DNA of 51,387 bases from Lachnospiraceae bacterium (GTDB lineage: Bacteria; Bacillota; Clostridia; Lachnospirales; Lachnospiraceae), in NCBI GenBank assembly GCA_017962105.1, contig JAGCVY010000102.1, forward strand, positions 1-51,387. The letters run 5' to 3'. The first letter of the stretch is position 1. Every line of letters starts with the position of its first letter. Under the pieces are notes generated by a model. It worked only from the letters and a program-made list of their open reading frames with translations. It was not told where the DNA came from and did not search any database. Below are positions 1 through 51,387 of this stretch, piece by piece. Position numbers and translations under genes: made by a program.

Positions 1-798
1 GCAGCAAAGAAAGAAGCGGATTCCCTAGGTATCGTTCCGGGGCTTGCCGTGGTCATGGTGGGGGACAATCCCGCGTCGGCGGTCTATGTCCGAAACAAGA
101 ACAAGGCCTGCGAGGAACTCGGCTTTCATTCCGTGATGGAGACGTTGCCCGCCGATACGACGAAGGACGCGTTGCTCGCGGTCATTGACAGATTGAACAA
201 CGATACGTCGATTCATGGGATTCTCGTACAGCTTCCGCTTCCGTCGGTGCTGGCGTCGGCGGAGCAGGAGGTCTTGAACCGAATTTCGCCGGACAAGGAT
301 GTGGACGGATTCCATCCCGTGAGCGTGGGACGTCTCAACATCGGCCAAAAGGGATTCAAGTCCTGTACTCCGGCCGGTGTGATCCAGCTTCTGAAGCGCA
401 CCGGGATCGAGATTGACGGGAAGGAGTGCGTGGTGGTAGGCCGCAGTAATATCGTCGGAAAGCCTATGGCGGCGATGCTTCTTGCCCAGAACGGGACGGT
501 TACCGTGTGCCATTCCCACACGAAGGATCTTGCTTCTGTGACGAAGCGTGCGGATATTCTCGTGGTGGCCATCGGAAAGCCGAAATTCATCACTGCGGAA
601 TACGTGAAGGAAGGCGCAACCGTGATCGATGTGGGCATTCACCGCATGGATGACGGCAAGCTCTGCGGCGACGTGGATTTTGCGAGCGTTGAGCCCGTGG
701 CGGGAGCCATCACACCGGTACCCGGCGGAGTCGGCCCGATGACGATCGCGATGCTGATGTACAACTGTGTGGAATCTGCCGAGCTGTCCGCCGAGTGA
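1..798 (+). CDS. folD: Bifunctional methylenetetrahydrofolate dehydrogenase/cyclohydrolase FolD (5' end missing)
   Basis: FolD interconverts 5,10-methylene-, methenyl- and 10-formyl-tetrahydrofolate in cytosolic one-carbon metabolism. The reading frame is open from base 1 and ends at TGA 796-798, giving 265 residues; the family is about 285 long, so roughly the first 20 residues lie outside the window. Visible hallmarks are the YVRNKNKAC segment with the catalytic lysine, [21 protein letters not shown], the nucleotide-binding [12 protein letters not shown] loop and the C-terminal [10 protein letters not shown]. The next gene, rimO, starts 32 bases after its stop. The assignment is secure; only the N-terminus is unseen. 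Confidence 0.97.
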
Positions 799-830
799 AC
801 CTGTGCGGAGCCGGACGGAGAAAGGGCTTT

Positions 831-2150
831 ATGAAAGTATATTTGGTCTCGCTCGGATGTGATAAAAATCTCGTGGACAGCGAGGTTATGTTAGGGCTTC
901 TTCAGGAGGCCGGACATTCCGTTGCGGATGATATCGACGATGCGGATGCGGCGATCGTGAATACGTGCTGCTTCATCGGCGATGCGAAGGAAGAGAGCAT
1001 CAACACCATTCTGGAGCTTGCGGGGAGAAGAACCTCGGGCGGTCTGCGGCGGCTTGTGGTCACCGGCTGCCTTGCCGAGCGTTACGCTGCGGAGATCCGT
1101 GAGCAGATCCCGGAGGTGGATGCCATCGTCGGCACGGCGTCCTACGAGGATATCGTGGCGGCACTGACGACGGAGGGAGAGTATGAATCCCTGAGGCCGC
1201 TCTCGTATCTTCCGGAACCGAAGACACCCCGGGCGATCACCGCGGGCAACTATGTATCGTACTTAAAGATCGCGGAAGGCTGCGACAAATGCTGCACCTA
1301 CTGTATCATACCGAAGATCCGCGGACCGTACCGCTCGTTCCCGATGGAACGGCTGATCGCAGAGGCGGAGCGCCTGGCTGCCGCCGGGACACGGGAGCTG
1401 ATCCTTGTGGCCCAGGAGACCACGATCTACGGCACGGATCGGTACGGGGAGAAAAAACTCGGGGAACTGCTGCACAGGTTGTGCAGGATCGAAGAACTGC
1501 AGCGGATCCGTGTGATGTATGCATACCCCGAGGAGATCGACGATTCCCTCATCGAGGCGATGGCTTCGGAACCGAAGGTGTGCCGGTATCTGGACATGCC
1601 GGTACAGCACGCTTCCGATGAGATCCTGCGAAGGATGGGGCGACGCACGACTTGTGCGGACATCGAGGCGATCATCGCGAAACTGCGGAGCCGGATCCCC
1701 GGCATTGTGCTGCGCACGACGCTGATCACCGGATTCCCCGGTGAGACGGAGGAGGACTTCGCGGAGCTGGAGGCGTTTGTGAAGCGTGTCCGGTTTGAGC
1801 GTCTGGGATGCTTCCCGTACTCGAAGGAGGAGGGAACCGCGGCAGCGAAGATGTCGCCGCAGATCCCGAAACGGATAAAGGAACGACGCAGAAATGTGAT
1901 CATGCGGCGGCAGAAGCAGATCTGCAGCGAATACAGCGGGAGCCTTGTCGGGCAGACGATGCCGGTTCTCGTGGACGGATACCTTCCGGAGGAGGGCGTC
2001 TTCACGGGACGCACGGAAGGGGATGCCCCGACGATCGACGGGGCCGTATTTTTCGAAGGACCGTCGTCGCTTCTGTCCGGGGACATCGTTCCCGTGAGGA
2101 TAACGGCGGCTGCCGAATATGATTTGACCGGAGAGGTGGTTAACGAATGA
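831..2150 (+). CDS. rimO: Ribosomal protein S12 methylthiotransferase RimO
   Basis: This radical-SAM enzyme adds a methylthio group to an aspartate of ribosomal protein S12. The 439 residues fit the family. The N-terminal UPF0004 domain has its three cluster cysteines in LGCDKN, NTCCF and GCLAERY. The radical-SAM motif CDKCCTYC (C-x3-C-x2-C) is followed by IIPKIRGPYRS, which is typical of RimO rather than MiaB, and a TRAM-like domain ends the protein. I chose ATG 831, which has GGAG about 10 bases upstream, over an in-frame GTG at 795 that overlaps the folD stop. The stop overlaps the pgsA start (ATGA). Confidence 0.95.
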   Translation: MKVYLVSLGCDKNLVDSEVMLGLLQEAGHSVADDIDDADAAIVNTCCFIGDAKEESINTILELAGRRTSGGLRRLVVTGCLAERYAAEIREQIPEVDAIVGTASYEDIVAALTTEGEYESLRPLSYLPEPKTPRAITAGNYVSYLKIAEGCDKCCTYCIIPKIRGPYRSFPMERLIAEAERLAAAGTRELILVAQETTIYGTDRYGEKKLGELLHRLCRIEELQRIRVMYAYPEEIDDSLIEAMASEPKVCRYLDMPVQHASDEILRRMGRRTTCADIEAIIAKLRSRIPGIVLRTTLITGFPGETEEDFAELEAFVKRVRFERLGCFPYSKEEGTAAAKMSPQIPKRIKERRRNVIMRRQKQICSEYSGSLVGQTMPVLVDGYLPEEGVFTGRTEGDAPTIDGAVFFEGPSSLLSGDIVPVRITAAAEYDLTGEVVNE

Positions 2151-2740
2151 AACGAATGAATCTTCCGAACAGAATTACGATGTTCCGGGTTTTGCTGATC
2201 CCGGTTTTTGTCGTTTTGCTGATGCTGGAGAATTACCTGCCGTACTACAATTTTATCGCGCTTGCGGTTTTCGCGGCGGCGTGCTTCTCGGATTTTCTGG
2301 ACGGACACATTGCCCGCAAGTATAATCTGGTGACCACGTTCGGCAAATTCATGGACCCGCTTGCGGACAAGATCCTCGTGAGCACCGCGCTGATCCTTCT
2401 GATCGAGTTTGAGAAGATCCCTGCGGTGGTTGTGGCAGTCATCCTGGCCCGCGAGTTCATCATCAGCGGATTCCGTCTGATCGCCTGCGACAAGGGAGTC
2501 GTTCTGGCGGCAGGGTATCTCGGAAAGATCAAGACCTTCGCCCAGATGTTCATGTGCTGCTTTATGCTCTTCACGGCGGACCGCACATACAACAAATTTC
2601 TGTTCTTCAAGATCGTCGACGTCGTCGGACAGATTTTCATGTGGTTTGCCCTGATCATGACGGTGGTTTCCCTTGTAGACTACATCTGGAACAACATCGA
2701 TGTCCTCAAGGACGATAAGGAGAAGAAAAGCGCCCAATGA
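2147..2740 (+). CDS. pgsA: CDP-diacylglycerol--glycerol-3-phosphate 3-phosphatidyltransferase
   Basis: This membrane enzyme makes phosphatidylglycerophosphate, the first committed step to phosphatidylglycerol and cardiolipin. The 197-residue protein carries the full CDP-alcohol phosphatidyltransferase signature, DG-x2-AR-x8-G-x3-D-x3-D, near residues 50-72 (DGHIAR ... G ... DPLAD). It has several hydrophobic segments, including one at the N-terminus (VLLIPVFVVLLML). It overlaps rimO upstream and the flavoprotein downstream by ATGA, so translation is probably coupled. Other CDP-alcohol transferases share the motif, but the short length and the N-terminal NLPNRITMFR support PgsA. Confidence 0.92.
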   Translation: MKRMNLPNRITMFRVLLIPVFVVLLMLENYLPYYNFIALAVFAAACFSDFLDGHIARKYNLVTTFGKFMDPLADKILVSTALILLIEFEKIPAVVVAVILAREFIISGFRLIACDKGVVLAAGYLGKIKTFAQMFMCCFMLFTADRTYNKFLFFKIVDVVGQIFMWFALIMTVVSLVDYIWNNIDVLKDDKEKKSAQ

Positions 2741-4053
2741 AGCAAATAGTCGTGATCGGCGGCGGCGCAGCCGGCATGATGGCGGCAATCGGCGCTGCGA
2801 GAGAAGGAGCGAGAGTGATCCTTCTTGAGAAAAATGAGAAACTCGGAAAGAAAATATACATCACGGGCAAGGGACGGTGCAACCTGACGAACGCCTGCGA
2901 CCGGCAGGAATTCACGGAGCATGTCGTGTCCAACCCGAGGTTTTTCCTGAGCGCATTTCACGGGTTTGACAATGCGCAGACCGTGGAGTTGTTTGAGAGC
3001 CTCGGAATGCTGACGAAGACGGAGCGGGGGAAACGGGTATTTCCCGTATCCGACAAATCCTCCGACGTCATCCGGGCCCTCGAGCGGGAGTGCAAACGGC
3101 TCGGCGTTTCGGTGCACCTGCACGCGGAGGCTGCCTCCCTCGCGACGGAGCCTGCAGGTGAGACAGAACCGGACATCCCGGCAGGTACGGAACGGCCGGC
3201 CAAGAAGAAAAAGACATACGTCTCCCGGGTAACGGGAGTCGTTTTGAAAGACGGGACAAAACTTGCGGCGGATGCCGTGATCGTTGCCACGGGAGGGCTG
3301 TCGTATCCCGCCACGGGTTCCACGGGGGACGGATACCGGATGGCGAAATCCTGCGGGCACAGCGTGAGCCGGCTGCGGCCGTCCTTGGTTTCCCTCAAGG
3401 CGTCGGACGCTTGCTGTGCGGCCCTTGCCGGACTGTCGCTCCGAAATGTCGGAGTGAAGTTCCTGAGCGCTGACGGAACGGTCCTCGCCGAGGATTTCGG
3501 GGAGCTTTTGTTTACCCACAAGGGGATCAGCGGACCCACGGTTCTGACCGCCACAGCCCGTGCGGGAGACGCTCTTGCAGGGGGAACGGCAGTGCTCGAC
3601 CTAAAACCCGGGCTTTCGGATGAACAGCTGGACGCCCGGTTGGTGCGGGAGCTGGAAGCGGGACACGCGAAGCAGATGGACAACTGGATCGGTGCGCTTG
3701 TCCCTGCGGCACTCGGCGGCGAGATCCTTCGCAGGGCGGGGATCCCTGCGGACAGCAAGGCGGCTTCGGTGACGAAACCCAAGCGCCTGCAGCTGCTTCG
3801 GGAGCTTCGGGCCATGACGCTGCAGATCACGGGACTCGGCGATTTCAACGAGGCGGTGGTCACGAAGGGCGGCGTCAGCACGGATGAGGTCAACCCTTCG
3901 ACCATGGAATCCAGGATCACCAGGGGATTATTTTTCGCAGGAGAGGTTCTTGACCTCGATGCGACCACGGGCGGGTTCAACCTTCAGATTGCCTGGTCCA
4001 CCGGCATGCTGGCCGGACGAAAAGCGGCGCAGGAGATCGATACTGACAGATAA
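2737..4053 (+). CDS. HI0933/YhiN-family FAD-dependent oxidoreductase
   Basis: The 438-residue protein has an N-terminal dinucleotide-binding fold (GGGAAGMMAAIGAA followed by VILLEKN). It then has GKGRCNLTN, the hallmark of the HI0933/YhiN flavoprotein family, and a C-terminal FAD segment with GEVLDLDATTGGFNLQ. Members are annotated as NAD(P)/FAD-dependent oxidoreductases or aminoacetone oxidases, but the physiological substrate is not settled. The start overlaps the pgsA stop by ATGA, and cmk follows 13 bases later, so it belongs to the same operon. A Lys-rich stretch around residues 150-156 (PAKKKKTYV) looks like a local insertion. The family call is firm; the reaction is unknown. Confidence 0.88.
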   Translation: MKQIVVIGGGAAGMMAAIGAAREGARVILLEKNEKLGKKIYITGKGRCNLTNACDRQEFTEHVVSNPRFFLSAFHGFDNAQTVELFESLGMLTKTERGKRVFPVSDKSSDVIRALERECKRLGVSVHLHAEAASLATEPAGETEPDIPAGTERPAKKKKTYVSRVTGVVLKDGTKLAADAVIVATGGLSYPATGSTGDGYRMAKSCGHSVSRLRPSLVSLKASDACCAALAGLSLRNVGVKFLSADGTVLAEDFGELLFTHKGISGPTVLTATARAGDALAGGTAVLDLKPGLSDEQLDARLVRELEAGHAKQMDNWIGALVPAALGGEILRRAGIPADSKAASVTKPKRLQLLRELRAMTLQITGLGDFNEAVVTKGGVSTDEVNPSTMESRITRGLFFAGEVLDLDATTGGFNLQIAWSTGMLAGRKAAQEIDTDR

Positions 4054-4066
4054 CGGAGAGAGAAAC

Positions 4067-4759
4067 ATGGGAAGACAGATTGCCATTGACGGACCTGCGG
4101 GAGCAGGAAAAAGCACGATCGCGAGAAGCCTTGCAAAGCGGCTCGGGTACATTTATGTCGATACCGGCGCCATGTACCGGGCTATGGCACTGTATTTTCT
4201 GCGCAAGGGGATCCTTGCGGAGGAGACAGAGCGCATTGAGGCGGCGTGCGGCGAAGCGGATGTGACCATCGCTTTCGAAAACGGTGAGCAGCAGGTCCTT
4301 CTGAACGGGGAAAATGTCAACGGACTCATCCGGACGGAAGCGGTCGGCAACATGGCCAGCGCGTCCTCGGTGTGCCTTAAGGTGCGCGAGAAGATGACGG
4401 AGCTACAGCGCAAGCTGGCGCAGGAGGCGGACGTTGTGATGGACGGCCGCGACATCGGCACCTTCGTTCTTCCGCAGGCAGACGTGAAGATCTATCTCAC
4501 GGCGTCCATCGAGGAGCGTGCGAGACGCCGTGCCCTGGAGTATGAGCAGAAGGGGATTACCGCGGATATCGAACAGATTGCAAAGGATATCGCGGAGCGC
4601 GACTACCGCGATATGCACCGCGAACACGCGCCGCTCCGTCAGGCGGAGGACGCGGTTTTGGTCGACACCTCGGACATGACGATCCCTCAGGTGGAGGAGC
4701 GGCTTTTAGAGCTTTGTAAAGTACCGGAGAACGGCGGCAAGAGCGATTTTTTCGCGTGA
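4067..4759 (+). CDS. cmk: Cytidylate kinase
   Basis: Cmk phosphorylates CMP and dCMP with ATP in the cytosol. The 230-residue protein begins with IAIDGPAGAGKSTIA, the CMK-type P-loop. It continues with GYIYVDTGAMYRA and, near residue 125, MDGRDIGTFVLP, the nucleotide-monophosphate-binding segment. A lid region rich in arginine (EERARRRALEY) follows. ATG 4067 has GGAGAG at 4055-4060; an upstream in-frame extension to 3884 overlaps the previous gene and is not needed. The stop overlaps the GTG start of ispH-rpsA. The cmk to ispH/rpsA order is common in clostridia. Confidence 0.96.
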   Translation: MGRQIAIDGPAGAGKSTIARSLAKRLGYIYVDTGAMYRAMALYFLRKGILAEETERIEAACGEADVTIAFENGEQQVLLNGENVNGLIRTEAVGNMASASSVCLKVREKMTELQRKLAQEADVVMDGRDIGTFVLPQADVKIYLTASIEERARRRALEYEQKGITADIEQIAKDIAERDYRDMHREHAPLRQAEDAVLVDTSDMTIPQVEERLLELCKVPENGGKSDFFA

Positions 4760-6873
4760 GTGCTCCGGGCGGGGCACAGGCGAAACAAAGGGTGATCGTC
4801 GCAAAGACAGCAGGATTCTGCTTCGGCGTACAGCGTGCGGTTGACAAGGTTTACAGCCTGAGTGAGGGCGAGCACGGTCTGGTTTACACCCTCGGGCCCA
4901 TCATCCACAACGAGGATGTTGTGGCGTCGTTAGCCAAGCGCGGCGTGCGCGTGATCACGGACATTGACGAGGTCGACGGAGGAGCTTCCGGGAATAAAGG
5001 CGGGATCACGGAGGGAACCATCGTGATCCGGTCCCACGGGATCCCGAAGCGGACCGAGGAACGGCTTCTGGCCGCGGCGGAAGCGTCCGGCGGGAAACTG
5101 AAGATCGTGGACGCCACCTGCCCCTTCGTGAAGAAGATCCACCGCATCGTGCGGGAACACAGTCTCGCCGGTGAAAAAATCGTTATTTGCGGAGACTCCG
5201 CGCATCCCGAGGTTCAGGGGATCATGGGGTGGTGCGAGGGCGGCGCCGCTGTGGTTTCGACGGCCGAAGAGGCGCAGGAAACAGCGGAAAATGCTGCAAA
5301 GACAAACCAAAGACTGTGTATTGTTGCGCAGACCACGTTTAACTATACAAAATTTAAAGATTTTGTTGATATTTTCCGAAAAATGGGTTACAATGCAGAG
5401 GATAGTGCGGTTAACACTATCTGCAATGCCACAGAGGAGAGACAAACGGAGGCGCGGTCCCTTGCCAGGCAGTGTGACGCAATGCTTGTCATCGGAAGCG
5501 CGAACAGTTCCAACACCCGAAAGCTATATGAAATCGCGGCGCAGGAATGTCGAAATACGCGGTATATACAATCTGCCGCGGATTTGGAGAAGGAACCCAT
5601 ACCATCTTTTCGTTACGTAGGTATTACTGCGGGGGCGTCCACCCCGAGAAACATTATCGAGGAGGTTCATGCAATCATGGACAATGAGATTTTTGAGCAG
5701 TTGTTGGAGGAATCCTTCAAAACAATACGAAACGGAGAGGTAGTCGAGGGCACTGTCATTGGTGTTAAGGAAGATGAGATTGCACTGAACATCGGTTACA
5801 AAGCCGACGGTATCATCACGAAGAACGAATACTCGTCGCAGCCTGTTGCGGATCTCCGCACCGTTGTTAAGGAAGGAGACGTGCTCACCGCGAAGGTGAT
5901 CAAGGTCAATGACGGAGAGGGCCAGGTGCTTCTTTCCCGCAGAAGACTGAACAGCGAGCGTGCAAGCGCCGTTTTGCAGGAAGCGTTTGAAAACGGAACC
6001 GTGCTCACCGCGAAGGTAACGAACGTGGTGAACGGCGGTCTGAACGTAGTAGTGGATGACTGCAGGGTGTTCATCCCCGCAAGTCTTGTTTCGGATATTT
6101 ACGAGAAGGATCTCACGAAGTTCCAGGATCAGGAGATCGAGTTCCGCATTACCGAGTACAACCCGAAGAAGAGACGTATCATCGGTAACCGCAGGGATCT
6201 GATCGTGGAGCGCAAGAAGGAGAAGACCGAGGAGCTGCTTTCCCGTCTTCAGGTCGGCGATGTGATCGAGGGCGTTGTCCGCAACGTTACGGACTTCGGT
6301 GCATTTATCGACATCGGCGGCGTTGACGGACTGCTTCATGTGTCCGAGGTTTCCTGGGGTCGCAACGACAACCCGAAGAAGCTGTTCAAGACCGGAGATA
6401 CCGTTACGGTGTTCGTGAAGGACATTAAGGGCGAGAAGATCTCCCTCAGCATGAAGTTTGCGGATCAGAACCCCTGGAAGGTTGCCGAGGAGCGTTTCGC
6501 AGTCGGTGAGATCGTTACGGGCCGCGTAGAGCGCATGACCGCGTTCGGAGCGTTTGTTTCCATCGCACCCGGCGTTGATGCACTTCTGCATGTATCCCAG
6601 ATCTCCCGCAAGCGCGTGGAGAAGCCTGCGGATGTTCTTTCCGTCGGTCAGGAGATCGAGGCTAAGATCGTGGAGTTCAATCCCGAGGAGCACAAGATCA
6701 GCCTGAGCCTGAAGGCGATCGAGGCTGAGGAGCCCGAGGATGAGGCTGCACCGGCTGAGGAGGCTGTTGCAGATCAGGAGCAGGAAGCCGTTGCTGAGGA
6801 GCCCGCAGCAGAAGCTGCTGTTGAGGAAGCACCTGCAGCAGAGGAAGAGCCTAAGGCGGACACGGAAGCATAA
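4756..6873 (+). CDS. ispH-rpsA: Fused 4-hydroxy-3-methylbut-2-enyl diphosphate reductase / ribosomal protein S1
   Basis: Residues 1 to about 295 are IspH, the [4Fe-4S] enzyme that makes IPP and DMAPP in the MEP pathway. The cluster cysteines are Cys22 (AGFCFGV), Cys122 (DATCPFV) and Cys223 (NTICNAT). Residues from about 308 are an S1 protein with four S1 repeats beginning near GEVVEGTVIG, GTVLTAKVTN, GDVIEGVVRN and GEIVTGRVER. An acidic Ala/Glu-rich tail ends the protein. The same fusion is known in other clostridia. The GTG start at 4756 overlaps the cmk stop and has no strong Shine-Dalgarno site, so translation is probably coupled. The DNA at about 5330-5620 is more AT-rich than its surroundings and holds an internal promoter and start. 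Confidence 0.95.
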   Translation: MSAPGGAQAKQRVIVAKTAGFCFGVQRAVDKVYSLSEGEHGLVYTLGPIIHNEDVVASLAKRGVRVITDIDEVDGGASGNKGGITEGTIVIRSHGIPKRTEERLLAAAEASGGKLKIVDATCPFVKKIHRIVREHSLAGEKIVICGDSAHPEVQGIMGWCEGGAAVVSTAEEAQETAENAAKTNQRLCIVAQTTFNYTKFKDFVDIFRKMGYNAEDSAVNTICNATEERQTEARSLARQCDAMLVIGSANSSNTRKLYEIAAQECRNTRYIQSAADLEKEPIPSFRYVGITAGASTPRNIIEEVHAIMDNEIFEQLLEESFKTIRNGEVVEGTVIGVKEDEIALNIGYKADGIITKNEYSSQPVADLRTVVKEGDVLTAKVIKVNDGEGQVLLSRRRLNSERASAVLQEAFENGTVLTAKVTNVVNGGLNVVVDDCRVFIPASLVSDIYEKDLTKFQDQEIEFRITEYNPKKRRIIGNRRDLIVERKKEKTEELLSRLQVGDVIEGVVRNVTDFGAFIDIGGVDGLLHVSEVSWGRNDNPKKLFKTGDTVTVFVKDIKGEKISLSMKFADQNPWKVAEERFAVGEIVTGRVERMTAFGAFVSIAPGVDALLHVSQISRKRVEKPADVLSVGQEIEAKIVEFNPEEHKISLSLKAIEAEEPEDEAAPAEEAVADQEQEAVAEEPAAEAAVEEAPAAEEEPKADTEA
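5366..5394 (+). promoter_or_regulatory. Internal sigma-A type promoter in ispH-rpsA
   Basis: TTGATA (5366-5371), a 17-base spacer and TACAAT (5389-5394) differ from consensus by one base in each box. It lies inside the IspH half of the fusion, about 285 bases before the internal S1 start at 5677, so it could drive a short rpsA-only transcript. The prediction is from sequence alone. The octamer ATTTTCCG begins at the last base of the -35 box. Confidence 0.6.
5661..5679 (+). promoter_or_regulatory. Internal ribosome-binding site and ATG for free S1
   Basis: GGAGG (5661-5665) stands 11 bases before an in-frame ATG at 5677. Starting there would give a 398-residue protein beginning MDNEIFEQLLEES and running straight into the first S1 repeat, much like a stand-alone clostridial S1. 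The ATG is codon 308 of the fused gene. That this start is used is inference. Confidence 0.55.
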
Positions 6874-6900
6874 TAGTCAGTAAAACGAATGTGGGAACAG

Positions 6901-6934
6901 GAGCACATTGGGGTATCCCCATTGTGCTCTTTTC
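6901..6934 (+). terminator. Intrinsic terminator after ispH-rpsA
   Basis: A 13-base stem with one mismatch (GAGCACATTGGGG against CCCCATTGTGCTC) and a three-base loop is followed by TTTT. It sits between the rpsA stop and plsX. I see no clear promoter for plsX after it, so read-through may supply plsX. Confidence 0.75.
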
Positions 6935-6969
6935 ACTTGAAAAGCGGCCGGGCCGCAGGGAGGAACAGG

Positions 6970-8022
6970 ATGGAACAGACAGTGCGGGTAGCATTGGACG
7001 CGATGGGGGGCGATTACGCGCCGCTCGAGGTGGTCAAGGGAGCTGTGGAGGCGGTCAACGCACATCCCGAGCTCGTTGTGACGCTTGTGGGACGCGAGGA
7101 GGAGATTCGTGCCGAGCTGGCCAAATACACCTATCGCGAGGAGCAGATCTCCGTTGTCAACGCCACGGAGGTGATCGGGTGCGATGAGGCTCCGGTGGAG
7201 GCCGTACAGAGAAAACGGGATTCCTCCATCCGGGTTGCGATGAACCTGGTGCGCCACGGGGATTGCGACGCTTTCGTTTCGGCGGGCAGCACCGGTGCCG
7301 TGCTGGTCGGAGGCCGGATCCTGGTAGGCCGGATCCCCGGCGTTGAGAGAACGCCTCTGGCACCGTTGATCCCTACGGAGCGCGGGGTATCCCTGCTGAT
7401 CGACTGCGGAGCCAACGTGGACGCGAGAGCTTCCCAGCTTGTGCAGTTTGCCGTCATGGGCTCCATCTATATGAAGTATGTCGTCGGCGTTGAGAATCCC
7501 ACGGTGGGCATTGTCAACATCGGCGTGGAGGAGGAGAAGGGAAATGCCCTTGTCAAGGAAACCTATCCTCTGTTAAAAGCAAGAACGGATATCAATTTCA
7601 TCGGAAGCGTGGAAGCACGGGAGATCCCGAGAGGAGCCGCGGACGTGATCGTCTGCGAGGCTTTCGTCGGTAACGTCATCCTGAAGCTGTACGAGGGTCT
7701 CGCCGGAACGCTTCTCGATAAGATCAAGGAAGGACTGATGTCCTCCGCCAGAAGTAAGATCGGTGCCGCGCTGGCGAAACCGGCGCTCAAGAAGACCCTG
7801 AAGGGATTTGACACTTCGGAGTACGGCGGTGCACCGATGCTTGGCTTGAACGGACTTGTCGTGAAGACCCACGGCAACTCGACGTCGGTGGAGATCCGCA
7901 ACGCGCTTGCGCAGTGCATCGCGTTCCAGCAGGAGGATATCATCGGAAAGATCCGCGAGGGTCTTGGCAATGCCGGGCCGGAGAAAACCGCGGAACAGAC
8001 GGGGGTGAAGGGAGATGCTTGA
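6970..8022 (+). CDS. plsX: Phosphate acyltransferase PlsX
   Basis: PlsX converts acyl-ACP and phosphate to acyl-phosphate, which feeds PlsY at the start of phospholipid synthesis. The 350-residue protein opens with VRVALDAMGGDYAP, the family signature. It has the glycine-rich SAGSTGAVLVGG segment and IDCGANVDARA, and later FVGNVILKLYEG. ATG 6970 follows AGGGAGGAAC; an in-frame upstream extension would run through the terminator hairpin. The 3' end overlaps acpP by 8 bases, the usual plsX-acpP coupling, and rnc-smc-ftsY follow. Confidence 0.96.
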   Translation: MEQTVRVALDAMGGDYAPLEVVKGAVEAVNAHPELVVTLVGREEEIRAELAKYTYREEQISVVNATEVIGCDEAPVEAVQRKRDSSIRVAMNLVRHGDCDAFVSAGSTGAVLVGGRILVGRIPGVERTPLAPLIPTERGVSLLIDCGANVDARASQLVQFAVMGSIYMKYVVGVENPTVGIVNIGVEEEKGNALVKETYPLLKARTDINFIGSVEAREIPRGAADVIVCEAFVGNVILKLYEGLAGTLLDKIKEGLMSSARSKIGAALAKPALKKTLKGFDTSEYGGAPMLGLNGLVVKTHGNSTSVEIRNALAQCIAFQQEDIIGKIREGLGNAGPEKTAEQTGVKGDA

Positions 8023-8257
8023 GCAGGTGATCACAGTGGTTGCGGATGTCATGCACATAAGCCGCGATACCATCACAAAGGACACGCTGCTGATTGACGA
8101 TCTCGGCGTGGATTCCCTGGAGTTATACCGGATTTTACTTGCGCTCGAGGATGTTTTCGACGCACATCTGGAGCCTGCGACCGCGGACTGGAAGGTGCGC
8201 ACCGTCGGAGAACTCTGCGACCGTGTCCGCAAGGCGCTTGCGGAGACTACTATCTGA
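8015..8257 (+). CDS. acpP: Acyl carrier protein
   Basis: This 80-residue acidic carrier holds growing fatty acyl chains on a phosphopantetheine arm. The attachment serine is Ser34 in DDLGVDSLELY. ATG 8015 overlaps the plsX stop and has GGGTGAAGGG upstream. The position between plsX and rnc is the classic fab/rnc arrangement and supports fatty acid rather than polyketide use. It is somewhat divergent from model ACPs at the C-terminus (VGELCDRVRKAL) but keeps the helical pattern. Confidence 0.93.
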   Translation: MLEQVITVVADVMHISRDTITKDTLLIDDLGVDSLELYRILLALEDVFDAHLEPATADWKVRTVGELCDRVRKALAETTI

Positions 8258-8291
8258 CACGCTATGGAAAGGATCAGTCGGGAGGAGACGA

Positions 8292-8990
8292 ATGAGCGAT
8301 TCCGGAAGAGAACAAATCCAGCAGATTATCGGGTATGAGTTTCAGGATCCCGAGCTTTTGACCCTCGCGCTTACGCACAGCTCGTATGCCAATGAAAACA
8401 GTCACGGCCCGCGCATGGTGGAATGCAACGAACGGCTGGAGTTTCTGGGGGATGCCGTGCTTGAACTCGTGACCAGCGAGTACCTGTACGGAACCCGACG
8501 GGATATGGCGGAGGGAAGCATGTCCAAGCTTCGGGCAAGCATCGTCTGCGAGCCTTCCCTCGGGATCTGTGCAAGAGACATCCATCTGGGAGACTTTCTC
8601 CGCCTCGGCCGCGGGGAGGATATGACCGGCGGACGGGAGCGGGATTCCATTTTGTCCGATGCCTTCGAGGCAGTCATCGGGGCGGTCTATCTGGACGGGG
8701 GACTGGAGCCCGCCAGGGAGTTTGTAAACCGCTTTGTCCTGGCAAATCTCTCGGAGAGCCAGCTGTTCAAGGATGCAAAGACAAGACTTCAGGAGCTCTC
8801 CCAGCAGCTGTTCAAATGCGAACCCGTGTACGCCCTCGTGAAGGAGGACGGACCGGCGCACTGCAAGGAGTTCACCATGTCGTGCACGGTGGAAACCTAC
8901 ACCGAGACGGCGATCGGACATTCGAAGAAACAGGCGGAGCAGGAGTGTGCCGCCAAGATGCTTAAAACGCTTCAGAAAGCGCGGCGGTAA
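8292..8990 (+). CDS. rnc: Ribonuclease III
   Basis: RNase III cuts double-stranded RNA, maturing rRNA and some mRNAs. In 232 residues it shows the catalytic signature NERLEFLGDAVLELV near residues 45-60, the second acidic site SDAFEAVIGAVYLDGG, and a C-terminal double-stranded RNA-binding domain from about residue 160 (DAKTRLQELSQQ ... KKQAEQECAAKML). ATG 8292 has GGAGGAGA at 8281-8288. An in-frame extension to 8094 overlaps acpP and lacks a ribosome-binding site, so I rejected it. The rnc-smc-ftsY order is common in Firmicutes. Confidence 0.96.
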   Translation: MSDSGREQIQQIIGYEFQDPELLTLALTHSSYANENSHGPRMVECNERLEFLGDAVLELVTSEYLYGTRRDMAEGSMSKLRASIVCEPSLGICARDIHLGDFLRLGRGEDMTGGRERDSILSDAFEAVIGAVYLDGGLEPAREFVNRFVLANLSESQLFKDAKTRLQELSQQLFKCEPVYALVKEDGPAHCKEFTMSCTVETYTETAIGHSKKQAEQECAAKMLKTLQKARR

Positions 8991-9048
8991 GCCGGATCCG
9001 GCGGCAGATCATTCGTGCCGGACGAATCACCCGTGAAGGAGACAGGAA

Positions 9049-12000
9049 ATGTATCTCAAAAGCATAGAAGTACATGGCTTCAAAGCATTTGCCAACAAGA
9101 TCCGTTTCGAGTTTGACGGCGGGATCACGGGCATCGTGGGACCCAATGGAAGCGGTAAGAGTAACGTCGCCGATGCGGTGCGGTGGGTGCTCGGTGAGCA
9201 GAGCGCGAAGCAGCTGCGCGGAAGCAGCATGCAGGATGTCATATTTTCCGGCACGGAGACCCGCAAGCCCATGAGCTTTGCTTACGTGTCGCTGACTCTT
9301 GACAACAGCGATCATGTTCTTCCGATCTCTTACGAGGAAGTGACCGTCGCGAGACGCGTGTACCGTTCCGGCGAGAGCGAGTATCTGATCAACGGGGCGG
9401 AATGCCGGCTTCGCGATGTTCAGGAACTATTCTTTGACACCGGTATCGGCAAGGAGGGCTACTCCATCATCGGTCAGGGCCAGATTGACAAGGTGCTGAG
9501 CGGAAAGCCGGAGGAGCGCCGGGAAATCTTTGACGAGGCCGCGGGGATCACGCGAGTCAAGAAGAGAAAACTGCAGACTGAGAAAAATCTCGCGGAAGAA
9601 CGTCAGAACCTTGCCCGCGTAAACGATATCATCGCCGAGATCGAAGGGCGGCTGGAGCCGCTTGCCAAACAGGACGAGAAGGCGAGGGAATACCTGAAGC
9701 TTCGGGAGGAACTCAGGGACCGCGAGGTCAACCAGTTCCTTATGGAGTATGAGAAGAACATCGTTCTCAAGAAGGAAAATGATGAGAAGCTGGAGTCCGT
9801 CTCGGCTGATCTCGCCAAGGCGACCGAGGACTATGAGAGAGCCAAGGACGAGTACGACCGTCTTTTGAATGAGCTGGAACAGCACCGGGAGGCGCTTTCC
9901 GCGGCGAAGGAGAAGAATTCCCAGAACCGCATTGAGGCGGAGAAGGGAAGCGGCGAGCGGAACGTGCTCACGGAGCAGGTCGCAACCCTGACGAAGCAGG
10001 CGGAGCAGGCCGAGGAGCGCATCGTTCAGCTGAACAACCGGATCGCCGAGCGCGAGGAGGAACTTGCGCAGTATCAAAGCCGGCAGGAAGAGTACGCAAA
10101 ACAGCTGGCGGAGCTGGCCGGCGCAAAGGAAGCCGCGGAGGCGAAGCTCGGCGAGATGAAGGCCGAGATCGACCGCAGGATCACGCAGGAGCAGGAGCTC
10201 CGCGCATCCCAGATCGCCTTCCTGCAGAGCAATACGGAACTAAAGACGGAACTGGAGCGCAACAATACGCTCTTGGAGCAGCATGCCATCAGCAAGGCGG
10301 AGACCAACGCCAAACTGCTGCAGTTCAAGACCGAGGCCGACGAGGCCAACCGGAAGATCGCTGAGGCGGAGAAGCAGCTCGCGGACATCGCCGAAAGTGT
10401 TGTGAAGATGCAGAGCGACGCATCGGAGCGGGATGATAAGATCCGTTCCCTCAGCGAATCCATTGCAGACGCCTCGGCCCGGCTGGAGGATGTGCGCAAG
10501 AGGGCAACCCTTGCGGAGACAAAGTTTGAGACCCTCCGAAATCTTGCTGAGCGGTATGAGGGATATGCCGGAACGGTCCGCAAGGTGATGGAGGAGAAGG
10601 CGAAACGCAAGGGAATCCACGGCGTTGTCGCCGATATCATCCAGACCGAGGAACGCTATGAGACAGCCATTGAGACGGCACTCGGCGGCAATATCCAGAA
10701 CATTGTCGTGGACAACACGGACACGGCGAAGCAGCTCATTGAACATTTGAAGCGCAACAAACTCGGCCGTGCCACGTTCCTTCCGCTTCGGGAGATCCGG
10801 GCGAAGAAGGACGAGTTCGAGCCTGCCGTTTTCAAGGAGCCGGGGGTCTTGGGGATCGCCTCAGAACTAGTGAGCACCGAGGAGGAATACCGCGAGGCTG
10901 CGGCGTATCTCCTGGGAAGATTCCTGGTGGTCGACACGATCGATCACGCCATAGCCCTTGAGAAGAAATACAAGCAGAAGATCCGCGTCGTCACCCTTGA
11001 GGGCGAGTTGTTCGCCCCCGGCGGTGCGGTGTCCGGCGGTGCGTTTAAAAATGCGGGAAATCTGCTGGGACGCCGCCGGGAAGCCGAGGAGTCCGAGAAA
11101 GAATTTTCCGAGCGGAAGAAAGAGGCGGAAGCCTGCGAGCGCACGGTGAACCGCTACCGCAAGGAGCGGGAGTCGCTTCGGAACGAGCAGGAGCTGCAGC
11201 GCGGCGTTCTGCAGGAGAAAATGCTGGAGCGCAACACGGCGGAGATGAATCTGCAGCACGTGAAGGAGCAAAACGGAGGACTCCTTGAGACAAGGGAATC
11301 CCTTCGGAAGGAAGTCTCCGACGCGGAGGCGGAGATCGAGCGCATCCGTTCCGCCAACCGGGAACTGCAGGAGCAGATTGCGGCCAACGAGGAGCAGAGC
11401 GGGAAGGACCGGGAAACCGCAGACCGTCTCCACGAGGAGATGGAGGAGATCCGGGGACGTCAGGACGAGGCCAGCGCGGAAGCGGTGCGCACCCTCACGG
11501 AATACAACGGACTGCTCCAGAGCGTGGAATACCAGCGCGACACCGGTGCACGGATCGAGCGGGAGCGCACACAGTACCGCAGTGAGCTCGCGGATGCAGA
11601 GCAGAGTCTGGCGGAGACGAAGAAGGAAATCGAGGAGCGATCCCAGGCCATCCGGGAGATCGAGGAGCGGCAGTGCGAACTGCAGCGCGATATTCAGAAC
11701 GGGGAGGAGCAGATTGCGGAGCTGACGAAGCTGGCGGAGGACATCACGAAGCAGAACCGCGATTTCTTCGAGCGCCGGGAGAGCCTGTCCCGCACCATGA
11801 GCGGCCTTGACCGGGAGCAGTATCGTCTGCAGGGCCAGAAGGAGAAGATGGAGGATCAGCTCGAGTCGAACACCCGCTATATGTGGGAAGAGTACGGGAT
11901 GACCTACACCGAGGCCTGCGAACACCGGAGCGAGGAATACAACAATCCGACCCTGAACCGCAAGGCGGTTTACGAACTGAAAAATAAGATCCGCGGCCTC

Positions 12001-12609
12001 GGCAACGTCAATGTCGAGGCGATCGAGGAATACCGCGACGCCAAGGAGCGCTACGAGTTCCTGACCAGACAGCGCAAGGATATCCTCGATGCGGAGACGA
12101 CGCTTTCCGGCATCATTTCCGCCCTTGATGAGGAGATGCGGAAGCAATTTTCCGAGACCTTTGAACAGCTCAAGGTGCGCTTTGACCGCGTGTTCCGCGA
12201 ACTGTTCGGCGGCGGCAAGACCACCCTTTCCCTGAGCGAGGGGGAGGACGTACTTGAGGCCGGAGTACTGATCAATGTACAGCCGCCCGGCAAGAAACTG
12301 CAGAATATGATGCAGCTCTCCGGCGGTGAGAAGGCGCTGACGGCGATCGCACTTCTGTTTGCGATCCTCGATCTGAAGCCGTCACCGTTCTGTCTCCTCG
12401 ACGAGATCGAGGCGGCCCTCGACGACAGCAATGTCGGCCGGTTTGCGCAGTACCTGCACAAGCTGTCCAAGGATACGCAGTTCATTGTGATCACACACCG
12501 GCGAGGCACCATGTCGGCGGCGGAGGCCCTGTACGGAATCACGATGCAGGAGAAGGGCGTTTCCACCCTCGTGTCGGTCAACCTGATCGAGAACGAATTG
12601 GATCAATAA
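9049..12609 (+). CDS. smc: Chromosome partition protein SMC
   Basis: SMC is the ATPase arm of the condensin-like SMC-ScpAB complex that compacts and segregates chromosomes. The 1186 residues have the expected plan. The head opens with MYLKSIEVHGFKAFA and Walker A GPNGSGKSN (31-39). Two long coiled coils rich in Glu/Lys/Arg flank a hinge at about residues 515-670 (KGIHGVVADII, LGGNIQNIVVD, GGAVSGGAF). The C-terminal head has LSGGEKALTAIA and Walker B FCLLDEIEAALDD. The start has GAAGGAGACAG upstream. ftsY follows after 18 bases. Confidence 0.97.
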   Translation: MYLKSIEVHGFKAFANKIRFEFDGGITGIVGPNGSGKSNVADAVRWVLGEQSAKQLRGSSMQDVIFSGTETRKPMSFAYVSLTLDNSDHVLPISYEEVTVARRVYRSGESEYLINGAECRLRDVQELFFDTGIGKEGYSIIGQGQIDKVLSGKPEERREIFDEAAGITRVKKRKLQTEKNLAEERQNLARVNDIIAEIEGRLEPLAKQDEKAREYLKLREELRDREVNQFLMEYEKNIVLKKENDEKLESVSADLAKATEDYERAKDEYDRLLNELEQHREALSAAKEKNSQNRIEAEKGSGERNVLTEQVATLTKQAEQAEERIVQLNNRIAEREEELAQYQSRQEEYAKQLAELAGAKEAAEAKLGEMKAEIDRRITQEQELRASQIAFLQSNTELKTELERNNTLLEQHAISKAETNAKLLQFKTEADEANRKIAEAEKQLADIAESVVKMQSDASERDDKIRSLSESIADASARLEDVRKRATLAETKFETLRNLAERYEGYAGTVRKVMEEKAKRKGIHGVVADIIQTEERYETAIETALGGNIQNIVVDNTDTAKQLIEHLKRNKLGRATFLPLREIRAKKDEFEPAVFKEPGVLGIASELVSTEEEYREAAAYLLGRFLVVDTIDHAIALEKKYKQKIRVVTLEGELFAPGGAVSGGAFKNAGNLLGRRREAEESEKEFSERKKEAEACERTVNRYRKERESLRNEQELQRGVLQEKMLERNTAEMNLQHVKEQNGGLLETRESLRKEVSDAEAEIERIRSANRELQEQIAANEEQSGKDRETADRLHEEMEEIRGRQDEASAEAVRTLTEYNGLLQSVEYQRDTGARIERERTQYRSELADAEQSLAETKKEIEERSQAIREIEERQCELQRDIQNGEEQIAELTKLAEDITKQNRDFFERRESLSRTMSGLDREQYRLQGQKEKMEDQLESNTRYMWEEYGMTYTEACEHRSEEYNNPTLNRKAVYELKNKIRGLGNVNVEAIEEYRDAKERYEFLTRQRKDILDAETTLSGIISALDEEMRKQFSETFEQLKVRFDRVFRELFGGGKTTLSLSEGEDVLEAGVLINVQPPGKKLQNMMQLSGGEKALTAIALLFAILDLKPSPFCLLDEIEAALDDSNVGRFAQYLHKLSKDTQFIVITHRRGTMSAAEALYGITMQEKGVSTLVSVNLIENELDQ

Positions 12610-12627
12610 TCAGAGGAGAACCACAGT

Positions 12628-13890
12628 ATGTTTTTCTGGAGAAAAAAGAAACCCGCGGAGACGGAAGAAGTGCTTCCGCAGGAGGAAGCAGCGGAGGAAT
12701 CCGCGGAAACGTCTGTCGAGGCGGATCTGCCGGAGGGCGGTGAGCCTGCGGCGGAGACAGCCGATATGATATCCTATGACGGGTACGAAGAGGAGGCTGA
12801 AGCGGAGGACGCCGCAGAGGCCGCGTTCACCGGCAACGGGGACGAGATCATTTCCGAAGAGATCGGGCAGAATGCGGAGGCATTTTCCGGGGAGTACGAG
12901 GAGACGGACGATCCCTTCGCTGCAGCGGAGGAAGCGGCAGAGGAGAAACCGGTCAAAAAGAAGGGCTTCTTCAAACGCCTTTTCGCCGGTATGAGCAAGA
13001 CGAGAAACAGTCTTGCCGACGGACTTCGCTCGCTGTTCGGCGGAAGTAAGATCGATGAGGATTTCTATGAGGAACTCGAGGAAATCCTGATCATGGCGGA
13101 TATCGGTGTCACCACGACGGAGGGCATCCTGGAGGGACTCCGCGCAAAGGTGAAGGAACAGAAGATCAAGGAACCCGCGGAGTGCAGGGACCTTTTGATG
13201 GCGACGATCCGCGAGCAGATGGCGGTTCCCGACGACGCGTACGAGTTTGAAAACCACCCGTCCGTGATCCTGATGGTCGGCGTGAACGGCGTCGGAAAGA
13301 CCACGACCTGCGGCAAGATCGCGGGCTCCCTCAGGGCCGACGGAAAGCGCGTTCTTCTTGCGGCGGCGGATACGTTCCGCGCTGCCGCGACGGAGCAATT
13401 GGTGGAGTGGTCGCACCGCGCGGGCTGCGAGATCATTGCAGCCAAGGAAGGTGCGGACCCGGCTGCGGTTGTATTTGACGCCGTGACGGCTGCCAAGGCA
13501 CGCAAAGCCGATGTGCTGATCTGCGATACCGCCGGACGTCTTCACAATAAGAAGAACCTGATGGATGAACTCGGAAAGATCAACCGCGTCATCGACCGCG
13601 AGTATCCCGACGCGCACCGCGAGACCTTTGTTGTCCTCGACGGAACAACCGGACAGAACGCCCTCGTACAGGCGCGGGAGTTCAATGAGATCGCCAACAT
13701 CACCGGCATTGTCATCACGAAGCTGGACGGCACCGCCAAGGGCGGGATCGCCATTGCGATCCAGAAGGAGCTCGGCATTCCGGTCAAGTACATCGGCGTC
13801 GGCGAGAAGATCGACGACATGCAGAAATTTGATCCCGACGCTTTCGTTGAGGCGCTGTTTGAGCCTGTCGGCGAGACCGTTTCAGAATAA
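12628..13890 (+). CDS. ftsY: Signal recognition particle receptor FtsY
   Basis: FtsY is the membrane-associated GTPase that receives SRP-ribosome complexes for co-translational insertion. The first 115 or so residues are an acidic Glu/Ala-rich region typical of the A domain, ending in a basic stretch (KPVKKKGFFKRLF). The NG domain has the P-loop GVNGVGKTTT near residue 217, DTFRAAATEQL, DTAGRLHNK, TKLDGTAKGG and the closing GVGEKIDDMQKFD. Length is 420 residues. ATG 12628 has GAGGAGAACC. It is the last gene of the plsX operon, and a strong terminator follows 17 bases later. Confidence 0.96.
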   Translation: MFFWRKKKPAETEEVLPQEEAAEESAETSVEADLPEGGEPAAETADMISYDGYEEEAEAEDAAEAAFTGNGDEIISEEIGQNAEAFSGEYEETDDPFAAAEEAAEEKPVKKKGFFKRLFAGMSKTRNSLADGLRSLFGGSKIDEDFYEELEEILIMADIGVTTTEGILEGLRAKVKEQKIKEPAECRDLLMATIREQMAVPDDAYEFENHPSVILMVGVNGVGKTTTCGKIAGSLRADGKRVLLAAADTFRAAATEQLVEWSHRAGCEIIAAKEGADPAAVVFDAVTAAKARKADVLICDTAGRLHNKKNLMDELGKINRVIDREYPDAHRETFVVLDGTTGQNALVQAREFNEIANITGIVITKLDGTAKGGIAIAIQKELGIPVKYIGVGEKIDDMQKFDPDAFVEALFEPVGETVSE

Positions 13891-13907
13891 ATAACACTGG
13901 GAACAGG

Positions 13908-13932
13908 AGGAGCGCTTCGGCGCTCCTTTTTT
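13908..13932 (+). terminator. Intrinsic terminator after ftsY
   Basis: A perfect 8-base stem (AGGAGCGC/GCGCTCCT) with a TTCG tetraloop is followed by a run of T. It ends the plsX-ftsY operon. Confidence 0.93.
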
Positions 13933-14174
13933 GTGCTTTCCATGCCGGATTGGCGAAATGCCACAAAAACGAAGAAGGATTTTCGGCACTCTGCCCCCAC
14001 AGATCGGTAATCGTCGGAAAATGCCCCGCGCCCCGTAGAAAATAAAGACGTTTCTTTGGCAGGTCTGCGAATGGATTTTTGCCGCGGGATAAGGTACGAT
14101 AAGGACGGTTTCAAAGGGGAGAACGACTGGGTTCGACGCTTCGGAAAATTTTTCACATTCTTCGTTTTTTAGGA
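13933..14174. other. Spacer between ftsY terminator and recA promoter
   Basis: I see no convincing gene in these 242 bases. Open frames on the minus strand run through it but have no ribosome-binding site or recognisable product. It holds two copies of the dispersed octamer in CGGAAAAT orientation (14015-14022, 14142-14149). Confidence 0.6.
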
Positions 14175-14203
14175 TTGACAACGAAGGAAAAAGAGTATAC
14201 TAT
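14175..14203 (+). promoter_or_regulatory. recA promoter
   Basis: A perfect -35 TTGACA (14175-14180), a 17-base spacer and TACTAT (14198-14203); an overlapping TATACT at 14196 has a 15-base spacer. The LexA box begins 7 bases downstream, covering the expected start of transcription. Confidence 0.8.
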
Positions 14204-14210
14204 ACAAACA

Positions 14211-14222
14211 GAACAAATGTTC
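14211..14222. promoter_or_regulatory. LexA (DinR) operator
   Basis: GAACAAATGTTC has the GAAC-N4-GTTC dyad of the Gram-positive SOS box. It overlaps the expected transcription start of recA, so LexA bound here would block transcription. recA-recX is thus predicted to be SOS-induced. lexA itself is not in the window. Confidence 0.88.
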
Positions 14223-14240
14223 GGAAAGGCGGTTATCGGG

Positions 14241-15260
14241 ATGGCAACAGAAGAGAAGATGCGTGCATTGGAGGCGGCAATCTCAAAACTTGAAAAAAGT
14301 TACGGAAAGGGAGCGATCATGAAGCTCGGGGAACCGAGTGCGGCGATGAGTATCGAGGCGGTGCCTACCGGGTCTCTGAGCCTGGATATCGCCCTCGGGA
14401 TCGGCGGATTCCCGAAGGGGCGCGTGATCGAGATCTACGGACCGGAATCCAGCGGTAAGACAACGGTAGCGCTTCACGCGGTGGCGGAAGTGCAGAAGAG
14501 AGGCGGTATTGCCGGTTTCATCGATGCGGAGCACGCATTGGATCCGAACTACGCGGCGGCGATCGGCGTGGATGTGGATAACCTTTACATCTCGCAGCCC
14601 GACGACGGCGAACAGGCGCTGGAGATCACCGAGACGCTTGTGCGTTCCGGCGCTGTGGATATCGTGATCGTGGACTCTGTTGCAGCTTTGGTGCCGAAGG
14701 CGGAGATCGAGGGCGAGATGGGAGATTCCCATGTGGGTCTTCAGGCCCGTCTGATGTCCCAGGCGCTTCGCAAACTGACATCCGTGATCAGCAAGACGAA
14801 TTGTATTGTTATCTTTATCAACCAGCTGCGTGAGAAGGTCGGCGTGATGTTCGGAAACCCCGAGACCACAACCGGCGGTCGCGCGCTGAAATTCTACTCC
14901 TCCGTGCGTTTGGACGTGCGCCGCATCGAGACCATCAAGTCCGGCGGCGAGGCGATCGGAAACCGTACCCGTGTGAAGGTGGTCAAGAATAAGGTTTCAC
15001 CCCCGTTCAAGGAGGCGGAGTTTGACATCATGTTCGGCGAGGGCATTTCGAAGGAAGGCGATGTCCTTGATCTTGCAACGTCCTGCGATGTTGTTGCCAA
15101 GAGCGGCGCATGGTTTGCGTATCTCGGCGAGAAGATCGGTCAGGGACGCGAGAACGCGAAACTGTATCTCAAGGAGCATCCGGATGTCATGCAGGAGATC
15201 GAGACCAAGGTTCGTGAGAAGTATCTTGCCAATGCGAAGATAAGCAGCTCCGAGGAGTAG
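14241..15260 (+). CDS. recA: Recombinase RecA
   Basis: RecA forms filaments on single-stranded DNA, catalyses strand exchange and triggers LexA self-cleavage. The 339-residue protein has Walker A GPESSGKT (67-74), the [16 protein letters not shown] segment, the L2 region [15 protein letters not shown] and the [14 protein letters not shown] signature. I chose ATG 14241 ([13 protein letters not shown]), the conserved family start, with GGAAAGGCGG upstream; the longer frame to 14175 would begin inside the promoter. recX follows after one base. No intein is present. Confidence 0.98.
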
Positions 15261-15261
15261 T

Positions 15262-15915
15262 ATGCAGATTACCAACCTGACACCGAAAGGAAAACGCCAG
15301 ACCGTGATCTGGCTGGACGGCGAGCCGGCGGGATTTCTGGACAACCGTGATGTGTCCTCTTACCGACTGGAAATCGATACGTCGATCTCCGAGGCAGACT
15401 GGGAGAAGATCGTCAGCGAGGTCATCCTTCCCCGGGGGAAGCGCAAGGCGCTGGAACTTCTGCAGGTGCAGGACCGGACAGTCAAGGAACTCCATGAAAA
15501 GCTTCTGGCATCGGATTACTCGGAATCTCAGTCCTGGGAGATCATCGCGTACGTCGCCTCGTTTCATTACATTGATGAACAGCGCTATGCAGTGAATTAC
15601 GTCCGCGCGCACGCAAAGACGAAGAGCGCCCGTGAGATGCAGATGGTGCTGATGCGCAAAGGGATTGAGCAGGACATTTTCCGAAACGCTTACGAGCAGT
15701 ACCAAACGGAGAGTTCCGATGCGGACGACGGCGAGGAGGAAGAGAGTCCAGAGATTGCTGCCGTGAGGCAGTTTGTCGCCAAGCGCGTGCGGGGCAATTC
15801 CATGAGCGAAAAGGAGCGTCAGAAGATCTATGCAGGACTCCAGCGGAAGGGCTTCGCAGGGGATGCTATACGTCGCGTCCTGTCGGAATACGAATGGACC
15901 CGATCCGAAGAATAA
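15262..15915 (+). CDS. recX: Regulatory protein RecX
   Basis: RecX binds RecA filaments and limits their growth. The 217-residue protein starts one base after the recA stop, with CGAGGAG inside the recA end as its ribosome-binding site. It has the family's repeated three-helix pattern, visible in DEQRYAVNYVRAHAKTKS near the middle, MVLMRKGIEQD and the final LQRKGFAGDAIRRVL. Sequence conservation in this family is low, so position beside recA is a large part of the argument. A terminator follows. Confidence 0.88.
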   Translation: MQITNLTPKGKRQTVIWLDGEPAGFLDNRDVSSYRLEIDTSISEADWEKIVSEVILPRGKRKALELLQVQDRTVKELHEKLLASDYSESQSWEIIAYVASFHYIDEQRYAVNYVRAHAKTKSAREMQMVLMRKGIEQDIFRNAYEQYQTESSDADDGEEEESPEIAAVRQFVAKRVRGNSMSEKERQKIYAGLQRKGFAGDAIRRVLSEYEWTRSEE

Positions 15916-15954
15916 ACAGCCGTTTTGGGTTAGTGACAAATAGCACAAAGAATC

Positions 15955-15997
15955 AAGCGTTCGTTTCACAAAAATGGTGAAAACGAGCGCTTTTTTT
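15955..15997 (+). terminator. Intrinsic terminator after recX
   Basis: A long imperfect stem, AGCGTTCGTTTCAC against GTGAAAACGAGCGCT, is followed by seven T. It separates recA-recX from the decarboxylase operon promoter, which begins 4 bases later. Confidence 0.88.
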
Positions 15998-16000
15998 CTG

Positions 16001-16029
16001 TTGAATTTTATGGGTTGTTTCGGTATAAT
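16001..16029 (+). promoter_or_regulatory. Promoter of the Na+ decarboxylase operon
   Basis: TTGAAT (16001-16006), a 17-base spacer and a perfect TATAAT (16024-16029). The leader to the first ATG is about 75 bases. I saw no riboswitch fold in it. Confidence 0.82.
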
Positions 16030-16109
16030 GGTATTCGGTGATTTTTGGGTTTAAGCTGTTATTTGCGAGTTGTAAAGACAGCTATAATTATACCAACGGA
16101 GGGCTGAAC

Positions 16110-17561
16110 ATGAGTAGTACAGCGAAACTGTCCGCACGGGAACGCATTGAGACCCTGCTGGACAACAACAGTTTTGTTGAGATCGGTGCTCTTGTTACGA
16201 AGAGAAGCACGGATTTCAATATGCAGCAGGCAGATGCTCCGGGAGACGGTGTTATTACCGGCTACGGTGTGATCGATGACCGCCTCGTGTATGTGTACAG
16301 CCAGGATGCCGCAGTTCTGAACGGTACCCTCGGTGAGATGCATGCGAAGAAGATTGCTAACATTTACCGTCTGGCAATGAAAACGGGTGCTCCCGTAATC
16401 GGTCTTGTTGATTGCGCAGGCATGCGCCTTCAGGAAGCTTCCGATGCGCTGACCGGTTTCGGCCGCCTTTACAAGGCGCAGACGATGGCGTCCGGTCTGG
16501 TTCCTCAGATCACGGCGGTATTCGGCAACTGCGGCGGCGGACTTGCCGTATTGGCGGCAATGAGCGATTTTACGGTGATGGAGAAGGCGGATGCGAAGCT
16601 GTTCGTCAACGCACCGAACACGATCGCCGGCAACAACGAGGGCAAATGCGACACGGCTTCGGCTGCTTACATGGCAGAGTCCGGCATGGTTGACATGGTC
16701 GGCGAGGACGAAGCGGACACGATCGCCAAGGTGCGTGCTTTGGTGGCTGTACTGCCTTCTAACTGTGAGGATGACGCGCAGGATGAGTGCACGGATGACC
16801 TCAACCGCGCGATGAATGATTTCAAGACGGAGAGCGCTGATCCCGCGATCGCTCTTTCGGATCTTTCCGACAACGGAGCATTTACCGAGATCAAGGCTGC
16901 TTACGCTCCTGAGATGGTAACCGGTTTCGTACAGCTCAACGGCGCTACGGTCGGAGTGATCGCCAACCGCACTGCAAAGCTGAACACAGAGGGCAAGAAG
17001 GATGCGTCCTTTGATGCTGTCCTTACCACGAAGGGCTGCTACAAGGCGGAAAGCTTTGTGAAGTTCTGTGACGCTTTCGGAATCCCGGTTGTTACGTTCA
17101 CGAACGTGACCGGTTATGCGAACGGCGCAGGCGAGACCAAGGGCATTGCGATCGCAGCAGGAAAGCTTGCATATGCATTTGCCAACGCTACGGTTCCGAA
17201 GGTTAACGTGGTTGTAGGCAAGGCTTACGGCAGCGCCTACATTACCATGAACTCCAAGTCCCTCGGTGCAGACCTTGAGTTTGCGGTTGAGGGTTCGGAG
17301 ATCGGTACGATGGATGCCGAGCTCGCAGCACAGATCGTGTACGCCGACGAGATTGCGGCGGAGTCCGATAAGGACGCTGCACTGAAGGCGAAGGCTACAG
17401 AGTACAAGAAGACCTACAACAGCTGTGAGAATGCCGCTAAGAGAGGCTATGTTGACGCCATCATCGATGCGGATGAGATGCGTGCACAGATCGTGTATGC
17501 ACTGGAGATGCTCTGCACGAAGAAAGAGCTTCGTCCCAGCAAAAAGCATGGCACGGTATAA
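16110..17561 (+). CDS. Carboxyltransferase subunit, MmdA/acyl-CoA carboxylase beta type (divergent)
   Basis: This 483-residue protein has the two-crotonase-fold layout of biotin-dependent acyl-CoA carboxyltransferases such as methylmalonyl-CoA decarboxylase alpha (MmdA). It would move CO2 between an acyl-CoA and biotin on the carrier two genes downstream. Visible landmarks are GDGVITGYG (46-54), the first oxyanion region DCAGMRLQE (101-109), FGNCGGGLAVLAAMSDF, and in the second half VTFTNVTGYANG and ATVPKVNVVVGKAYGSAYITM. The usual SGGAR-like motif is replaced by DCAGMR, and the protein is about 25 residues shorter than typical MmdA, so the substrate is uncertain. ATG 16110 has GGAGGGC; oadG follows after 15 bases. 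Confidence 0.8.
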   Translation: MSSTAKLSARERIETLLDNNSFVEIGALVTKRSTDFNMQQADAPGDGVITGYGVIDDRLVYVYSQDAAVLNGTLGEMHAKKIANIYRLAMKTGAPVIGLVDCAGMRLQEASDALTGFGRLYKAQTMASGLVPQITAVFGNCGGGLAVLAAMSDFTVMEKADAKLFVNAPNTIAGNNEGKCDTASAAYMAESGMVDMVGEDEADTIAKVRALVAVLPSNCEDDAQDECTDDLNRAMNDFKTESADPAIALSDLSDNGAFTEIKAAYAPEMVTGFVQLNGATVGVIANRTAKLNTEGKKDASFDAVLTTKGCYKAESFVKFCDAFGIPVVTFTNVTGYANGAGETKGIAIAAGKLAYAFANATVPKVNVVVGKAYGSAYITMNSKSLGADLEFAVEGSEIGTMDAELAAQIVYADEIAAESDKDAALKAKATEYKKTYNSCENAAKRGYVDAIIDADEMRAQIVYALEMLCTKKELRPSKKHGTV

Positions 17562-17576
17562 GCGAAGGAGGAACCT

Positions 17577-17915
17577 ATGAACGGATTACTTTTCGCGGCT
17601 AAGGTTAATATCGGCACAGCGTTGGCGAACACCGTGATGGGAATTACCATCGTGTTCTGCATGCTTCTGCTGATTTCCTTCATCATCAGCCTTCTGAAGT
17701 TTGTCAACAAGATCGGCGCAAAGAAACCGGAGCCTGCTCCGGCAGCTCCGGTTGTCGATACGGACGGCGATGGAGAGGATGATCTGGAGCTTGTAGCGGT
17801 TATCACCGCAGCAATCTATGAGTACGAACGTGCGATGGGCAACGATGTTGCAGAAGGCGGGCTGGTGGTTCGCTCCATTCGCAAAATCAATAAATCTAAG
17901 TGGCAGAACGCCTAA
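17577..17915 (+). CDS. oadG: OadG-family gamma subunit of Na+-translocating decarboxylase
   Basis: This is a 112-residue single-span membrane protein. The hydrophobic segment at about residues 20-40 (GITIVFCMLLLISFIISLL) is followed by a Pro/Ala linker and an acidic stretch (DTDGDGEDD). The C-terminal helix AVITAAIYEYERAMG and a short basic tail match the clostridial OadG family. Gamma subunits hold the carboxyltransferase and biotin carrier to the membrane beta subunit. The start has AAGGAGG. It lies between the carboxyltransferase and the biotin carrier in one operon. Confidence 0.85.
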   Translation: MNGLLFAAKVNIGTALANTVMGITIVFCMLLLISFIISLLKFVNKIGAKKPEPAPAAPVVDTDGDGEDDLELVAVITAAIYEYERAMGNDVAEGGLVVRSIRKINKSKWQNA

Positions 17916-17928
17916 TCAGGAGGATAAC

Positions 17929-18288
17929 ATGAAAAACTATACCATTACGGTCAACGGCAATGTTTATGAAGTAAGTGTAGAAGAGAGCGGTGCTGAGAGC
18001 GCACCGGTTGCTGCAGCTCCCAAGGCAGCTCCCAAGGCGGCAGCAAAGAAAGCAGCTCCCGCAGGTGCGCAGGGCAGCGTGACGATCGCAGCTCCCATGA
18101 TCGGCAAGATCCTTAAGGTTGTTGCCAATGCAGGCGCTACCGTGAAGAAGGGTGATGTCCTTCTGGTCCTTGAGGCTATGAAGATGGAGAATGATATCGT
18201 TGCTCCTCAGGACGGTACCGTAGCAAGCGTTAACGTATCCGTCGGACAGAGCGTTGAGCCCGGTGAAGTTCTTGCAACAATGAACTAA
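17929..18288 (+). CDS. Biotin carboxyl carrier protein of the decarboxylase
   Basis: This 119-residue carrier brings CO2 as carboxybiotin from carboxyltransferase to the membrane pump. A short N-terminal beta segment (YTITVNGNVYEVSV) is followed by a flexible Ala/Pro/Lys linker (residues 25-48) and a lipoyl/biotinyl domain with the biotinylation motif EAMKMEND (Lys85). ATG 17929 follows AGGAGG; a longer frame to 17818 overlaps oadG. Both carboxyltransferases of this operon lack their own biotin domain, so this protein probably serves both. Confidence 0.92.
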   Translation: MKNYTITVNGNVYEVSVEESGAESAPVAAAPKAAPKAAAKKAAPAGAQGSVTIAAPMIGKILKVVANAGATVKKGDVLLVLEAMKMENDIVAPQDGTVASVNVSVGQSVEPGEVLATMN

Positions 18289-18327
18289 TCTTGAGTTGTC
18301 ACGAAATTTATCGGGAGGTTATCGTAT

Positions 18328-19917
18328 ATGCAATATGTATTTGATACATTGGGAAACCTGGCGAAGTCCACGGCGTTTGCATCCCTTACCTGGGGCAATC
18401 TGCTGATGATCTTCGTCGCCCTGTTTTTCATGTATTTGGCAATTGCCAAGGATTATGAGCCTCTCCTTTTGGTACCGATTTCCTTTGGTATGCTTCTCGT
18501 AAATATGTACCCGTCGATCATGGCAGCGCCGGTTGACCATGTGTACACATTTTACGATTCGTCAGACAGAAAAATCGTGGAAATCAAAGGCGACGAGGTA
18601 AGCTTTTTCAAGTATGAGGAAGACGGAAAGACACTTTATTACGATGAAAGTGAACTGACCTGCTACCATGTTGACATGGATCAGTTTGAACTGAATGCGG
18701 AAGACATCTTCGGAGTCCATGTATCCCACAAGCAAATCTGCGATATCATTTCACAGAACATGACCACAGACGGTAAAGCGGTTATCCAGAAACTTTGCCA
18801 GTTGTGCGATGTGAACAATACCGGCAGCGACAAGAAACTGAGCGAGGACGAGCTTCGGTTGAAAAACACATTTATCGTGTATTTCGACGCGGCCGGAAAC
18901 GTTGTGTTCAATGCCACCAAGGGTGTTGAAAGCGGCGTATACTATGATTTCTACTGCAAGGACAGCGTGAGGTGCGAAGATACCAAGCAGGCCGGCGGAC
19001 TTCTGCATTACTTCTTCCTTTTGGATGAGTGGGCAATCCTTCCCTGCCTGATCTTCATGGGTGTCGGCGCAATGACCGACTTCGGTCCGCTGATCGCCAA
19101 CCCCAAGAGCTTTATTCTCGGAGCTTCGGCTCAGCTGGGTATTTTTGCAGCCTACCTGATGGCAATTGCCATGGGATTCAATGATAAGGCGGCAGCTGCC
19201 ATCTCCATTATCGGTGGTGCCGACGGCCCGACATCGATCTTCCTGGCGGGTAAATTAGGACAGACGGCGTATATGGGACCGATTGCCGTGGCAGCGTACT
19301 CCTATATGTCCCTCGTTCCGATCATCCAGCCGCCGATCATGAAACTTCTCACCACGAAGAAAGAGCGCCAGATCAAGATGGAGCAGCTTCGTCCGGTATC
19401 CAAACTGGAGAAGATCCTGTTCCCGATCATCGTAACCGTCGTTGTTGTGGCGCTTCTTCCGGATACGGCACCGTTGATCGGATGCTTGATGCTCGGTAAC
19501 CTCTTCCGCGAGTCCGGTGTTGTGCGCCAGCTGCAGGAGACGGCTTCGAACGCTATGATGTACATCGTTGTTATCGTTCTCGGTACGTCCGTAGGTGCGA
19601 CTACGAGTGCAGAGGCATTCCTGAAGCTGGATACCATTAAGATTGTTGCTCTCGGTCTAGTCGCATTTGCATTCGGTACTGCGGGCGGTGTATTGTTCGG
19701 CAAATTAATGTGTAAGGCAACCCACGGAAAGATCAATCCGTTGATTGGTTCCGCAGGCGTTTCCGCCGTTCCTATGGCGGCACGTGTTTCTCAGAAGGTC
19801 GGTGCACAGGAGGATCCTTCCAACTTCCTTCTGATGCATGCGATGGGTCCGAACGTGGCCGGCGTTATCGGTACCGCGGTTGCGGCCGGTGTGTTCATGG
19901 CTATTTTCGGTGTGTAA
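18328..19917 (+). CDS. oadB: Na+-translocating decarboxylase beta subunit with large insertion
   Basis: OadB-type beta subunits decarboxylate carboxybiotin and use the energy to export Na+. The conserved core is clear: [19 protein letters not shown] (243-261), [13 protein letters not shown] with the key aspartate, and [15 protein letters not shown] near the end, in a multi-span protein. It is 529 residues, against roughly 370-430 for typical members. The difference is a hydrophilic insertion at about residues 66-222 with six cysteines, between the second hydrophobic segment and the GLLHYFF segment. ATG 18328 has GGGAGG. oadA follows after 47 bases. Confidence 0.9.
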
Positions 19918-19964
19918 TGAAAGAATAATCACGCATCCACTACCGATGCGAAAAGGAGAAATCA

Positions 19965-21377
19965 ATGGCAGATCAGGTGAAAAAACCGGTTAAGATTACA
20001 GAGACCATTTTGCGTGATGCGCATCAGTCTCTGATTGCTACAAGAATGCCTACGGAACTGATGCTTCCCATCGTCGAGAAGATGGATCAGGTCGGTTATC
20101 ATTCCGTAGAGTGCTGGGGCGGCGCGACCTTTGACTCGTGTCTTCGTTTCCTCAAGGAAGATCCTTGGGAGCGCCTCCGCAAGCTTCGTGCAGGATTCAA
20201 AAAGTCGAAACTGCAGATGCTTTTCCGTGGACAGAACATCCTCGGTTACAATCACTACGCTGATGATGTAGTGGAGTATTTCGTACAGAAGTCGATTGCC
20301 AACGGTATCGACATCATCCGTATCTTCGACTGCCTCAACGACCTCCGCAACCTGGAGACCGCGGTAAAGGCTACGAAGAAAGAGGGCGGTCATGCACAGA
20401 TTGCGCTTTCCTATACTCTGGGTGACGCTTACACCCTCGAGTACTGGGAGAAGACCGCGAAGCAGATTGAGGAGATGGGTGCAGATTCCATCTGCATCAA
20501 GGATATGGCAGGCCTTCTGGTTCCTTACAAGGCAACCGAGCTTGTTACCGCACTGAAGAACGGAAGCTCCCTTCCGATCCAGCTGCATACGCACTACACC
20601 TCGGGTGTTGCTTCGATGACTTACCTGAAAGCTGTTGAGGCAGGCTGCGATATCATCGACTGCGCTATGTCACCTTTGGCTCTCGGTACCAGCCAGCCGG
20701 CTACCGAGGTTATGGTTGAGACCTTCCGCGGCACGCCGTACGATTCCGGTCTTGACCAGAACCTTCTTGCGGAGATTGCGGAGTACTTCCGTCCTTACCG
20801 TGAGGAGTGCCTTAAGAGCGGTCTCCTGAACCCGAAGGTTCTCGGCGTTAACATTAAGACCCTTATGTATCAGGTGCCCGGCGGTATGCTTTCGAACCTC
20901 GTGTCCCAGCTCAAGGAAGCAGGTGCCGAGGATAAGTTCGAGGCTGTGCTTGAGGAAGTTCCGAGAGTTCGTAAGGACTTCGGTGAGCCCCCGTTGGTTA
21001 CTCCGTCGTCCCAGATCGTCGGTACGCAGGCCGTTCTCAACGTTCTGCAGGGCGAGCGCTACAAGCTGGTTACGAAGGAGTCGAAGAAGATCCTCTCCGG
21101 CGAGTTCGGCCAGACCATCAAGCCCTTCAATCCCGAGGTTCAGAAGAAGTGCATCGGCGATGTGAAGCCCATCACCTGCCGTCCGGCAGACCTCATCGAG
21201 CCGCAGCTTCCGAAGTTCAAGGAAGAGTGCAAGCAGTGGGTTCAGCAGGAAGAGGACGTTCTGTCCTACGCTTTGTTCCCGCAGGTTGCAACCGAGTTCT
21301 TCAAGTACCGTCAGGCTCAGCAGACCGGCGTGGATGTAACCAAGGCCGACGCTGCGACCAAGTCCTACCCCGTATAA
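19965..21377 (+). CDS. oadA: Oxaloacetate decarboxylase alpha / pyruvate carboxyltransferase subunit without biotin domain
   Basis: This 470-residue TIM-barrel carboxyltransferase transfers CO2 between oxaloacetate/pyruvate and biotin. Hallmarks are ITETILRDAHQSLIATRM with the metal-binding aspartate, WGGATFD, CIKDMAGLL with the catalytic lysine, and LHTHYTSGVASM with the metal-binding histidines. A conserved carboxylase domain occupies the C-terminal third. It ends without the biotinyl domain found in OadA or pyruvate carboxylase, so it must use the separate carrier encoded upstream. It is last in the operon, and a strong terminator follows after 11 bases. Confidence 0.92.
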   Translation: MADQVKKPVKITETILRDAHQSLIATRMPTELMLPIVEKMDQVGYHSVECWGGATFDSCLRFLKEDPWERLRKLRAGFKKSKLQMLFRGQNILGYNHYADDVVEYFVQKSIANGIDIIRIFDCLNDLRNLETAVKATKKEGGHAQIALSYTLGDAYTLEYWEKTAKQIEEMGADSICIKDMAGLLVPYKATELVTALKNGSSLPIQLHTHYTSGVASMTYLKAVEAGCDIIDCAMSPLALGTSQPATEVMVETFRGTPYDSGLDQNLLAEIAEYFRPYREECLKSGLLNPKVLGVNIKTLMYQVPGGMLSNLVSQLKEAGAEDKFEAVLEEVPRVRKDFGEPPLVTPSSQIVGTQAVLNVLQGERYKLVTKESKKILSGEFGQTIKPFNPEVQKKCIGDVKPITCRPADLIEPQLPKFKEECKQWVQQEEDVLSYALFPQVATEFFKYRQAQQTGVDVTKADAATKSYPV

Positions 21378-21388
21378 GACCTTTTCCG

Positions 21389-21420
21389 GAAGCCCCCGCG
21401 ATCACGGGGGCTTCTTTGTT
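21389..21420 (+). terminator. Intrinsic terminator after oadA
   Basis: A perfect 10-base stem (GAAGCCCCCG/CGGGGGCTTC) with a six-base loop is followed by TTTGTT. It ends the five-gene decarboxylase operon. Confidence 0.88.
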
Positions 21421-21588
21421 GTTTATGTTGAAACGGCTTTACGCAATACGGAAAATATAGTAGAATACCTTTTAAAGACGGAAAATAGTGGTTATTCTCA
21501 GATACTGAGAGTGATTTACGGTTTGCGGGGTGGTCTTTCTTCTCTCAGAACCGTAGAATGAGGCCAAAAAACGGAGGTGATCACGTAT

Positions 21589-22308
21589 ATGGGAAAGAAA
21601 ACACTTGGCAGTTTTTTGGCGGCTCTGCGCAAATCGAGCGGTATGACCCAGAAGGATCTTGCGGAGAGACTATGCGTTTCGGATAAGGCGGTCAGCCGAT
21701 GGGAGAGAGATGAGACGTATCCGGACCTGACCATGATCCCCGTTATCGCGGATATTTTCGGTGTGTCTTCCGATGAGCTGTTGCGCGGTCAGCGGGGTAC
21801 CGGGGAGAGTAACGGTACTGTTTCAGAGGGGTATAAGCGTTCCGAGAAGGAAGTTAAGGTGTATTCGGAGCGGGTTCTGTTCCGGTATCTGGCCGCGGTA
21901 ATGATCTGCATCGGTTCTGTTGTTGCGGCCTGTCTTATTCGTTCAATCCTTTATTCGCTTTCCAATCCCGGTCCCCCGGCCGGCGTTGTCATTTACAATC
22001 TTTTCGAGGGTATCTGTATCGGAGTTTGGATCGCAGTTATAGTGGTCGTTGTTCTGTATTATCTGTCGAATCGCAATAAACTGGCCGGGTTGGAGGGTTA
22101 TGAAAGTATCCTTGAGCCGGCGAAGAGGAAACTGCAGAGAAGATTCCGATGGGCTCTGCTTGTGGCAATTGCCATGTTCGCGTTTGTGTTCATGCATACC
22201 GGTGAACTGGAATGGACCGCGTTCATCATTTTCGGGGTTATTGTCGGTGTTCCGTTGCTGATAAAGTTTGTCGGGTGGCTGGTTTTCTCGGGAAATCAAT
22301 CGGCCTGA
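21589..22308 (+). CDS. XRE-family HTH regulator with membrane domain
   Basis: This 239-residue protein starts with an XRE helix-turn-helix domain at about residues 5-65 (LAALRKSSGMTQKDLAERL, SDKAVSRWERDETYPD). About four hydrophobic segments follow (AAVMICIGSVVAACLI, GVWIAVIVVVVLYYL, ALLVAIAMFAFVFM, FIIFGVIVGVPLLI). It may be a DNA-binding regulator tethered to the membrane, perhaps sensing membrane state; the target is unknown. ATG 21589 has GGAGGTGA at 21573-21580. The zinc-ribbon gene follows and may be co-transcribed. The 5' spacer holds two octamer copies 30 bases apart and a CTCAG-ATA-CTGAG inverted repeat. Confidence 0.82.
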   Translation: MGKKTLGSFLAALRKSSGMTQKDLAERLCVSDKAVSRWERDETYPDLTMIPVIADIFGVSSDELLRGQRGTGESNGTVSEGYKRSEKEVKVYSERVLFRYLAAVMICIGSVVAACLIRSILYSLSNPGPPAGVVIYNLFEGICIGVWIAVIVVVVLYYLSNRNKLAGLEGYESILEPAKRKLQRRFRWALLVAIAMFAFVFMHTGELEWTAFIIFGVIVGVPLLIKFVGWLVFSGNQSA

Positions 22309-22382
22309 TCGCAGGGAATCAATCTGATTGCATGAATAAGGAAAGGTGGTAATCAATGAGTGAAATTTAACCCTTAGACCCG

Positions 22383-22898
22383 TTGGTGACGTGCCCAGCT
22401 TGTAAAAACCGCATTTTCCGGTCGCATACAACCTGTCCTCGATGCGGTGTGAATCTGGTTGATGGGAAGGCAAACGGCCGCCTGCGGAAACGATTCATGC
22501 TTTTACAGGGATTGGCGGACGGATCGAATCCATACGATGAATATGCGAGAACAAAGAAAATGAAGAAGGCTGAGGAGCAGGCGGCGATTGCACGGTCCAA
22601 AACCTCCGGCAAGTCGAATCAAGCGGTTGCCGGGATGGTCCGGTGTCGTTCCTGCTGGCATGACAATCTTCCCGGAGCAACCGTTTGCGGGAACTGCGGA
22701 GCGTCCCTGCCGCGGAGTGGCACTTCCGGAAGCAAAACCAGGCCGAAGGCATGCCGGTGCGGCTTTGACAATCCTCCGCTTGCGAGAATTTGTCTCCAAT
22801 GCGGGGGAACCATAAAACTGAAATGTCCGGTTTGCGGGCACAGAAACAATTCGGATGCATTACAATGCGCAAAATGCGGGGAACCGTTTTCCTATTGA
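22383..22898 (+). CDS. Zinc-ribbon protein, possible early nonsense mutation
   Basis: The 171 residues contain four Cys-x2-Cys pairs of pairs: CPAC/CPRC, CRSC/CGNC, CRCG/CLQC and CPVC/CAKC. This suggests tandem zinc ribbons of the double-zinc-ribbon type. Function is not recognisable. The natural start looks like ATG 22356, with AAAGGTGG upstream, but that frame reads MSEI and then TAA (22368-22370) before continuing in the same frame into this protein. The annotated start is the TTG at 22383 (GTG at 22386 is the alternative), 12 bases after that stop and without its own Shine-Dalgarno site. It may therefore be a pseudogene, a reinitiation product or a sequencing error. Confidence 0.6.
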   Translation: MVTCPACKNRIFRSHTTCPRCGVNLVDGKANGRLRKRFMLLQGLADGSNPYDEYARTKKMKKAEEQAAIARSKTSGKSNQAVAGMVRCRSCWHDNLPGATVCGNCGASLPRSGTSGSKTRPKACRCGFDNPPLARICLQCGGTIKLKCPVCGHRNNSDALQCAKCGEPFSY

Positions 22899-22959
22899 GC
22901 AGTATTACAATTGAAAGAATACTTTCCTGAGTACTGTTCCGTGGATAAATATATACTTT

Positions 22960-22980
22960 GAACCTGCGAGGAGCAGGTTC
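22960..22980. repeat. Inverted repeat just before the cysteine desulfurase gene
   Basis: A perfect 8-base inverted repeat (GAACCTGC/GCAGGTTC) with a five-base loop ends 13 bases before the ATG. No T-run follows. It could be an operator or an mRNA hairpin affecting translation. Confidence 0.5.
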
Positions 22981-22993
22981 CTTCGAGGTAACA

Positions 22994-24187
22994 ATGGCGA
23001 TTTATCTTGACAATGCAGCTGCGATGAGAGCAAGGGCGGAGGCGCTTGCGGCAGCGATGCCTTACATGGCGGAGCAGTACGGAAATCCGTCGTCTCTGCA
23101 CACGCCTGGCTTGACGGCGAAGAAAGCGATCCAGAAGGCGCGGGAGGACATCGCGACATGCCTTTGGTGCAAACCGAACGAGCTGGTGTTTACCTCCGGC
23201 GGGACGGAGAGCATCAATCTGGGGATCAAGGGATTTTTCGAGGCGAACCGGTCCAGGGGGAAGCATATTATCACGACCAATATCGAGCACCATGCGGTTT
23301 CGGAGAGCCTTGCGTGGCTTCGGACGTTAGGCGCTGATATCACCGTTCTCCCCGTGAACGGCGAGGGCCTCATCACCGTGGAGCAGATTGTCCGGGCGAT
23401 CCGTCCGGACACTGTGCTGATCGCGGTGCAGTACGCCAACAACGAGATCGGCAGCATTCAACCCATCGCGGAGATTGCAGGGGTTGCGAAGGGGAAGGGG
23501 ATTGCATTGTTTGTCGACGCCGTACAGGCGGTGGGACATGTTCCGTTTGCGCTGGGGAGCGCCGAGGGAGCAGGGAAACTTCCGCAGGGAACGACGTCGC
23601 AGGATTTTCTGGGGATTACGATGCTGGCCGCTTCCGCGCACAAATTCGGCGGCCCGAAGGGAACCGGCTTTTTGTTTGTCCGCGAGGGAACGAAGCTTGC
23701 GCCGCAGATGCACGGGGGACCGCAGGAGATGCGTCTCCGGGCCGGCACGGAAAATGTCCCCGGCATCGTCGGGATGGCTGCGGCTATCATTTCCTCCTGC
23801 AGGGAGCTTCGGGAGGATTCGCGGAAAATGCGCGCCCTGCGCGACAACATGATCGACCGTATTTTGGAGACGATCCCGGATTCGCGGGTGAACGGTACCC
23901 GGACAAACCGTCTGCCCGGCAATGTGAGCATCTCCTTCGCCGGCGTGGAGGCGGCGTCCGTGCTTGTCCTGATGGATATGGCCGGGATCGCCTGCTCCGG
24001 CGGTTCGGCGTGCACCTCGGCGTCAGGGACCGTGTCCCATGTCATTCAGGCGATCCATATGCCCGAGGAGTACGAGAACGGAACCATCCGCATGACCCTT
24101 TCGCCCGACACGACGAGAGCGGAGGTGGATGCCGCCATCGCCGCGCTCACGGAGATCGTGGCGAAGCTTCGAGCGGGACGACAGTGA
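22994..24187 (+). CDS. Cysteine desulfurase (NifS/IscS family)
   Basis: This PLP enzyme removes sulfur from cysteine to supply Fe-S clusters or thiolated tRNA. The 397 residues begin IYLDNAAAMRA, where the family usually has IYLDNAATT. They then show YGNPSSLH, TNIEHHAVSES with the PLP-stacking histidine, VDAVQAVGH, the Schiff-base lysine in ASAHKFGGPKG, and the catalytic cysteine in CSGGSACTS. ATG 22994 has CGAGGTAAC. Neither the SufB/C-like genes at 45.6 kb nor thiI is adjacent. The downstream neighbour is the 676-residue methyltransferase, which suggests a sulfur-linked modification role, but this is inference. Confidence 0.92.
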   Translation: MAIYLDNAAAMRARAEALAAAMPYMAEQYGNPSSLHTPGLTAKKAIQKAREDIATCLWCKPNELVFTSGGTESINLGIKGFFEANRSRGKHIITTNIEHHAVSESLAWLRTLGADITVLPVNGEGLITVEQIVRAIRPDTVLIAVQYANNEIGSIQPIAEIAGVAKGKGIALFVDAVQAVGHVPFALGSAEGAGKLPQGTTSQDFLGITMLAASAHKFGGPKGTGFLFVREGTKLAPQMHGGPQEMRLRAGTENVPGIVGMAAAIISSCRELREDSRKMRALRDNMIDRILETIPDSRVNGTRTNRLPGNVSISFAGVEAASVLVLMDMAGIACSGGSACTSASGTVSHVIQAIHMPEEYENGTIRMTLSPDTTRAEVDAAIAALTEIVAKLRAGRQ

Positions 24188-24268
24188 TTTTACGGAGGAA
24201 TAAGATCTCCGGGAAATTGTCGCGTTGCAGTTTTCCGGACGCTATCCAAGGAAGGAGAGTGAGCCGTA

Positions 24269-26299
24269 GTGACAAGTGCAGAGTACTATCTCCATACGGA
24301 CGGAACTCCGAAGCAGGAGCTTCTTGCCGCGAATCCGTGGCTTGCCCTTCTGGCGGAGACAGAACACGTTTATGTAAACCCCGAGAGAGTTGAGAGCGTT
24401 TCGAAGATTTCCGGACGGGAGACCCTTCAGTACGTGATGCGAAGCCTCGATGTTCTGCAGGAGATCACGGGTTCGGGAAGGCTCGGCGATGACTCCCGCG
24501 GGGAGATGAGACACATCATCGAGACGGTCCTGCAGTGGTCCGAGGTGGCCAAGGGAGGCAGTGAAGCGCAGCGCCTTGAGTGGGCGGAGAAGGGGTATCC
24601 TTTGGATATCCATAACGAGGGCTCCGCGTGTATTTACCGCGATTTTGCAAAAAAGGAATCGGCGGGTTCGGAAAATGATGTCGAGCGCATCGCCACCCTG
24701 ATCAAAACCCACGGACTCATCGGACAGAGCATCCGCGGTGAGACGCCGGTGAGCCACAGTGCGCCGCTGTACGCGCTGGCCCAGCGCGGCAACATGGACT
24801 GGTACCAGCTTCTGTATTCGTTAAATGAGTGCATCATCCGGGCGGCGAGCGAGACCGTCTGGCAGAGGGTACGGACCGACGTCGCGACCCTGATCCACCG
24901 GATTCTTCTTGGGGACTGGAGCGAATTTTCCGCGCAGTACCGGCTGGAGCGGCTCTGCCCGTCGGAGTACAACATTTTCCCCGAGGACGCCGAGTGGTTC
25001 GAGAAGAACATTTTCCCGCGGTTTGAACTGTGGTATTTCCAGTCGGCGCTGTCCGGCTTTGAACTGGGGCAGATCCGGACGATCCTGACGGCGGTGCTTA
25101 AGAAGATTGACGGCGCGAAGATCAGCCATATCAACTTTAAGCCGCTGGCGGACTCCCTGTGGTACGATTATGAGGGAAAGAAGCGGATCAACGTTTATAA
25201 GAAACGGATCATCGAAAAATACCTCCGCGACGCGTCGGTGCAGAATGTCGACCTTCGCGTGATAAAGGAGAACTGGACTGCCTACGTGGATTTCACATTT
25301 TCCGCCGTGTGCGAAAAGCTGATCGATTTCTGCGTGGAGGCGGAGCGATGCGGACTGCTGACCTTTGAGAAGAGCATCATCGTTCTGTATGATATGTTCG
25401 GGTTCCGAAGGGACGCCTTTGACCGGCTCAACAATGAGAACAAGTACTTGTCGACGATGAACGAGACCGCGAACAGCACGAAGGAGAGCATCATTTCCTA
25501 TGTGACAGGGTCTGTCGTGGTGGATGTCGGCTCCGGCGGAGGGGTCCTTCTCGACCGGCTGGAGCAGAATTACCCGGAGAAGCGCATCATCGGGACGGAT
25601 ATCTCAGCCAATGTCATCGATGTGCTGAACCAGAAGAAGAAAAAAGAGGGGCACCGCTGGGAAGTGCGGATTCACAACTTCGTGGACGGAGAGTTCGGGG
25701 AGCCGGCGGACAGCGTGATCTTCTCGTCGATCCTTCACGAGATCTATTCCTACACGGAGACGGAGCGCGGGCGGTTCGATATCGAGAGCGTGAAGAGGGC
25801 TCTTGAGAACGCGTACCGAAGCCTTCGCCCGGGCGGGCGGATCATCATCCGCGACGGCGTGAAGACGGACGGCAGGGAGCTGCGGATCGTGCGTTTTGCG
25901 GACGCTTCGGGTCTTGAGTTTTTAAAAAACTACCGGCAGGATTTCCGGGGACTTACGGACATTCCGGAGGAGGAGAAGATCACCGCGATCGACGAGGAAA
26001 ACCTCACGGTGACCGGTGACATCAACTTCATCCGCGAGTTCATGTACACCTACACCTGGGGCAACGAGAGCTATGCCCACGAGGTGCAGGAGCAGTTCGG
26101 GTATTGGACTTTGGCGGAATATAAGGAGTTTCTGGGAAGCCTCGGGGCCGGACTGATCGTGGCGGAGGAACTTCTGGAGCCGGGGTATCCGGAGCACCTT
26201 CGGGAGAAGCTGACTCTTCTAGATGCCGACGGCAAGGAAACGGATTTTCCGCCTTCCAACTGCATTCTTGTGGCGGAGAAGCCGAAGAAAACGGAATAA
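24269..26299 (+). CDS. Two-domain protein: unknown N-terminal half plus class I SAM methyltransferase
   Basis: Residues from about 410 form a class I methyltransferase, with motif I VVVDVGSGGGVLL near 416-428, the acidic GTDIS and the post-motif LRPGGRIIIRDG. Residues 1-400 are not recognised. They are mostly helical and hydrophilic, with conserved-looking stretches GYPLDIHNEGSACIYRDF and IKTHGLIGQSIRGE, whose histidines could bind metal. GTG 24269 is used, with GGAAGGAGAG 8 bases upstream. It follows the cysteine desulfurase by 81 bases with no terminator between. Total length is 676 residues. The methyltransferase fold is firm; the substrate and the role of the N-terminal half are unknown. 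Confidence 0.75.
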   Translation: MTSAEYYLHTDGTPKQELLAANPWLALLAETEHVYVNPERVESVSKISGRETLQYVMRSLDVLQEITGSGRLGDDSRGEMRHIIETVLQWSEVAKGGSEAQRLEWAEKGYPLDIHNEGSACIYRDFAKKESAGSENDVERIATLIKTHGLIGQSIRGETPVSHSAPLYALAQRGNMDWYQLLYSLNECIIRAASETVWQRVRTDVATLIHRILLGDWSEFSAQYRLERLCPSEYNIFPEDAEWFEKNIFPRFELWYFQSALSGFELGQIRTILTAVLKKIDGAKISHINFKPLADSLWYDYEGKKRINVYKKRIIEKYLRDASVQNVDLRVIKENWTAYVDFTFSAVCEKLIDFCVEAERCGLLTFEKSIIVLYDMFGFRRDAFDRLNNENKYLSTMNETANSTKESIISYVTGSVVVDVGSGGGVLLDRLEQNYPEKRIIGTDISANVIDVLNQKKKKEGHRWEVRIHNFVDGEFGEPADSVIFSSILHEIYSYTETERGRFDIESVKRALENAYRSLRPGGRIIIRDGVKTDGRELRIVRFADASGLEFLKNYRQDFRGLTDIPEEEKITAIDEENLTVTGDINFIREFMYTYTWGNESYAHEVQEQFGYWTLAEYKEFLGSLGAGLIVAEELLEPGYPEHLREKLTLLDADGKETDFPPSNCILVAEKPKKTE

Positions 26300-26305
26300 A
26301 ACAGG

Positions 26306-26341
26306 AAACGCTGCCCGGTTAAGCATCGGACAGCGTTTTTT
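26306..26341. terminator. Bidirectional terminator between convergent genes
   Basis: A 12-base stem with one mismatch (AAACGCTGCCCG against CGGACAGCGTTT) and a nine-base loop is followed by T on the plus strand. On the minus strand it sits just after the PHP gene and is followed by TTTCCTGTTTT-like sequence. Confidence 0.82.
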
Positions 26342-26344
26342 GTG

Positions 26345-27163
26345 TCAGAATTTATGAAATTCGGGAATTCCTTCGGAAAATGTCGCATACTCCGTAAATC
26401 CGATCCCGCGCAGCATGGCCTCCGCCTTGTCGAAGCCGGCGGCGACGTGCTCCGCGTAGTGAGCGTCGGAGGCGATGGTGATCAACCGGCCGCCCAGCTC
26501 GTAATAGCGGGAAGCGATGGCGGCGGAGGGGTTGGTCTCCGGGTAATTTCGGCGAAGCGATCCGGTGTTGATCTCAAGTCCGATATTGCGGCGCAGAAGC
26601 GTCTGCAGGATAGCGTCGATAACATCATGCAGTTTCGGGATATGCACCCGCTTTCCCTTCGGGACATAGCGCATCAGATAATCCAGATGGCCGCAGACGT
26701 GGAACCCGTTGTAGTGTTCCATGTTCCAGAGTTCAGCCTCGAGGTAGCGAAGCATTCCCTTTGTTCCCGTGTAATTATCCCAGTATCCGGGATAGTAGGG
26801 GTCGATGTGCTCAAGGCAATGGGTGGAACCGATGACGAAGTCAAAGGGGTATTTCTTGAGCAGGTCTTCGTAGTACGCCGTCACGGGTGCGACCACATCC
26901 GGCTCGTCCCGGAGACCGAGCTCGACGCCGATCTTCACATCGATGCGTCCGCGCCATTGTTCCTTAAGTTTGCTCATCACCTTCCAGTATTTTTTCGGGT
27001 CGAAGAGAAACTGGGTGTTATCCATCGGGAACAGGTAGTCCATGTGATCCGTGAAGCAGTAGGTCGTCAATCCGCGCTCATAAGCGCTCTGAAGCATGGC
27101 TTCCGGCTCGGCTTTACTGTCCGTTGAAAAGTTTGTGTGGGTGTGCATGTCTGCAAGTATCAT
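26345..27163 (-). CDS. PHP-domain histidinol-phosphatase-type hydrolase
   Basis: This 272-residue protein begins ILADMHTHTNFSTDS, the metal-binding start of PHP phosphoesterases. It has FTDHMDYL, a central IGSTHCLEH, NTGSLRR and a C-terminal SDAHYAEHV, matching the HisJ/HisK histidinol-phosphatase family. It may dephosphorylate histidinol phosphate, but no other his gene is nearby, and PHP proteins often have other substrates. The start has CCGGAGG. It lies 24 bases downstream of rqcH on the same strand and is probably co-transcribed with it. Confidence 0.85.
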   Translation of the reverse strand: MILADMHTHTNFSTDSKAEPEAMLQSAYERGLTTYCFTDHMDYLFPMDNTQFLFDPKKYWKVMSKLKEQWRGRIDVKIGVELGLRDEPDVVAPVTAYYEDLLKKYPFDFVIGSTHCLEHIDPYYPGYWDNYTGTKGMLRYLEAELWNMEHYNGFHVCGHLDYLMRYVPKGKRVHIPKLHDVIDAILQTLLRRNIGLEINTGSLRRNYPETNPSAAIASRYYELGGRLITIASDAHYAEHVAAGFDKAEAMLRGIGFTEYATFSEGIPEFHKF

Positions 27164-27187
27164 GCAATTTGCCTCCGGTTTGATTCG

Positions 27188-28948
27188 TTAATCCTTAATC
27201 AGCAGTTCCGGGTGTTCCGCGGGTGCTGCCACCAGCGAATAGTTCGTGTAGTATACGACAAATCCGGGCTTGGCGCCGGCGGGTTTCTTCACATTTTTCT
27301 TAAGAAGATAGTCGACCTCCACCTTCTGCTGCGCGCGTCCCGCGGAGTAGAACGCGGCAAGGCTGCCCGCAAGCTCGAAGAGCTCATCGGGAACCTCCGA
27401 AGTCCCGTTCGTCCGAAGCACGACGTGGGAGCCGGGAATGCCCTTGGCGTGGAACCACCAGTCCCCGCCGTTCGCAAAATGATGCGTCAACTCCTCGTTC
27501 TGGTAATTGTTCCGGCCGACATAGATGTCATAGCCCTCGGGTGTCCGGTAGTGGTACGGACGGCTCGCGGGCTTTTTCGCGGCGCGCTTGTCACCGCGGT
27601 CGCGGCGGAAGCGGAGATATCCGCAGTCCGTGAGCTCGCGGCGGATGTCTGCAAGATCGGATTCCTCCGTGGCAAATTCAAGCGATTCCCGCACGGTCTC
27701 GAGGTGCGCCAGCTCTGCACGGCTCTCCTCGATATGGCCGGCAAGCGCCTCGCCGGTGCGCTTGAGCTTGCTGTATCGCTCGTAGTAGCGCTTGGCGTTA
27801 TCCATCACGGAGAGGGTCTCGTCGAGGGGGATCGTGATCTCCGAGTTGTCGTAGTAGTTCGTGCAGGTGAAGGACTTCGAGCCCGACACCGCGCTGTAGC
27901 CGTAGGTCGTCAGAAGCTCCCCGTAGATGCGGAACTTATCCTTTTTCTCCGTGTCGGCAAACTGCTTCTTCTGCAGATCCAGCTTCTTGGCGACGCGCTC
28001 GATCGCGGTCTGCACCGTGCGGCGCAGCTCCGAGGACTTCTGCCGGATGCGGGTGTTCGGTTCTTTCGTCTCGTAATAGTAGAGCAGCAGATCGCTCAGG
28101 GAGTCGAAGGAACGGCCGGAATAGTTCGGAAAATCCGTGTACACCGTGAGAGGAACAGCGGCATACTCCACGGGAGTTTCTTCCTCTAGGATACAGGTCG
28201 GGATAAACTTCCCGTTTGTCACTGCTGTACACAGCCACGAAAGGGCATCACCAAGCCGTGCGAAAGAAGCGTCGTCCGCCTCCTGCACGTCATTGACCGT
28301 ATCGAGACCCGCGCGGTGCAGGAGTTCGTTGCTGATGACCGGACTTAGGCCGGTTACCGTGGCGTAAACGGCCCGCAGCAGGTCTCCGGACTGTCCGCGG
28401 ATCGCCGCGAGGAGTGTCTCCGTCGGATCCGTGAGCAGGGAATACTTGTCCGCCGTCTTCGGGATGAAATACGGGCGGCCGGGAAGAACTTCGCGGACGG
28501 AACTGACCATTTGGGAGACGCGCTTGATGCTGTCGATGATGGTGTCATCCTCGTCGCAGAAGATGATGTTTGAATGTTTGCCCATCAGCTCGACGATCAG
28601 GTATTTGATCCTGGTATCGCCCATCTCGTCGAGATGCTCGATTTTGATGCGGATGATGCGCTCCAGATCGGGCTGCTCAATCTGAAGGATCCGTGCGGAA
28701 CTCAGGTGCTTGCGGAGAAGCATGCAGAAGTTCGGCGCCGTCAGGGGCGATTGCCGGTTTTCCGTGAGAAGGCACGCAAGGGGCAGGGAAGCACTTGCGG
28801 AGAGATGAAGCCGATAGGTGTCGTAGTTTTTTATCGTAAGGAGAAGCGCGTCGGACTCGGGCTGGGCGATCTTTGTGATACGCCCGCCGACGAGCTTTTC
28901 CTGCCATTCGTGTACAAGGCAGGAAACGGTAATTCCGTCCAGTGCCAT
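27188..28948 (-). CDS. rqcH: Ribosome quality control factor RqcH (NFACT / fibronectin-binding A family)
   Basis: RqcH binds 50S subunits stalled with peptidyl-tRNA and adds C-terminal alanine tails that mark the peptide for proteolysis. The 586 residues have the NFACT order: an N-terminal domain (MALDGITVSCLVHEW, GGRITKI, LIVELMGKHSNIIF), a middle coiled coil (about 290-440), and a C-terminal NFACT-R domain with YDIYVGRNNYQNEELTH and GDWWFHAKGIPGSHVVL. I chose ATG 28948, preceded by GGAGGAAAT, over a longer frame to 29083. The Asp-Arg pair important in B. subtilis RqcH appears as Glu96-Arg97 here. Confidence 0.92.
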   Translation of the reverse strand: MALDGITVSCLVHEWQEKLVGGRITKIAQPESDALLLTIKNYDTYRLHLSASASLPLACLLTENRQSPLTAPNFCMLLRKHLSSARILQIEQPDLERIIRIKIEHLDEMGDTRIKYLIVELMGKHSNIIFCDEDDTIIDSIKRVSQMVSSVREVLPGRPYFIPKTADKYSLLTDPTETLLAAIRGQSGDLLRAVYATVTGLSPVISNELLHRAGLDTVNDVQEADDASFARLGDALSWLCTAVTNGKFIPTCILEEETPVEYAAVPLTVYTDFPNYSGRSFDSLSDLLLYYYETKEPNTRIRQKSSELRRTVQTAIERVAKKLDLQKKQFADTEKKDKFRIYGELLTTYGYSAVSGSKSFTCTNYYDNSEITIPLDETLSVMDNAKRYYERYSKLKRTGEALAGHIEESRAELAHLETVRESLEFATEESDLADIRRELTDCGYLRFRRDRGDKRAAKKPASRPYHYRTPEGYDIYVGRNNYQNEELTHHFANGGDWWFHAKGIPGSHVVLRTNGTSEVPDELFELAGSLAAFYSAGRAQQKVEVDYLLKKNVKKPAGAKPGFVVYYTNYSLVAAPAEHPELLIKD

Positions 28949-29021
28949 GGGATTTCCTCCGGTGGGTAATGCAGATGTTTCCGCCGCAAACCGCTGTGTA
29001 AAGCTCCGACGGAACAGCCAC

Positions 29022-29050
29022 AGTATAGCACAAATCGTTTGACATTGCCA
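29022..29050 (-). promoter_or_regulatory. Predicted rqcH promoter
   Basis: On the minus strand TGGCAA, a 17-base spacer and TATACT, with TG one base before the -10 box (extended -10). It overlaps the divergent promoter for the rhomboid operon, so the two may compete for polymerase. Confidence 0.5.
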
Positions 29051-29067
29051 CGGGAAAAACATATAAT
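29039..29067 (+). promoter_or_regulatory. Perfect-consensus promoter of the rhomboid-like operon
   Basis: TTGACA (29039-29044), 17 bases and TATAAT (29062-29067): both boxes and spacing match consensus exactly. The leader to ATG 29126 is about 52 bases. Confidence 0.87.
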
Positions 29068-29125
29068 AACTACGATTGGACATCTATTTGATGGGGGAGA
29101 TCGAACCACACGGAAAGCAGGTTTT

Positions 29126-30088
29126 ATGATTAACAGATTGGAACGAAAATTCGGCCGTTATGCCATCAAGGGATTGATAAAATACCTGATGCTGTTGTAC
29201 GGACTCGGCCTTGTTTTGTATTTTCTGAATCCTAATTTTTACAATACCTGGCTGGCGCTGGATGTCGAGAAGACATTTTGTCATTTTCAGCTGTGGCGCC
29301 TGGTTACGTTTTTAATTCAGCCGATCCAGCAGACCGAGCCTGGACAGGTCTTCTTCGTGCTGATCACGATGTATTTTTACTATTTCGTCGGAAATATGCT
29401 GGAGTTGAAGTGGGGAAGCTTCCGGTTTAACCTGTTTTATTTTTCGGGGGTTCTCTTCAACATCATCCTGTGTGTCCTGATCTATGTGTTTACGCTGATC
29501 GTCCTCGGCGAGGGGTGGTCTGTCAGTGTCGGGCTGGAATACATCAATCTGGCTATGCTGTTTGCCTTCACGGTGGAATTCGGCGAGGTTCAGGTTTTGT
29601 TGTTCTTCGTGATCCCTATGAAGGTAAAATATCTGGCGGTCTTCTTCGGCGCGATGTATGGGTATCGGTTCATCACCATACTTGTGAAGTTCGGCTGGAA
29701 GTATTTCCTGATGGCGTTTATTCCGTTCCTGATCGGAATTTTGAATTTTGTGATCTACTTCATCGCAACCCGCAAGGAGCGGGCGGTGAGAAGACGCACC
29801 ATCGGCGATATGCGCAGACGCTATGCCTATATGCGCAGCGTTGAGCGCGGTGAGCGCGAGGGCGGCGTGGTGAATACCGCCGGCAATCGCAAGGTCATCA
29901 CCAAGCATCGCTGTGCGGTCTGCGGAAGGACCGAGCTGGACGGAGACGATCTCGAGTTCCGTTTCTGCTCCAAGTGCGAGGGTAACTACGAGTATTGTAT
30001 GGATCATCTCTATACGCACACCCATGTGGTGCGCGAGAAAACCGGCGGTAACCGCCCGGAGAACGCAGGAGACGACAAGGGATTATGA
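29126..30088 (+). CDS. Rhomboid/derlin-like membrane protein with C-terminal zinc-binding domain, likely not a protease
   Basis: The first 215 or so residues form about six hydrophobic segments, with a rhomboid-like region (NMLELKWGSFRFNLFYFSG). The GxSG serine motif and the partner histidine of active rhomboid proteases are not visible in the expected helices, so it looks like an inactive, derlin-type member. After a basic cytosolic stretch, the C-terminus has HRCAVCGRTE, FRFCSKCEGN and YCMDHLYTHTH, enough cysteines and histidines for two zinc sites. ATG 29126 has AAGCAGG. It overlaps the next gene by ATGA. Length is 320 residues. Confidence 0.7.
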   Translation: MINRLERKFGRYAIKGLIKYLMLLYGLGLVLYFLNPNFYNTWLALDVEKTFCHFQLWRLVTFLIQPIQQTEPGQVFFVLITMYFYYFVGNMLELKWGSFRFNLFYFSGVLFNIILCVLIYVFTLIVLGEGWSVSVGLEYINLAMLFAFTVEFGEVQVLLFFVIPMKVKYLAVFFGAMYGYRFITILVKFGWKYFLMAFIPFLIGILNFVIYFIATRKERAVRRRTIGDMRRRYAYMRSVERGEREGGVVNTAGNRKVITKHRCAVCGRTELDGDDLEFRFCSKCEGNYEYCMDHLYTHTHVVREKTGGNRPENAGDDKGL

Positions 30089-31428
30089 GTGTCAAAAGCA
30101 TAGAAAACCGGCTGTGCAGTTCCTTCTACGATATGGCATGGCTGAACCTTTCCGCGGGAATCGAGAATCTGCCGGAGCAGGCAGAGGATCCGGACCGGTT
30201 CCGGCCGATCCTTGCGGAGTATCGCCGGATGTTCCTGAGCACCGGGAAAAAACTCGGAGAGGCGCTGGCTTCCGGCGACAGGGATCAGACGAAGTCCTGT
30301 ACGGAGGAGCTTCTCACGCTTCGCCAGACCCTGTCGGATACCGTGGAGGAGCTTACGAGATACCGCGCGGAGGGCAGACTTTTATACAATGTCCTGCTGC
30401 GCCGGGAGGCGGCTTCCACAGGGACGGGGACAGTGATTGTGGAGGATGAGGTCCGGGACCTCCTCGGGAAAATGTTCGCAAGCGATGATCCGATGATCAC
30501 CAACCTCCGCATCCGTTCCATGGTTGCGGCATTTCCCGTGCGCATGACGAGATCGCGGTTCTATGACCGTATCGCCGGATACCTTTCGCTGTATTCCGGT
30601 CAGGAGGATGACGACGGATTACGGTCCTTTGTCTACCGGCTGCGCGGTGCGGCGGCAATCCGTGAGGAAGGAAAGAAGCCCGTAGCGGCGTTTGATTTTA
30701 CGGAGAATATTCTAAAGCCCGCGAGAGAGGCGGCTGCCTCCGAGCAGGGCGGTGATCTTGATACAGTCACACAGGAACTCGGAGCTCTGAACAAACAGAT
30801 CGACGAGGCCGTGAGTTTTTTGGAGAGCATCGCAAGATGCATTAATCCCTATGCGGCGATCGGGCTTTTGTCCGAACAGTACGATACGCTGGACGAGTTT
30901 TCCTCCGTGGCGGAGGCCCTTCGCCCGGCGGTCGCGATGCAGATCGCAAAAGCTCTCGGGGAAGAGGTTGACGCTTCGGAGTATGAGAGCGCGGCGGACC
31001 GTGCCCACGCGGCGATGGAGCAGTATTTTGAGCCGTTGTCCGTGATGATGGAGACGGAGACCGGAAGGCTTCAGGCGGAGATCGACAAGATGGACGATGA
31101 CACTGCGGAAGGGTATCTCACGGTGATGAAAGCCGCGCGCCTGATGTCGACATCCGCATTTGCCGAATTGACCAACGAACCCGCTGCCGAGGTTACGCCG
31201 GAACGGGTGGAGGAATGCCGCGACACGCTGATCCGCGAGCTGGATGCTCGATTTGAGGGACAGCCCAAGGCGATGGTACGGGAGATCATGGCGGCGGTTC
31301 TCGCAGAGCTGCCGGTCTGGTTTGACAGCCGCACCGAGGTGATGGAATATATGCTGCAGTCCCTGCAGGGATGCCGCACCGACGGCGAGCGGCGGTTTGC
31401 CATCCGTCTGCTGCGGGCAGCACTGTAA
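30085..31428 (+). CDS. Conserved-looking helical protein of unknown function
   Basis: I do not recognise this 447-residue protein. It has no signal peptide, no clear membrane segment and few cysteines. Composition and heptad-like patterning suggest an all-helical cytosolic protein (for example EELLTLRQTLSDTVEELTRY and EELGALNKQIDEAVSFLES-like segments). Codon use resembles its neighbours. Its ATG overlaps the stop of the rhomboid-like gene, so the two are translationally coupled, and the 115-residue protein follows after 46 bases. A role with the membrane protein is plausible but only by context. Confidence 0.7.
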   Translation: MSVKSIENRLCSSFYDMAWLNLSAGIENLPEQAEDPDRFRPILAEYRRMFLSTGKKLGEALASGDRDQTKSCTEELLTLRQTLSDTVEELTRYRAEGRLLYNVLLRREAASTGTGTVIVEDEVRDLLGKMFASDDPMITNLRIRSMVAAFPVRMTRSRFYDRIAGYLSLYSGQEDDDGLRSFVYRLRGAAAIREEGKKPVAAFDFTENILKPAREAAASEQGGDLDTVTQELGALNKQIDEAVSFLESIARCINPYAAIGLLSEQYDTLDEFSSVAEALRPAVAMQIAKALGEEVDASEYESAADRAHAAMEQYFEPLSVMMETETGRLQAEIDKMDDDTAEGYLTVMKAARLMSTSAFAELTNEPAAEVTPERVEECRDTLIRELDARFEGQPKAMVREIMAAVLAELPVWFDSRTEVMEYMLQSLQGCRTDGERRFAIRLLRAAL

Positions 31429-31474
31429 GGGGGCCAATCCGTCCGGGATCAGCCGGACAGTCAGGGAAGACCGT

Positions 31475-31822
31475 ATGCTGAAGTTAGAGAAGTCAATTCG
31501 AACCATTCCCGAGGAGTCCGGAAATCTCGGCGCCATGATCCGCTCGGTGCGGAAGAGCAAGGGCGGCGACGGCGTATTTTGCGTTGTCCGGTCCGATGCG
31601 ACACAGGGGATGATGGAGATTGTTCCGCTTTTGTATGCACGGCTTGAGGCAAAAAGCCGCGATATCGCGGTGCTCGGCCTTGCCGGAAGCAAGAAGAACG
31701 CACTGGAGCTGGTACGGCAGATGGTGGATGAGATGGCAAAACGGGGTGAGTTCGCGGGAGCGAAACCTCTCGGCGCGGACGAGCCTTACACGGAGAAGGA
31801 GCTTTACGAAGCAACGAAGTAA
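31475..31822 (+). CDS. Small conserved protein of unknown function
   Basis: This 115-residue protein is not one I can name. It reads like a compact alpha/beta domain with alternating hydrophobic strands (DGVFCVVRSD, DIAVLGLAGSKKNALELV). An extension to 31397 overlaps the previous gene; I chose ATG 31475, which has AGGGAAG upstream. It sits between the 447-residue unknown and the DUF2953 gene, all on one strand with short gaps. Confidence 0.7.
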   Translation: MLKLEKSIRTIPEESGNLGAMIRSVRKSKGGDGVFCVVRSDATQGMMEIVPLLYARLEAKSRDIAVLGLAGSKKNALELVRQMVDEMAKRGEFAGAKPLGADEPYTEKELYEATK

Positions 31823-31862
31823 CCGGCGTCGGTTTGACAGTTTATCTTGACGGGAGGAGGAA

Positions 31863-32954
31863 ATGGGAGTCGTTTTACTGATTTTGAAAATACTCGGGAT
31901 CACACTCTTATGCATCCTCGGGCTCGTGCTTCTGATACTTGCCCTGGTCTTGTTCGTGCCGATCCGCTACCGCGTTAAGGGAAGCGTAAGGTCGAAGACG
32001 GAGCACGAGGGAACCGTGCTTGTGAGCTGGCTGCTGCGGGCGCTTACGATCCGGGTCATCGAGGATCCCGAAACAAAGACCATCTCCAAGCGGATCCGGA
32101 TTCTGGGATTGTTCGGCAGAAAGTGGGATGAAGTCATTTTCCCCAAGAAAAAGGAAGAGGATGAGGAGGACGAAGAGCCGGAGGAAGATGCGGCCGGGAG
32201 CACATCCCAAAGCGCATCGGAGAGCACATCAGGCGGTTCGACCGCGGGTTCTTCGGAGAGCTCTTCGGGAAATACTTCCGTGAGCCACGCCGAGAGTCCG
32301 GCGGAAACATCTTCGGAAAGCACGTCAGCCGGCAAACCGGAAGCCACCTCCGTAAGCACGTTGCCCGGCAAACCGGAAAACACCTCCGGAAGTACCGCCA
32401 GTGCAGACTACGGCACCAGTGAGAGCGGCGGAGAGACTGCGGAGACCGATGAGAAGCCGAAGAAACGCTCTATTGGAGAGCGGATCGAGGACATGAAGGA
32501 GACAGCGTCCTGCGTTTTGGAATTGTTCTCAAGGCGCAAGGATCTGCTGAAGACATATTTTACCAAGAAATCCACGAAGGCGGCCGTTGCCAAACTGTGG
32601 AAGACGGTCAAATGGCTGCTGAAGACGATCGCACCGCGCAAAGGACACGCGGAGGTGACCTTCGGGTTGAAGGATCCGGAGATGACCGGAAAGGCGTTCG
32701 CCGCAGCTGCATCGCTGTATCCGTGGTACGGCGGGCATATCGATGTGTACCCGGAGTTTTCGGGGGAGAAGCTGGAAGGAGAGGGCGATGTCCGCGGAAG
32801 GCTCCGGCTGTGGGGCGTGGTCATACGGGGACTCAGCATCCTGTTCGACAAGAATATCAAGAAGGTCCGCAGGGAATTCAAGACGGTCAAGGAAACGATG
32901 ATGGGGACGCCTGCGGAGGTCAAAAAAATAATCAAGAAGGAAAATGCGGCCTGA
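31863..32954 (+). CDS. DUF2953 membrane protein (YtfI-like) with Ser/Thr-rich linker
   Basis: The 363-residue protein starts with a strong hydrophobic segment (residues 3-32) followed by VPIRYRVKG, typical of DUF2953. An acidic patch (KKEEDEEDEEPEED) leads to a Ser/Thr/Gly/Glu-rich stretch of roughly 85 residues. The conserved C-terminal domain then has GHAEVTFGLKDPEMTGKA, YPWYGGHIDVYPEF and GRLRLWGVVIRG. In B. subtilis the DUF2953 gene ytfI precedes ytfJ (gerW), and the same order occurs here, which supports both calls. ATG 31863 has GGGAGGAGG. Its biochemical role is unknown. Confidence 0.82.
   Translation: MGVVLLILKILGITLLCILGLVLLILALVLFVPIRYRVKGSVRSKTEHEGTVLVSWLLRALTIRVIEDPETKTISKRIRILGLFGRKWDEVIFPKKKEEDEEDEEPEEDAAGSTSQSASESTSGGSTAGSSESSSGNTSVSHAESPAETSSESTSAGKPEATSVSTLPGKPENTSGSTASADYGTSESGGETAETDEKPKKRSIGERIEDMKETASCVLELFSRRKDLLKTYFTKKSTKAAVAKLWKTVKWLLKTIAPRKGHAEVTFGLKDPEMTGKAFAAAASLYPWYGGHIDVYPEFSGEKLEGEGDVRGRLRLWGVVIRGLSILFDKNIKKVRREFKTVKETMMGTPAEVKKIIKKENAA
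32328..32399 (+). repeat. Two 36-base direct repeats in the DUF2953 linker
   Basis: Adjacent 12-codon units read AGKPEATSVSTL and PGKPENTSGSTA and share most bases, including an identical 13-base core. They lie in the Ser/Thr-rich linker and suggest recent slippage expansion. Confidence 0.7.
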
Positions 32955-32976
32955 GCCCGCGGAAAAGGAGAACAAT

Positions 32977-33396
32977 ATGGCAGATGTGAATTTCAAGGAA
33001 ACAGTACAGAACCTCCTGAACGGAATGGAGGGATTTGTCTCCACGAAGAGCGTGGTGGGCGACGCAAGAACCTTAGAGGACGGAACCGTGATCATTCCTC
33101 TTGTGGACGTGGCGTTCGCGGTTGGTGCAGGCGCATTTAACAAGGATGCAAAGAACCGTGCTACCGGTGCCATGGGCGGAAAAATGTCCCCCTGTGCCGT
33201 GCTGATCATCCGCGACGGCAACACGCGCCTTGTGAGCATCAAGGACCAGGATACCATGTCCCGCATCTTTGAGATGCTTCCCGATGTGGCGGAGCGTGTC
33301 AAGGGCATGATCGGCAAGAAGAAAAAAGACAACGAGGTCTCCGACGAGACCATCAACGAGATCGCAGACGAGCTTCTGAAGGAAGGCGAGGAGTAA
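32977..33396 (+). CDS. gerW: GerW/YtfJ family sporulation protein
   Basis: YtfJ/GerW is a spore protein of B. subtilis needed for germination with L-alanine; homologues are widespread in clostridia. The 139 residues have the family core VSTKSVVGDARTLEDGTVII, VDVAFAVGAGAF and a middle strand pair (SPCAVLIIRDGNTRLVSI). The glycine-rich loop after the core is shorter than usual. ATG 32977 has AAAAGGAG upstream. It follows DUF2953 closely, as in Bacillus. Family membership is well supported; a spore role in this organism is inferred. Confidence 0.85.
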   Translation: MADVNFKETVQNLLNGMEGFVSTKSVVGDARTLEDGTVIIPLVDVAFAVGAGAFNKDAKNRATGAMGGKMSPCAVLIIRDGNTRLVSIKDQDTMSRIFEMLPDVAERVKGMIGKKKKDNEVSDETINEIADELLKEGEE

Positions 33397-33421
33397 TTTC
33401 TCAAAAAACGAAAAATAGTAC

Positions 33422-33450
33422 TTGCATTTTCCGAAGAAGTTTGTTAATAT
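33422..33450 (+). promoter_or_regulatory. Predicted rpmB promoter
   Basis: TTGCAT (33422-33427), 17 bases and TAATAT (33445-33450); TATACT at 33448 is an alternative -10. The -35 overlaps the dispersed octamer ATTTTCCG (33426-33433). Confidence 0.5.
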
Positions 33451-33500
33451 ACTGCTGTTCGGTTTTTTTGAAGTCTTTTTTCAAAAGGAGGTGTAATATC

Positions 33501-33698
33501 ATGGCTAAGTGTGATATTTGCGATAAAGGTGCTCTGTTCGGAAGACAGATCAGCATTACGAGAAGTCAGGTTTCCGGACGTGCCAACAGAATGTGGAAGT
33601 CCAACGTGAAGTCCGTACATGTAAAGGTGAACGGAGGCTCCAAGAAGATGCATGTTTGCACCGCTTGCCTTAGAGCAGGCCTTGTTGAGCGCGCGTAA
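33501..33698 (+). CDS. rpmB: 50S ribosomal protein L28
   Basis: L28 is a small protein of the large ribosomal subunit. The 65 residues contain the family pattern with two Cys pairs (KCDICDKG near the start, VCTACLRAG near the end), so this is the zinc-binding form. The middle is basic (SGRANRMWKSNVKSVHVKV). ATG 33501 has a near-perfect AAAGGAGGTG. It is a single gene between its own promoter and a strong terminator. The asp23-fakA-recG group follows, as in Bacillus. Confidence 0.97.
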   Translation: MAKCDICDKGALFGRQISITRSQVSGRANRMWKSNVKSVHVKVNGGSKKMHVCTACLRAGLVERA

Positions 33699-33719
33699 TT
33701 TTTTGAATTTTGAATGAAG

Positions 33720-33753
33720 AGTCCGATAGTGCAGACGCCTATCGGACTTTTTT
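33720..33753 (+). terminator. Intrinsic terminator after rpmB
   Basis: A perfect 10-base stem (AGTCCGATAG/CTATCGGACT), nine-base loop and a run of T. Confidence 0.93.
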
Positions 33754-33758
33754 CGTTA

Positions 33759-33787
33759 TTGCAATTTCGGGGTGAGTGTAGTATAAT
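33759..33787 (+). promoter_or_regulatory. Promoter of asp23-fakA-recG
   Basis: TTGCAA (33759-33764), 17 bases and a perfect TATAAT (33782-33787). A GATTTGC/GCAAATC hairpin with a 4-base loop (33795-33812) begins at about the expected first transcribed base and may protect the 5' end of the mRNA. Confidence 0.75.
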
Positions 33788-33870
33788 TTGCGGGGATTTG
33801 CGAGGGCAAATCTACGAAATGCCGGCGGCGGGCGAAGGGGAGCGCGGCTGCGGCAGGAAAGAGGTGTAAC

Positions 33871-34227
33871 ATGGACGGAAATTTGGAAACCAAGTACGGG
33901 GAAGTCTATATTGATCTGGATGTAATCGCACAGTATGCGGGATCGGCGGCGGTTGAGAATTTCGGCGTTGTGGGTATGTCCGCGGTAAGCATGAAGGACG
34001 GTCTTGCCAAGCTTTTGCGCCGCGAGAGCCTGAGCCACGGCGTTCAGGTGACGCTCAACGAGAACAAGCTGTCCATTGATCTGCATATCATTGTGTCCTA
34101 CGGCATCAGTGTTGCTACGGTATGCCAGAATTTGTGTGAAACGGTTAAGTACCGCGTGGAAGAATTTTCCGGCTTGACCGTAGAAAAAATAAATGTCTAT
34201 GTCGACGGAGTACGAGTGATCGACTGA
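33871..34227 (+). CDS. Asp23/Gls24 family envelope stress protein (YloU-like)
   Basis: This 118-residue protein belongs to the Asp23/Gls24 family. It opens with GEVYIDLDVIAQYAGSAAVE and has the middle GVVGMSAVSMKDGLAKLL and the closing NLCETVKYRVEEFSGL and VEKINVYVDGVRV. Members are abundant membrane-associated proteins linked to cell-envelope stress; several lie before the DAK2/FakA gene, as here. ATG 33871 has AAAGAGGTG. Conservation is strong, but the molecular role is still poorly defined in the family. Confidence 0.92.
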   Translation: MDGNLETKYGEVYIDLDVIAQYAGSAAVENFGVVGMSAVSMKDGLAKLLRRESLSHGVQVTLNENKLSIDLHIIVSYGISVATVCQNLCETVKYRVEEFSGLTVEKINVYVDGVRVID

Positions 34228-34300
34228 TGACCAACCCCGGCGTGCCGAACCAAATGGCGGCACTGTGCCGCACAGCGGCGGGGAAAAGGAGGAACATAAA

Positions 34301-35965
34301 GTGGCGTTGTTGACGGTGGATGCCGCCCTGCTTCGGAAGATGTTCTTAGCAGGTGCGAAGAATCTGGAATCCAAGAAAGAAATCATCAATGAGTTGAATG
34401 TCTTCCCGGTGCCGGACGGAGATACCGGAACCAATATGACTCTGACGATCCTGTCGGCGGTCAAGGAGGTCAATGAGGCGCAGGACAAGTCCATGAAGGC
34501 GCTTGCCAAGGCGATGTCCTCCGGTTCCCTCAAGGGTGCGAGAGGTAACTCCGGCGTTATCCTTTCACAGCTTCTGAGAGGCTTCTCCAAGGTGATCCGG
34601 GACTACGATGAGATCACGATTCCGATTGCAGCCGAGAGTTTTGCCAAGGCGGTGGATACCGCGTACAATGCGGTTATGAAGCCCAAGGAAGGTACTATCC
34701 TGACCGTTGCAAGAGCAGGCGCAGAGCGCGCTGCGGAGCTTGCAGCCGTGAGCACGGACTTCGAGGATTTTACGACACAGATCGTACAGCGCATGCAGGA
34801 AGCGCTTGACTATACTCCCGAGCTTCTTCCGGTCCTGAAGGAAGCGGGCGTCGTGGATTCCGGCGGACAGGGCCTTCTCGAGGTGATGCGCGGCGGACTC
34901 GACTGCATGCTCGGCAAGGAAGTCGATACGAACTTCGAGATGCCTCAGGCTTCGGCAGAGAGTAAAGGCGGCCGCGGAGCAGCCTCCGACTCGATCTCCA
35001 CAGCGGATATCAAGTTCGGTTACTGCACCGAGTTCATCATCATGCTGGAGCGTCCCTTCACCATGGCGGATGAGGCGGCATTCAAGGCTTACCTTTCCTC
35101 CATCGGCGATTCCCTTGTGTGCGTAGCCGATGACGATGTCGTAAAGGTACACGTTCACACCAACGATCCCGGTCTCGCAATCCAGAAGGCGCTGACCTTC
35201 GGACAGCTGACCAAGATGAAGATCGACAACATGCGCGAGGAGCATAACGAGCGCGTGATCATGAGCTCCCAGGCGGAGGAGACTCCTGCCAAGGACGAGC
35301 CCCGCAAGACTTTCGGTTTTGTTGCGGTGTCCGTTGGCGAGGGTATGAACGCTATCTTCCGTGAGCTCGGCGTGGACAGCCTGATCGAGGGCGGCCAGAC
35401 CATGAATCCCAGCACGGAGGATATGCTCACCGCGGTTGCGAAGGTCAATGCGGATCATGTGTTTATCCTTCCCAACAACAAGAATATCATCCTTGCGGCG
35501 GAACAGGCCAAGCATATGGTCGAGGATAAGGAGATCATCGTGATCCCCACCAAGACCGTGCCGCAGGGCATCAGCGCCGTCATCGCGTTCAACCCGGAGG
35601 TTTCCGCGGAAGAGAACCTTGAGGCGATGAAGGAAGCCCTCGGTTATGTGAAGAGCGGCCAGGTTACCTACGCGGTGCGCGATACCAGTATCGACGGACA
35701 CGAGATCCACGAGTCCGACATCATGGGCATCTCCGACGAGGGAATTGTTGCCGTCGGTAAGAACATCGAGGATACGACTCTCGAGATGATCGAGACGATG
35801 GTTGACGAGGATTCCGGCCTTCTCAGCATTTACTTCGGAAGCGACGTCGCCGAGCAGGATGCACAGAATCTTGCGGACCGTTTCTCGGAGAAGTTCCCGT
35901 TGGTTGATGTGGAGATCCACAGCGGCGGACAGCCGATTTACTATTATGTTGTCTCGGTAGAGTAA
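34301..35965 (+). CDS. DAK2-domain fatty acid kinase FakA-like (YloV)
   Basis: FakA phosphorylates exogenous fatty acids bound to FakB (DegV) so that they can enter phospholipids through PlsX/PlsY. The 554 residues have the DAK2 nucleotide-binding domain (NVFPVPDGDTGTNM, GNSGVILSQLLRGF, GVVDSGGQGL) in the first 200 residues. A middle domain (YCTEFIIMLE) and a DegV-like C-terminal domain (FILPNNKNIILAAEQA, IPTKTVPQG) follow. GTG 34301 is the start, with AAAGGAGG 8 bases upstream. No degV/fakB gene is in the window. Position after an asp23 gene and before recG matches Bacillus yloU-yloV. Confidence 0.88.
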   Translation: MALLTVDAALLRKMFLAGAKNLESKKEIINELNVFPVPDGDTGTNMTLTILSAVKEVNEAQDKSMKALAKAMSSGSLKGARGNSGVILSQLLRGFSKVIRDYDEITIPIAAESFAKAVDTAYNAVMKPKEGTILTVARAGAERAAELAAVSTDFEDFTTQIVQRMQEALDYTPELLPVLKEAGVVDSGGQGLLEVMRGGLDCMLGKEVDTNFEMPQASAESKGGRGAASDSISTADIKFGYCTEFIIMLERPFTMADEAAFKAYLSSIGDSLVCVADDDVVKVHVHTNDPGLAIQKALTFGQLTKMKIDNMREEHNERVIMSSQAEETPAKDEPRKTFGFVAVSVGEGMNAIFRELGVDSLIEGGQTMNPSTEDMLTAVAKVNADHVFILPNNKNIILAAEQAKHMVEDKEIIVIPTKTVPQGISAVIAFNPEVSAEENLEAMKEALGYVKSGQVTYAVRDTSIDGHEIHESDIMGISDEGIVAVGKNIEDTTLEMIETMVDEDSGLLSIYFGSDVAEQDAQNLADRFSEKFPLVDVEIHSGGQPIYYYVVSVE

Positions 35966-35970
35966 TTCAC

Positions 35971-35997
35971 CGCCGGCTGCTGTAATGGCAGCCGGCG
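35971..35997 (+). repeat. Strong hairpin between fakA and recG
   Basis: A perfect 10-base stem, CGCCGGCTGC/GCAGCCGGCG, with a seven-base loop. No T-run follows directly (a T6 lies about 17 bases on), so it may be a weak terminator or an mRNA stability element. Confidence 0.55.
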
Positions 35998-36068
35998 TAT
36001 CTCATATTCAGGGCATTTTTTGTCCATAAAATCCGGTAGGACTCACGTATCTTCAATGGAGAATCCCT

Positions 36069-38087
36069 ATGCAGTGGAATGACCCCGTCAGCAAACTGAA
36101 CGGAATCGGCCCCAAGAGTGCCGAGGCTTACGCGCGCCTGCGGATTGTTACCGTAGGCGATCTGTTGTCGTGGTTTCCGAAGAAATATGACACCTTTGAG
36201 GCGGAACGACCGATCTCACAGGTTCAGGCGGACCGGCTGGTCACGCTTCTCGGAACCTTCGCCGGCACACCCCGGATGTTTACCACCGGCAAGGGAATGT
36301 CGATCCTGACGTGCACTTTCCGGGACGCCACGGGTTCCATCACCGTAAAATGGTTCAACTCCCCCTTCCTTCGGAAGCAGATCACTCAGGCCAAATACGT
36401 CTTCCTTCGCGGCAAGGTATCCCGCGACCGGAACGAGCTGTGTGTCGTTCAGCCGGAGTTGTTCACGCCGGAGCGTTACCGGGAGATGATGAAGACCCTT
36501 CGCCCGGTGTACGGACTCACTGCGGGCCTTTCCAAAACCGCGGTCGTGAAAGCGGTCACGGAGGCGCTCAGACAGTGCGAGATCCCGGACCTGATGCCGG
36601 TTTCCATGCGGAGACAGCTCGGGCTTTGGAGCCTTAAGGACGCCTATGAGGAGGTCCATTTTCCGAAGAGCGAGGAGACGACGAAGGATGCGATCCGCCG
36701 CCTTGCCTTTGATGAGTTCTTCCGGTTCCTCGTGGGGATCCGCAGCGTGAAGGAACAGACGGAGACGGTTCCGAACCGGTTCCCGGCGAAGGGACGGGAA
36801 TTTGCGAAACGGTTGATCGACTCCCTGCCTTACGGGCTTACCGGAGCGCAGGAGAGATGCTTTCAGGAGATCGCACAGGACCTCTGCGGTGCGAGTCCCA
36901 TGCAGCGGCTCCTGCAGGGCGACGTGGGCTCCGGCAAGACCGTGATCGCGGAGCTGTCCCTTGCGACCATCGCGGAAGCCGGATATCAGGGATGCCTGAT
37001 GGTGCCGACAGAGGTGCTTGCGAAGCAGCATTTTGCGGAGCTTACGAAGCGGTTTGCGCCTCTCGGGATCACCGTGGGGCTTCTCACGGGATCCATGAGC
37101 CCGGCGGAGAAGCGGGAAGTGCGGGAGAACGTTGCGCTTGGCGGGATCCGCATTCTTGTGGGAACCCATGCGCTGTTCCAGCAGTCGGTGGAAATCCCCG
37201 AGCTCGGCCTTGTGGTTGTCGATGAACAGCACCGGTTCGGCGTGGAGCAGAGACGGCGCCTGACGGACAAGGGAAACCTTCCCCATGTTCTTTTGATGAG
37301 CGCGACTCCGATCCCCCGGACGCTGGCGATGATGCTGTACGCGGATCTGGATATCTCGCTTCTCGATGAGATGCCGAAAAACCGGCTGCGGATCAAGACG
37401 GCTGTGGTGGATTCCGGGTATCGCCCGAAGGCGTGGAGCTTTCTTGCCGAGCATGTGCGTGCGGGAGAGCAGTGCTACGTTATCTGTCCGTTGATCGAGG
37501 AGAGTGACGGACTTGAGGCGGCCAACGTTACGGACTATGCGGAGCAGCTCCGGGAGGCTTTGCCCGACGTGCGGATCGGCCTTCTTCACGGCCGTATGAG
37601 CGCGTCTTCGAAAAATGAGGTCATGGAGGCGTTTGCCGAAAAGGCATACGACATTCTGGTGAGCACCACGGTGATCGAGGTGGGAATTGACGTGGCCAAT
37701 GCCACGGTGATCCTGATCGAGGATGCCGAACGGTTCGGACTGGCGACGCTTCACCAGCTTCGCGGACGAGTCGGACGGGGGGATAAGCAGTCCTATTGCA
37801 TCCTTGTTCAGGGAAGCGACTCCGAGGAGGCCCATGAACGGCTGACAGTGCTCCAGACAGCTTCGGACGGCTTTGCCATCGCGGAGAAGGATCTCAGCAT
37901 GCGTGGCCCCGGCGACTTCTTCGGGATCCGTCAAAGCGGAGACAATGTGTTCCGGCTCGCAGACCCGATCCGGGACGCGGAAGTGCTGGCGCTTGCCAAG
38001 CGGACGGTGGATGAACTCACGACGGATCAGTATCGAAAAGCCGTAAAGCTTTTTCTTGCTGAAAAGGATGAACCTGTGGTATACTGA
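36069..38087 (+). CDS. recG: ATP-dependent DNA helicase RecG
   Basis: RecG remodels stalled replication forks and branched DNA. The 672 residues show an N-terminal wedge/OB domain (LNGIGPKSAEAYARL, GDLLSWFPKKYD). The superfamily-2 helicase core has Walker A LLQGDVGSGKTV near residue 284, the DEQH box VVVDEQHRFGVEQR near 384, LLMSATPIPRTLAM, motif V STTVIEVGIDVANATV and motif VI HQLRGRVGRG. ATG 36069 has GGAG upstream. The last bases of the gene hold a promoter for the next operon. Confidence 0.97.
   Translation: MQWNDPVSKLNGIGPKSAEAYARLRIVTVGDLLSWFPKKYDTFEAERPISQVQADRLVTLLGTFAGTPRMFTTGKGMSILTCTFRDATGSITVKWFNSPFLRKQITQAKYVFLRGKVSRDRNELCVVQPELFTPERYREMMKTLRPVYGLTAGLSKTAVVKAVTEALRQCEIPDLMPVSMRRQLGLWSLKDAYEEVHFPKSEETTKDAIRRLAFDEFFRFLVGIRSVKEQTETVPNRFPAKGREFAKRLIDSLPYGLTGAQERCFQEIAQDLCGASPMQRLLQGDVGSGKTVIAELSLATIAEAGYQGCLMVPTEVLAKQHFAELTKRFAPLGITVGLLTGSMSPAEKREVRENVALGGIRILVGTHALFQQSVEIPELGLVVVDEQHRFGVEQRRRLTDKGNLPHVLLMSATPIPRTLAMMLYADLDISLLDEMPKNRLRIKTAVVDSGYRPKAWSFLAEHVRAGEQCYVICPLIEESDGLEAANVTDYAEQLREALPDVRIGLLHGRMSASSKNEVMEAFAEKAYDILVSTTVIEVGIDVANATVILIEDAERFGLATLHQLRGRVGRGDKQSYCILVQGSDSEEAHERLTVLQTASDGFAIAEKDLSMRGPGDFFGIRQSGDNVFRLADPIRDAEVLALAKRTVDELTTDQYRKAVKLFLAEKDEPVVY
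38056..38085 (+). promoter_or_regulatory. Promoter at the 3' end of recG
   Basis: TTGCTG (38056-38061), 18 bases and TATACT (38080-38085) with TG before the -10 box (extended -10), overlapping the recG stop. It probably drives the glycosylation operon from 38158. An inverted repeat GTGCGG/CCGCAC lies in the leader (38092-38117). Confidence 0.65.
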
Positions 38088-38157
38088 CAAAGTGCGGGGT
38101 AATGCGCAAGCCGCACGGAGGAATCCTTGATTTTCAGGAAATTGAGGGAGAGGCTTC

Positions 38158-40536
38158 ATGTTTGGATTTCTGTACATTTTTCTCAATCTGCTCACAGGAT
38201 ACGTCCTGTGTTCTTTGTGTATCCCGAGATTAATGTCGTTCACCCGCAAGACGTATTTCGGAGAGAAAATCTCCTTAAGCCCCGCGCTTTTGTGCATCCC
38301 CCTGTGGTATGTCACCGGCGCGTTCCTCATGACGTGGGCAACCTATTTCATGGCATATCTCGCATACCGGTGCGGGTCCGACCAGCCGCTTCTCACGGCG
38401 GATATGATCGTGATGCCGACGTTTGCGATCCTCGATCTCATGGGCATCTACTACCTGAAGGTGACGAAACAGCTTCGGAGACATGCCGTTCTGTTCCGTA
38501 AGCCGGGCAGCAGTGAAGCCGTCTTTGCCGTAATCGCATTTTTGTTCGCCGCATTTTTGATGTGGTGGACCTTCTCTTACCAAAACGGCACCTATCGTGT
38601 GGGACTTTCCGTGTTCAGCGATTTCGCGCCGCATCTCGGCATGATCCAGTCCTTTGCCAAGTCGAAGGGAACCAATATCCCGACCTCGTATTCCCATTTT
38701 GCGGGAGAGGACATCAAATATCATTTCCTGTTTCAGTTTATGGTCGGCAACCTGGAGCTTCTCGGCATGCGCCTCGATTGGGCGTTCAACCTGCCCAGCG
38801 TGATCTGCCTTGCCGGCGCGTTCTGCCTTCTCTACGTTCTTGCGATGAAGCTCACCGGAAAGAAGGCCGTCGCCTGGATCTCGGGACTTCTGTTTGCGTT
38901 CCGGAGCAGTGACGCGGTTTTCGATTACCTTTCAAAACCCACGGAGAAAAATATCCGGTCTCTTTTCCCGGAGTTGTTCGATAAGATGACCTGGAATCAG
39001 CTGCTCGGCGATCCGGATAAGCTCAGCGAGGTTACCTGGGATTCGCTGCAGGCCAACGAAGGCTTCGTCGGGACGACGCTTCACGAGGACTGGGGTCTTT
39101 GGAACTTGAATGTGTATTGCAACCAGCGCCATCTGGCCATCGGGTTGTGTGCGCTTTTACTGCTCATTATTTTCCTGCTTCCGACGCTGTTCTCCGCGGT
39201 GAAACGAATCCGCGGATGCATCTTCGAGCGGGAAGCAAAGATCGCTTTCGACGATGAGAATCCCGGCTTTCAGCTGCTGTATCCCGAGCGCGTAGGTTAT
39301 GCTATGGCGTTTTCTCTCGGCACGAAGGAGGGATGGCTTCCGAGGTCATGGGTTCAGCCAATCTTCTTCGGGTGTCTGTTGGGCATGTGCAGCTTTTTTA
39401 ACGGCGCCTGTGTGATCGGGTGTCTCTGCGTTTTGTTTGTGCTGGCGATCGCCTCCGACCATCGTCTGGAGTATGCCATCACCGCGGCGATCACGATTGC
39501 GTTCACCTTGTTTGCAACCCATTTCTTCATCGACGGTTCTGCCGTGGAACCGAAATATTACTTCGGGTTCCTGGCGGAGATCCGGACGGCAGCCGGCGCG
39601 TGGGAATACATCATGACGCTGTGCGGAATCCTGCCGCTTGTCCTTCTGGCTGCGTTCCTTCTTGCGGACGGTACGCGCAAATGGATCTGGTTCGCTTTTA
39701 CGGCGCCGTTTATCCTTGCGTTTACCACGTCCCTTACGATCGACATTACGGTCAATCACAAATATATCATGATGAGCCTGATGCTCCTGGCAATCCCCGC
39801 CGCGCATTTCCTGGTGTGGCTGTGGGAGAGAGCGGGGGCATGGCCCAAGATCGTGAGCGTTCTGCTGATCTTCGTTCTGACCGCCACCGGACTGTACGAC
39901 CTTCGCACCGTCATCCGGAAGAACGACATCAAGCAGGGAAGATATCTCGGATTTGCCGAGGACGATCCGATTACACAGTGGGTTTGGGAAAATGCCACAT
40001 CGAAGGACATTTTCCTCTCCCCGTATTATTCCCTGAACAACTTTGTGATGGGCGGCGCCATGCTGTACTACGGCTGGCCGTATTACGCCTGGTCCGCGGG
40101 GTATGCCACCGATATCCGACAGCAGAATGTGAAGAAGATGTACGAGGCGGAGTCGCCGGTCCAGCTGGCGGAACTTGTGACGAAATACAATATCCGCTAT
40201 ATTGTCGTCGACGATGATGCCCGCTCGTCCAAGGAGTACCGTCTGAATGAGAACGTGATCCGTTCGACGTATGAGGTAGTCATGTCCTACGGGAATACGG
40301 ATATCTATGACACGCAGAAGCTGAGCAGCGTCATCTATGTGCCGATGCCCGAGGAAAACGAGGAAGACGAGGAAGAGAGGTTCCCGGATGAGACCGGGGA
40401 TCCGGAATACGACGAAGAGGTTGAAGGAACCTACGACGAGGAGGACGAGGAAACCTACGACGGGGAGTACGAAGAAACCTACGACGAAAAGGTTGAAGAA
40501 ACACACAACGAAGAGACGGATCCGTTCTTCGAATAA
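38158..40536 (+). CDS. Large multi-pass membrane protein, GT-C glycosyltransferase-like, with acidic repeat tail
   Basis: This 792-residue protein has about a dozen or more hydrophobic segments (for example LYIFLNLLTGYVLCSLCI, VFAVIAFLFAAFLMWW, LVLLAAFLLAD) separated by loops. One loop after the third or fourth span contains SDFAPHLGMIQSFA and EDIKYHFLFQFMVG. The overall plan resembles GT-C polyprenyl-phosphate-dependent glycosyltransferases, but I see no definitive motif. After the last span a globular region and an acidic Glu/Tyr/Asp tail follow (about residues 725-792). ATG 38158 has GAGGGAGAGG. It heads an operon with a polyprenyl-phosphate glycosyltransferase and a YYY-type protein. Confidence 0.72.
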   Translation: MFGFLYIFLNLLTGYVLCSLCIPRLMSFTRKTYFGEKISLSPALLCIPLWYVTGAFLMTWATYFMAYLAYRCGSDQPLLTADMIVMPTFAILDLMGIYYLKVTKQLRRHAVLFRKPGSSEAVFAVIAFLFAAFLMWWTFSYQNGTYRVGLSVFSDFAPHLGMIQSFAKSKGTNIPTSYSHFAGEDIKYHFLFQFMVGNLELLGMRLDWAFNLPSVICLAGAFCLLYVLAMKLTGKKAVAWISGLLFAFRSSDAVFDYLSKPTEKNIRSLFPELFDKMTWNQLLGDPDKLSEVTWDSLQANEGFVGTTLHEDWGLWNLNVYCNQRHLAIGLCALLLLIIFLLPTLFSAVKRIRGCIFEREAKIAFDDENPGFQLLYPERVGYAMAFSLGTKEGWLPRSWVQPIFFGCLLGMCSFFNGACVIGCLCVLFVLAIASDHRLEYAITAAITIAFTLFATHFFIDGSAVEPKYYFGFLAEIRTAAGAWEYIMTLCGILPLVLLAAFLLADGTRKWIWFAFTAPFILAFTTSLTIDITVNHKYIMMSLMLLAIPAAHFLVWLWERAGAWPKIVSVLLIFVLTATGLYDLRTVIRKNDIKQGRYLGFAEDDPITQWVWENATSKDIFLSPYYSLNNFVMGGAMLYYGWPYYAWSAGYATDIRQQNVKKMYEAESPVQLAELVTKYNIRYIVVDDDARSSKEYRLNENVIRSTYEVVMSYGNTDIYDTQKLSSVIYVPMPEENEEDEEERFPDETGDPEYDEEVEGTYDEEDEETYDGEYEETYDEKVEETHNEETDPFFE
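40414..40509 (+). repeat. Four tandem 24-base units encoding acidic octapeptides
   Basis: Four adjacent 24-base units encode EEVEGTYD, EEDEETYD, GEYEETYD and EKVEETHN, and a degraded fifth begins EETD. They form most of the C-terminal tail of the 792-residue membrane protein. The number of units may vary among strains. Confidence 0.8.
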
Positions 40537-40563
40537 CTATGAATGCGTTCAGGAGGGAGAAAT

Positions 40564-41310
40564 ATGAACAAGTTGTACATTGTGATCCCCGCGTACAACG
40601 AGGAAGCCAACATTGAGACCGTGATCCGGGAGTGGTACCCGATCATCGAGGAGCGGAGCGAGGAGAGCCGGCTGGTCGTCATCGACGACGGCAGCAAGGA
40701 TTCCACCTACGCGATCATGCAGCGCCTCGCGGAGACCATGCCGAAATTCATCCCGCTCACGAAGCCCAACGGAGGGCACGGTGCGACGGTTTTGTACGGA
40801 TACCGCTATGCCCTTGACGCGGGCGCGGATTACGTGTTCCAGACGGATTCCGACGGTCAGACAAGACCCGCGGAGTTCGCGCAGTTCTGGGAGAAGCGGG
40901 AGCAGTACCATATGGTCATCGGACACCGCAAGGGCCGTCAGGACGGATTTTCCCGAGTGATCGTCACGAAGACCCTGAAGCTGGTCTGCCTGCTGTGCTT
41001 CCACGTCCGCGTGAAGGACGCCAACACGCCGTTCCGTATCATGCAGGCGGAGTACCTGAAGAAGAACCTGGAGGTTATCCCGGAAAATTACAACCTTCCG
41101 AATGTTGTCCTTTCGGTTCTGTACGCAAAGAAAAAAGAGCCCGTGCTCTACATTCCGATCACGTTCCGTCCCAGACAGGGCGGCGTGAATTCCATCAACA
41201 TGAAAAAAATCTTTAAGATCGGGAAGCAGGCCTGGAAAGACTTCCGTGAGATCAACCGCTGCATCAAGCGCAGCATGAAGGCGGAGAAAGAGGAGAAGGA
41301 GAAGAAATGA
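40564..41310 (+). CDS. Family 2 glycosyltransferase, polyprenyl/dolichyl-phosphate sugar synthase type
   Basis: This 248-residue cytosolic GT-A enzyme probably moves a sugar from a nucleotide donor to polyprenyl phosphate. It starts LYIVIPAYNEEANIETVI and has LVVIDDGSKDST, the donor-side FQTDSDGQT and RPRQGGVNSINM near the end. There is no C-terminal membrane anchor. ATG 40564 follows AGGAGGGAG. The stop overlaps the next gene's ATG, and both neighbours are large membrane proteins that could use the lipid-linked sugar it makes. Confidence 0.88.
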   Translation: MNKLYIVIPAYNEEANIETVIREWYPIIEERSEESRLVVIDDGSKDSTYAIMQRLAETMPKFIPLTKPNGGHGATVLYGYRYALDAGADYVFQTDSDGQTRPAEFAQFWEKREQYHMVIGHRKGRQDGFSRVIVTKTLKLVCLLCFHVRVKDANTPFRIMQAEYLKKNLEVIPENYNLPNVVLSVLYAKKKEPVLYIPITFRPRQGGVNSINMKKIFKIGKQAWKDFREINRCIKRSMKAEKEEKEKK

Positions 41311-43955
41311 ACAACGGAAAGAGATATACCTATCTGTACGCCACCGTATTTGCAGTCTTCCTGTTTTTCCTGTTCTTTTCCCTCGGACTGCACTACCTTG
41401 GCTCTTCGGATTTTTCCTATGTGCTTCGCTGGTGGCTCACGCTTCTGATCCTCGGCCTGGCATTCCAGCCGCTGACGATCGTCATTTTCCGCAATCTGCG
41501 GGACGGCGGCTGGCTGTTCTCGAAGACGCTTGGAATCGCCCTCGCCGGATGGCTGATGTGGTTCCTGTCCTCCTGCAGACTGTTTAAGTTCTCAAGGTTC
41601 AACTGCGCGATCGCCGTGCTTGTGGTGTTCATCATCAACCTGGGGATCTACTATCTGATGGATGTCCGCAAGGCGAGAAAAGCGTCGCTTCGGAAGTTTT
41701 TCACCGATGAGAGAATCTGTGCCATCATCGGCGTCGAGGCGATCTTCTTCTGCGCATTCGTGTTCTGGTGCTACCTGAAAGGCGTCAACCCCAAGGCTTA
41801 CGGCACGGAGCGTTTCATGGACTACGGTTTTATGATGTCCATGTTCAAGTCCGATTACATGCCGCCGAAGGATGTGTGGCTTGCCGGCAAATCCATCAAC
41901 TACTATTACGTCGGACAGTATCTGATGACCTATCTGACGAAACTTGCCGGCGTGCCGGTTGCGCATGGGTACAACATCGCCATGGCGATGCTGGCATCCA
42001 TGGGGTTCGCGCTTTCGTACTCCATCGGCAACAACCTGATGAATATTTATCTGAGTTACCGCAGCAAAAAGAGCTACACGCAGCAGGAGCTGCAGAGGCT
42101 TGCGGAGCTCGGCTCCGTGACGACGGAGAAACAGCCGCAGTTCTTCCGGCCGCTGATGGCGGGAACGCTGTCCGCACTGGCAGTGGCGGTTGCCGGCAAC
42201 ATGCACTACCCGTACTACAAATTCCTCTATCCGAAGCTGCAGCGGCTTTGGGGAGTTGAGGAGGCGGAGATTTACTCCAAATACTGGTTCCCCGACGCTA
42301 CCCGGTATATCGGATACCGTCCGGATGTGCCGGATAAGACGATCCATGAGTTCCCGATTTACTCCTATGCGATCGGAGACCTGCACGCCCACGTTATCAC
42401 CATGATCTTCGTGCTGACCGTGCTGACGCTTCTGATCGCATGGCTCACCTACCGCAGAAGAGCTATGGACATCGTGAGGGATTACGACCGTCGTCCCCGT
42501 ATGCTGGGGTATGTCAAAGAGACGTTCCGCCCCGAACTGGTGCTCTGCGCTTTCCTGGTGGGATTGTTCCAGACGACCAACTACTGGGATTTTCCGATTT
42601 ATTTTGTCGTGTGCGGAGCAGTGATCCTGTTCTCCAACCTGGTTTCCTACCGTTATAAGGCGGAGGCGTGGATCCTGACCGGTTTCCAGGCGGCGATGTT
42701 CCTGGTTGTGGGAGCCATTACCGCGATGCCGTTTACACTTTCCTTCGACAGCATTTCCTCCAGCATCGGGATCAACGACCTGACCCATCACACGTCGCAG
42801 TTCCAGCTGCTGATCCTGTGGGGACTTCCGTTCTTCTGCGTTTGCATGTTCCTTGTGCTGCGGATCCTGGAGTTCGGTGCGGAGAGCAGGGCGAAGAAGA
42901 GTGCGGGCCAGAAGCCGCTTCCGAAAAACCTCGAGTCGGAGGTCATCACGGATGCGGAGGGAGATTCGCAGTACCGCGGCTGGAAGAGCCGTCCGGCAAT
43001 CCAGCGCCTTCTGGACAGCCTTGAGATCAGTGATCTTTTTGTCGTAATCATCGGGCTGTGCGCATTCGGTCTGGTGCTTCTGCCGGAGATCATCTATGTC
43101 GTGGATATTTACGGCGGGGCTTATCAGCGGGCCAACACCATGTTTAAACTGACTTATCAGGCCTTCATCATGTACGGCCTGAGTATGGGATATATCATCA
43201 CCCGGTTTGTGACGATGCCGAGCAGCCGTCTCATGAAGGGAGCGGGAATCTTTGCGATGATCCTTCTTCTGTCCTGCGTGGGATACTTCAACGAAGCCTA
43301 TGTGAACTGGTTTGACGGGTATTACAAGGGCTTGGATGCATCGGCGTTCATCCGCGAGGACTGCAATACCGCGGACGCGGACATCATCGATTACATCAAT
43401 ACAAACATCGACGGGCAGGTGAATATTCTGGAGATGTCCGGGCTGAGCTACACGTACTTTAACCGTATCTCCACATTTACCGGAATGCCCACCGTCCTCG
43501 GCTGGCAGACCCACGAGTGGCTTTGGAGAAGCAGCGGAGCGGACAAAGCGTATCCTCGAATGGTAGCGCACCGCCACGAGGACGTGATCACCCTGTACAC
43601 TTCAAAGGATAAAGCCAAGGTGTCGTACCTGATCGAAAAATACGACCTCGATTACATTTACGTCGGTATCTGCGAGCACGTGGACGGATACGTTGAGGGC
43701 ACGGGAGAAGGCTCCACCTATGTTCAGGGCAAAACCTGCCGGAATATCACGGTCAACGAGGAGCTTTTGAAGAGCCTCGGCGAGGTTGTCAAGGAGGCTC
43801 AGGACAATTCGGGTAACGTTGCGTACCTGATCAAGATCGACCGCGAACTCACGGCGAAGGAAATGTTGTCATATGAGTTGACTGTGGCAGACTTCTCCAA
43901 CGAGTACGAACTTTCTCCGATCAAGGTGAATGTGGACGATTACGCCGCCGAATAA
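41307..43955 (+). CDS. DUF2298 / Chlor_Arch_YYY-type multi-pass membrane protein
   Basis: The 882-residue protein has many hydrophobic segments and the tyrosine triplet motif SINYYYVGQYLMTYL near residue 197, characteristic of the YYY (DUF2298) family of probable membrane glycosyltransferases. Other matching stretches are ERFMDYGFMMSMFKSDYMPPKD, split here as ERFMDYGF and KSDYMPPKD, FPIYSYAIGDLHAHV and QTTNYWDFPIYF. The C-terminal part after the last span is soluble. It overlaps the glycosyltransferase gene by ATGA, so it is a likely user of polyprenyl-phosphate sugars. A terminator follows 30 bases after the stop. The family is known; acceptor and product are not. Confidence 0.82.
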   Translation: MNNGKRYTYLYATVFAVFLFFLFFSLGLHYLGSSDFSYVLRWWLTLLILGLAFQPLTIVIFRNLRDGGWLFSKTLGIALAGWLMWFLSSCRLFKFSRFNCAIAVLVVFIINLGIYYLMDVRKARKASLRKFFTDERICAIIGVEAIFFCAFVFWCYLKGVNPKAYGTERFMDYGFMMSMFKSDYMPPKDVWLAGKSINYYYVGQYLMTYLTKLAGVPVAHGYNIAMAMLASMGFALSYSIGNNLMNIYLSYRSKKSYTQQELQRLAELGSVTTEKQPQFFRPLMAGTLSALAVAVAGNMHYPYYKFLYPKLQRLWGVEEAEIYSKYWFPDATRYIGYRPDVPDKTIHEFPIYSYAIGDLHAHVITMIFVLTVLTLLIAWLTYRRRAMDIVRDYDRRPRMLGYVKETFRPELVLCAFLVGLFQTTNYWDFPIYFVVCGAVILFSNLVSYRYKAEAWILTGFQAAMFLVVGAITAMPFTLSFDSISSSIGINDLTHHTSQFQLLILWGLPFFCVCMFLVLRILEFGAESRAKKSAGQKPLPKNLESEVITDAEGDSQYRGWKSRPAIQRLLDSLEISDLFVVIIGLCAFGLVLLPEIIYVVDIYGGAYQRANTMFKLTYQAFIMYGLSMGYIITRFVTMPSSRLMKGAGIFAMILLLSCVGYFNEAYVNWFDGYYKGLDASAFIREDCNTADADIIDYINTNIDGQVNILEMSGLSYTYFNRISTFTGMPTVLGWQTHEWLWRSSGADKAYPRMVAHRHEDVITLYTSKDKAKVSYLIEKYDLDYIYVGICEHVDGYVEGTGEGSTYVQGKTCRNITVNEELLKSLGEVVKEAQDNSGNVAYLIKIDRELTAKEMLSYELTVADFSNEYELSPIKVNVDDYAAE

Positions 43956-43985
43956 CAGTTAAGAGTAAGACAAGCTGATACACGA

Positions 43986-44012
43986 AAGGCCCCGGGAATT
44001 CCCCGGGGCCTT
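43986..44012. terminator. Terminator between convergent operons
   Basis: An 11-base perfect stem, AAGGCCCCGGG against CCCGGGGCCTT, with a five-base loop. T-rich sequence follows on each strand (TTGATTGTTC on plus, TTTCGTG on minus), so it may serve both directions. Confidence 0.78.
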
Positions 44013-44052
44013 GATTGTTCTTGTGTTATGATCGATTCCAAAGTTGTTTCGG

Positions 44053-45360
44053 TTATTCTTCAATGTCTTCCGAAGGCAGGCTCCGTTCCGCGGGTTCCTC
44101 CCCGGCGATCACCGTGGGAAGAATAAGACGGACGCGGTCGATACGGTTCTTGTCGACCTCCACAACCTCATAGGTAACGCCGTTTTCGTCGGTCACGGTT
44201 TCCCCTTCGGAGGGGATGCGCTCCAGCAGGTGGTAGAGGTGGCCGGCGATGGAATCATAGTCGTCGGACTCCAGGGAAAGACCGGTGGCGTCGTTGACGT
44301 CCTCCAGCTTGGCGGCACCGTCGATGAGATACTCGGTGTCGCTTTCCTTTTGGATTTCATCCTGCTCATCGGCGTCGTACTCGTCGCGGATCTCGCCGAC
44401 GATCTCCTCGAGAAGATCTTCCAGAGTGATGATGCCCGCGGTGGCGCCGTATTCGTCCAGGACAACCGCGATGGTAAGGGAGTCCTTGCGCATCTCCGCG
44501 AGAAGCTCCGCAGTCTTTTTGAACTCGTAGGTGTAGTAAGGCTTGCGCATTACCTTCTTGACATCAAAGTCGTCCCTGCTTCCGTCATAGTGGAAGAGGT
44601 CTTTCAGAAAGAGGATGCCGATGACGTTGTCCTGCGTCCCTTCAAACACCGGAAGGCGGGAGTAGTTGTTGGCGCGGAACGCTTCCACGATCTCGTCGTA
44701 GGACATGTCCGCCTCCGCAAAATCCACATCGATCCGGGGGACCATGACATCCTTGGCGACGGAGTCGCCGAAGTCCACCACGTTGTTGATCATCTCTTTC
44801 TCTTCATTTTCCAAAACGCCGTCCTCGTGGCTTGCTTCCACCACCGTGAGAAGCTCGTCCTCGGTGATGGTCGGGCGCTTGTGCGGGTCGATGCGAAGAA
44901 GACGCAGGATCCCGTTGGAGAGTACGTTGACAAGGAAAATGACGGGAGTCATCACGACGGTGTAGACGCTGATCACGCCCGAGTACGCCATCGACAGCCG
45001 CTCGCTGTACAGGGCGGCGAGGGTCTTCGGCAGGATTTCGCCGAAAATGATGACCAAAAAGGTGAGAACGCCGGTTGCAATCGAAAGATATGTCTTGCCC
45101 CACAGATGCTGCGCAAGCACCGAGGTGAGCGCGGAGGCCGTGAGGTTGACGATATTGTTCCCGATCAGGATCGCGGACAGAAGCTTCGGCTGGTTGTCGA
45201 GCAGGCGAAGAACGCGAACGGCGGCCTTTTTGGTATCCGCGAGGCTTCGCATCTTCATTCGGTTGACCGACATCAGCGCGGTTTCCGCGGAGGAGAAAAA
45301 TGCAGATAAAAGCAGTAGTATCAGGATAATTGCCAATTGTATTCGTGAGGCAGGATCCAA
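44053..45360 (-). CDS. CorC/HlyC-type transporter-associated protein (DUF21-CBS-CorC_HlyC)
   Basis: The 435-residue protein has an N-terminal CNNM/DUF21 membrane domain with about four spans (LAIILILLLLSAFFSSAETA, FLVIIFGEILPKTLA). Two CBS repeats (DVMVPRIDVDFA, VMRKPYYTYEF) and a C-terminal CorC_HlyC domain (YLIDGAAKLEDVNDATGL) follow. Relatives are linked to Mg2+ efflux or tolerance. I chose the TTG start at 45360, with AAGGAG 12 bases upstream. The longer ATG starts at 45441 and 45414 lie upstream of, or inside, the predicted -10 box and so cannot be on that transcript. Confidence 0.88.
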   Translation of the reverse strand: MDPASRIQLAIILILLLLSAFFSSAETALMSVNRMKMRSLADTKKAAVRVLRLLDNQPKLLSAILIGNNIVNLTASALTSVLAQHLWGKTYLSIATGVLTFLVIIFGEILPKTLAALYSERLSMAYSGVISVYTVVMTPVIFLVNVLSNGILRLLRIDPHKRPTITEDELLTVVEASHEDGVLENEEKEMINNVVDFGDSVAKDVMVPRIDVDFAEADMSYDEIVEAFRANNYSRLPVFEGTQDNVIGILFLKDLFHYDGSRDDFDVKKVMRKPYYTYEFKKTAELLAEMRKDSLTIAVVLDEYGATAGIITLEDLLEEIVGEIRDEYDADEQDEIQKESDTEYLIDGAAKLEDVNDATGLSLESDDYDSIAGHLYHLLERIPSEGETVTDENGVTYEVVEVDKNRIDRVRLILPTVIAGEEPAERSLPSEDIEE

Positions 45361-45412
45361 GTAGAAATCACACTCCTTCGTGCCGATGGTTGTAATCTGC
45401 GGCACTGTCTGC

Positions 45413-45441
45413 ATTATACAGGAAGTGAACGGAAAATGCAA
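45413..45441 (-). promoter_or_regulatory. Promoter of the CorC/HlyC gene
   Basis: On the minus strand TTGCAT, 17 bases and a perfect TATAAT (-10 at 45413-45418, -35 at 45436-45441). It rules out the longer ATG starts. The -35 overlaps the octamer ATTTTCCG (45430-45437 on the minus strand). Confidence 0.75.
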
Positions 45442-45480
45442 ATCCTCCCCAAAACGCGACTATGCGAATGACGGAATTTA

Positions 45481-45489
45481 TGATATAAT
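45481..45489 (+). promoter_or_regulatory. Extended -10 element before sufC-like gene
   Basis: TGATATAAT, an extended -10 box with a perfect TATAAT; the -35 region (TATGCG at 45461) is poor. It is divergent from the CorC promoter. An octamer copy lies just downstream at 45505. Confidence 0.6.
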
Positions 45490-45591
45490 AGTCTTGGTGT
45501 CGGCATTTTCCGAAGAATGAAGAAAACCGTGGGGCAGGATCATGGAACAATCCGCCGGGGACACGGGCGCCGGCACGGGAAAGGACTGTGT

Positions 45592-46353
45592 ATGCTTGAA
45601 CTGCGAAATGTCAGCTTTACCGTCTCGGATGAGAATGACGGGCTGACGAAAGAAATCATCAAAAATGTATCATTGACAATACAGGACCGCGAGTTTGTCG
45701 CGATCACCGGTCCCAACGGCGGCGGCAAATCTACCCTTGCCCGTCTGATCATGGGCATCGAGCGCCCCACGGGGGGGCAGATCCTCTACAACGGTGAGGA
45801 TATCACCGGACTTTCCATCACGGAGCGTGCAAAGAAGGGTATGGGCTTCGCCTTCCAGATGCCGGTGCGCTTTAAGGGCATCACCGTGAAGGACCTGCTG
45901 ACCCTTGCCTACGGAAGCAAGCTGACCACCTCCGAGGCGTGCCAGTACCTCTCCGAGGTCGGCCTGTGCGCCCGCGACTATGTGAACCGCGAGGTCAACG
46001 CAAGCCTTTCGGGCGGCGAGCTGAAGCGCATCGAGATCGCGACGATCCTTGCGAGAAAGCCGCAATTTTCCGTGTTCGATGAGCCGGAGGCCGGGATCGA
46101 TCTGTGGAGCTTCCAGAACCTGATCCGCATCTTTGACCGCCTTCACAAGGAGATGAACGGCTCCGTTGTCGTCATCAGCCATCAGGAGCGCATCCTCAAC
46201 ATCGCGGACCGCATCGTGGTCATTGCGGGCGGCGAGGTTTTGGAACAGGCGGCAAGCGAGGAGTTGCTGCCGAAAATTCTGAGCGACTCGTTGGGATGTC
46301 TCTTCCACAAGGATGCCGAGGGACTGTCAGCGTTCGGAAAGGACGGTGAGTGA
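45592..46353 (+). CDS. SufC-like ABC ATPase of a minimal Fe-S assembly system
   Basis: The 253-residue cytosolic ATPase has Walker A GPNGGGKST (40-48), the signature NASLSGGELKRIEIA near 136-150, Walker B FSVFDEPEAGID and the switch VVVISHQ. The gene after it encodes a SufB/SufD-family protein, and no transporter permease is present, so it is a SufC homologue working in Fe-S cluster assembly. ATG 45592 has GGAAAGGA; a longer frame to 45517 has no ribosome-binding site. The sufC stop and the first possible sufB start overlap. Confidence 0.88.
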   Translation: MLELRNVSFTVSDENDGLTKEIIKNVSLTIQDREFVAITGPNGGGKSTLARLIMGIERPTGGQILYNGEDITGLSITERAKKGMGFAFQMPVRFKGITVKDLLTLAYGSKLTTSEACQYLSEVGLCARDYVNREVNASLSGGELKRIEIATILARKPQFSVFDEPEAGIDLWSFQNLIRIFDRLHKEMNGSVVVISHQERILNIADRIVVIAGGEVLEQAASEELLPKILSDSLGCLFHKDAEGLSAFGKDGE

Positions 46354-46355
46354 GC

Positions 46356-47273
46356 ATGGATGCGATCCAGAAGCAGTTGTTTGAACAGATCGCGGACCTT
46401 CATGAGGTTCCGCAGGGCGCTTACAATTTCCGCGTGAACGGCGAGGGCGCGGGCCGCAATACGACGGAAAATATCAACATCATCACGAAGTCGGACAAGC
46501 CCGGCATCGATATCATCATCAAGGCCGGCACAAAGAAGGAGAGCGTGCACATTCCCGTGGTGATCTCCCAGACCGGTCTGCAGGAGTGTGTCTACAACGA
46601 TTTCTATGTCGGTGAGGATGCAGACGTGACCATCGTCGCAGGCTGCGGCATTCACAACCCCGGGGACAAGACCTCGGAGCATGACGGTATCCACACGTTC
46701 CATCTTGCGCAAAATGCCCATGTCCGCTATGTGGAGAAGCACTACGGAACGGGCGAGGGAACCGGTGAGCGCATCCTGAACCCGGAGACGGTGGTGTTCC
46801 TGGACGAGGGAAGCACCCTGGAGATGGATACCGTGCAGATCGAGGGCGTTGATTCTACGGTGCGGAAGACGCGGGCGACGGTGGGAGACAAGGCTTCCCT
46901 TGTGATCCGCGAGAAGATCATGACCCATGACCGGCAGTTTGCGAAGACCGATTTTTCGGTGGAGATGAACGGCGAGGACAGCTCTGTCGACCTGGTGTCC
47001 CGCTCGGTTGCTAAGGACAATTCCCATCAGGAGTTTCTCTCCGAGATCGTGGGAAATAACCGCTGCAAGGGTCATTCCGAGTGTGATGCGATCCTGATGG
47101 ATCACGGTGCGGTTGCCGCAGCTCCGAAGCTGACGGCCAACCATCTCGATGCTTCGCTGATCCACGAGGCTGCCATCGGCAAGATCGCCGGCGACCAGAT
47201 CGTCAAACTGATGACTCTGGGGCTTACGGAGGAGGAAGCGGAGCAGCAGATCATCAGCGGATTCCTGAAGTAA
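46356..47273 (+). CDS. SufB/SufD-family scaffold of a minimal Fe-S assembly system
   Basis: This 305-residue protein is shorter than SufB (about 470). It has the family's beta-helix pattern (GEDADVTIVAGCGIH, LDEGSTLEMDTVQIEG, EDSSVDLVSRSVAKD) and a conserved C-terminal region (NHLDASLIHEAAIGKIAGD, EEEAEQQIISGFL). With the SufC-like ATPase it forms a two-gene SufCB set lacking sufS, sufU and sufD, as in the minimal SMS-type machinery of anaerobes. ATG 46356 is chosen; GTG 46350, overlapping the sufC stop, is an alternative. The nearest cysteine desulfurase gene is 22 kb away. Confidence 0.87.
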   Translation: MDAIQKQLFEQIADLHEVPQGAYNFRVNGEGAGRNTTENINIITKSDKPGIDIIIKAGTKKESVHIPVVISQTGLQECVYNDFYVGEDADVTIVAGCGIHNPGDKTSEHDGIHTFHLAQNAHVRYVEKHYGTGEGTGERILNPETVVFLDEGSTLEMDTVQIEGVDSTVRKTRATVGDKASLVIREKIMTHDRQFAKTDFSVEMNGEDSSVDLVSRSVAKDNSHQEFLSEIVGNNRCKGHSECDAILMDHGAVAAAPKLTANHLDASLIHEAAIGKIAGDQIVKLMTLGLTEEEAEQQIISGFLK

Positions 47274-47359
47274 GAGACATTGGGGAAAAGAAGGATCCCG
47301 GGTACCTGGGAAGAAAAAAGAACGGATTTGTGTGGGAAATCCAATAAGATGAGGTTTGA

Positions 47360-48283
47360 ATGATAAGACAGGAGAACAAAAGAAAAACGGTACGCATGTT
47401 CGTCGTGCTTATGGCGGCGGTTATCGCATGTGTGCTCTCTGCGTGCGGCTGTACGCACAAAAACGGAAGCGGGGATACCACTCCGTCGTCGACGGTGACG
47501 CCGGTGTCAACCGGCTGCGAGGTGCATTTCCTGGCGCTCGGCAAGGCAGATGCGATACTGATCCTTGCGGACGGACATGCGATGCTGATCGACGCGGGGT
47601 ATCAGCACAATGCGGACGAGGTGGTTTCCTACCTGAAAAGCCACGGCGTCAGTAAACTCGATTACGTCATCCTTACCCATGGGGATAAGGATCATGTCGG
47701 AGGAATGGCGGATGTGCTCCGGACATTTTCCGTCGGACAGATGCTGATCAGCCCGAAGAAGGAAAAATCCGACCTGTACGAGGCGATGGTGTCGGCCATC
47801 AAGGAGAAGAATATCTCCTGTGTGTCTCCCGAGGTCGGAACGACCTATGAGCTCGGAACCGGCAGCTTCCAGACGCTGGCACCCGGGCCGAAAGCACTGA
47901 AGGAAGGCTCGGACAACGACGCTTCCATCGCGATCCGGTTTACCTATGGGACCAAGAGCTTCCTGCTGATGGGGGATGCCCTTTCCACCACCGAGAAGGA
48001 GCTGGTGGATTCCTCCCTTTCCATCCGGGCGGATGTGCTTAAGACCGGGCATCACGGCAAGAGCGATGCGACGAACAAGAAGTTTCTTAAGGCCGTCCAG
48101 CCGGGCTACGCAGTGATCTGCTGCGGTGAGTCGGAGGAGGGCGATGAGCCCGGCGAACCGTCCTCGAAGGTTTTGGAGCTTCTTTCGGACTTCCACGTGA
48201 AGACCTTACGTACCGACGAGACGGGGACCATCGTGTTCACCACGGACGGGACAAAACTGGAATGCAATCAGAATGCGGAGTGA
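47360..48283 (+). CDS. Lipoprotein metallo-beta-lactamase-fold hydrolase (ComEC-domain like)
   Basis: The 307-residue protein starts with a lipoprotein signal: basic N-terminus, hydrophobic core and lipobox LSAC with Cys29. A short Gly/Ser/Thr/Pro spacer leads to a metallo-beta-lactamase fold with AMLIDAGYQ, the metal motif THGDKDHVGG, LLMGDA and KTGHHGKSDA. This pattern matches secreted relatives of the ComEC C-terminal nuclease-type domain. It is thus probably an extracytoplasmic, membrane-anchored hydrolase; a nucleic-acid substrate is possible but unproven. ATG 47360 has GATGAGG. cdd follows after 8 bases, which hints at nucleic-acid scavenging. Confidence 0.83.
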   Translation: MIRQENKRKTVRMFVVLMAAVIACVLSACGCTHKNGSGDTTPSSTVTPVSTGCEVHFLALGKADAILILADGHAMLIDAGYQHNADEVVSYLKSHGVSKLDYVILTHGDKDHVGGMADVLRTFSVGQMLISPKKEKSDLYEAMVSAIKEKNISCVSPEVGTTYELGTGSFQTLAPGPKALKEGSDNDASIAIRFTYGTKSFLLMGDALSTTEKELVDSSLSIRADVLKTGHHGKSDATNKKFLKAVQPGYAVICCGESEEGDEPGEPSSKVLELLSDFHVKTLRTDETGTIVFTTDGTKLECNQNAE

Positions 48284-48291
48284 GAAAAACG

Positions 48292-48708
48292 ATGGAATAC
48301 AGGGATTTACTTGCGGAAGCCAAGGCGGCGAGAGAGAACAGTTACTGTCCCTACTCGGGATTTGCCGTAGGGGCGGCGCTCCTTACAAAGGATGGTTCGG
48401 TGTACCGCGGATGTAACGTGGAAAATGCGTCTTACGGCGCCACGAACTGTGCTGAGCGGACAGCCTTGTTTGCTGCGGTCGCGGATGGCAGGAAATCCGG
48501 CGATTTCGAGGCGATCGCCATCGCCGGAGGCCCGAAGAACGGCGCGCTGATCCCCTGTCCGCCCTGCGGGATCTGTCGGCAGGTTCTGTCGGAGTTTGTG
48601 GATCCTGCGGACTTCCGTGTGCTCTGGGTGAAGGAGGAGACCGACGACGGCTTTAACTGGGAGGAGCATTCCCTCGCGGAATTGTTTGCAAGCGCGTTTG
48701 CACTTTGA
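48292..48708 (+). CDS. cdd: Cytidine deaminase
   Basis: Cdd converts cytidine and deoxycytidine to uridine and deoxyuridine in pyrimidine salvage. The 138 residues contain YCPYSGFAVGAAL, the zinc/catalytic pair GCNVENASYG ... NCAERTALFAA with the Cys-Ala-Glu core, and CPPCGICRQVL with the other two zinc cysteines. ATG 48292 has GGAG about 10 bases upstream; a longer frame to 48262 overlaps the hydrolase gene. The C-terminal 20 residues differ from model Cdd but length is normal. Confidence 0.95.
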   Translation: MEYRDLLAEAKAARENSYCPYSGFAVGAALLTKDGSVYRGCNVENASYGATNCAERTALFAAVADGRKSGDFEAIAIAGGPKNGALIPCPPCGICRQVLSEFVDPADFRVLWVKEETDDGFNWEEHSLAELFASAFAL

Positions 48709-48728
48709 AATATTTTTGTTTCAAATGC

Positions 48729-48756
48729 TTGACAAACGGTCGGTAAATGGTATAAT
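48729..48756 (+). promoter_or_regulatory. tRNA-Met promoter
   Basis: TTGACA (48729-48734), 16 bases and TATAAT (48751-48756): both boxes perfect. Expected first base is about 48763, where a terminator-like hairpin begins. Confidence 0.87.
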
Positions 48757-48761
48757 AGCGA

Positions 48762-48788
48762 AGTACCGCTCAAACCGCGGTACTTTTT
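48762..48788 (+). repeat. Terminator-like hairpin between the promoter and tRNA-Met
   Basis: A perfect 8-base stem (AGTACCGC/GCGGTACT) with a seven-base loop is followed by T. It starts at about the expected transcription start and ends 2 bases before the tRNA. It could be the tRNA 5' leader or a terminator for read-through from cdd. Confidence 0.7.
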
Positions 48789-48790
48789 AC

Positions 48791-48864
48791 GGCGAAGTAG
48801 CTCAGTTGGCTAGAGCATACGGTTCATACCCGTAGTGTCGAGGGTTCGAATCCCCCCTTCGCTA
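48791..48864 (+). tRNA. tRNA-Met (CAT), probably elongator
   Basis: A 74-base cloverleaf: acceptor GGCGAAG/CTTCGCT with G1-U72, D arm GCTCAGTTGGCTAGAGC, anticodon stem TACGG/CCGTA around loop TTCATAC (anticodon CAT), and T arm GAGGG-TTCGAAT-CCCCC with one A-C mismatch. It resembles the B. subtilis elongator tRNA-Met, which also has G1-U72. The 3' CCA is not encoded (CTA follows), so it must be added after transcription. A lysidine-modified tRNA-Ile cannot be fully excluded by eye. Confidence 0.93.
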
Positions 48865-48866
48865 CT

Positions 48867-48898
48867 AGAGGCAGATGCAAAGTGCACCTGCCTCTTTC
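48867..48898 (+). terminator. Intrinsic terminator after tRNA-Met
   Basis: AGAGGCAG pairs with CTGCCTCT, extended inward by TGCA/TGCA after one mismatch, then TTTCGTTT. It follows the tRNA by two bases. Confidence 0.85.
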
Positions 48899-48967
48899 GT
48901 TTCCATATAGGGAGAATCGTTCATCGTGGATTCCTATGGAAATCAGAAAAAACGGGGAGGTAGAAGT

Positions 48968-49630
48968 ATGGGGTATTCTTTTGAGAACAACAAGATCATT
49001 ATCACGGTGCAGCACACGGAGTCGGTGCACCACACCAACGGGCATGTCGGTGCCTGGGGTGACTGGCCGCTCTCGGAGCGTGGCCGGGAACAGGCCCGGG
49101 CAATCGGGCGCTGGCTTCTTCCGGAGATGAAGGGCATCGACGGTGATGCAGAGAAGAAATGGATTATGTACAGCTCGGATCTGCAGCGCGCAGCTATGAC
49201 CGCGGAGGGGATCAACGAGACGTTGGGACTCGTGCCGGAGTTTCGGCAGGTGATCCGCGAGGTCAATGCGGGAGAGGGCAACGGCAAGCTGTACTCCTGG
49301 TATGTGGAGAATAAACTGCCTCGCACGAAAGAGGGATTTGATCCGGATTACCGTCCCTTTGCCGATGCGGAATCCGACCGGGATGTCTGGAACCGGCTGC
49401 TGCCGTTTTACAAGGAGATCACGGAGAGCCCGGAGAACCGGATATTGATCGTCTCCCACGGGACCGCCCTCAGTTTCCTGCAGGCGATGCTCTGCGGGTA
49501 TGAGCTTGAGGACCGCGGAAGGATCCGGTTCCACGGCAAAGCGGGATCGGTGTCGCGGTTTGAGATCGAGCCGGACGGGCAGAGGGTAGTGCAATACCTG
49601 AACCGGACGATCCCGATCGACTATACCTGA
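48968..49630 (+). CDS. Histidine phosphatase family protein with altered RHG motif
   Basis: The 220-residue protein follows the phosphoglycerate-mutase-like fold. The usual RHG(E/T) motif is Gln15-His16-Thr17 here, so the phosphate-binding arginine is missing while the nucleophilic histidine stays. Other family landmarks are present: DWPLSERGREQARAIG, YSSDLQRAAMTAEG, the acidic REVNAGEGNG and LIVSHGTALSFLQAM with the second histidine. ATG 48968 has GGGAGG 7 bases upstream; a GTG at 48926 is less likely. Substrate unknown. It stands alone after the tRNA terminator. Confidence 0.8.
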   Translation: MGYSFENNKIIITVQHTESVHHTNGHVGAWGDWPLSERGREQARAIGRWLLPEMKGIDGDAEKKWIMYSSDLQRAAMTAEGINETLGLVPEFRQVIREVNAGEGNGKLYSWYVENKLPRTKEGFDPDYRPFADAESDRDVWNRLLPFYKEITESPENRILIVSHGTALSFLQAMLCGYELEDRGRIRFHGKAGSVSRFEIEPDGQRVVQYLNRTIPIDYT

Positions 49631-49644
49631 AAAACGAAAAAGAA

Positions 49645-49680
49645 AATGCCATGGCTTCCGGGGAGGCCATGGCATTGTTT
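49645..49680. terminator. Bidirectional terminator between the phosphatase and barstar genes
   Basis: A perfect 11-base stem, AATGCCATGGC/GCCATGGCATT, with a ten-base loop. T-rich sequence flanks it on both strands, and the minus-strand run (TTCTTTTTCGTTTTT) is the stronger, so it mainly ends the barnase-barstar unit. Confidence 0.87.
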
Positions 49681-49689
49681 GTTTTGAAG

Positions 49690-49962
49690 TTACATGTGCT
49701 CCGTAAAGGAGAGATTTGCATTTTCCGAAGCCGCATCGCGGATGACCGAAAGGAGCGTCTCGCCGTAATCACCGAGAGAGGCAAGCATCAGGGCTTTTCG
49801 GTAGAGCACAAGGGTTGTCGGCTCGCAGGGGTCAGTGAGGACGTCGTGAAGGGCGTCTAAGTTGCGGCCGTAGTAGGAAGGCAGCTGCAGGCGGAGCGCA
49901 AGGTAATGATGGGTCGCCTCGCGGGTGTTCATATATAAGCCGTCAAGAATGATCGTTCTCAT
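49690..49962 (-). CDS. Barstar-family ribonuclease inhibitor
   Basis: Barstar binds barnase tightly in the cytosol and blocks its active site. The 90-residue protein has the family core: IILDG at the start, THHYLALRLQLPSYYGRNLDAL in two parts (HHYLALRLQLP and YYGRNLDALHDVLTD), then a hydrophobic strand (TTLVLYRKA). The start has AAGAAGG upstream. It lies 51 bases downstream of the barnase-like gene on the same strand, so the pair is a functional unit. The dispersed octamer is present in the coding sequence at 49720. Confidence 0.92.
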   Translation of the reverse strand: MRTIILDGLYMNTREATHHYLALRLQLPSYYGRNLDALHDVLTDPCEPTTLVLYRKALMLASLGDYGETLLSVIRDAASENANLSFTEHM

Positions 49963-50013
49963 GAAAGGCCTTCTTTCTGTAAGGATTTTTTCTTCCGCAT
50001 CGGAGGTGCGGTG

Positions 50014-50748
50014 TCAATACAGCCTGGTGAACGTCTCGTAATGGTCGTCGGTGTAGTAGATAAGACCGTCGTTGGAGAAGATGATGCGCTTCGCGCCGCG
50101 GCTCTTGGCGCCCTTGGTGTCGATGTCGCACTCGTAGTATTTGCGGCCGTTTTTCTTGGGGAGCTGTCCTTCATAGTTGCCGAAGTAATCGCCGCCGATG
50201 GCCTTGCCCTTGGCGTATTTTTCGATGCTTCCGCCGCTCCAGCCGAGATCCTCGGCCTCTTTCTTGGTTATGTAATTGCCCGGAAGATGTCCGTAGGTAT
50301 GGATGTACAGGGCAACGTTGGTCTTGTCGTAGTACCAGCCGTCCTCATCGATCTCAGCGCTCTGGCCGGGGGTCGGAGTCGGTGTTTTCGTCGGCTTCGG
50401 CGTAACCGTGGGAGTCGGAGTCTTGGTGGGCTTCGGCGTAACAGTCGGAGCCTGGGCCTGTGTCGGCGTTGCGGGAGCCGTTGTCGGAGTCACGGTCGGC
50501 GATGCGGGGGCATCGGTCGGCGACACGGGAACATCGGTCGGCTTGGCCGGATCCGTCGGCGTCGCCGGAGCGGGAGTTACGGTACCGGTCTGGGCAGGCA
50601 CAACGGTGAGCTGTCCGCCGCCTTCGCCGGAGTCTTTGTTACCCGTAACGTAAAAAAAGACGAAAAGCCCGACCACGGCGAGTATGATCAGAGTCGCGAG
50701 AACCGGGTGCTTTTTATAAAAACGCAGTAAACTGTCGCGTGATAGCAT
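50014..50748 (-). CDS. Membrane-tethered barnase-type ribonuclease
   Basis: The 244-residue protein has a single N-terminal hydrophobic segment (17-34) after a basic start, which looks like a signal anchor. A Pro/Thr-rich stalk covers about residues 50-128, and a barnase domain (about 135-244) follows. The domain matches barnase closely: YITKKEAEDLGW, GKAIGGDYFGN, YYECDID and DDHYETFTRLY. The likely catalytic residues Glu206, Arg217, Arg221 and His236 are all present, allowing a one-residue insertion. ATG 50748 has GGAGG upstream. The predicted topology puts the RNase outside the cell while barstar guards the cytosol. Confidence 0.9.
   Translation of the reverse strand: MLSRDSLLRFYKKHPVLATLIILAVVGLFVFFYVTGNKDSGEGGGQLTVVPAQTGTVTPAPATPTDPAKPTDVPVSPTDAPASPTVTPTTAPATPTQAQAPTVTPKPTKTPTPTVTPKPTKTPTPTPGQSAEIDEDGWYYDKTNVALYIHTYGHLPGNYITKKEAEDLGWSGGSIEKYAKGKAIGGDYFGNYEGQLPKKNGRKYYECDIDTKGAKSRGAKRIIFSNDGLIYYTDDHYETFTRLY
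50377..50448 (-). repeat. Two 36-base direct repeats in the barnase stalk
   Basis: Twelve-residue units PTVTPKPTKTPT occur twice in tandem (residues 101-124) within the Pro/Thr stalk, with nearly identical DNA. Further PT-rich degenerate repeats extend to either side. Confidence 0.75.
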
Positions 50749-50778
50749 AGGATACCTCCGAAATGTTCGTTCCCTGTA

Positions 50779-50807
50779 ACGATAGCATTTTTGACACGGA
50801 AAATCAA
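50779..50807 (-). promoter_or_regulatory. Possible barnase-barstar promoter
   Basis: On the minus strand TTGATT, 17 bases and TATCGT, with TG one base before the -10 box. The -10 is weak. The octamer ATTTTCCG overlaps the end of the -35 box. Confidence 0.4.
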
Positions 50808-50827
50808 CCATGCCCCTTCGGAATTGT

Positions 50828-50856
50828 TTGCATTTACTGTCATTTCGTGGTATTAT
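50828..50856 (+). promoter_or_regulatory. Predicted ispF promoter
   Basis: TTGCAT (50828-50833), 17 bases and TATTAT (50851-50856), in the divergent space between the barnase gene and ispF. Confidence 0.55.
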
Positions 50857-50986
50857 CGACAGTGTGTGCGCGGTGTGAGGGAGAGGGAGAAACATTCGCT
50901 CCGGAACACTGTAAAACCGCTGTTGGGACAGAGGAAACCGGACGGTCGGAAGATCGGACGAGCCAAGGAAATACGGAGACCAGACG

Positions 50987-51387
50987 ATGATGAGGATCGG
51001 TACAGGATACGACGTGCACCGGCTTACAGAGGGACGCCCCTTGATCTTAGGCGGCGTGACGGTGCCTTTTGAAAAGGGATTGGACGGGCATTCCGATGCG
51101 GATGTCCTGCTCCACGCGATCATGGATGCCCTTCTCGGCGCGTGTGCCCTCGGGGATATCGGGCTTCATTTTCCGGATAAGGATCCGGAGTATGAGGGAA
51201 TTGACTCCCGGGTGCTGCTCCGGAAGGTCGGAGCGCTCATTGCAGAGCAGTGTTACCTGATCTCCAACGTGGATGCCACGATCATCGCACAGCGCCCGAA
51301 GCTTCGGGACTACATCAACGAGATGCGCGGCAATATCGCGGAGGATCTGGGGCTTTCCGTCGATCAGGTGAGCGTCAAGGCGACGAC
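50987..51387 (+). CDS. ispF: 2-C-methyl-D-erythritol 2,4-cyclodiphosphate synthase (3' end missing)
   Basis: IspF closes the cyclic diphosphate ring in the MEP isoprenoid pathway. It is the same pathway as ispH at 4.8 kb. About 133 of the usual 155-160 residues are present. The start [13 protein letters not shown] carries the zinc ligands Asp and His, followed by [21 protein letters not shown] split as LGGVTVPF and [23 protein letters not shown] and, at the window end, VSVKAT. The start may be ATG 50987 or 50990; CGGAG lies about 10 bases upstream. The gene runs off the window. Confidence 0.96.

Follow-up and report, generated by a model that had tools for sequence, protein, structure and literature searches.

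Distribution of the octamer in the window

The window analysed here, a stretch of 51,387 nucleotides from a Lachnospiraceae genome, contains 34 copies of the octamer ATTTTCCG, the first at positions 5285-5292 and the last at 51168-51175. According to a simple purpose-made gene caller, 25 of these copies lie in genes, on both strands and in all frames, and nine are intergenic (the initial annotation, which described the same spread, counted eight). The LytB/S1-domain gene (4792-6873) carries one copy on the minus strand (5285-5292) and one on the plus strand (5371-5378). Three plus-strand copies are located in smc (9243-9250, 11103-11110, and 12147-12154), whose named SMC relatives confirm the assignment of the genome to the Lachnospiraceae, and another one in an SRP54-type GTPase gene, probably ftsY (12882-12889). 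Two minus-strand copies (14015-14022 and 14142-14149) occupy the intergenic region upstream of recA, and recX contains a plus-strand copy (15676-15683). Further intergenic copies are found at 21449-21456 and 21479-21486 (both minus) and at 22413-22420 (plus), the latter being intergenic according to the gene caller used. The NifS-like gene (22994-24187) carries two minus-strand copies (23748-23755 and 23822-23829), and the methyltransferase-like gene (24269-26299) has four, one on the minus strand (24669-24676) and three on the plus strand (24925-24932, 25297-25304, and 26244-26251). Single minus-strand copies lie in the PHP-domain gene 26345-27163 (26374-26381) and the NFACT gene 27188-28948 (28127-28134). 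An intergenic plus-strand copy (33426-33433) is followed by plus-strand copies in the gene 33871-34227 (34164-34171) and in recG (36658-36665). The gene 40564-41310 contains a minus-strand copy (41081-41088), and the gene 41307-43955 two plus-strand copies (41484-41491 and 42589-42596). The intergenic copies at 45430-45437 (minus) and 45505-45512 (plus) form an inverted pair. The remaining copies reside in an ABC-transporter ATPase gene (46065-46072, plus), a SufBD-like gene (46465-46472, minus), the metallo-beta-lactamase-fold gene 47360-48283 (47725-47732, plus), the small called gene 49690-49962 (49720-49727, plus), intergenic DNA (50797-50804, minus), and the gene 50987-51385 (51168-51175, plus).

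Abundance and one-base variants

The initial annotation had described the octamer as strongly over-represented. Its 34 copies were confirmed, compared to a mean of 2.85 and a maximum of 8 in 100 dinucleotide shuffles of the window and to expectations of 4.1 and 9.0 under Markov models of order 2 and 4, respectively. The excess extends to the whole genome (2.59 Mb), which contains 1,839 copies (0.71 per kb) distributed almost equally over the two strands (922 and 917). The reversed word, used as a control, occurs 23 times genome-wide. Because the reversed word contains TA it is biased as a sole control, and the ratio used in the survey of the family therefore needs support from Markov models. 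In a sample consisting of the window and 20 stretches (422,787 bases, approximately 16% of the genome), 320 copies were observed against 33.0, 43.9, 86.2, 133.5, and 254.5 expected at Markov orders 2, 3, 4, 5, and 6, the high orders being trained on data that include fragments of ATTTTCCG itself. Thus, the octamer does not occur at the frequency predicted by a third-order model, a comparison on which the initial annotation had staked its claim. Ranked by their excess over orders 2 and 3 in the sample, CATTTTCC is the first of all octamers and ATTTTCCG the second. The word in full is approximately rCATTTTCCGwa. In the sample, no conservation of the flanks was detected beyond about -2 to +13, and a weak bias reaches downstream to +13 without strong AT-rich tracts.

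Protein sequence, already discounted in the initial annotation, does not explain the copies in genes: 242 coding copies were observed in the sample and 20.5 +/- 4.1 remained under synonymous shuffling, a 12-fold difference. The shuffles, the Markov models, and the synonymous shuffling together rule out an artefact of any one of these null models as the source of the excess. The picture is more differentiated for the one-base variants, which had been taken to be near expectation. In the sample, this held for 14 of the 24 variants (0.3 to 1.25 of the order 3 expectation) and failed for the other ten, of which three were 1.5- to 1.6-fold and seven 1.9- to 5.4-fold enriched. At this order, the observed and expected numbers were 115 and 24.7 for ATTTTTCG, 71 and 13.2 for ATTTTACG, 52 and 19.6 for ATTTTGCG, and 55 and 24.2 for ATTTGCCG, and the three variants that change the last G were observed 46-52 times against 18-27 expected. 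Such a pattern would be expected from a tolerant recogniser or from decay of its sites.

Orientation, spacing, and pairing

The copies show no preferred orientation. In the sample, 120 are oriented with and 122 against the genes that contain them, and 155 follow and 165 oppose the gene strand that predominates locally, from which the replication strand had to be inferred because the assembly consists of 105 contigs. Neighbouring copies at distances of 0.4-8 kb have the same orientation in 672 and opposite orientations in 718 cases. The 320 sampled copies comprise 242 genic, 73 intergenic, and five straddling ones, and their density is 2.7 times higher in intergenic DNA (1.70 per kb) than in genes (0.64 per kb; binomial p 2e-11). 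Convergent intergenic regions are not enriched (1.16 per kb, four sites, vs 1.79 and 2.21 elsewhere). Adjacent pairs closer than 60 bp are mostly inverted (12 inverted, three direct), so that 24 of the 320 copies sit in such inverted pairs. Of 70 intergenic sites, 15 are accompanied, at a distance of up to about 40 bases, by an inverted partner that has no more than one mismatch, compared to 3.3 in the control. Some of the close inverted pairs form stable hairpins (for example L020:8706, z -4.8). Spacing is barely more even than random (CV 0.90 vs 0.98 +/- 0.05), and genes of atypical codon usage showed no loss of copies, the most atypical fifth carrying 0.68 per kb and the most typical fifth 0.54.

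Dialects among related genomes

The initial annotation had proposed a check in related genomes, and this extended the signal well beyond the window. Most genomes of the genus contain ATTTTCCG, or ATTTTCCG together with the one-letter dialect CATTTGCC; two are tag-poor. Among the 22 genus genomes, support from Markov models was computed for G000, G001, G004, G005, G007, G008, G010, and G014, all of which are enriched, and the same approach found little or no tag in G006 and G017. In samples of 20 kb only, the word was weakly raised in G018 and not raised in G016, and the remaining genus genomes were judged by whole-genome counts and the reversed control alone. The CATTTTCC:CATTTGCC ratio is 3-8 in the clade of the window and 0.8-2 in the sister clade, G007 being an exception within the former (1.1). 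Related words occur in five other genera, the CATTGCCC dialect in two other genera. Apart from G007, the dialects, which keep a fixed core, track the phylogeny, and one genome harbours two dialects at similar numbers. Three other members of the family lack the signal, with observed and expected counts of 20 and 15.2 (G024), 15 and 15.7 (G033), and 7 and 7.1 (G036). G339 appeared tag-rich by its genome-wide ratio of 8.9 and was rejected, as 29.6 kb contained seven copies vs 5.1 expected from the Markov model; the 11 kb sample of G253 was too small for a verdict. Of seven relatives compared, five show better conservation of the sites than of the DNA around them, and in three of these the difference is clear. 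Conservation was not clear in G005 and G013, and not above the control in G002 and G008 (0/3 each).

Competence machinery and pilins

ComEC and ComEA matches were found in all 18 genomes queried, and one locus of the window's genome combines PilB-, PilT-, PilC-, PilD-, and PilM-type genes with several pilins. The tag-poor G006 and G017 have ComEC, ComEA, and the pilus locus as well. Because these relatives possess the machinery too, its presence is weak evidence for uptake. A strong PilB-type match is absent from four of the 22 genus genomes, including the tag-bearing G009, G012, and G020 (79-86% complete). PilT shows no association with the tag: of the 397 family genomes, 234 have a strong match (E <= 1e-90), and among the 12 richest in tags the number is seven. 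PilT was therefore dropped as an indicator for genera that bear the tag.

No orthologue of the neisserial receptor ComP was found among the pilins. PF16732 (ComP_DUS) matched two of 14 first pilins (E <= 0.1) and none of 14 second pilins; the best match was below the curated cut-off, and the first pilin was thus rejected as ComP_DUS by Pfam. A basic isoelectric point as a ComP-like sign yielded no consistent candidate for a basic minor pilin among the called pilins, values of 9.3-9.6 being confined to three pilins, those of G002 and G019 and a 63-residue fragment at the end of a stretch of the tag-poor G006. When both pilins were compared with PDB sequences by profile search, the top matches were ordinary pilins that aligned mainly N-terminally. 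The second pilin is full length (135-148 aa) in every one of the 12 aligned genomes that bear the tag, as well as in G015 and G011. It is shortened to 79 aa in the tag-poor G006, the sole machinery difference seen in the tag-poor pair, and has its full length in the tag-poor G017. The second pilin may be regarded as a lead, no more, to the tag receptor.

Comparison with known iterated sequences

The genomic signature of the octamer matches that of the DNA uptake sequences of Neisseria (DUS) and Haemophilus (USS). According to the account in PMC3630211, N. meningitidis and N. gonorrhoeae contain approximately 1,900 DUS copies per genome, and the DUS dialects of the Neisseriaceae follow phylogeny, with Simonsiella muelleri having two at near-equal numbers. 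The Lachnospiraceae words resemble this system in copy number, in phylogeny-tracking dialects, in a dual-dialect genome, and in the presence of a type IV pilus and ComEC. They differ in their unrelated sequence, the Gram-positive host family, and the lack of a ComP orthologue above the cut-off. As described in PMC1939737, the non-palindromic USS of H. influenzae has 1,471 copies, 65% of them genic with an excess in non-coding DNA, and the tags of both Haemophilus and Neisseria show about 10% inverted repeats, a non-coding excess, and no orientation bias. ATTTTCCG shares the latter features, a minority of its copies forming inverted pairs, but is unrelated in sequence to the Pasteurellaceae USS and lacks its strong downstream AT-rich tracts. 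A neisserial DUS or pasteurellacean USS proper was rejected, as CATTTTCCG contains neither of the cores, CTG and GCGG, that PMC12616744 gives for published tags, and no ComP-type receptor was found.

Alternative explanations

A by-product of codon usage, amino acid pairs, or base composition would fit the leaning of the in-gene copies to E-N (74 of 242) and F-S (64 of 242) readings. This explanation is refuted by the small remainder after synonymous shuffling, the rarity of the reversed word, the higher density in intergenic DNA, and the near-expected counts in the signal-free relatives. Recombination hotspots (Chi) and chromosome-orienting signals (KOPS or SRS type) are typically short, very frequent, and non-palindromic, as is ATTTTCCG. 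Chi and KOPS sites, however, have one active orientation and a leading-strand skew, and the absence of any bias with respect to genome strand, local gene strand, or neighbouring copies counts against these and other replication-linked signals. This possibility, also raised in the initial annotation, appears very improbable. It seems similarly far-fetched that the copies are what is left of a short repeat or mobile element or of transcription terminators. The stable hairpins and the surplus of inverted partners would agree with such an origin, but three quarters of the sampled copies are genic, 55 of the 70 intergenic sites have no inverted partner, no flank is conserved further out, and convergent intergenic regions are not enriched. 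As a general cause this origin is refuted; a terminator role of some pairs is compatible with a function in DNA uptake.

An alternative that deserves more attention, albeit still unlikely, is a target of an intracellular DNA-binding or -modifying protein such as a methyltransferase, nucleoid, or condensation protein, which would maintain copies throughout the chromosome. A chromosome-binding site could likewise be dispersed, strand-neutral, and more frequent between genes, and the distribution of the tag does not track competence genes. A precedent, for which such a mechanism has been proposed, is HIP1 of cyanobacteria (GCGATCGC), like ATTTTCCG an octamer highly iterated across the chromosome, which PMC4390886 describes as a palindrome linked with (orphan) methyltransferases. 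Unlike HIP1, ATTTTCCG is asymmetric and not its own reverse complement. Moreover, a house-keeping site would not usually show one-letter shifts between related genera or coexisting dialects.

A putative DNA uptake sequence system

The likeness to DNA uptake sequences suggested in the initial annotation is strengthened by the uptake-like layout, with its intergenic excess and inverted pairs. To our knowledge, uptake tags have so far been known from two Gram-negative families, and no description of a DNA uptake sequence in the Gram-positive Lachnospiraceae was found in the literature. The best reading of the genomic data, which we consider rather probable, is a third, independently evolved, putative uptake sequence system with dialects. 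The ATTTTCCG-type word would then serve as a self-recognition tag for natural transformation in competent cells. Free DNA would be bound at its tags by a receptor on the cell surface, probably a type IV pilus pilin or one from another competence filament. The filament, together with ComEA, would deliver this DNA to the ComEC channel, and the entering strand would be recombined by RecA, whose gene lies in the window. As tagged DNA would enter more often, the bias in uptake, together with recombination, would spread and maintain tags at all positions where they are tolerated by the sequence. A shift in receptor preference could let the tag drift to a new dialect (CATTTTCC, CATTTGCC, or CATTGCCC). 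We give about even chances to the broader proposition that the Lachnospiraceae, separately from the Neisseriaceae and Pasteurellaceae, evolved uptake sequences of their own, which come in at least three dialects (CATTTTCCG, CATTTGCCG, and CATTGCCCG) across several genera, that kin-biased transformation operates in gene exchange in the gut, and that the tag is read by a pilin without sequence relationship to ComP.

If the uptake reading is true, this third case of uptake tags, in a host that lacks an outer membrane, would imply that sequence-specific uptake is independent of an outer-membrane pore. Several dialect-bearing genera would then be available for studying the origin and change of uptake sequences, and the tags would suggest natural transformation in gut anaerobes difficult to manipulate genetically.

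Abundance and selection of the word

The octamer ATTTTCCG is selected as DNA. Its over-representation in the window, described in the initial annotation, was confirmed (34 copies on both strands, compared with 2.85 in dinucleotide shuffles) and extends to the whole assembly of 2,587,466 bases in 105 contigs, the window being contig 63: 922 copies are forward and 917 reverse, and the word spelled backwards has 23 copies. In a word-count sample of 422,787 bases (the window and 20 further stretches, ~16% of the genome), the 320 copies also exceed a third-order Markov model; expectations are 33.0, 43.9, 86.2, 133.5, and 254.5 for orders 2 to 6. CATTTTCC and ATTTTCCG lead all octamers of the sample at both order 2 and order 3, with z scores of ~42-52 versus 18-23 for the third-ranked octamer. 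The extended consensus is rCATTTTCCGwa, and conservation fades past about -2 and +13; thus, the copies are single short words and not fragments of a longer repeat. The initial annotation had also placed one-letter variants near expectation. This applies to 14 of 24 variants (0.3 to 1.25) and has to be amended for the tolerant sixth letter, where T, A, and G are raised 4.7-, 5.4-, and 2.7-fold.

The 348 called genes contain 242 copies of ATTTTCCG compared with 20.5 (sd 4.1) after synonymous shuffling, in which codons were exchanged across the sample 200 times. Related words (ATTTTTCG, ATTTTACG, CATTTGCC, and CATTTTCC) are 4- to 13-fold above their shuffled numbers, and four control words gave 1 vs 3.6, 18 vs 13.3, 10 vs 36.1, and 13 vs 22.7. 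All six combinations of frame and strand are represented among the in-gene copies. The window was further aligned with seven relatives, codon-phase-matched neighbouring octamers serving as controls. In the five relatives with at least six aligned sites, word sites are kept more often than control octamers: 11/24 in G014 (control 0.200, one-sided Fisher p = 0.004), 7/23 in G005 (0.175, p = 0.095), 8/18 in G010 (0.227, p = 0.036), 2/6 in G013 (0.256, p = 0.48), and 8/20 in G007 (0.111, p = 0.001), these p values being rough because the control octamers overlap. In G002 and G008, 0/3 sites each are conserved (p = 1 and 1).

Orientation and spacing

Copies in the sample show no bias with respect to gene orientation (120 with, 122 against) or the local leading strand (155/165), and their density is 1.70 per kb outside genes versus 0.64 inside. 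Spacing is near random, and neighbours 0.4-8 kb apart show no preferred orientation (672 same, 718 opposite). Among adjacent pairs, inverted and direct arrangements number 12 and 3 below 60 bp, 8 and 3 at 60-150 bp, 32 and 15 at 150-400 bp, 51 and 41 at 400-1000 bp, and 47 and 51 at 1-2.5 kb. Four pairs were folded: the pair at L020:8706, in another stretch of the genome, forms a strong hairpin (z -4.8), two are weaker (z -2.2 and -1.9), and in the window pair 45430/45505 the arms pair, yet overall folding is no better than in shuffles (z -0.75).

The window carries other repeats. The perfect palindrome TGGCAATTGCCA occurs three times within 3.8 kb (18437-18448, 19160-19171, and 22163-22174), in and after sodium-pump decarboxylase genes, with two copies inside the beta-subunit gene (18328-19917), and is absent from the rest of the 423 kb sample. 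CTACTAC has six copies (6046, 27782, 27851, 38448, 49870, and 50053) versus 0.7 expected and is also over-represented in samples of G004, G007, G008, G010, G014, and G118; the rarity of CTA/TAG in the null model may be the sole cause.

Dialects in the genus and occurrence in the family

The genome is placed in the Lachnospiraceae by its named SMC relatives, the nearest being Lachnoclostridium sp. UBA1175 (87%) and Lachnospiraceae RGIG8155 (70%), which the SMC tree places at zero distance from G005 and G009. By whole-genome counts, 19 of 22 genomes of the genus are tag-bearing, one is weak (G015), and two are tag-poor (G006 and G017). These counts of CATTTTCC and its one-letter dialect CATTTGCC are 1578/220 (G000), 1260/219 (G005), 1763/334 (G010), 1384/199 (G013), 1672/215 (G014), 1684/273 (G019), 1214/288 (G002), 1202/345 (G003), 1313/437 (G009), 1232/191 (G020), 672/622 (G007), 863/424 (G001), 625/320 (G021), 783/584 (G008), 807/611 (G016), 728/512 (G018), 767/416 (G011), 491/614 (G012), 449/438 (G004), 374/337 (G015), 257/84 (G017), and 221/106 (G006); reversed controls (same letters read backwards) range over 10-99 and 52-185, respectively. 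The SMC tree comprises 20 of these genomes, G017 and G020 having no true SMC match. In its first clade CATTTTCC is 3-8 times as frequent as CATTTGCC, with the exception of G007 (1.1), the sister clade uses both dialects (ratio 0.8-2.0), and deep branches carry fewer copies. Observed and second-order expected counts of ATTTTCCG, CATTTTCC, and CATTTGCC are 27/23.5, 18/12.8, and 15/7.5 in 140 kb of G006 and 15/15.6, 20/8.8, and 3/4.5 in 120 kb of G017; for CATTTTCC and CATTTGCC they are 41/9.0 and 38/5.4 in G001 and 27/5.6 and 20/4.5 in G004.

Across the family (397 genomes, 334 genera, two genomes representing the own genus), CATTTTCCGA was counted 420 times in the own genome and 174 times in G002, with mostly fewer than 30 copies elsewhere. 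Clear outliers versus the reversed control are G118 (125/4), G421 (96/3), G134 (89/5), G253 (59/1), G403 (47/1), and G337 (45/1); the excess is less clear in G223 (47/10) and in large genomes such as G297 (50/15) and G224 (49/25). For the looser RCATTKNCC, visual reading of the tabulated counts gave 12 genomes of the 397 with more than 4.5 times the reversed control (G000, G002, G118, G421, G134, G199, G253, G278, G301, G304, G337, and G339). Markov checks on stretches of six other genera supported enrichment in five: G118 (66 vs 7.5 expected; top words CATTGCCC and GCATTGCCC), G199 (23 vs 2.2; CATTGCCC 18 vs 0.2 in 40 kb), G134 (20 vs 4.1; CATTTTCC), G403 (31 vs 10.8; CATTTGCC and CATTTTCC), and, less strongly, G337 (28 vs 11.2), where other repeats rank above. 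G339 gave no support (7 vs 5.1), and ATTTTCCG counts in three other family genomes (G024, G033, and G036) are near expectation. Other over-represented words were seen around CAATGGATGG in G006 (stretches L171-L175), as CCCCGTCCCC and CCCCTAACCCC in G004 (L166-L170), and as CCTCACTCGG in G337 (L281-L284).

Transformation machinery and a putative uptake sequence

The own genome encodes ComEC at full length (772 aa, with competence and metallo-beta-lactamase domains) as well as ComEA. Its type IV pilus locus holds genes of the PilB, PilT, PilC, PilD, and PilM types, a pair of adjacent pilins, three more pilins, and a large protein labelled PilX-like; recA lies inside the window. ComEC was found in 20 of the 22 genus genomes, and the two others are 79 and 82% complete. 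G015 has the gene in two pieces, and in G016 it is broken by stops (G016:C57:53707-54488); motif counts in G016 are intermediate, and its ComEA match is under the cut-off. All 18 genomes queried for both ComEC and ComEA, including the 12 most tag-rich, had matches. Strong PilB-type matches occur in 18 of 22 genomes (in G003 divided between two contigs); those without (G009, G012, G020, and G021) are 79-86% complete. G011 has two full-length pilB-type genes (contigs C126 and C175), perhaps through a mixed assembly. A second PilT-like ATPase gene lies apart from the pilus locus (L013:6113-7171), and many genomes of the genus have matches about as strong. All 14 genus genomes with a stretch examined, tag-poor G006 and G017 among them, carry the pilus locus, and the machinery thus allows an uptake function without singling out tag-bearing species. 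Across the family, tags and strong PilT matches show no association. The second pilin is cut to 79 aa in G006 (L239:6379-6618) and full length in 12 aligned tag-bearing genomes and in G017.

Known uptake systems offer a comparison. N. meningitidis has about 1,900 copies of its DNA uptake sequence (DUS), dialects differ by lineage, and Simonsiella carries two in near-equal number (PMC3630211). H. influenzae has 1,471 uptake signal sequences (USS), 65% of them inside genes, compared with 35% of the tags in N. gonorrhoeae; both types show a non-coding excess, about 10% inverted repeats, and no orientation bias (PMC1939737). A 2025 paper names Neisseriaceae and Pasteurellaceae as the only families known with such uptake (PMC12616744). 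Among the titles and abstract openings listed from the open-licence literature, none described an uptake tag in the Lachnospiraceae or in any other group of Gram-positive bacteria, and querying the word itself returned no bacterial genome word evident by title among the matches listed.

A very similar pattern could result from a strand-neutral site for binding or modification, and both the tag reader and uptake itself are putative; our confidence in an uptake function is tempered for these reasons. Like DUS and USS, the own-genus word is abundant, asymmetric, and orientation-neutral, with an intergenic excess, inverted pairs, and dialects. Together with its tolerant positions, these features match the published DUS/USS signature and suggest that the word is probably a DNA uptake sequence.
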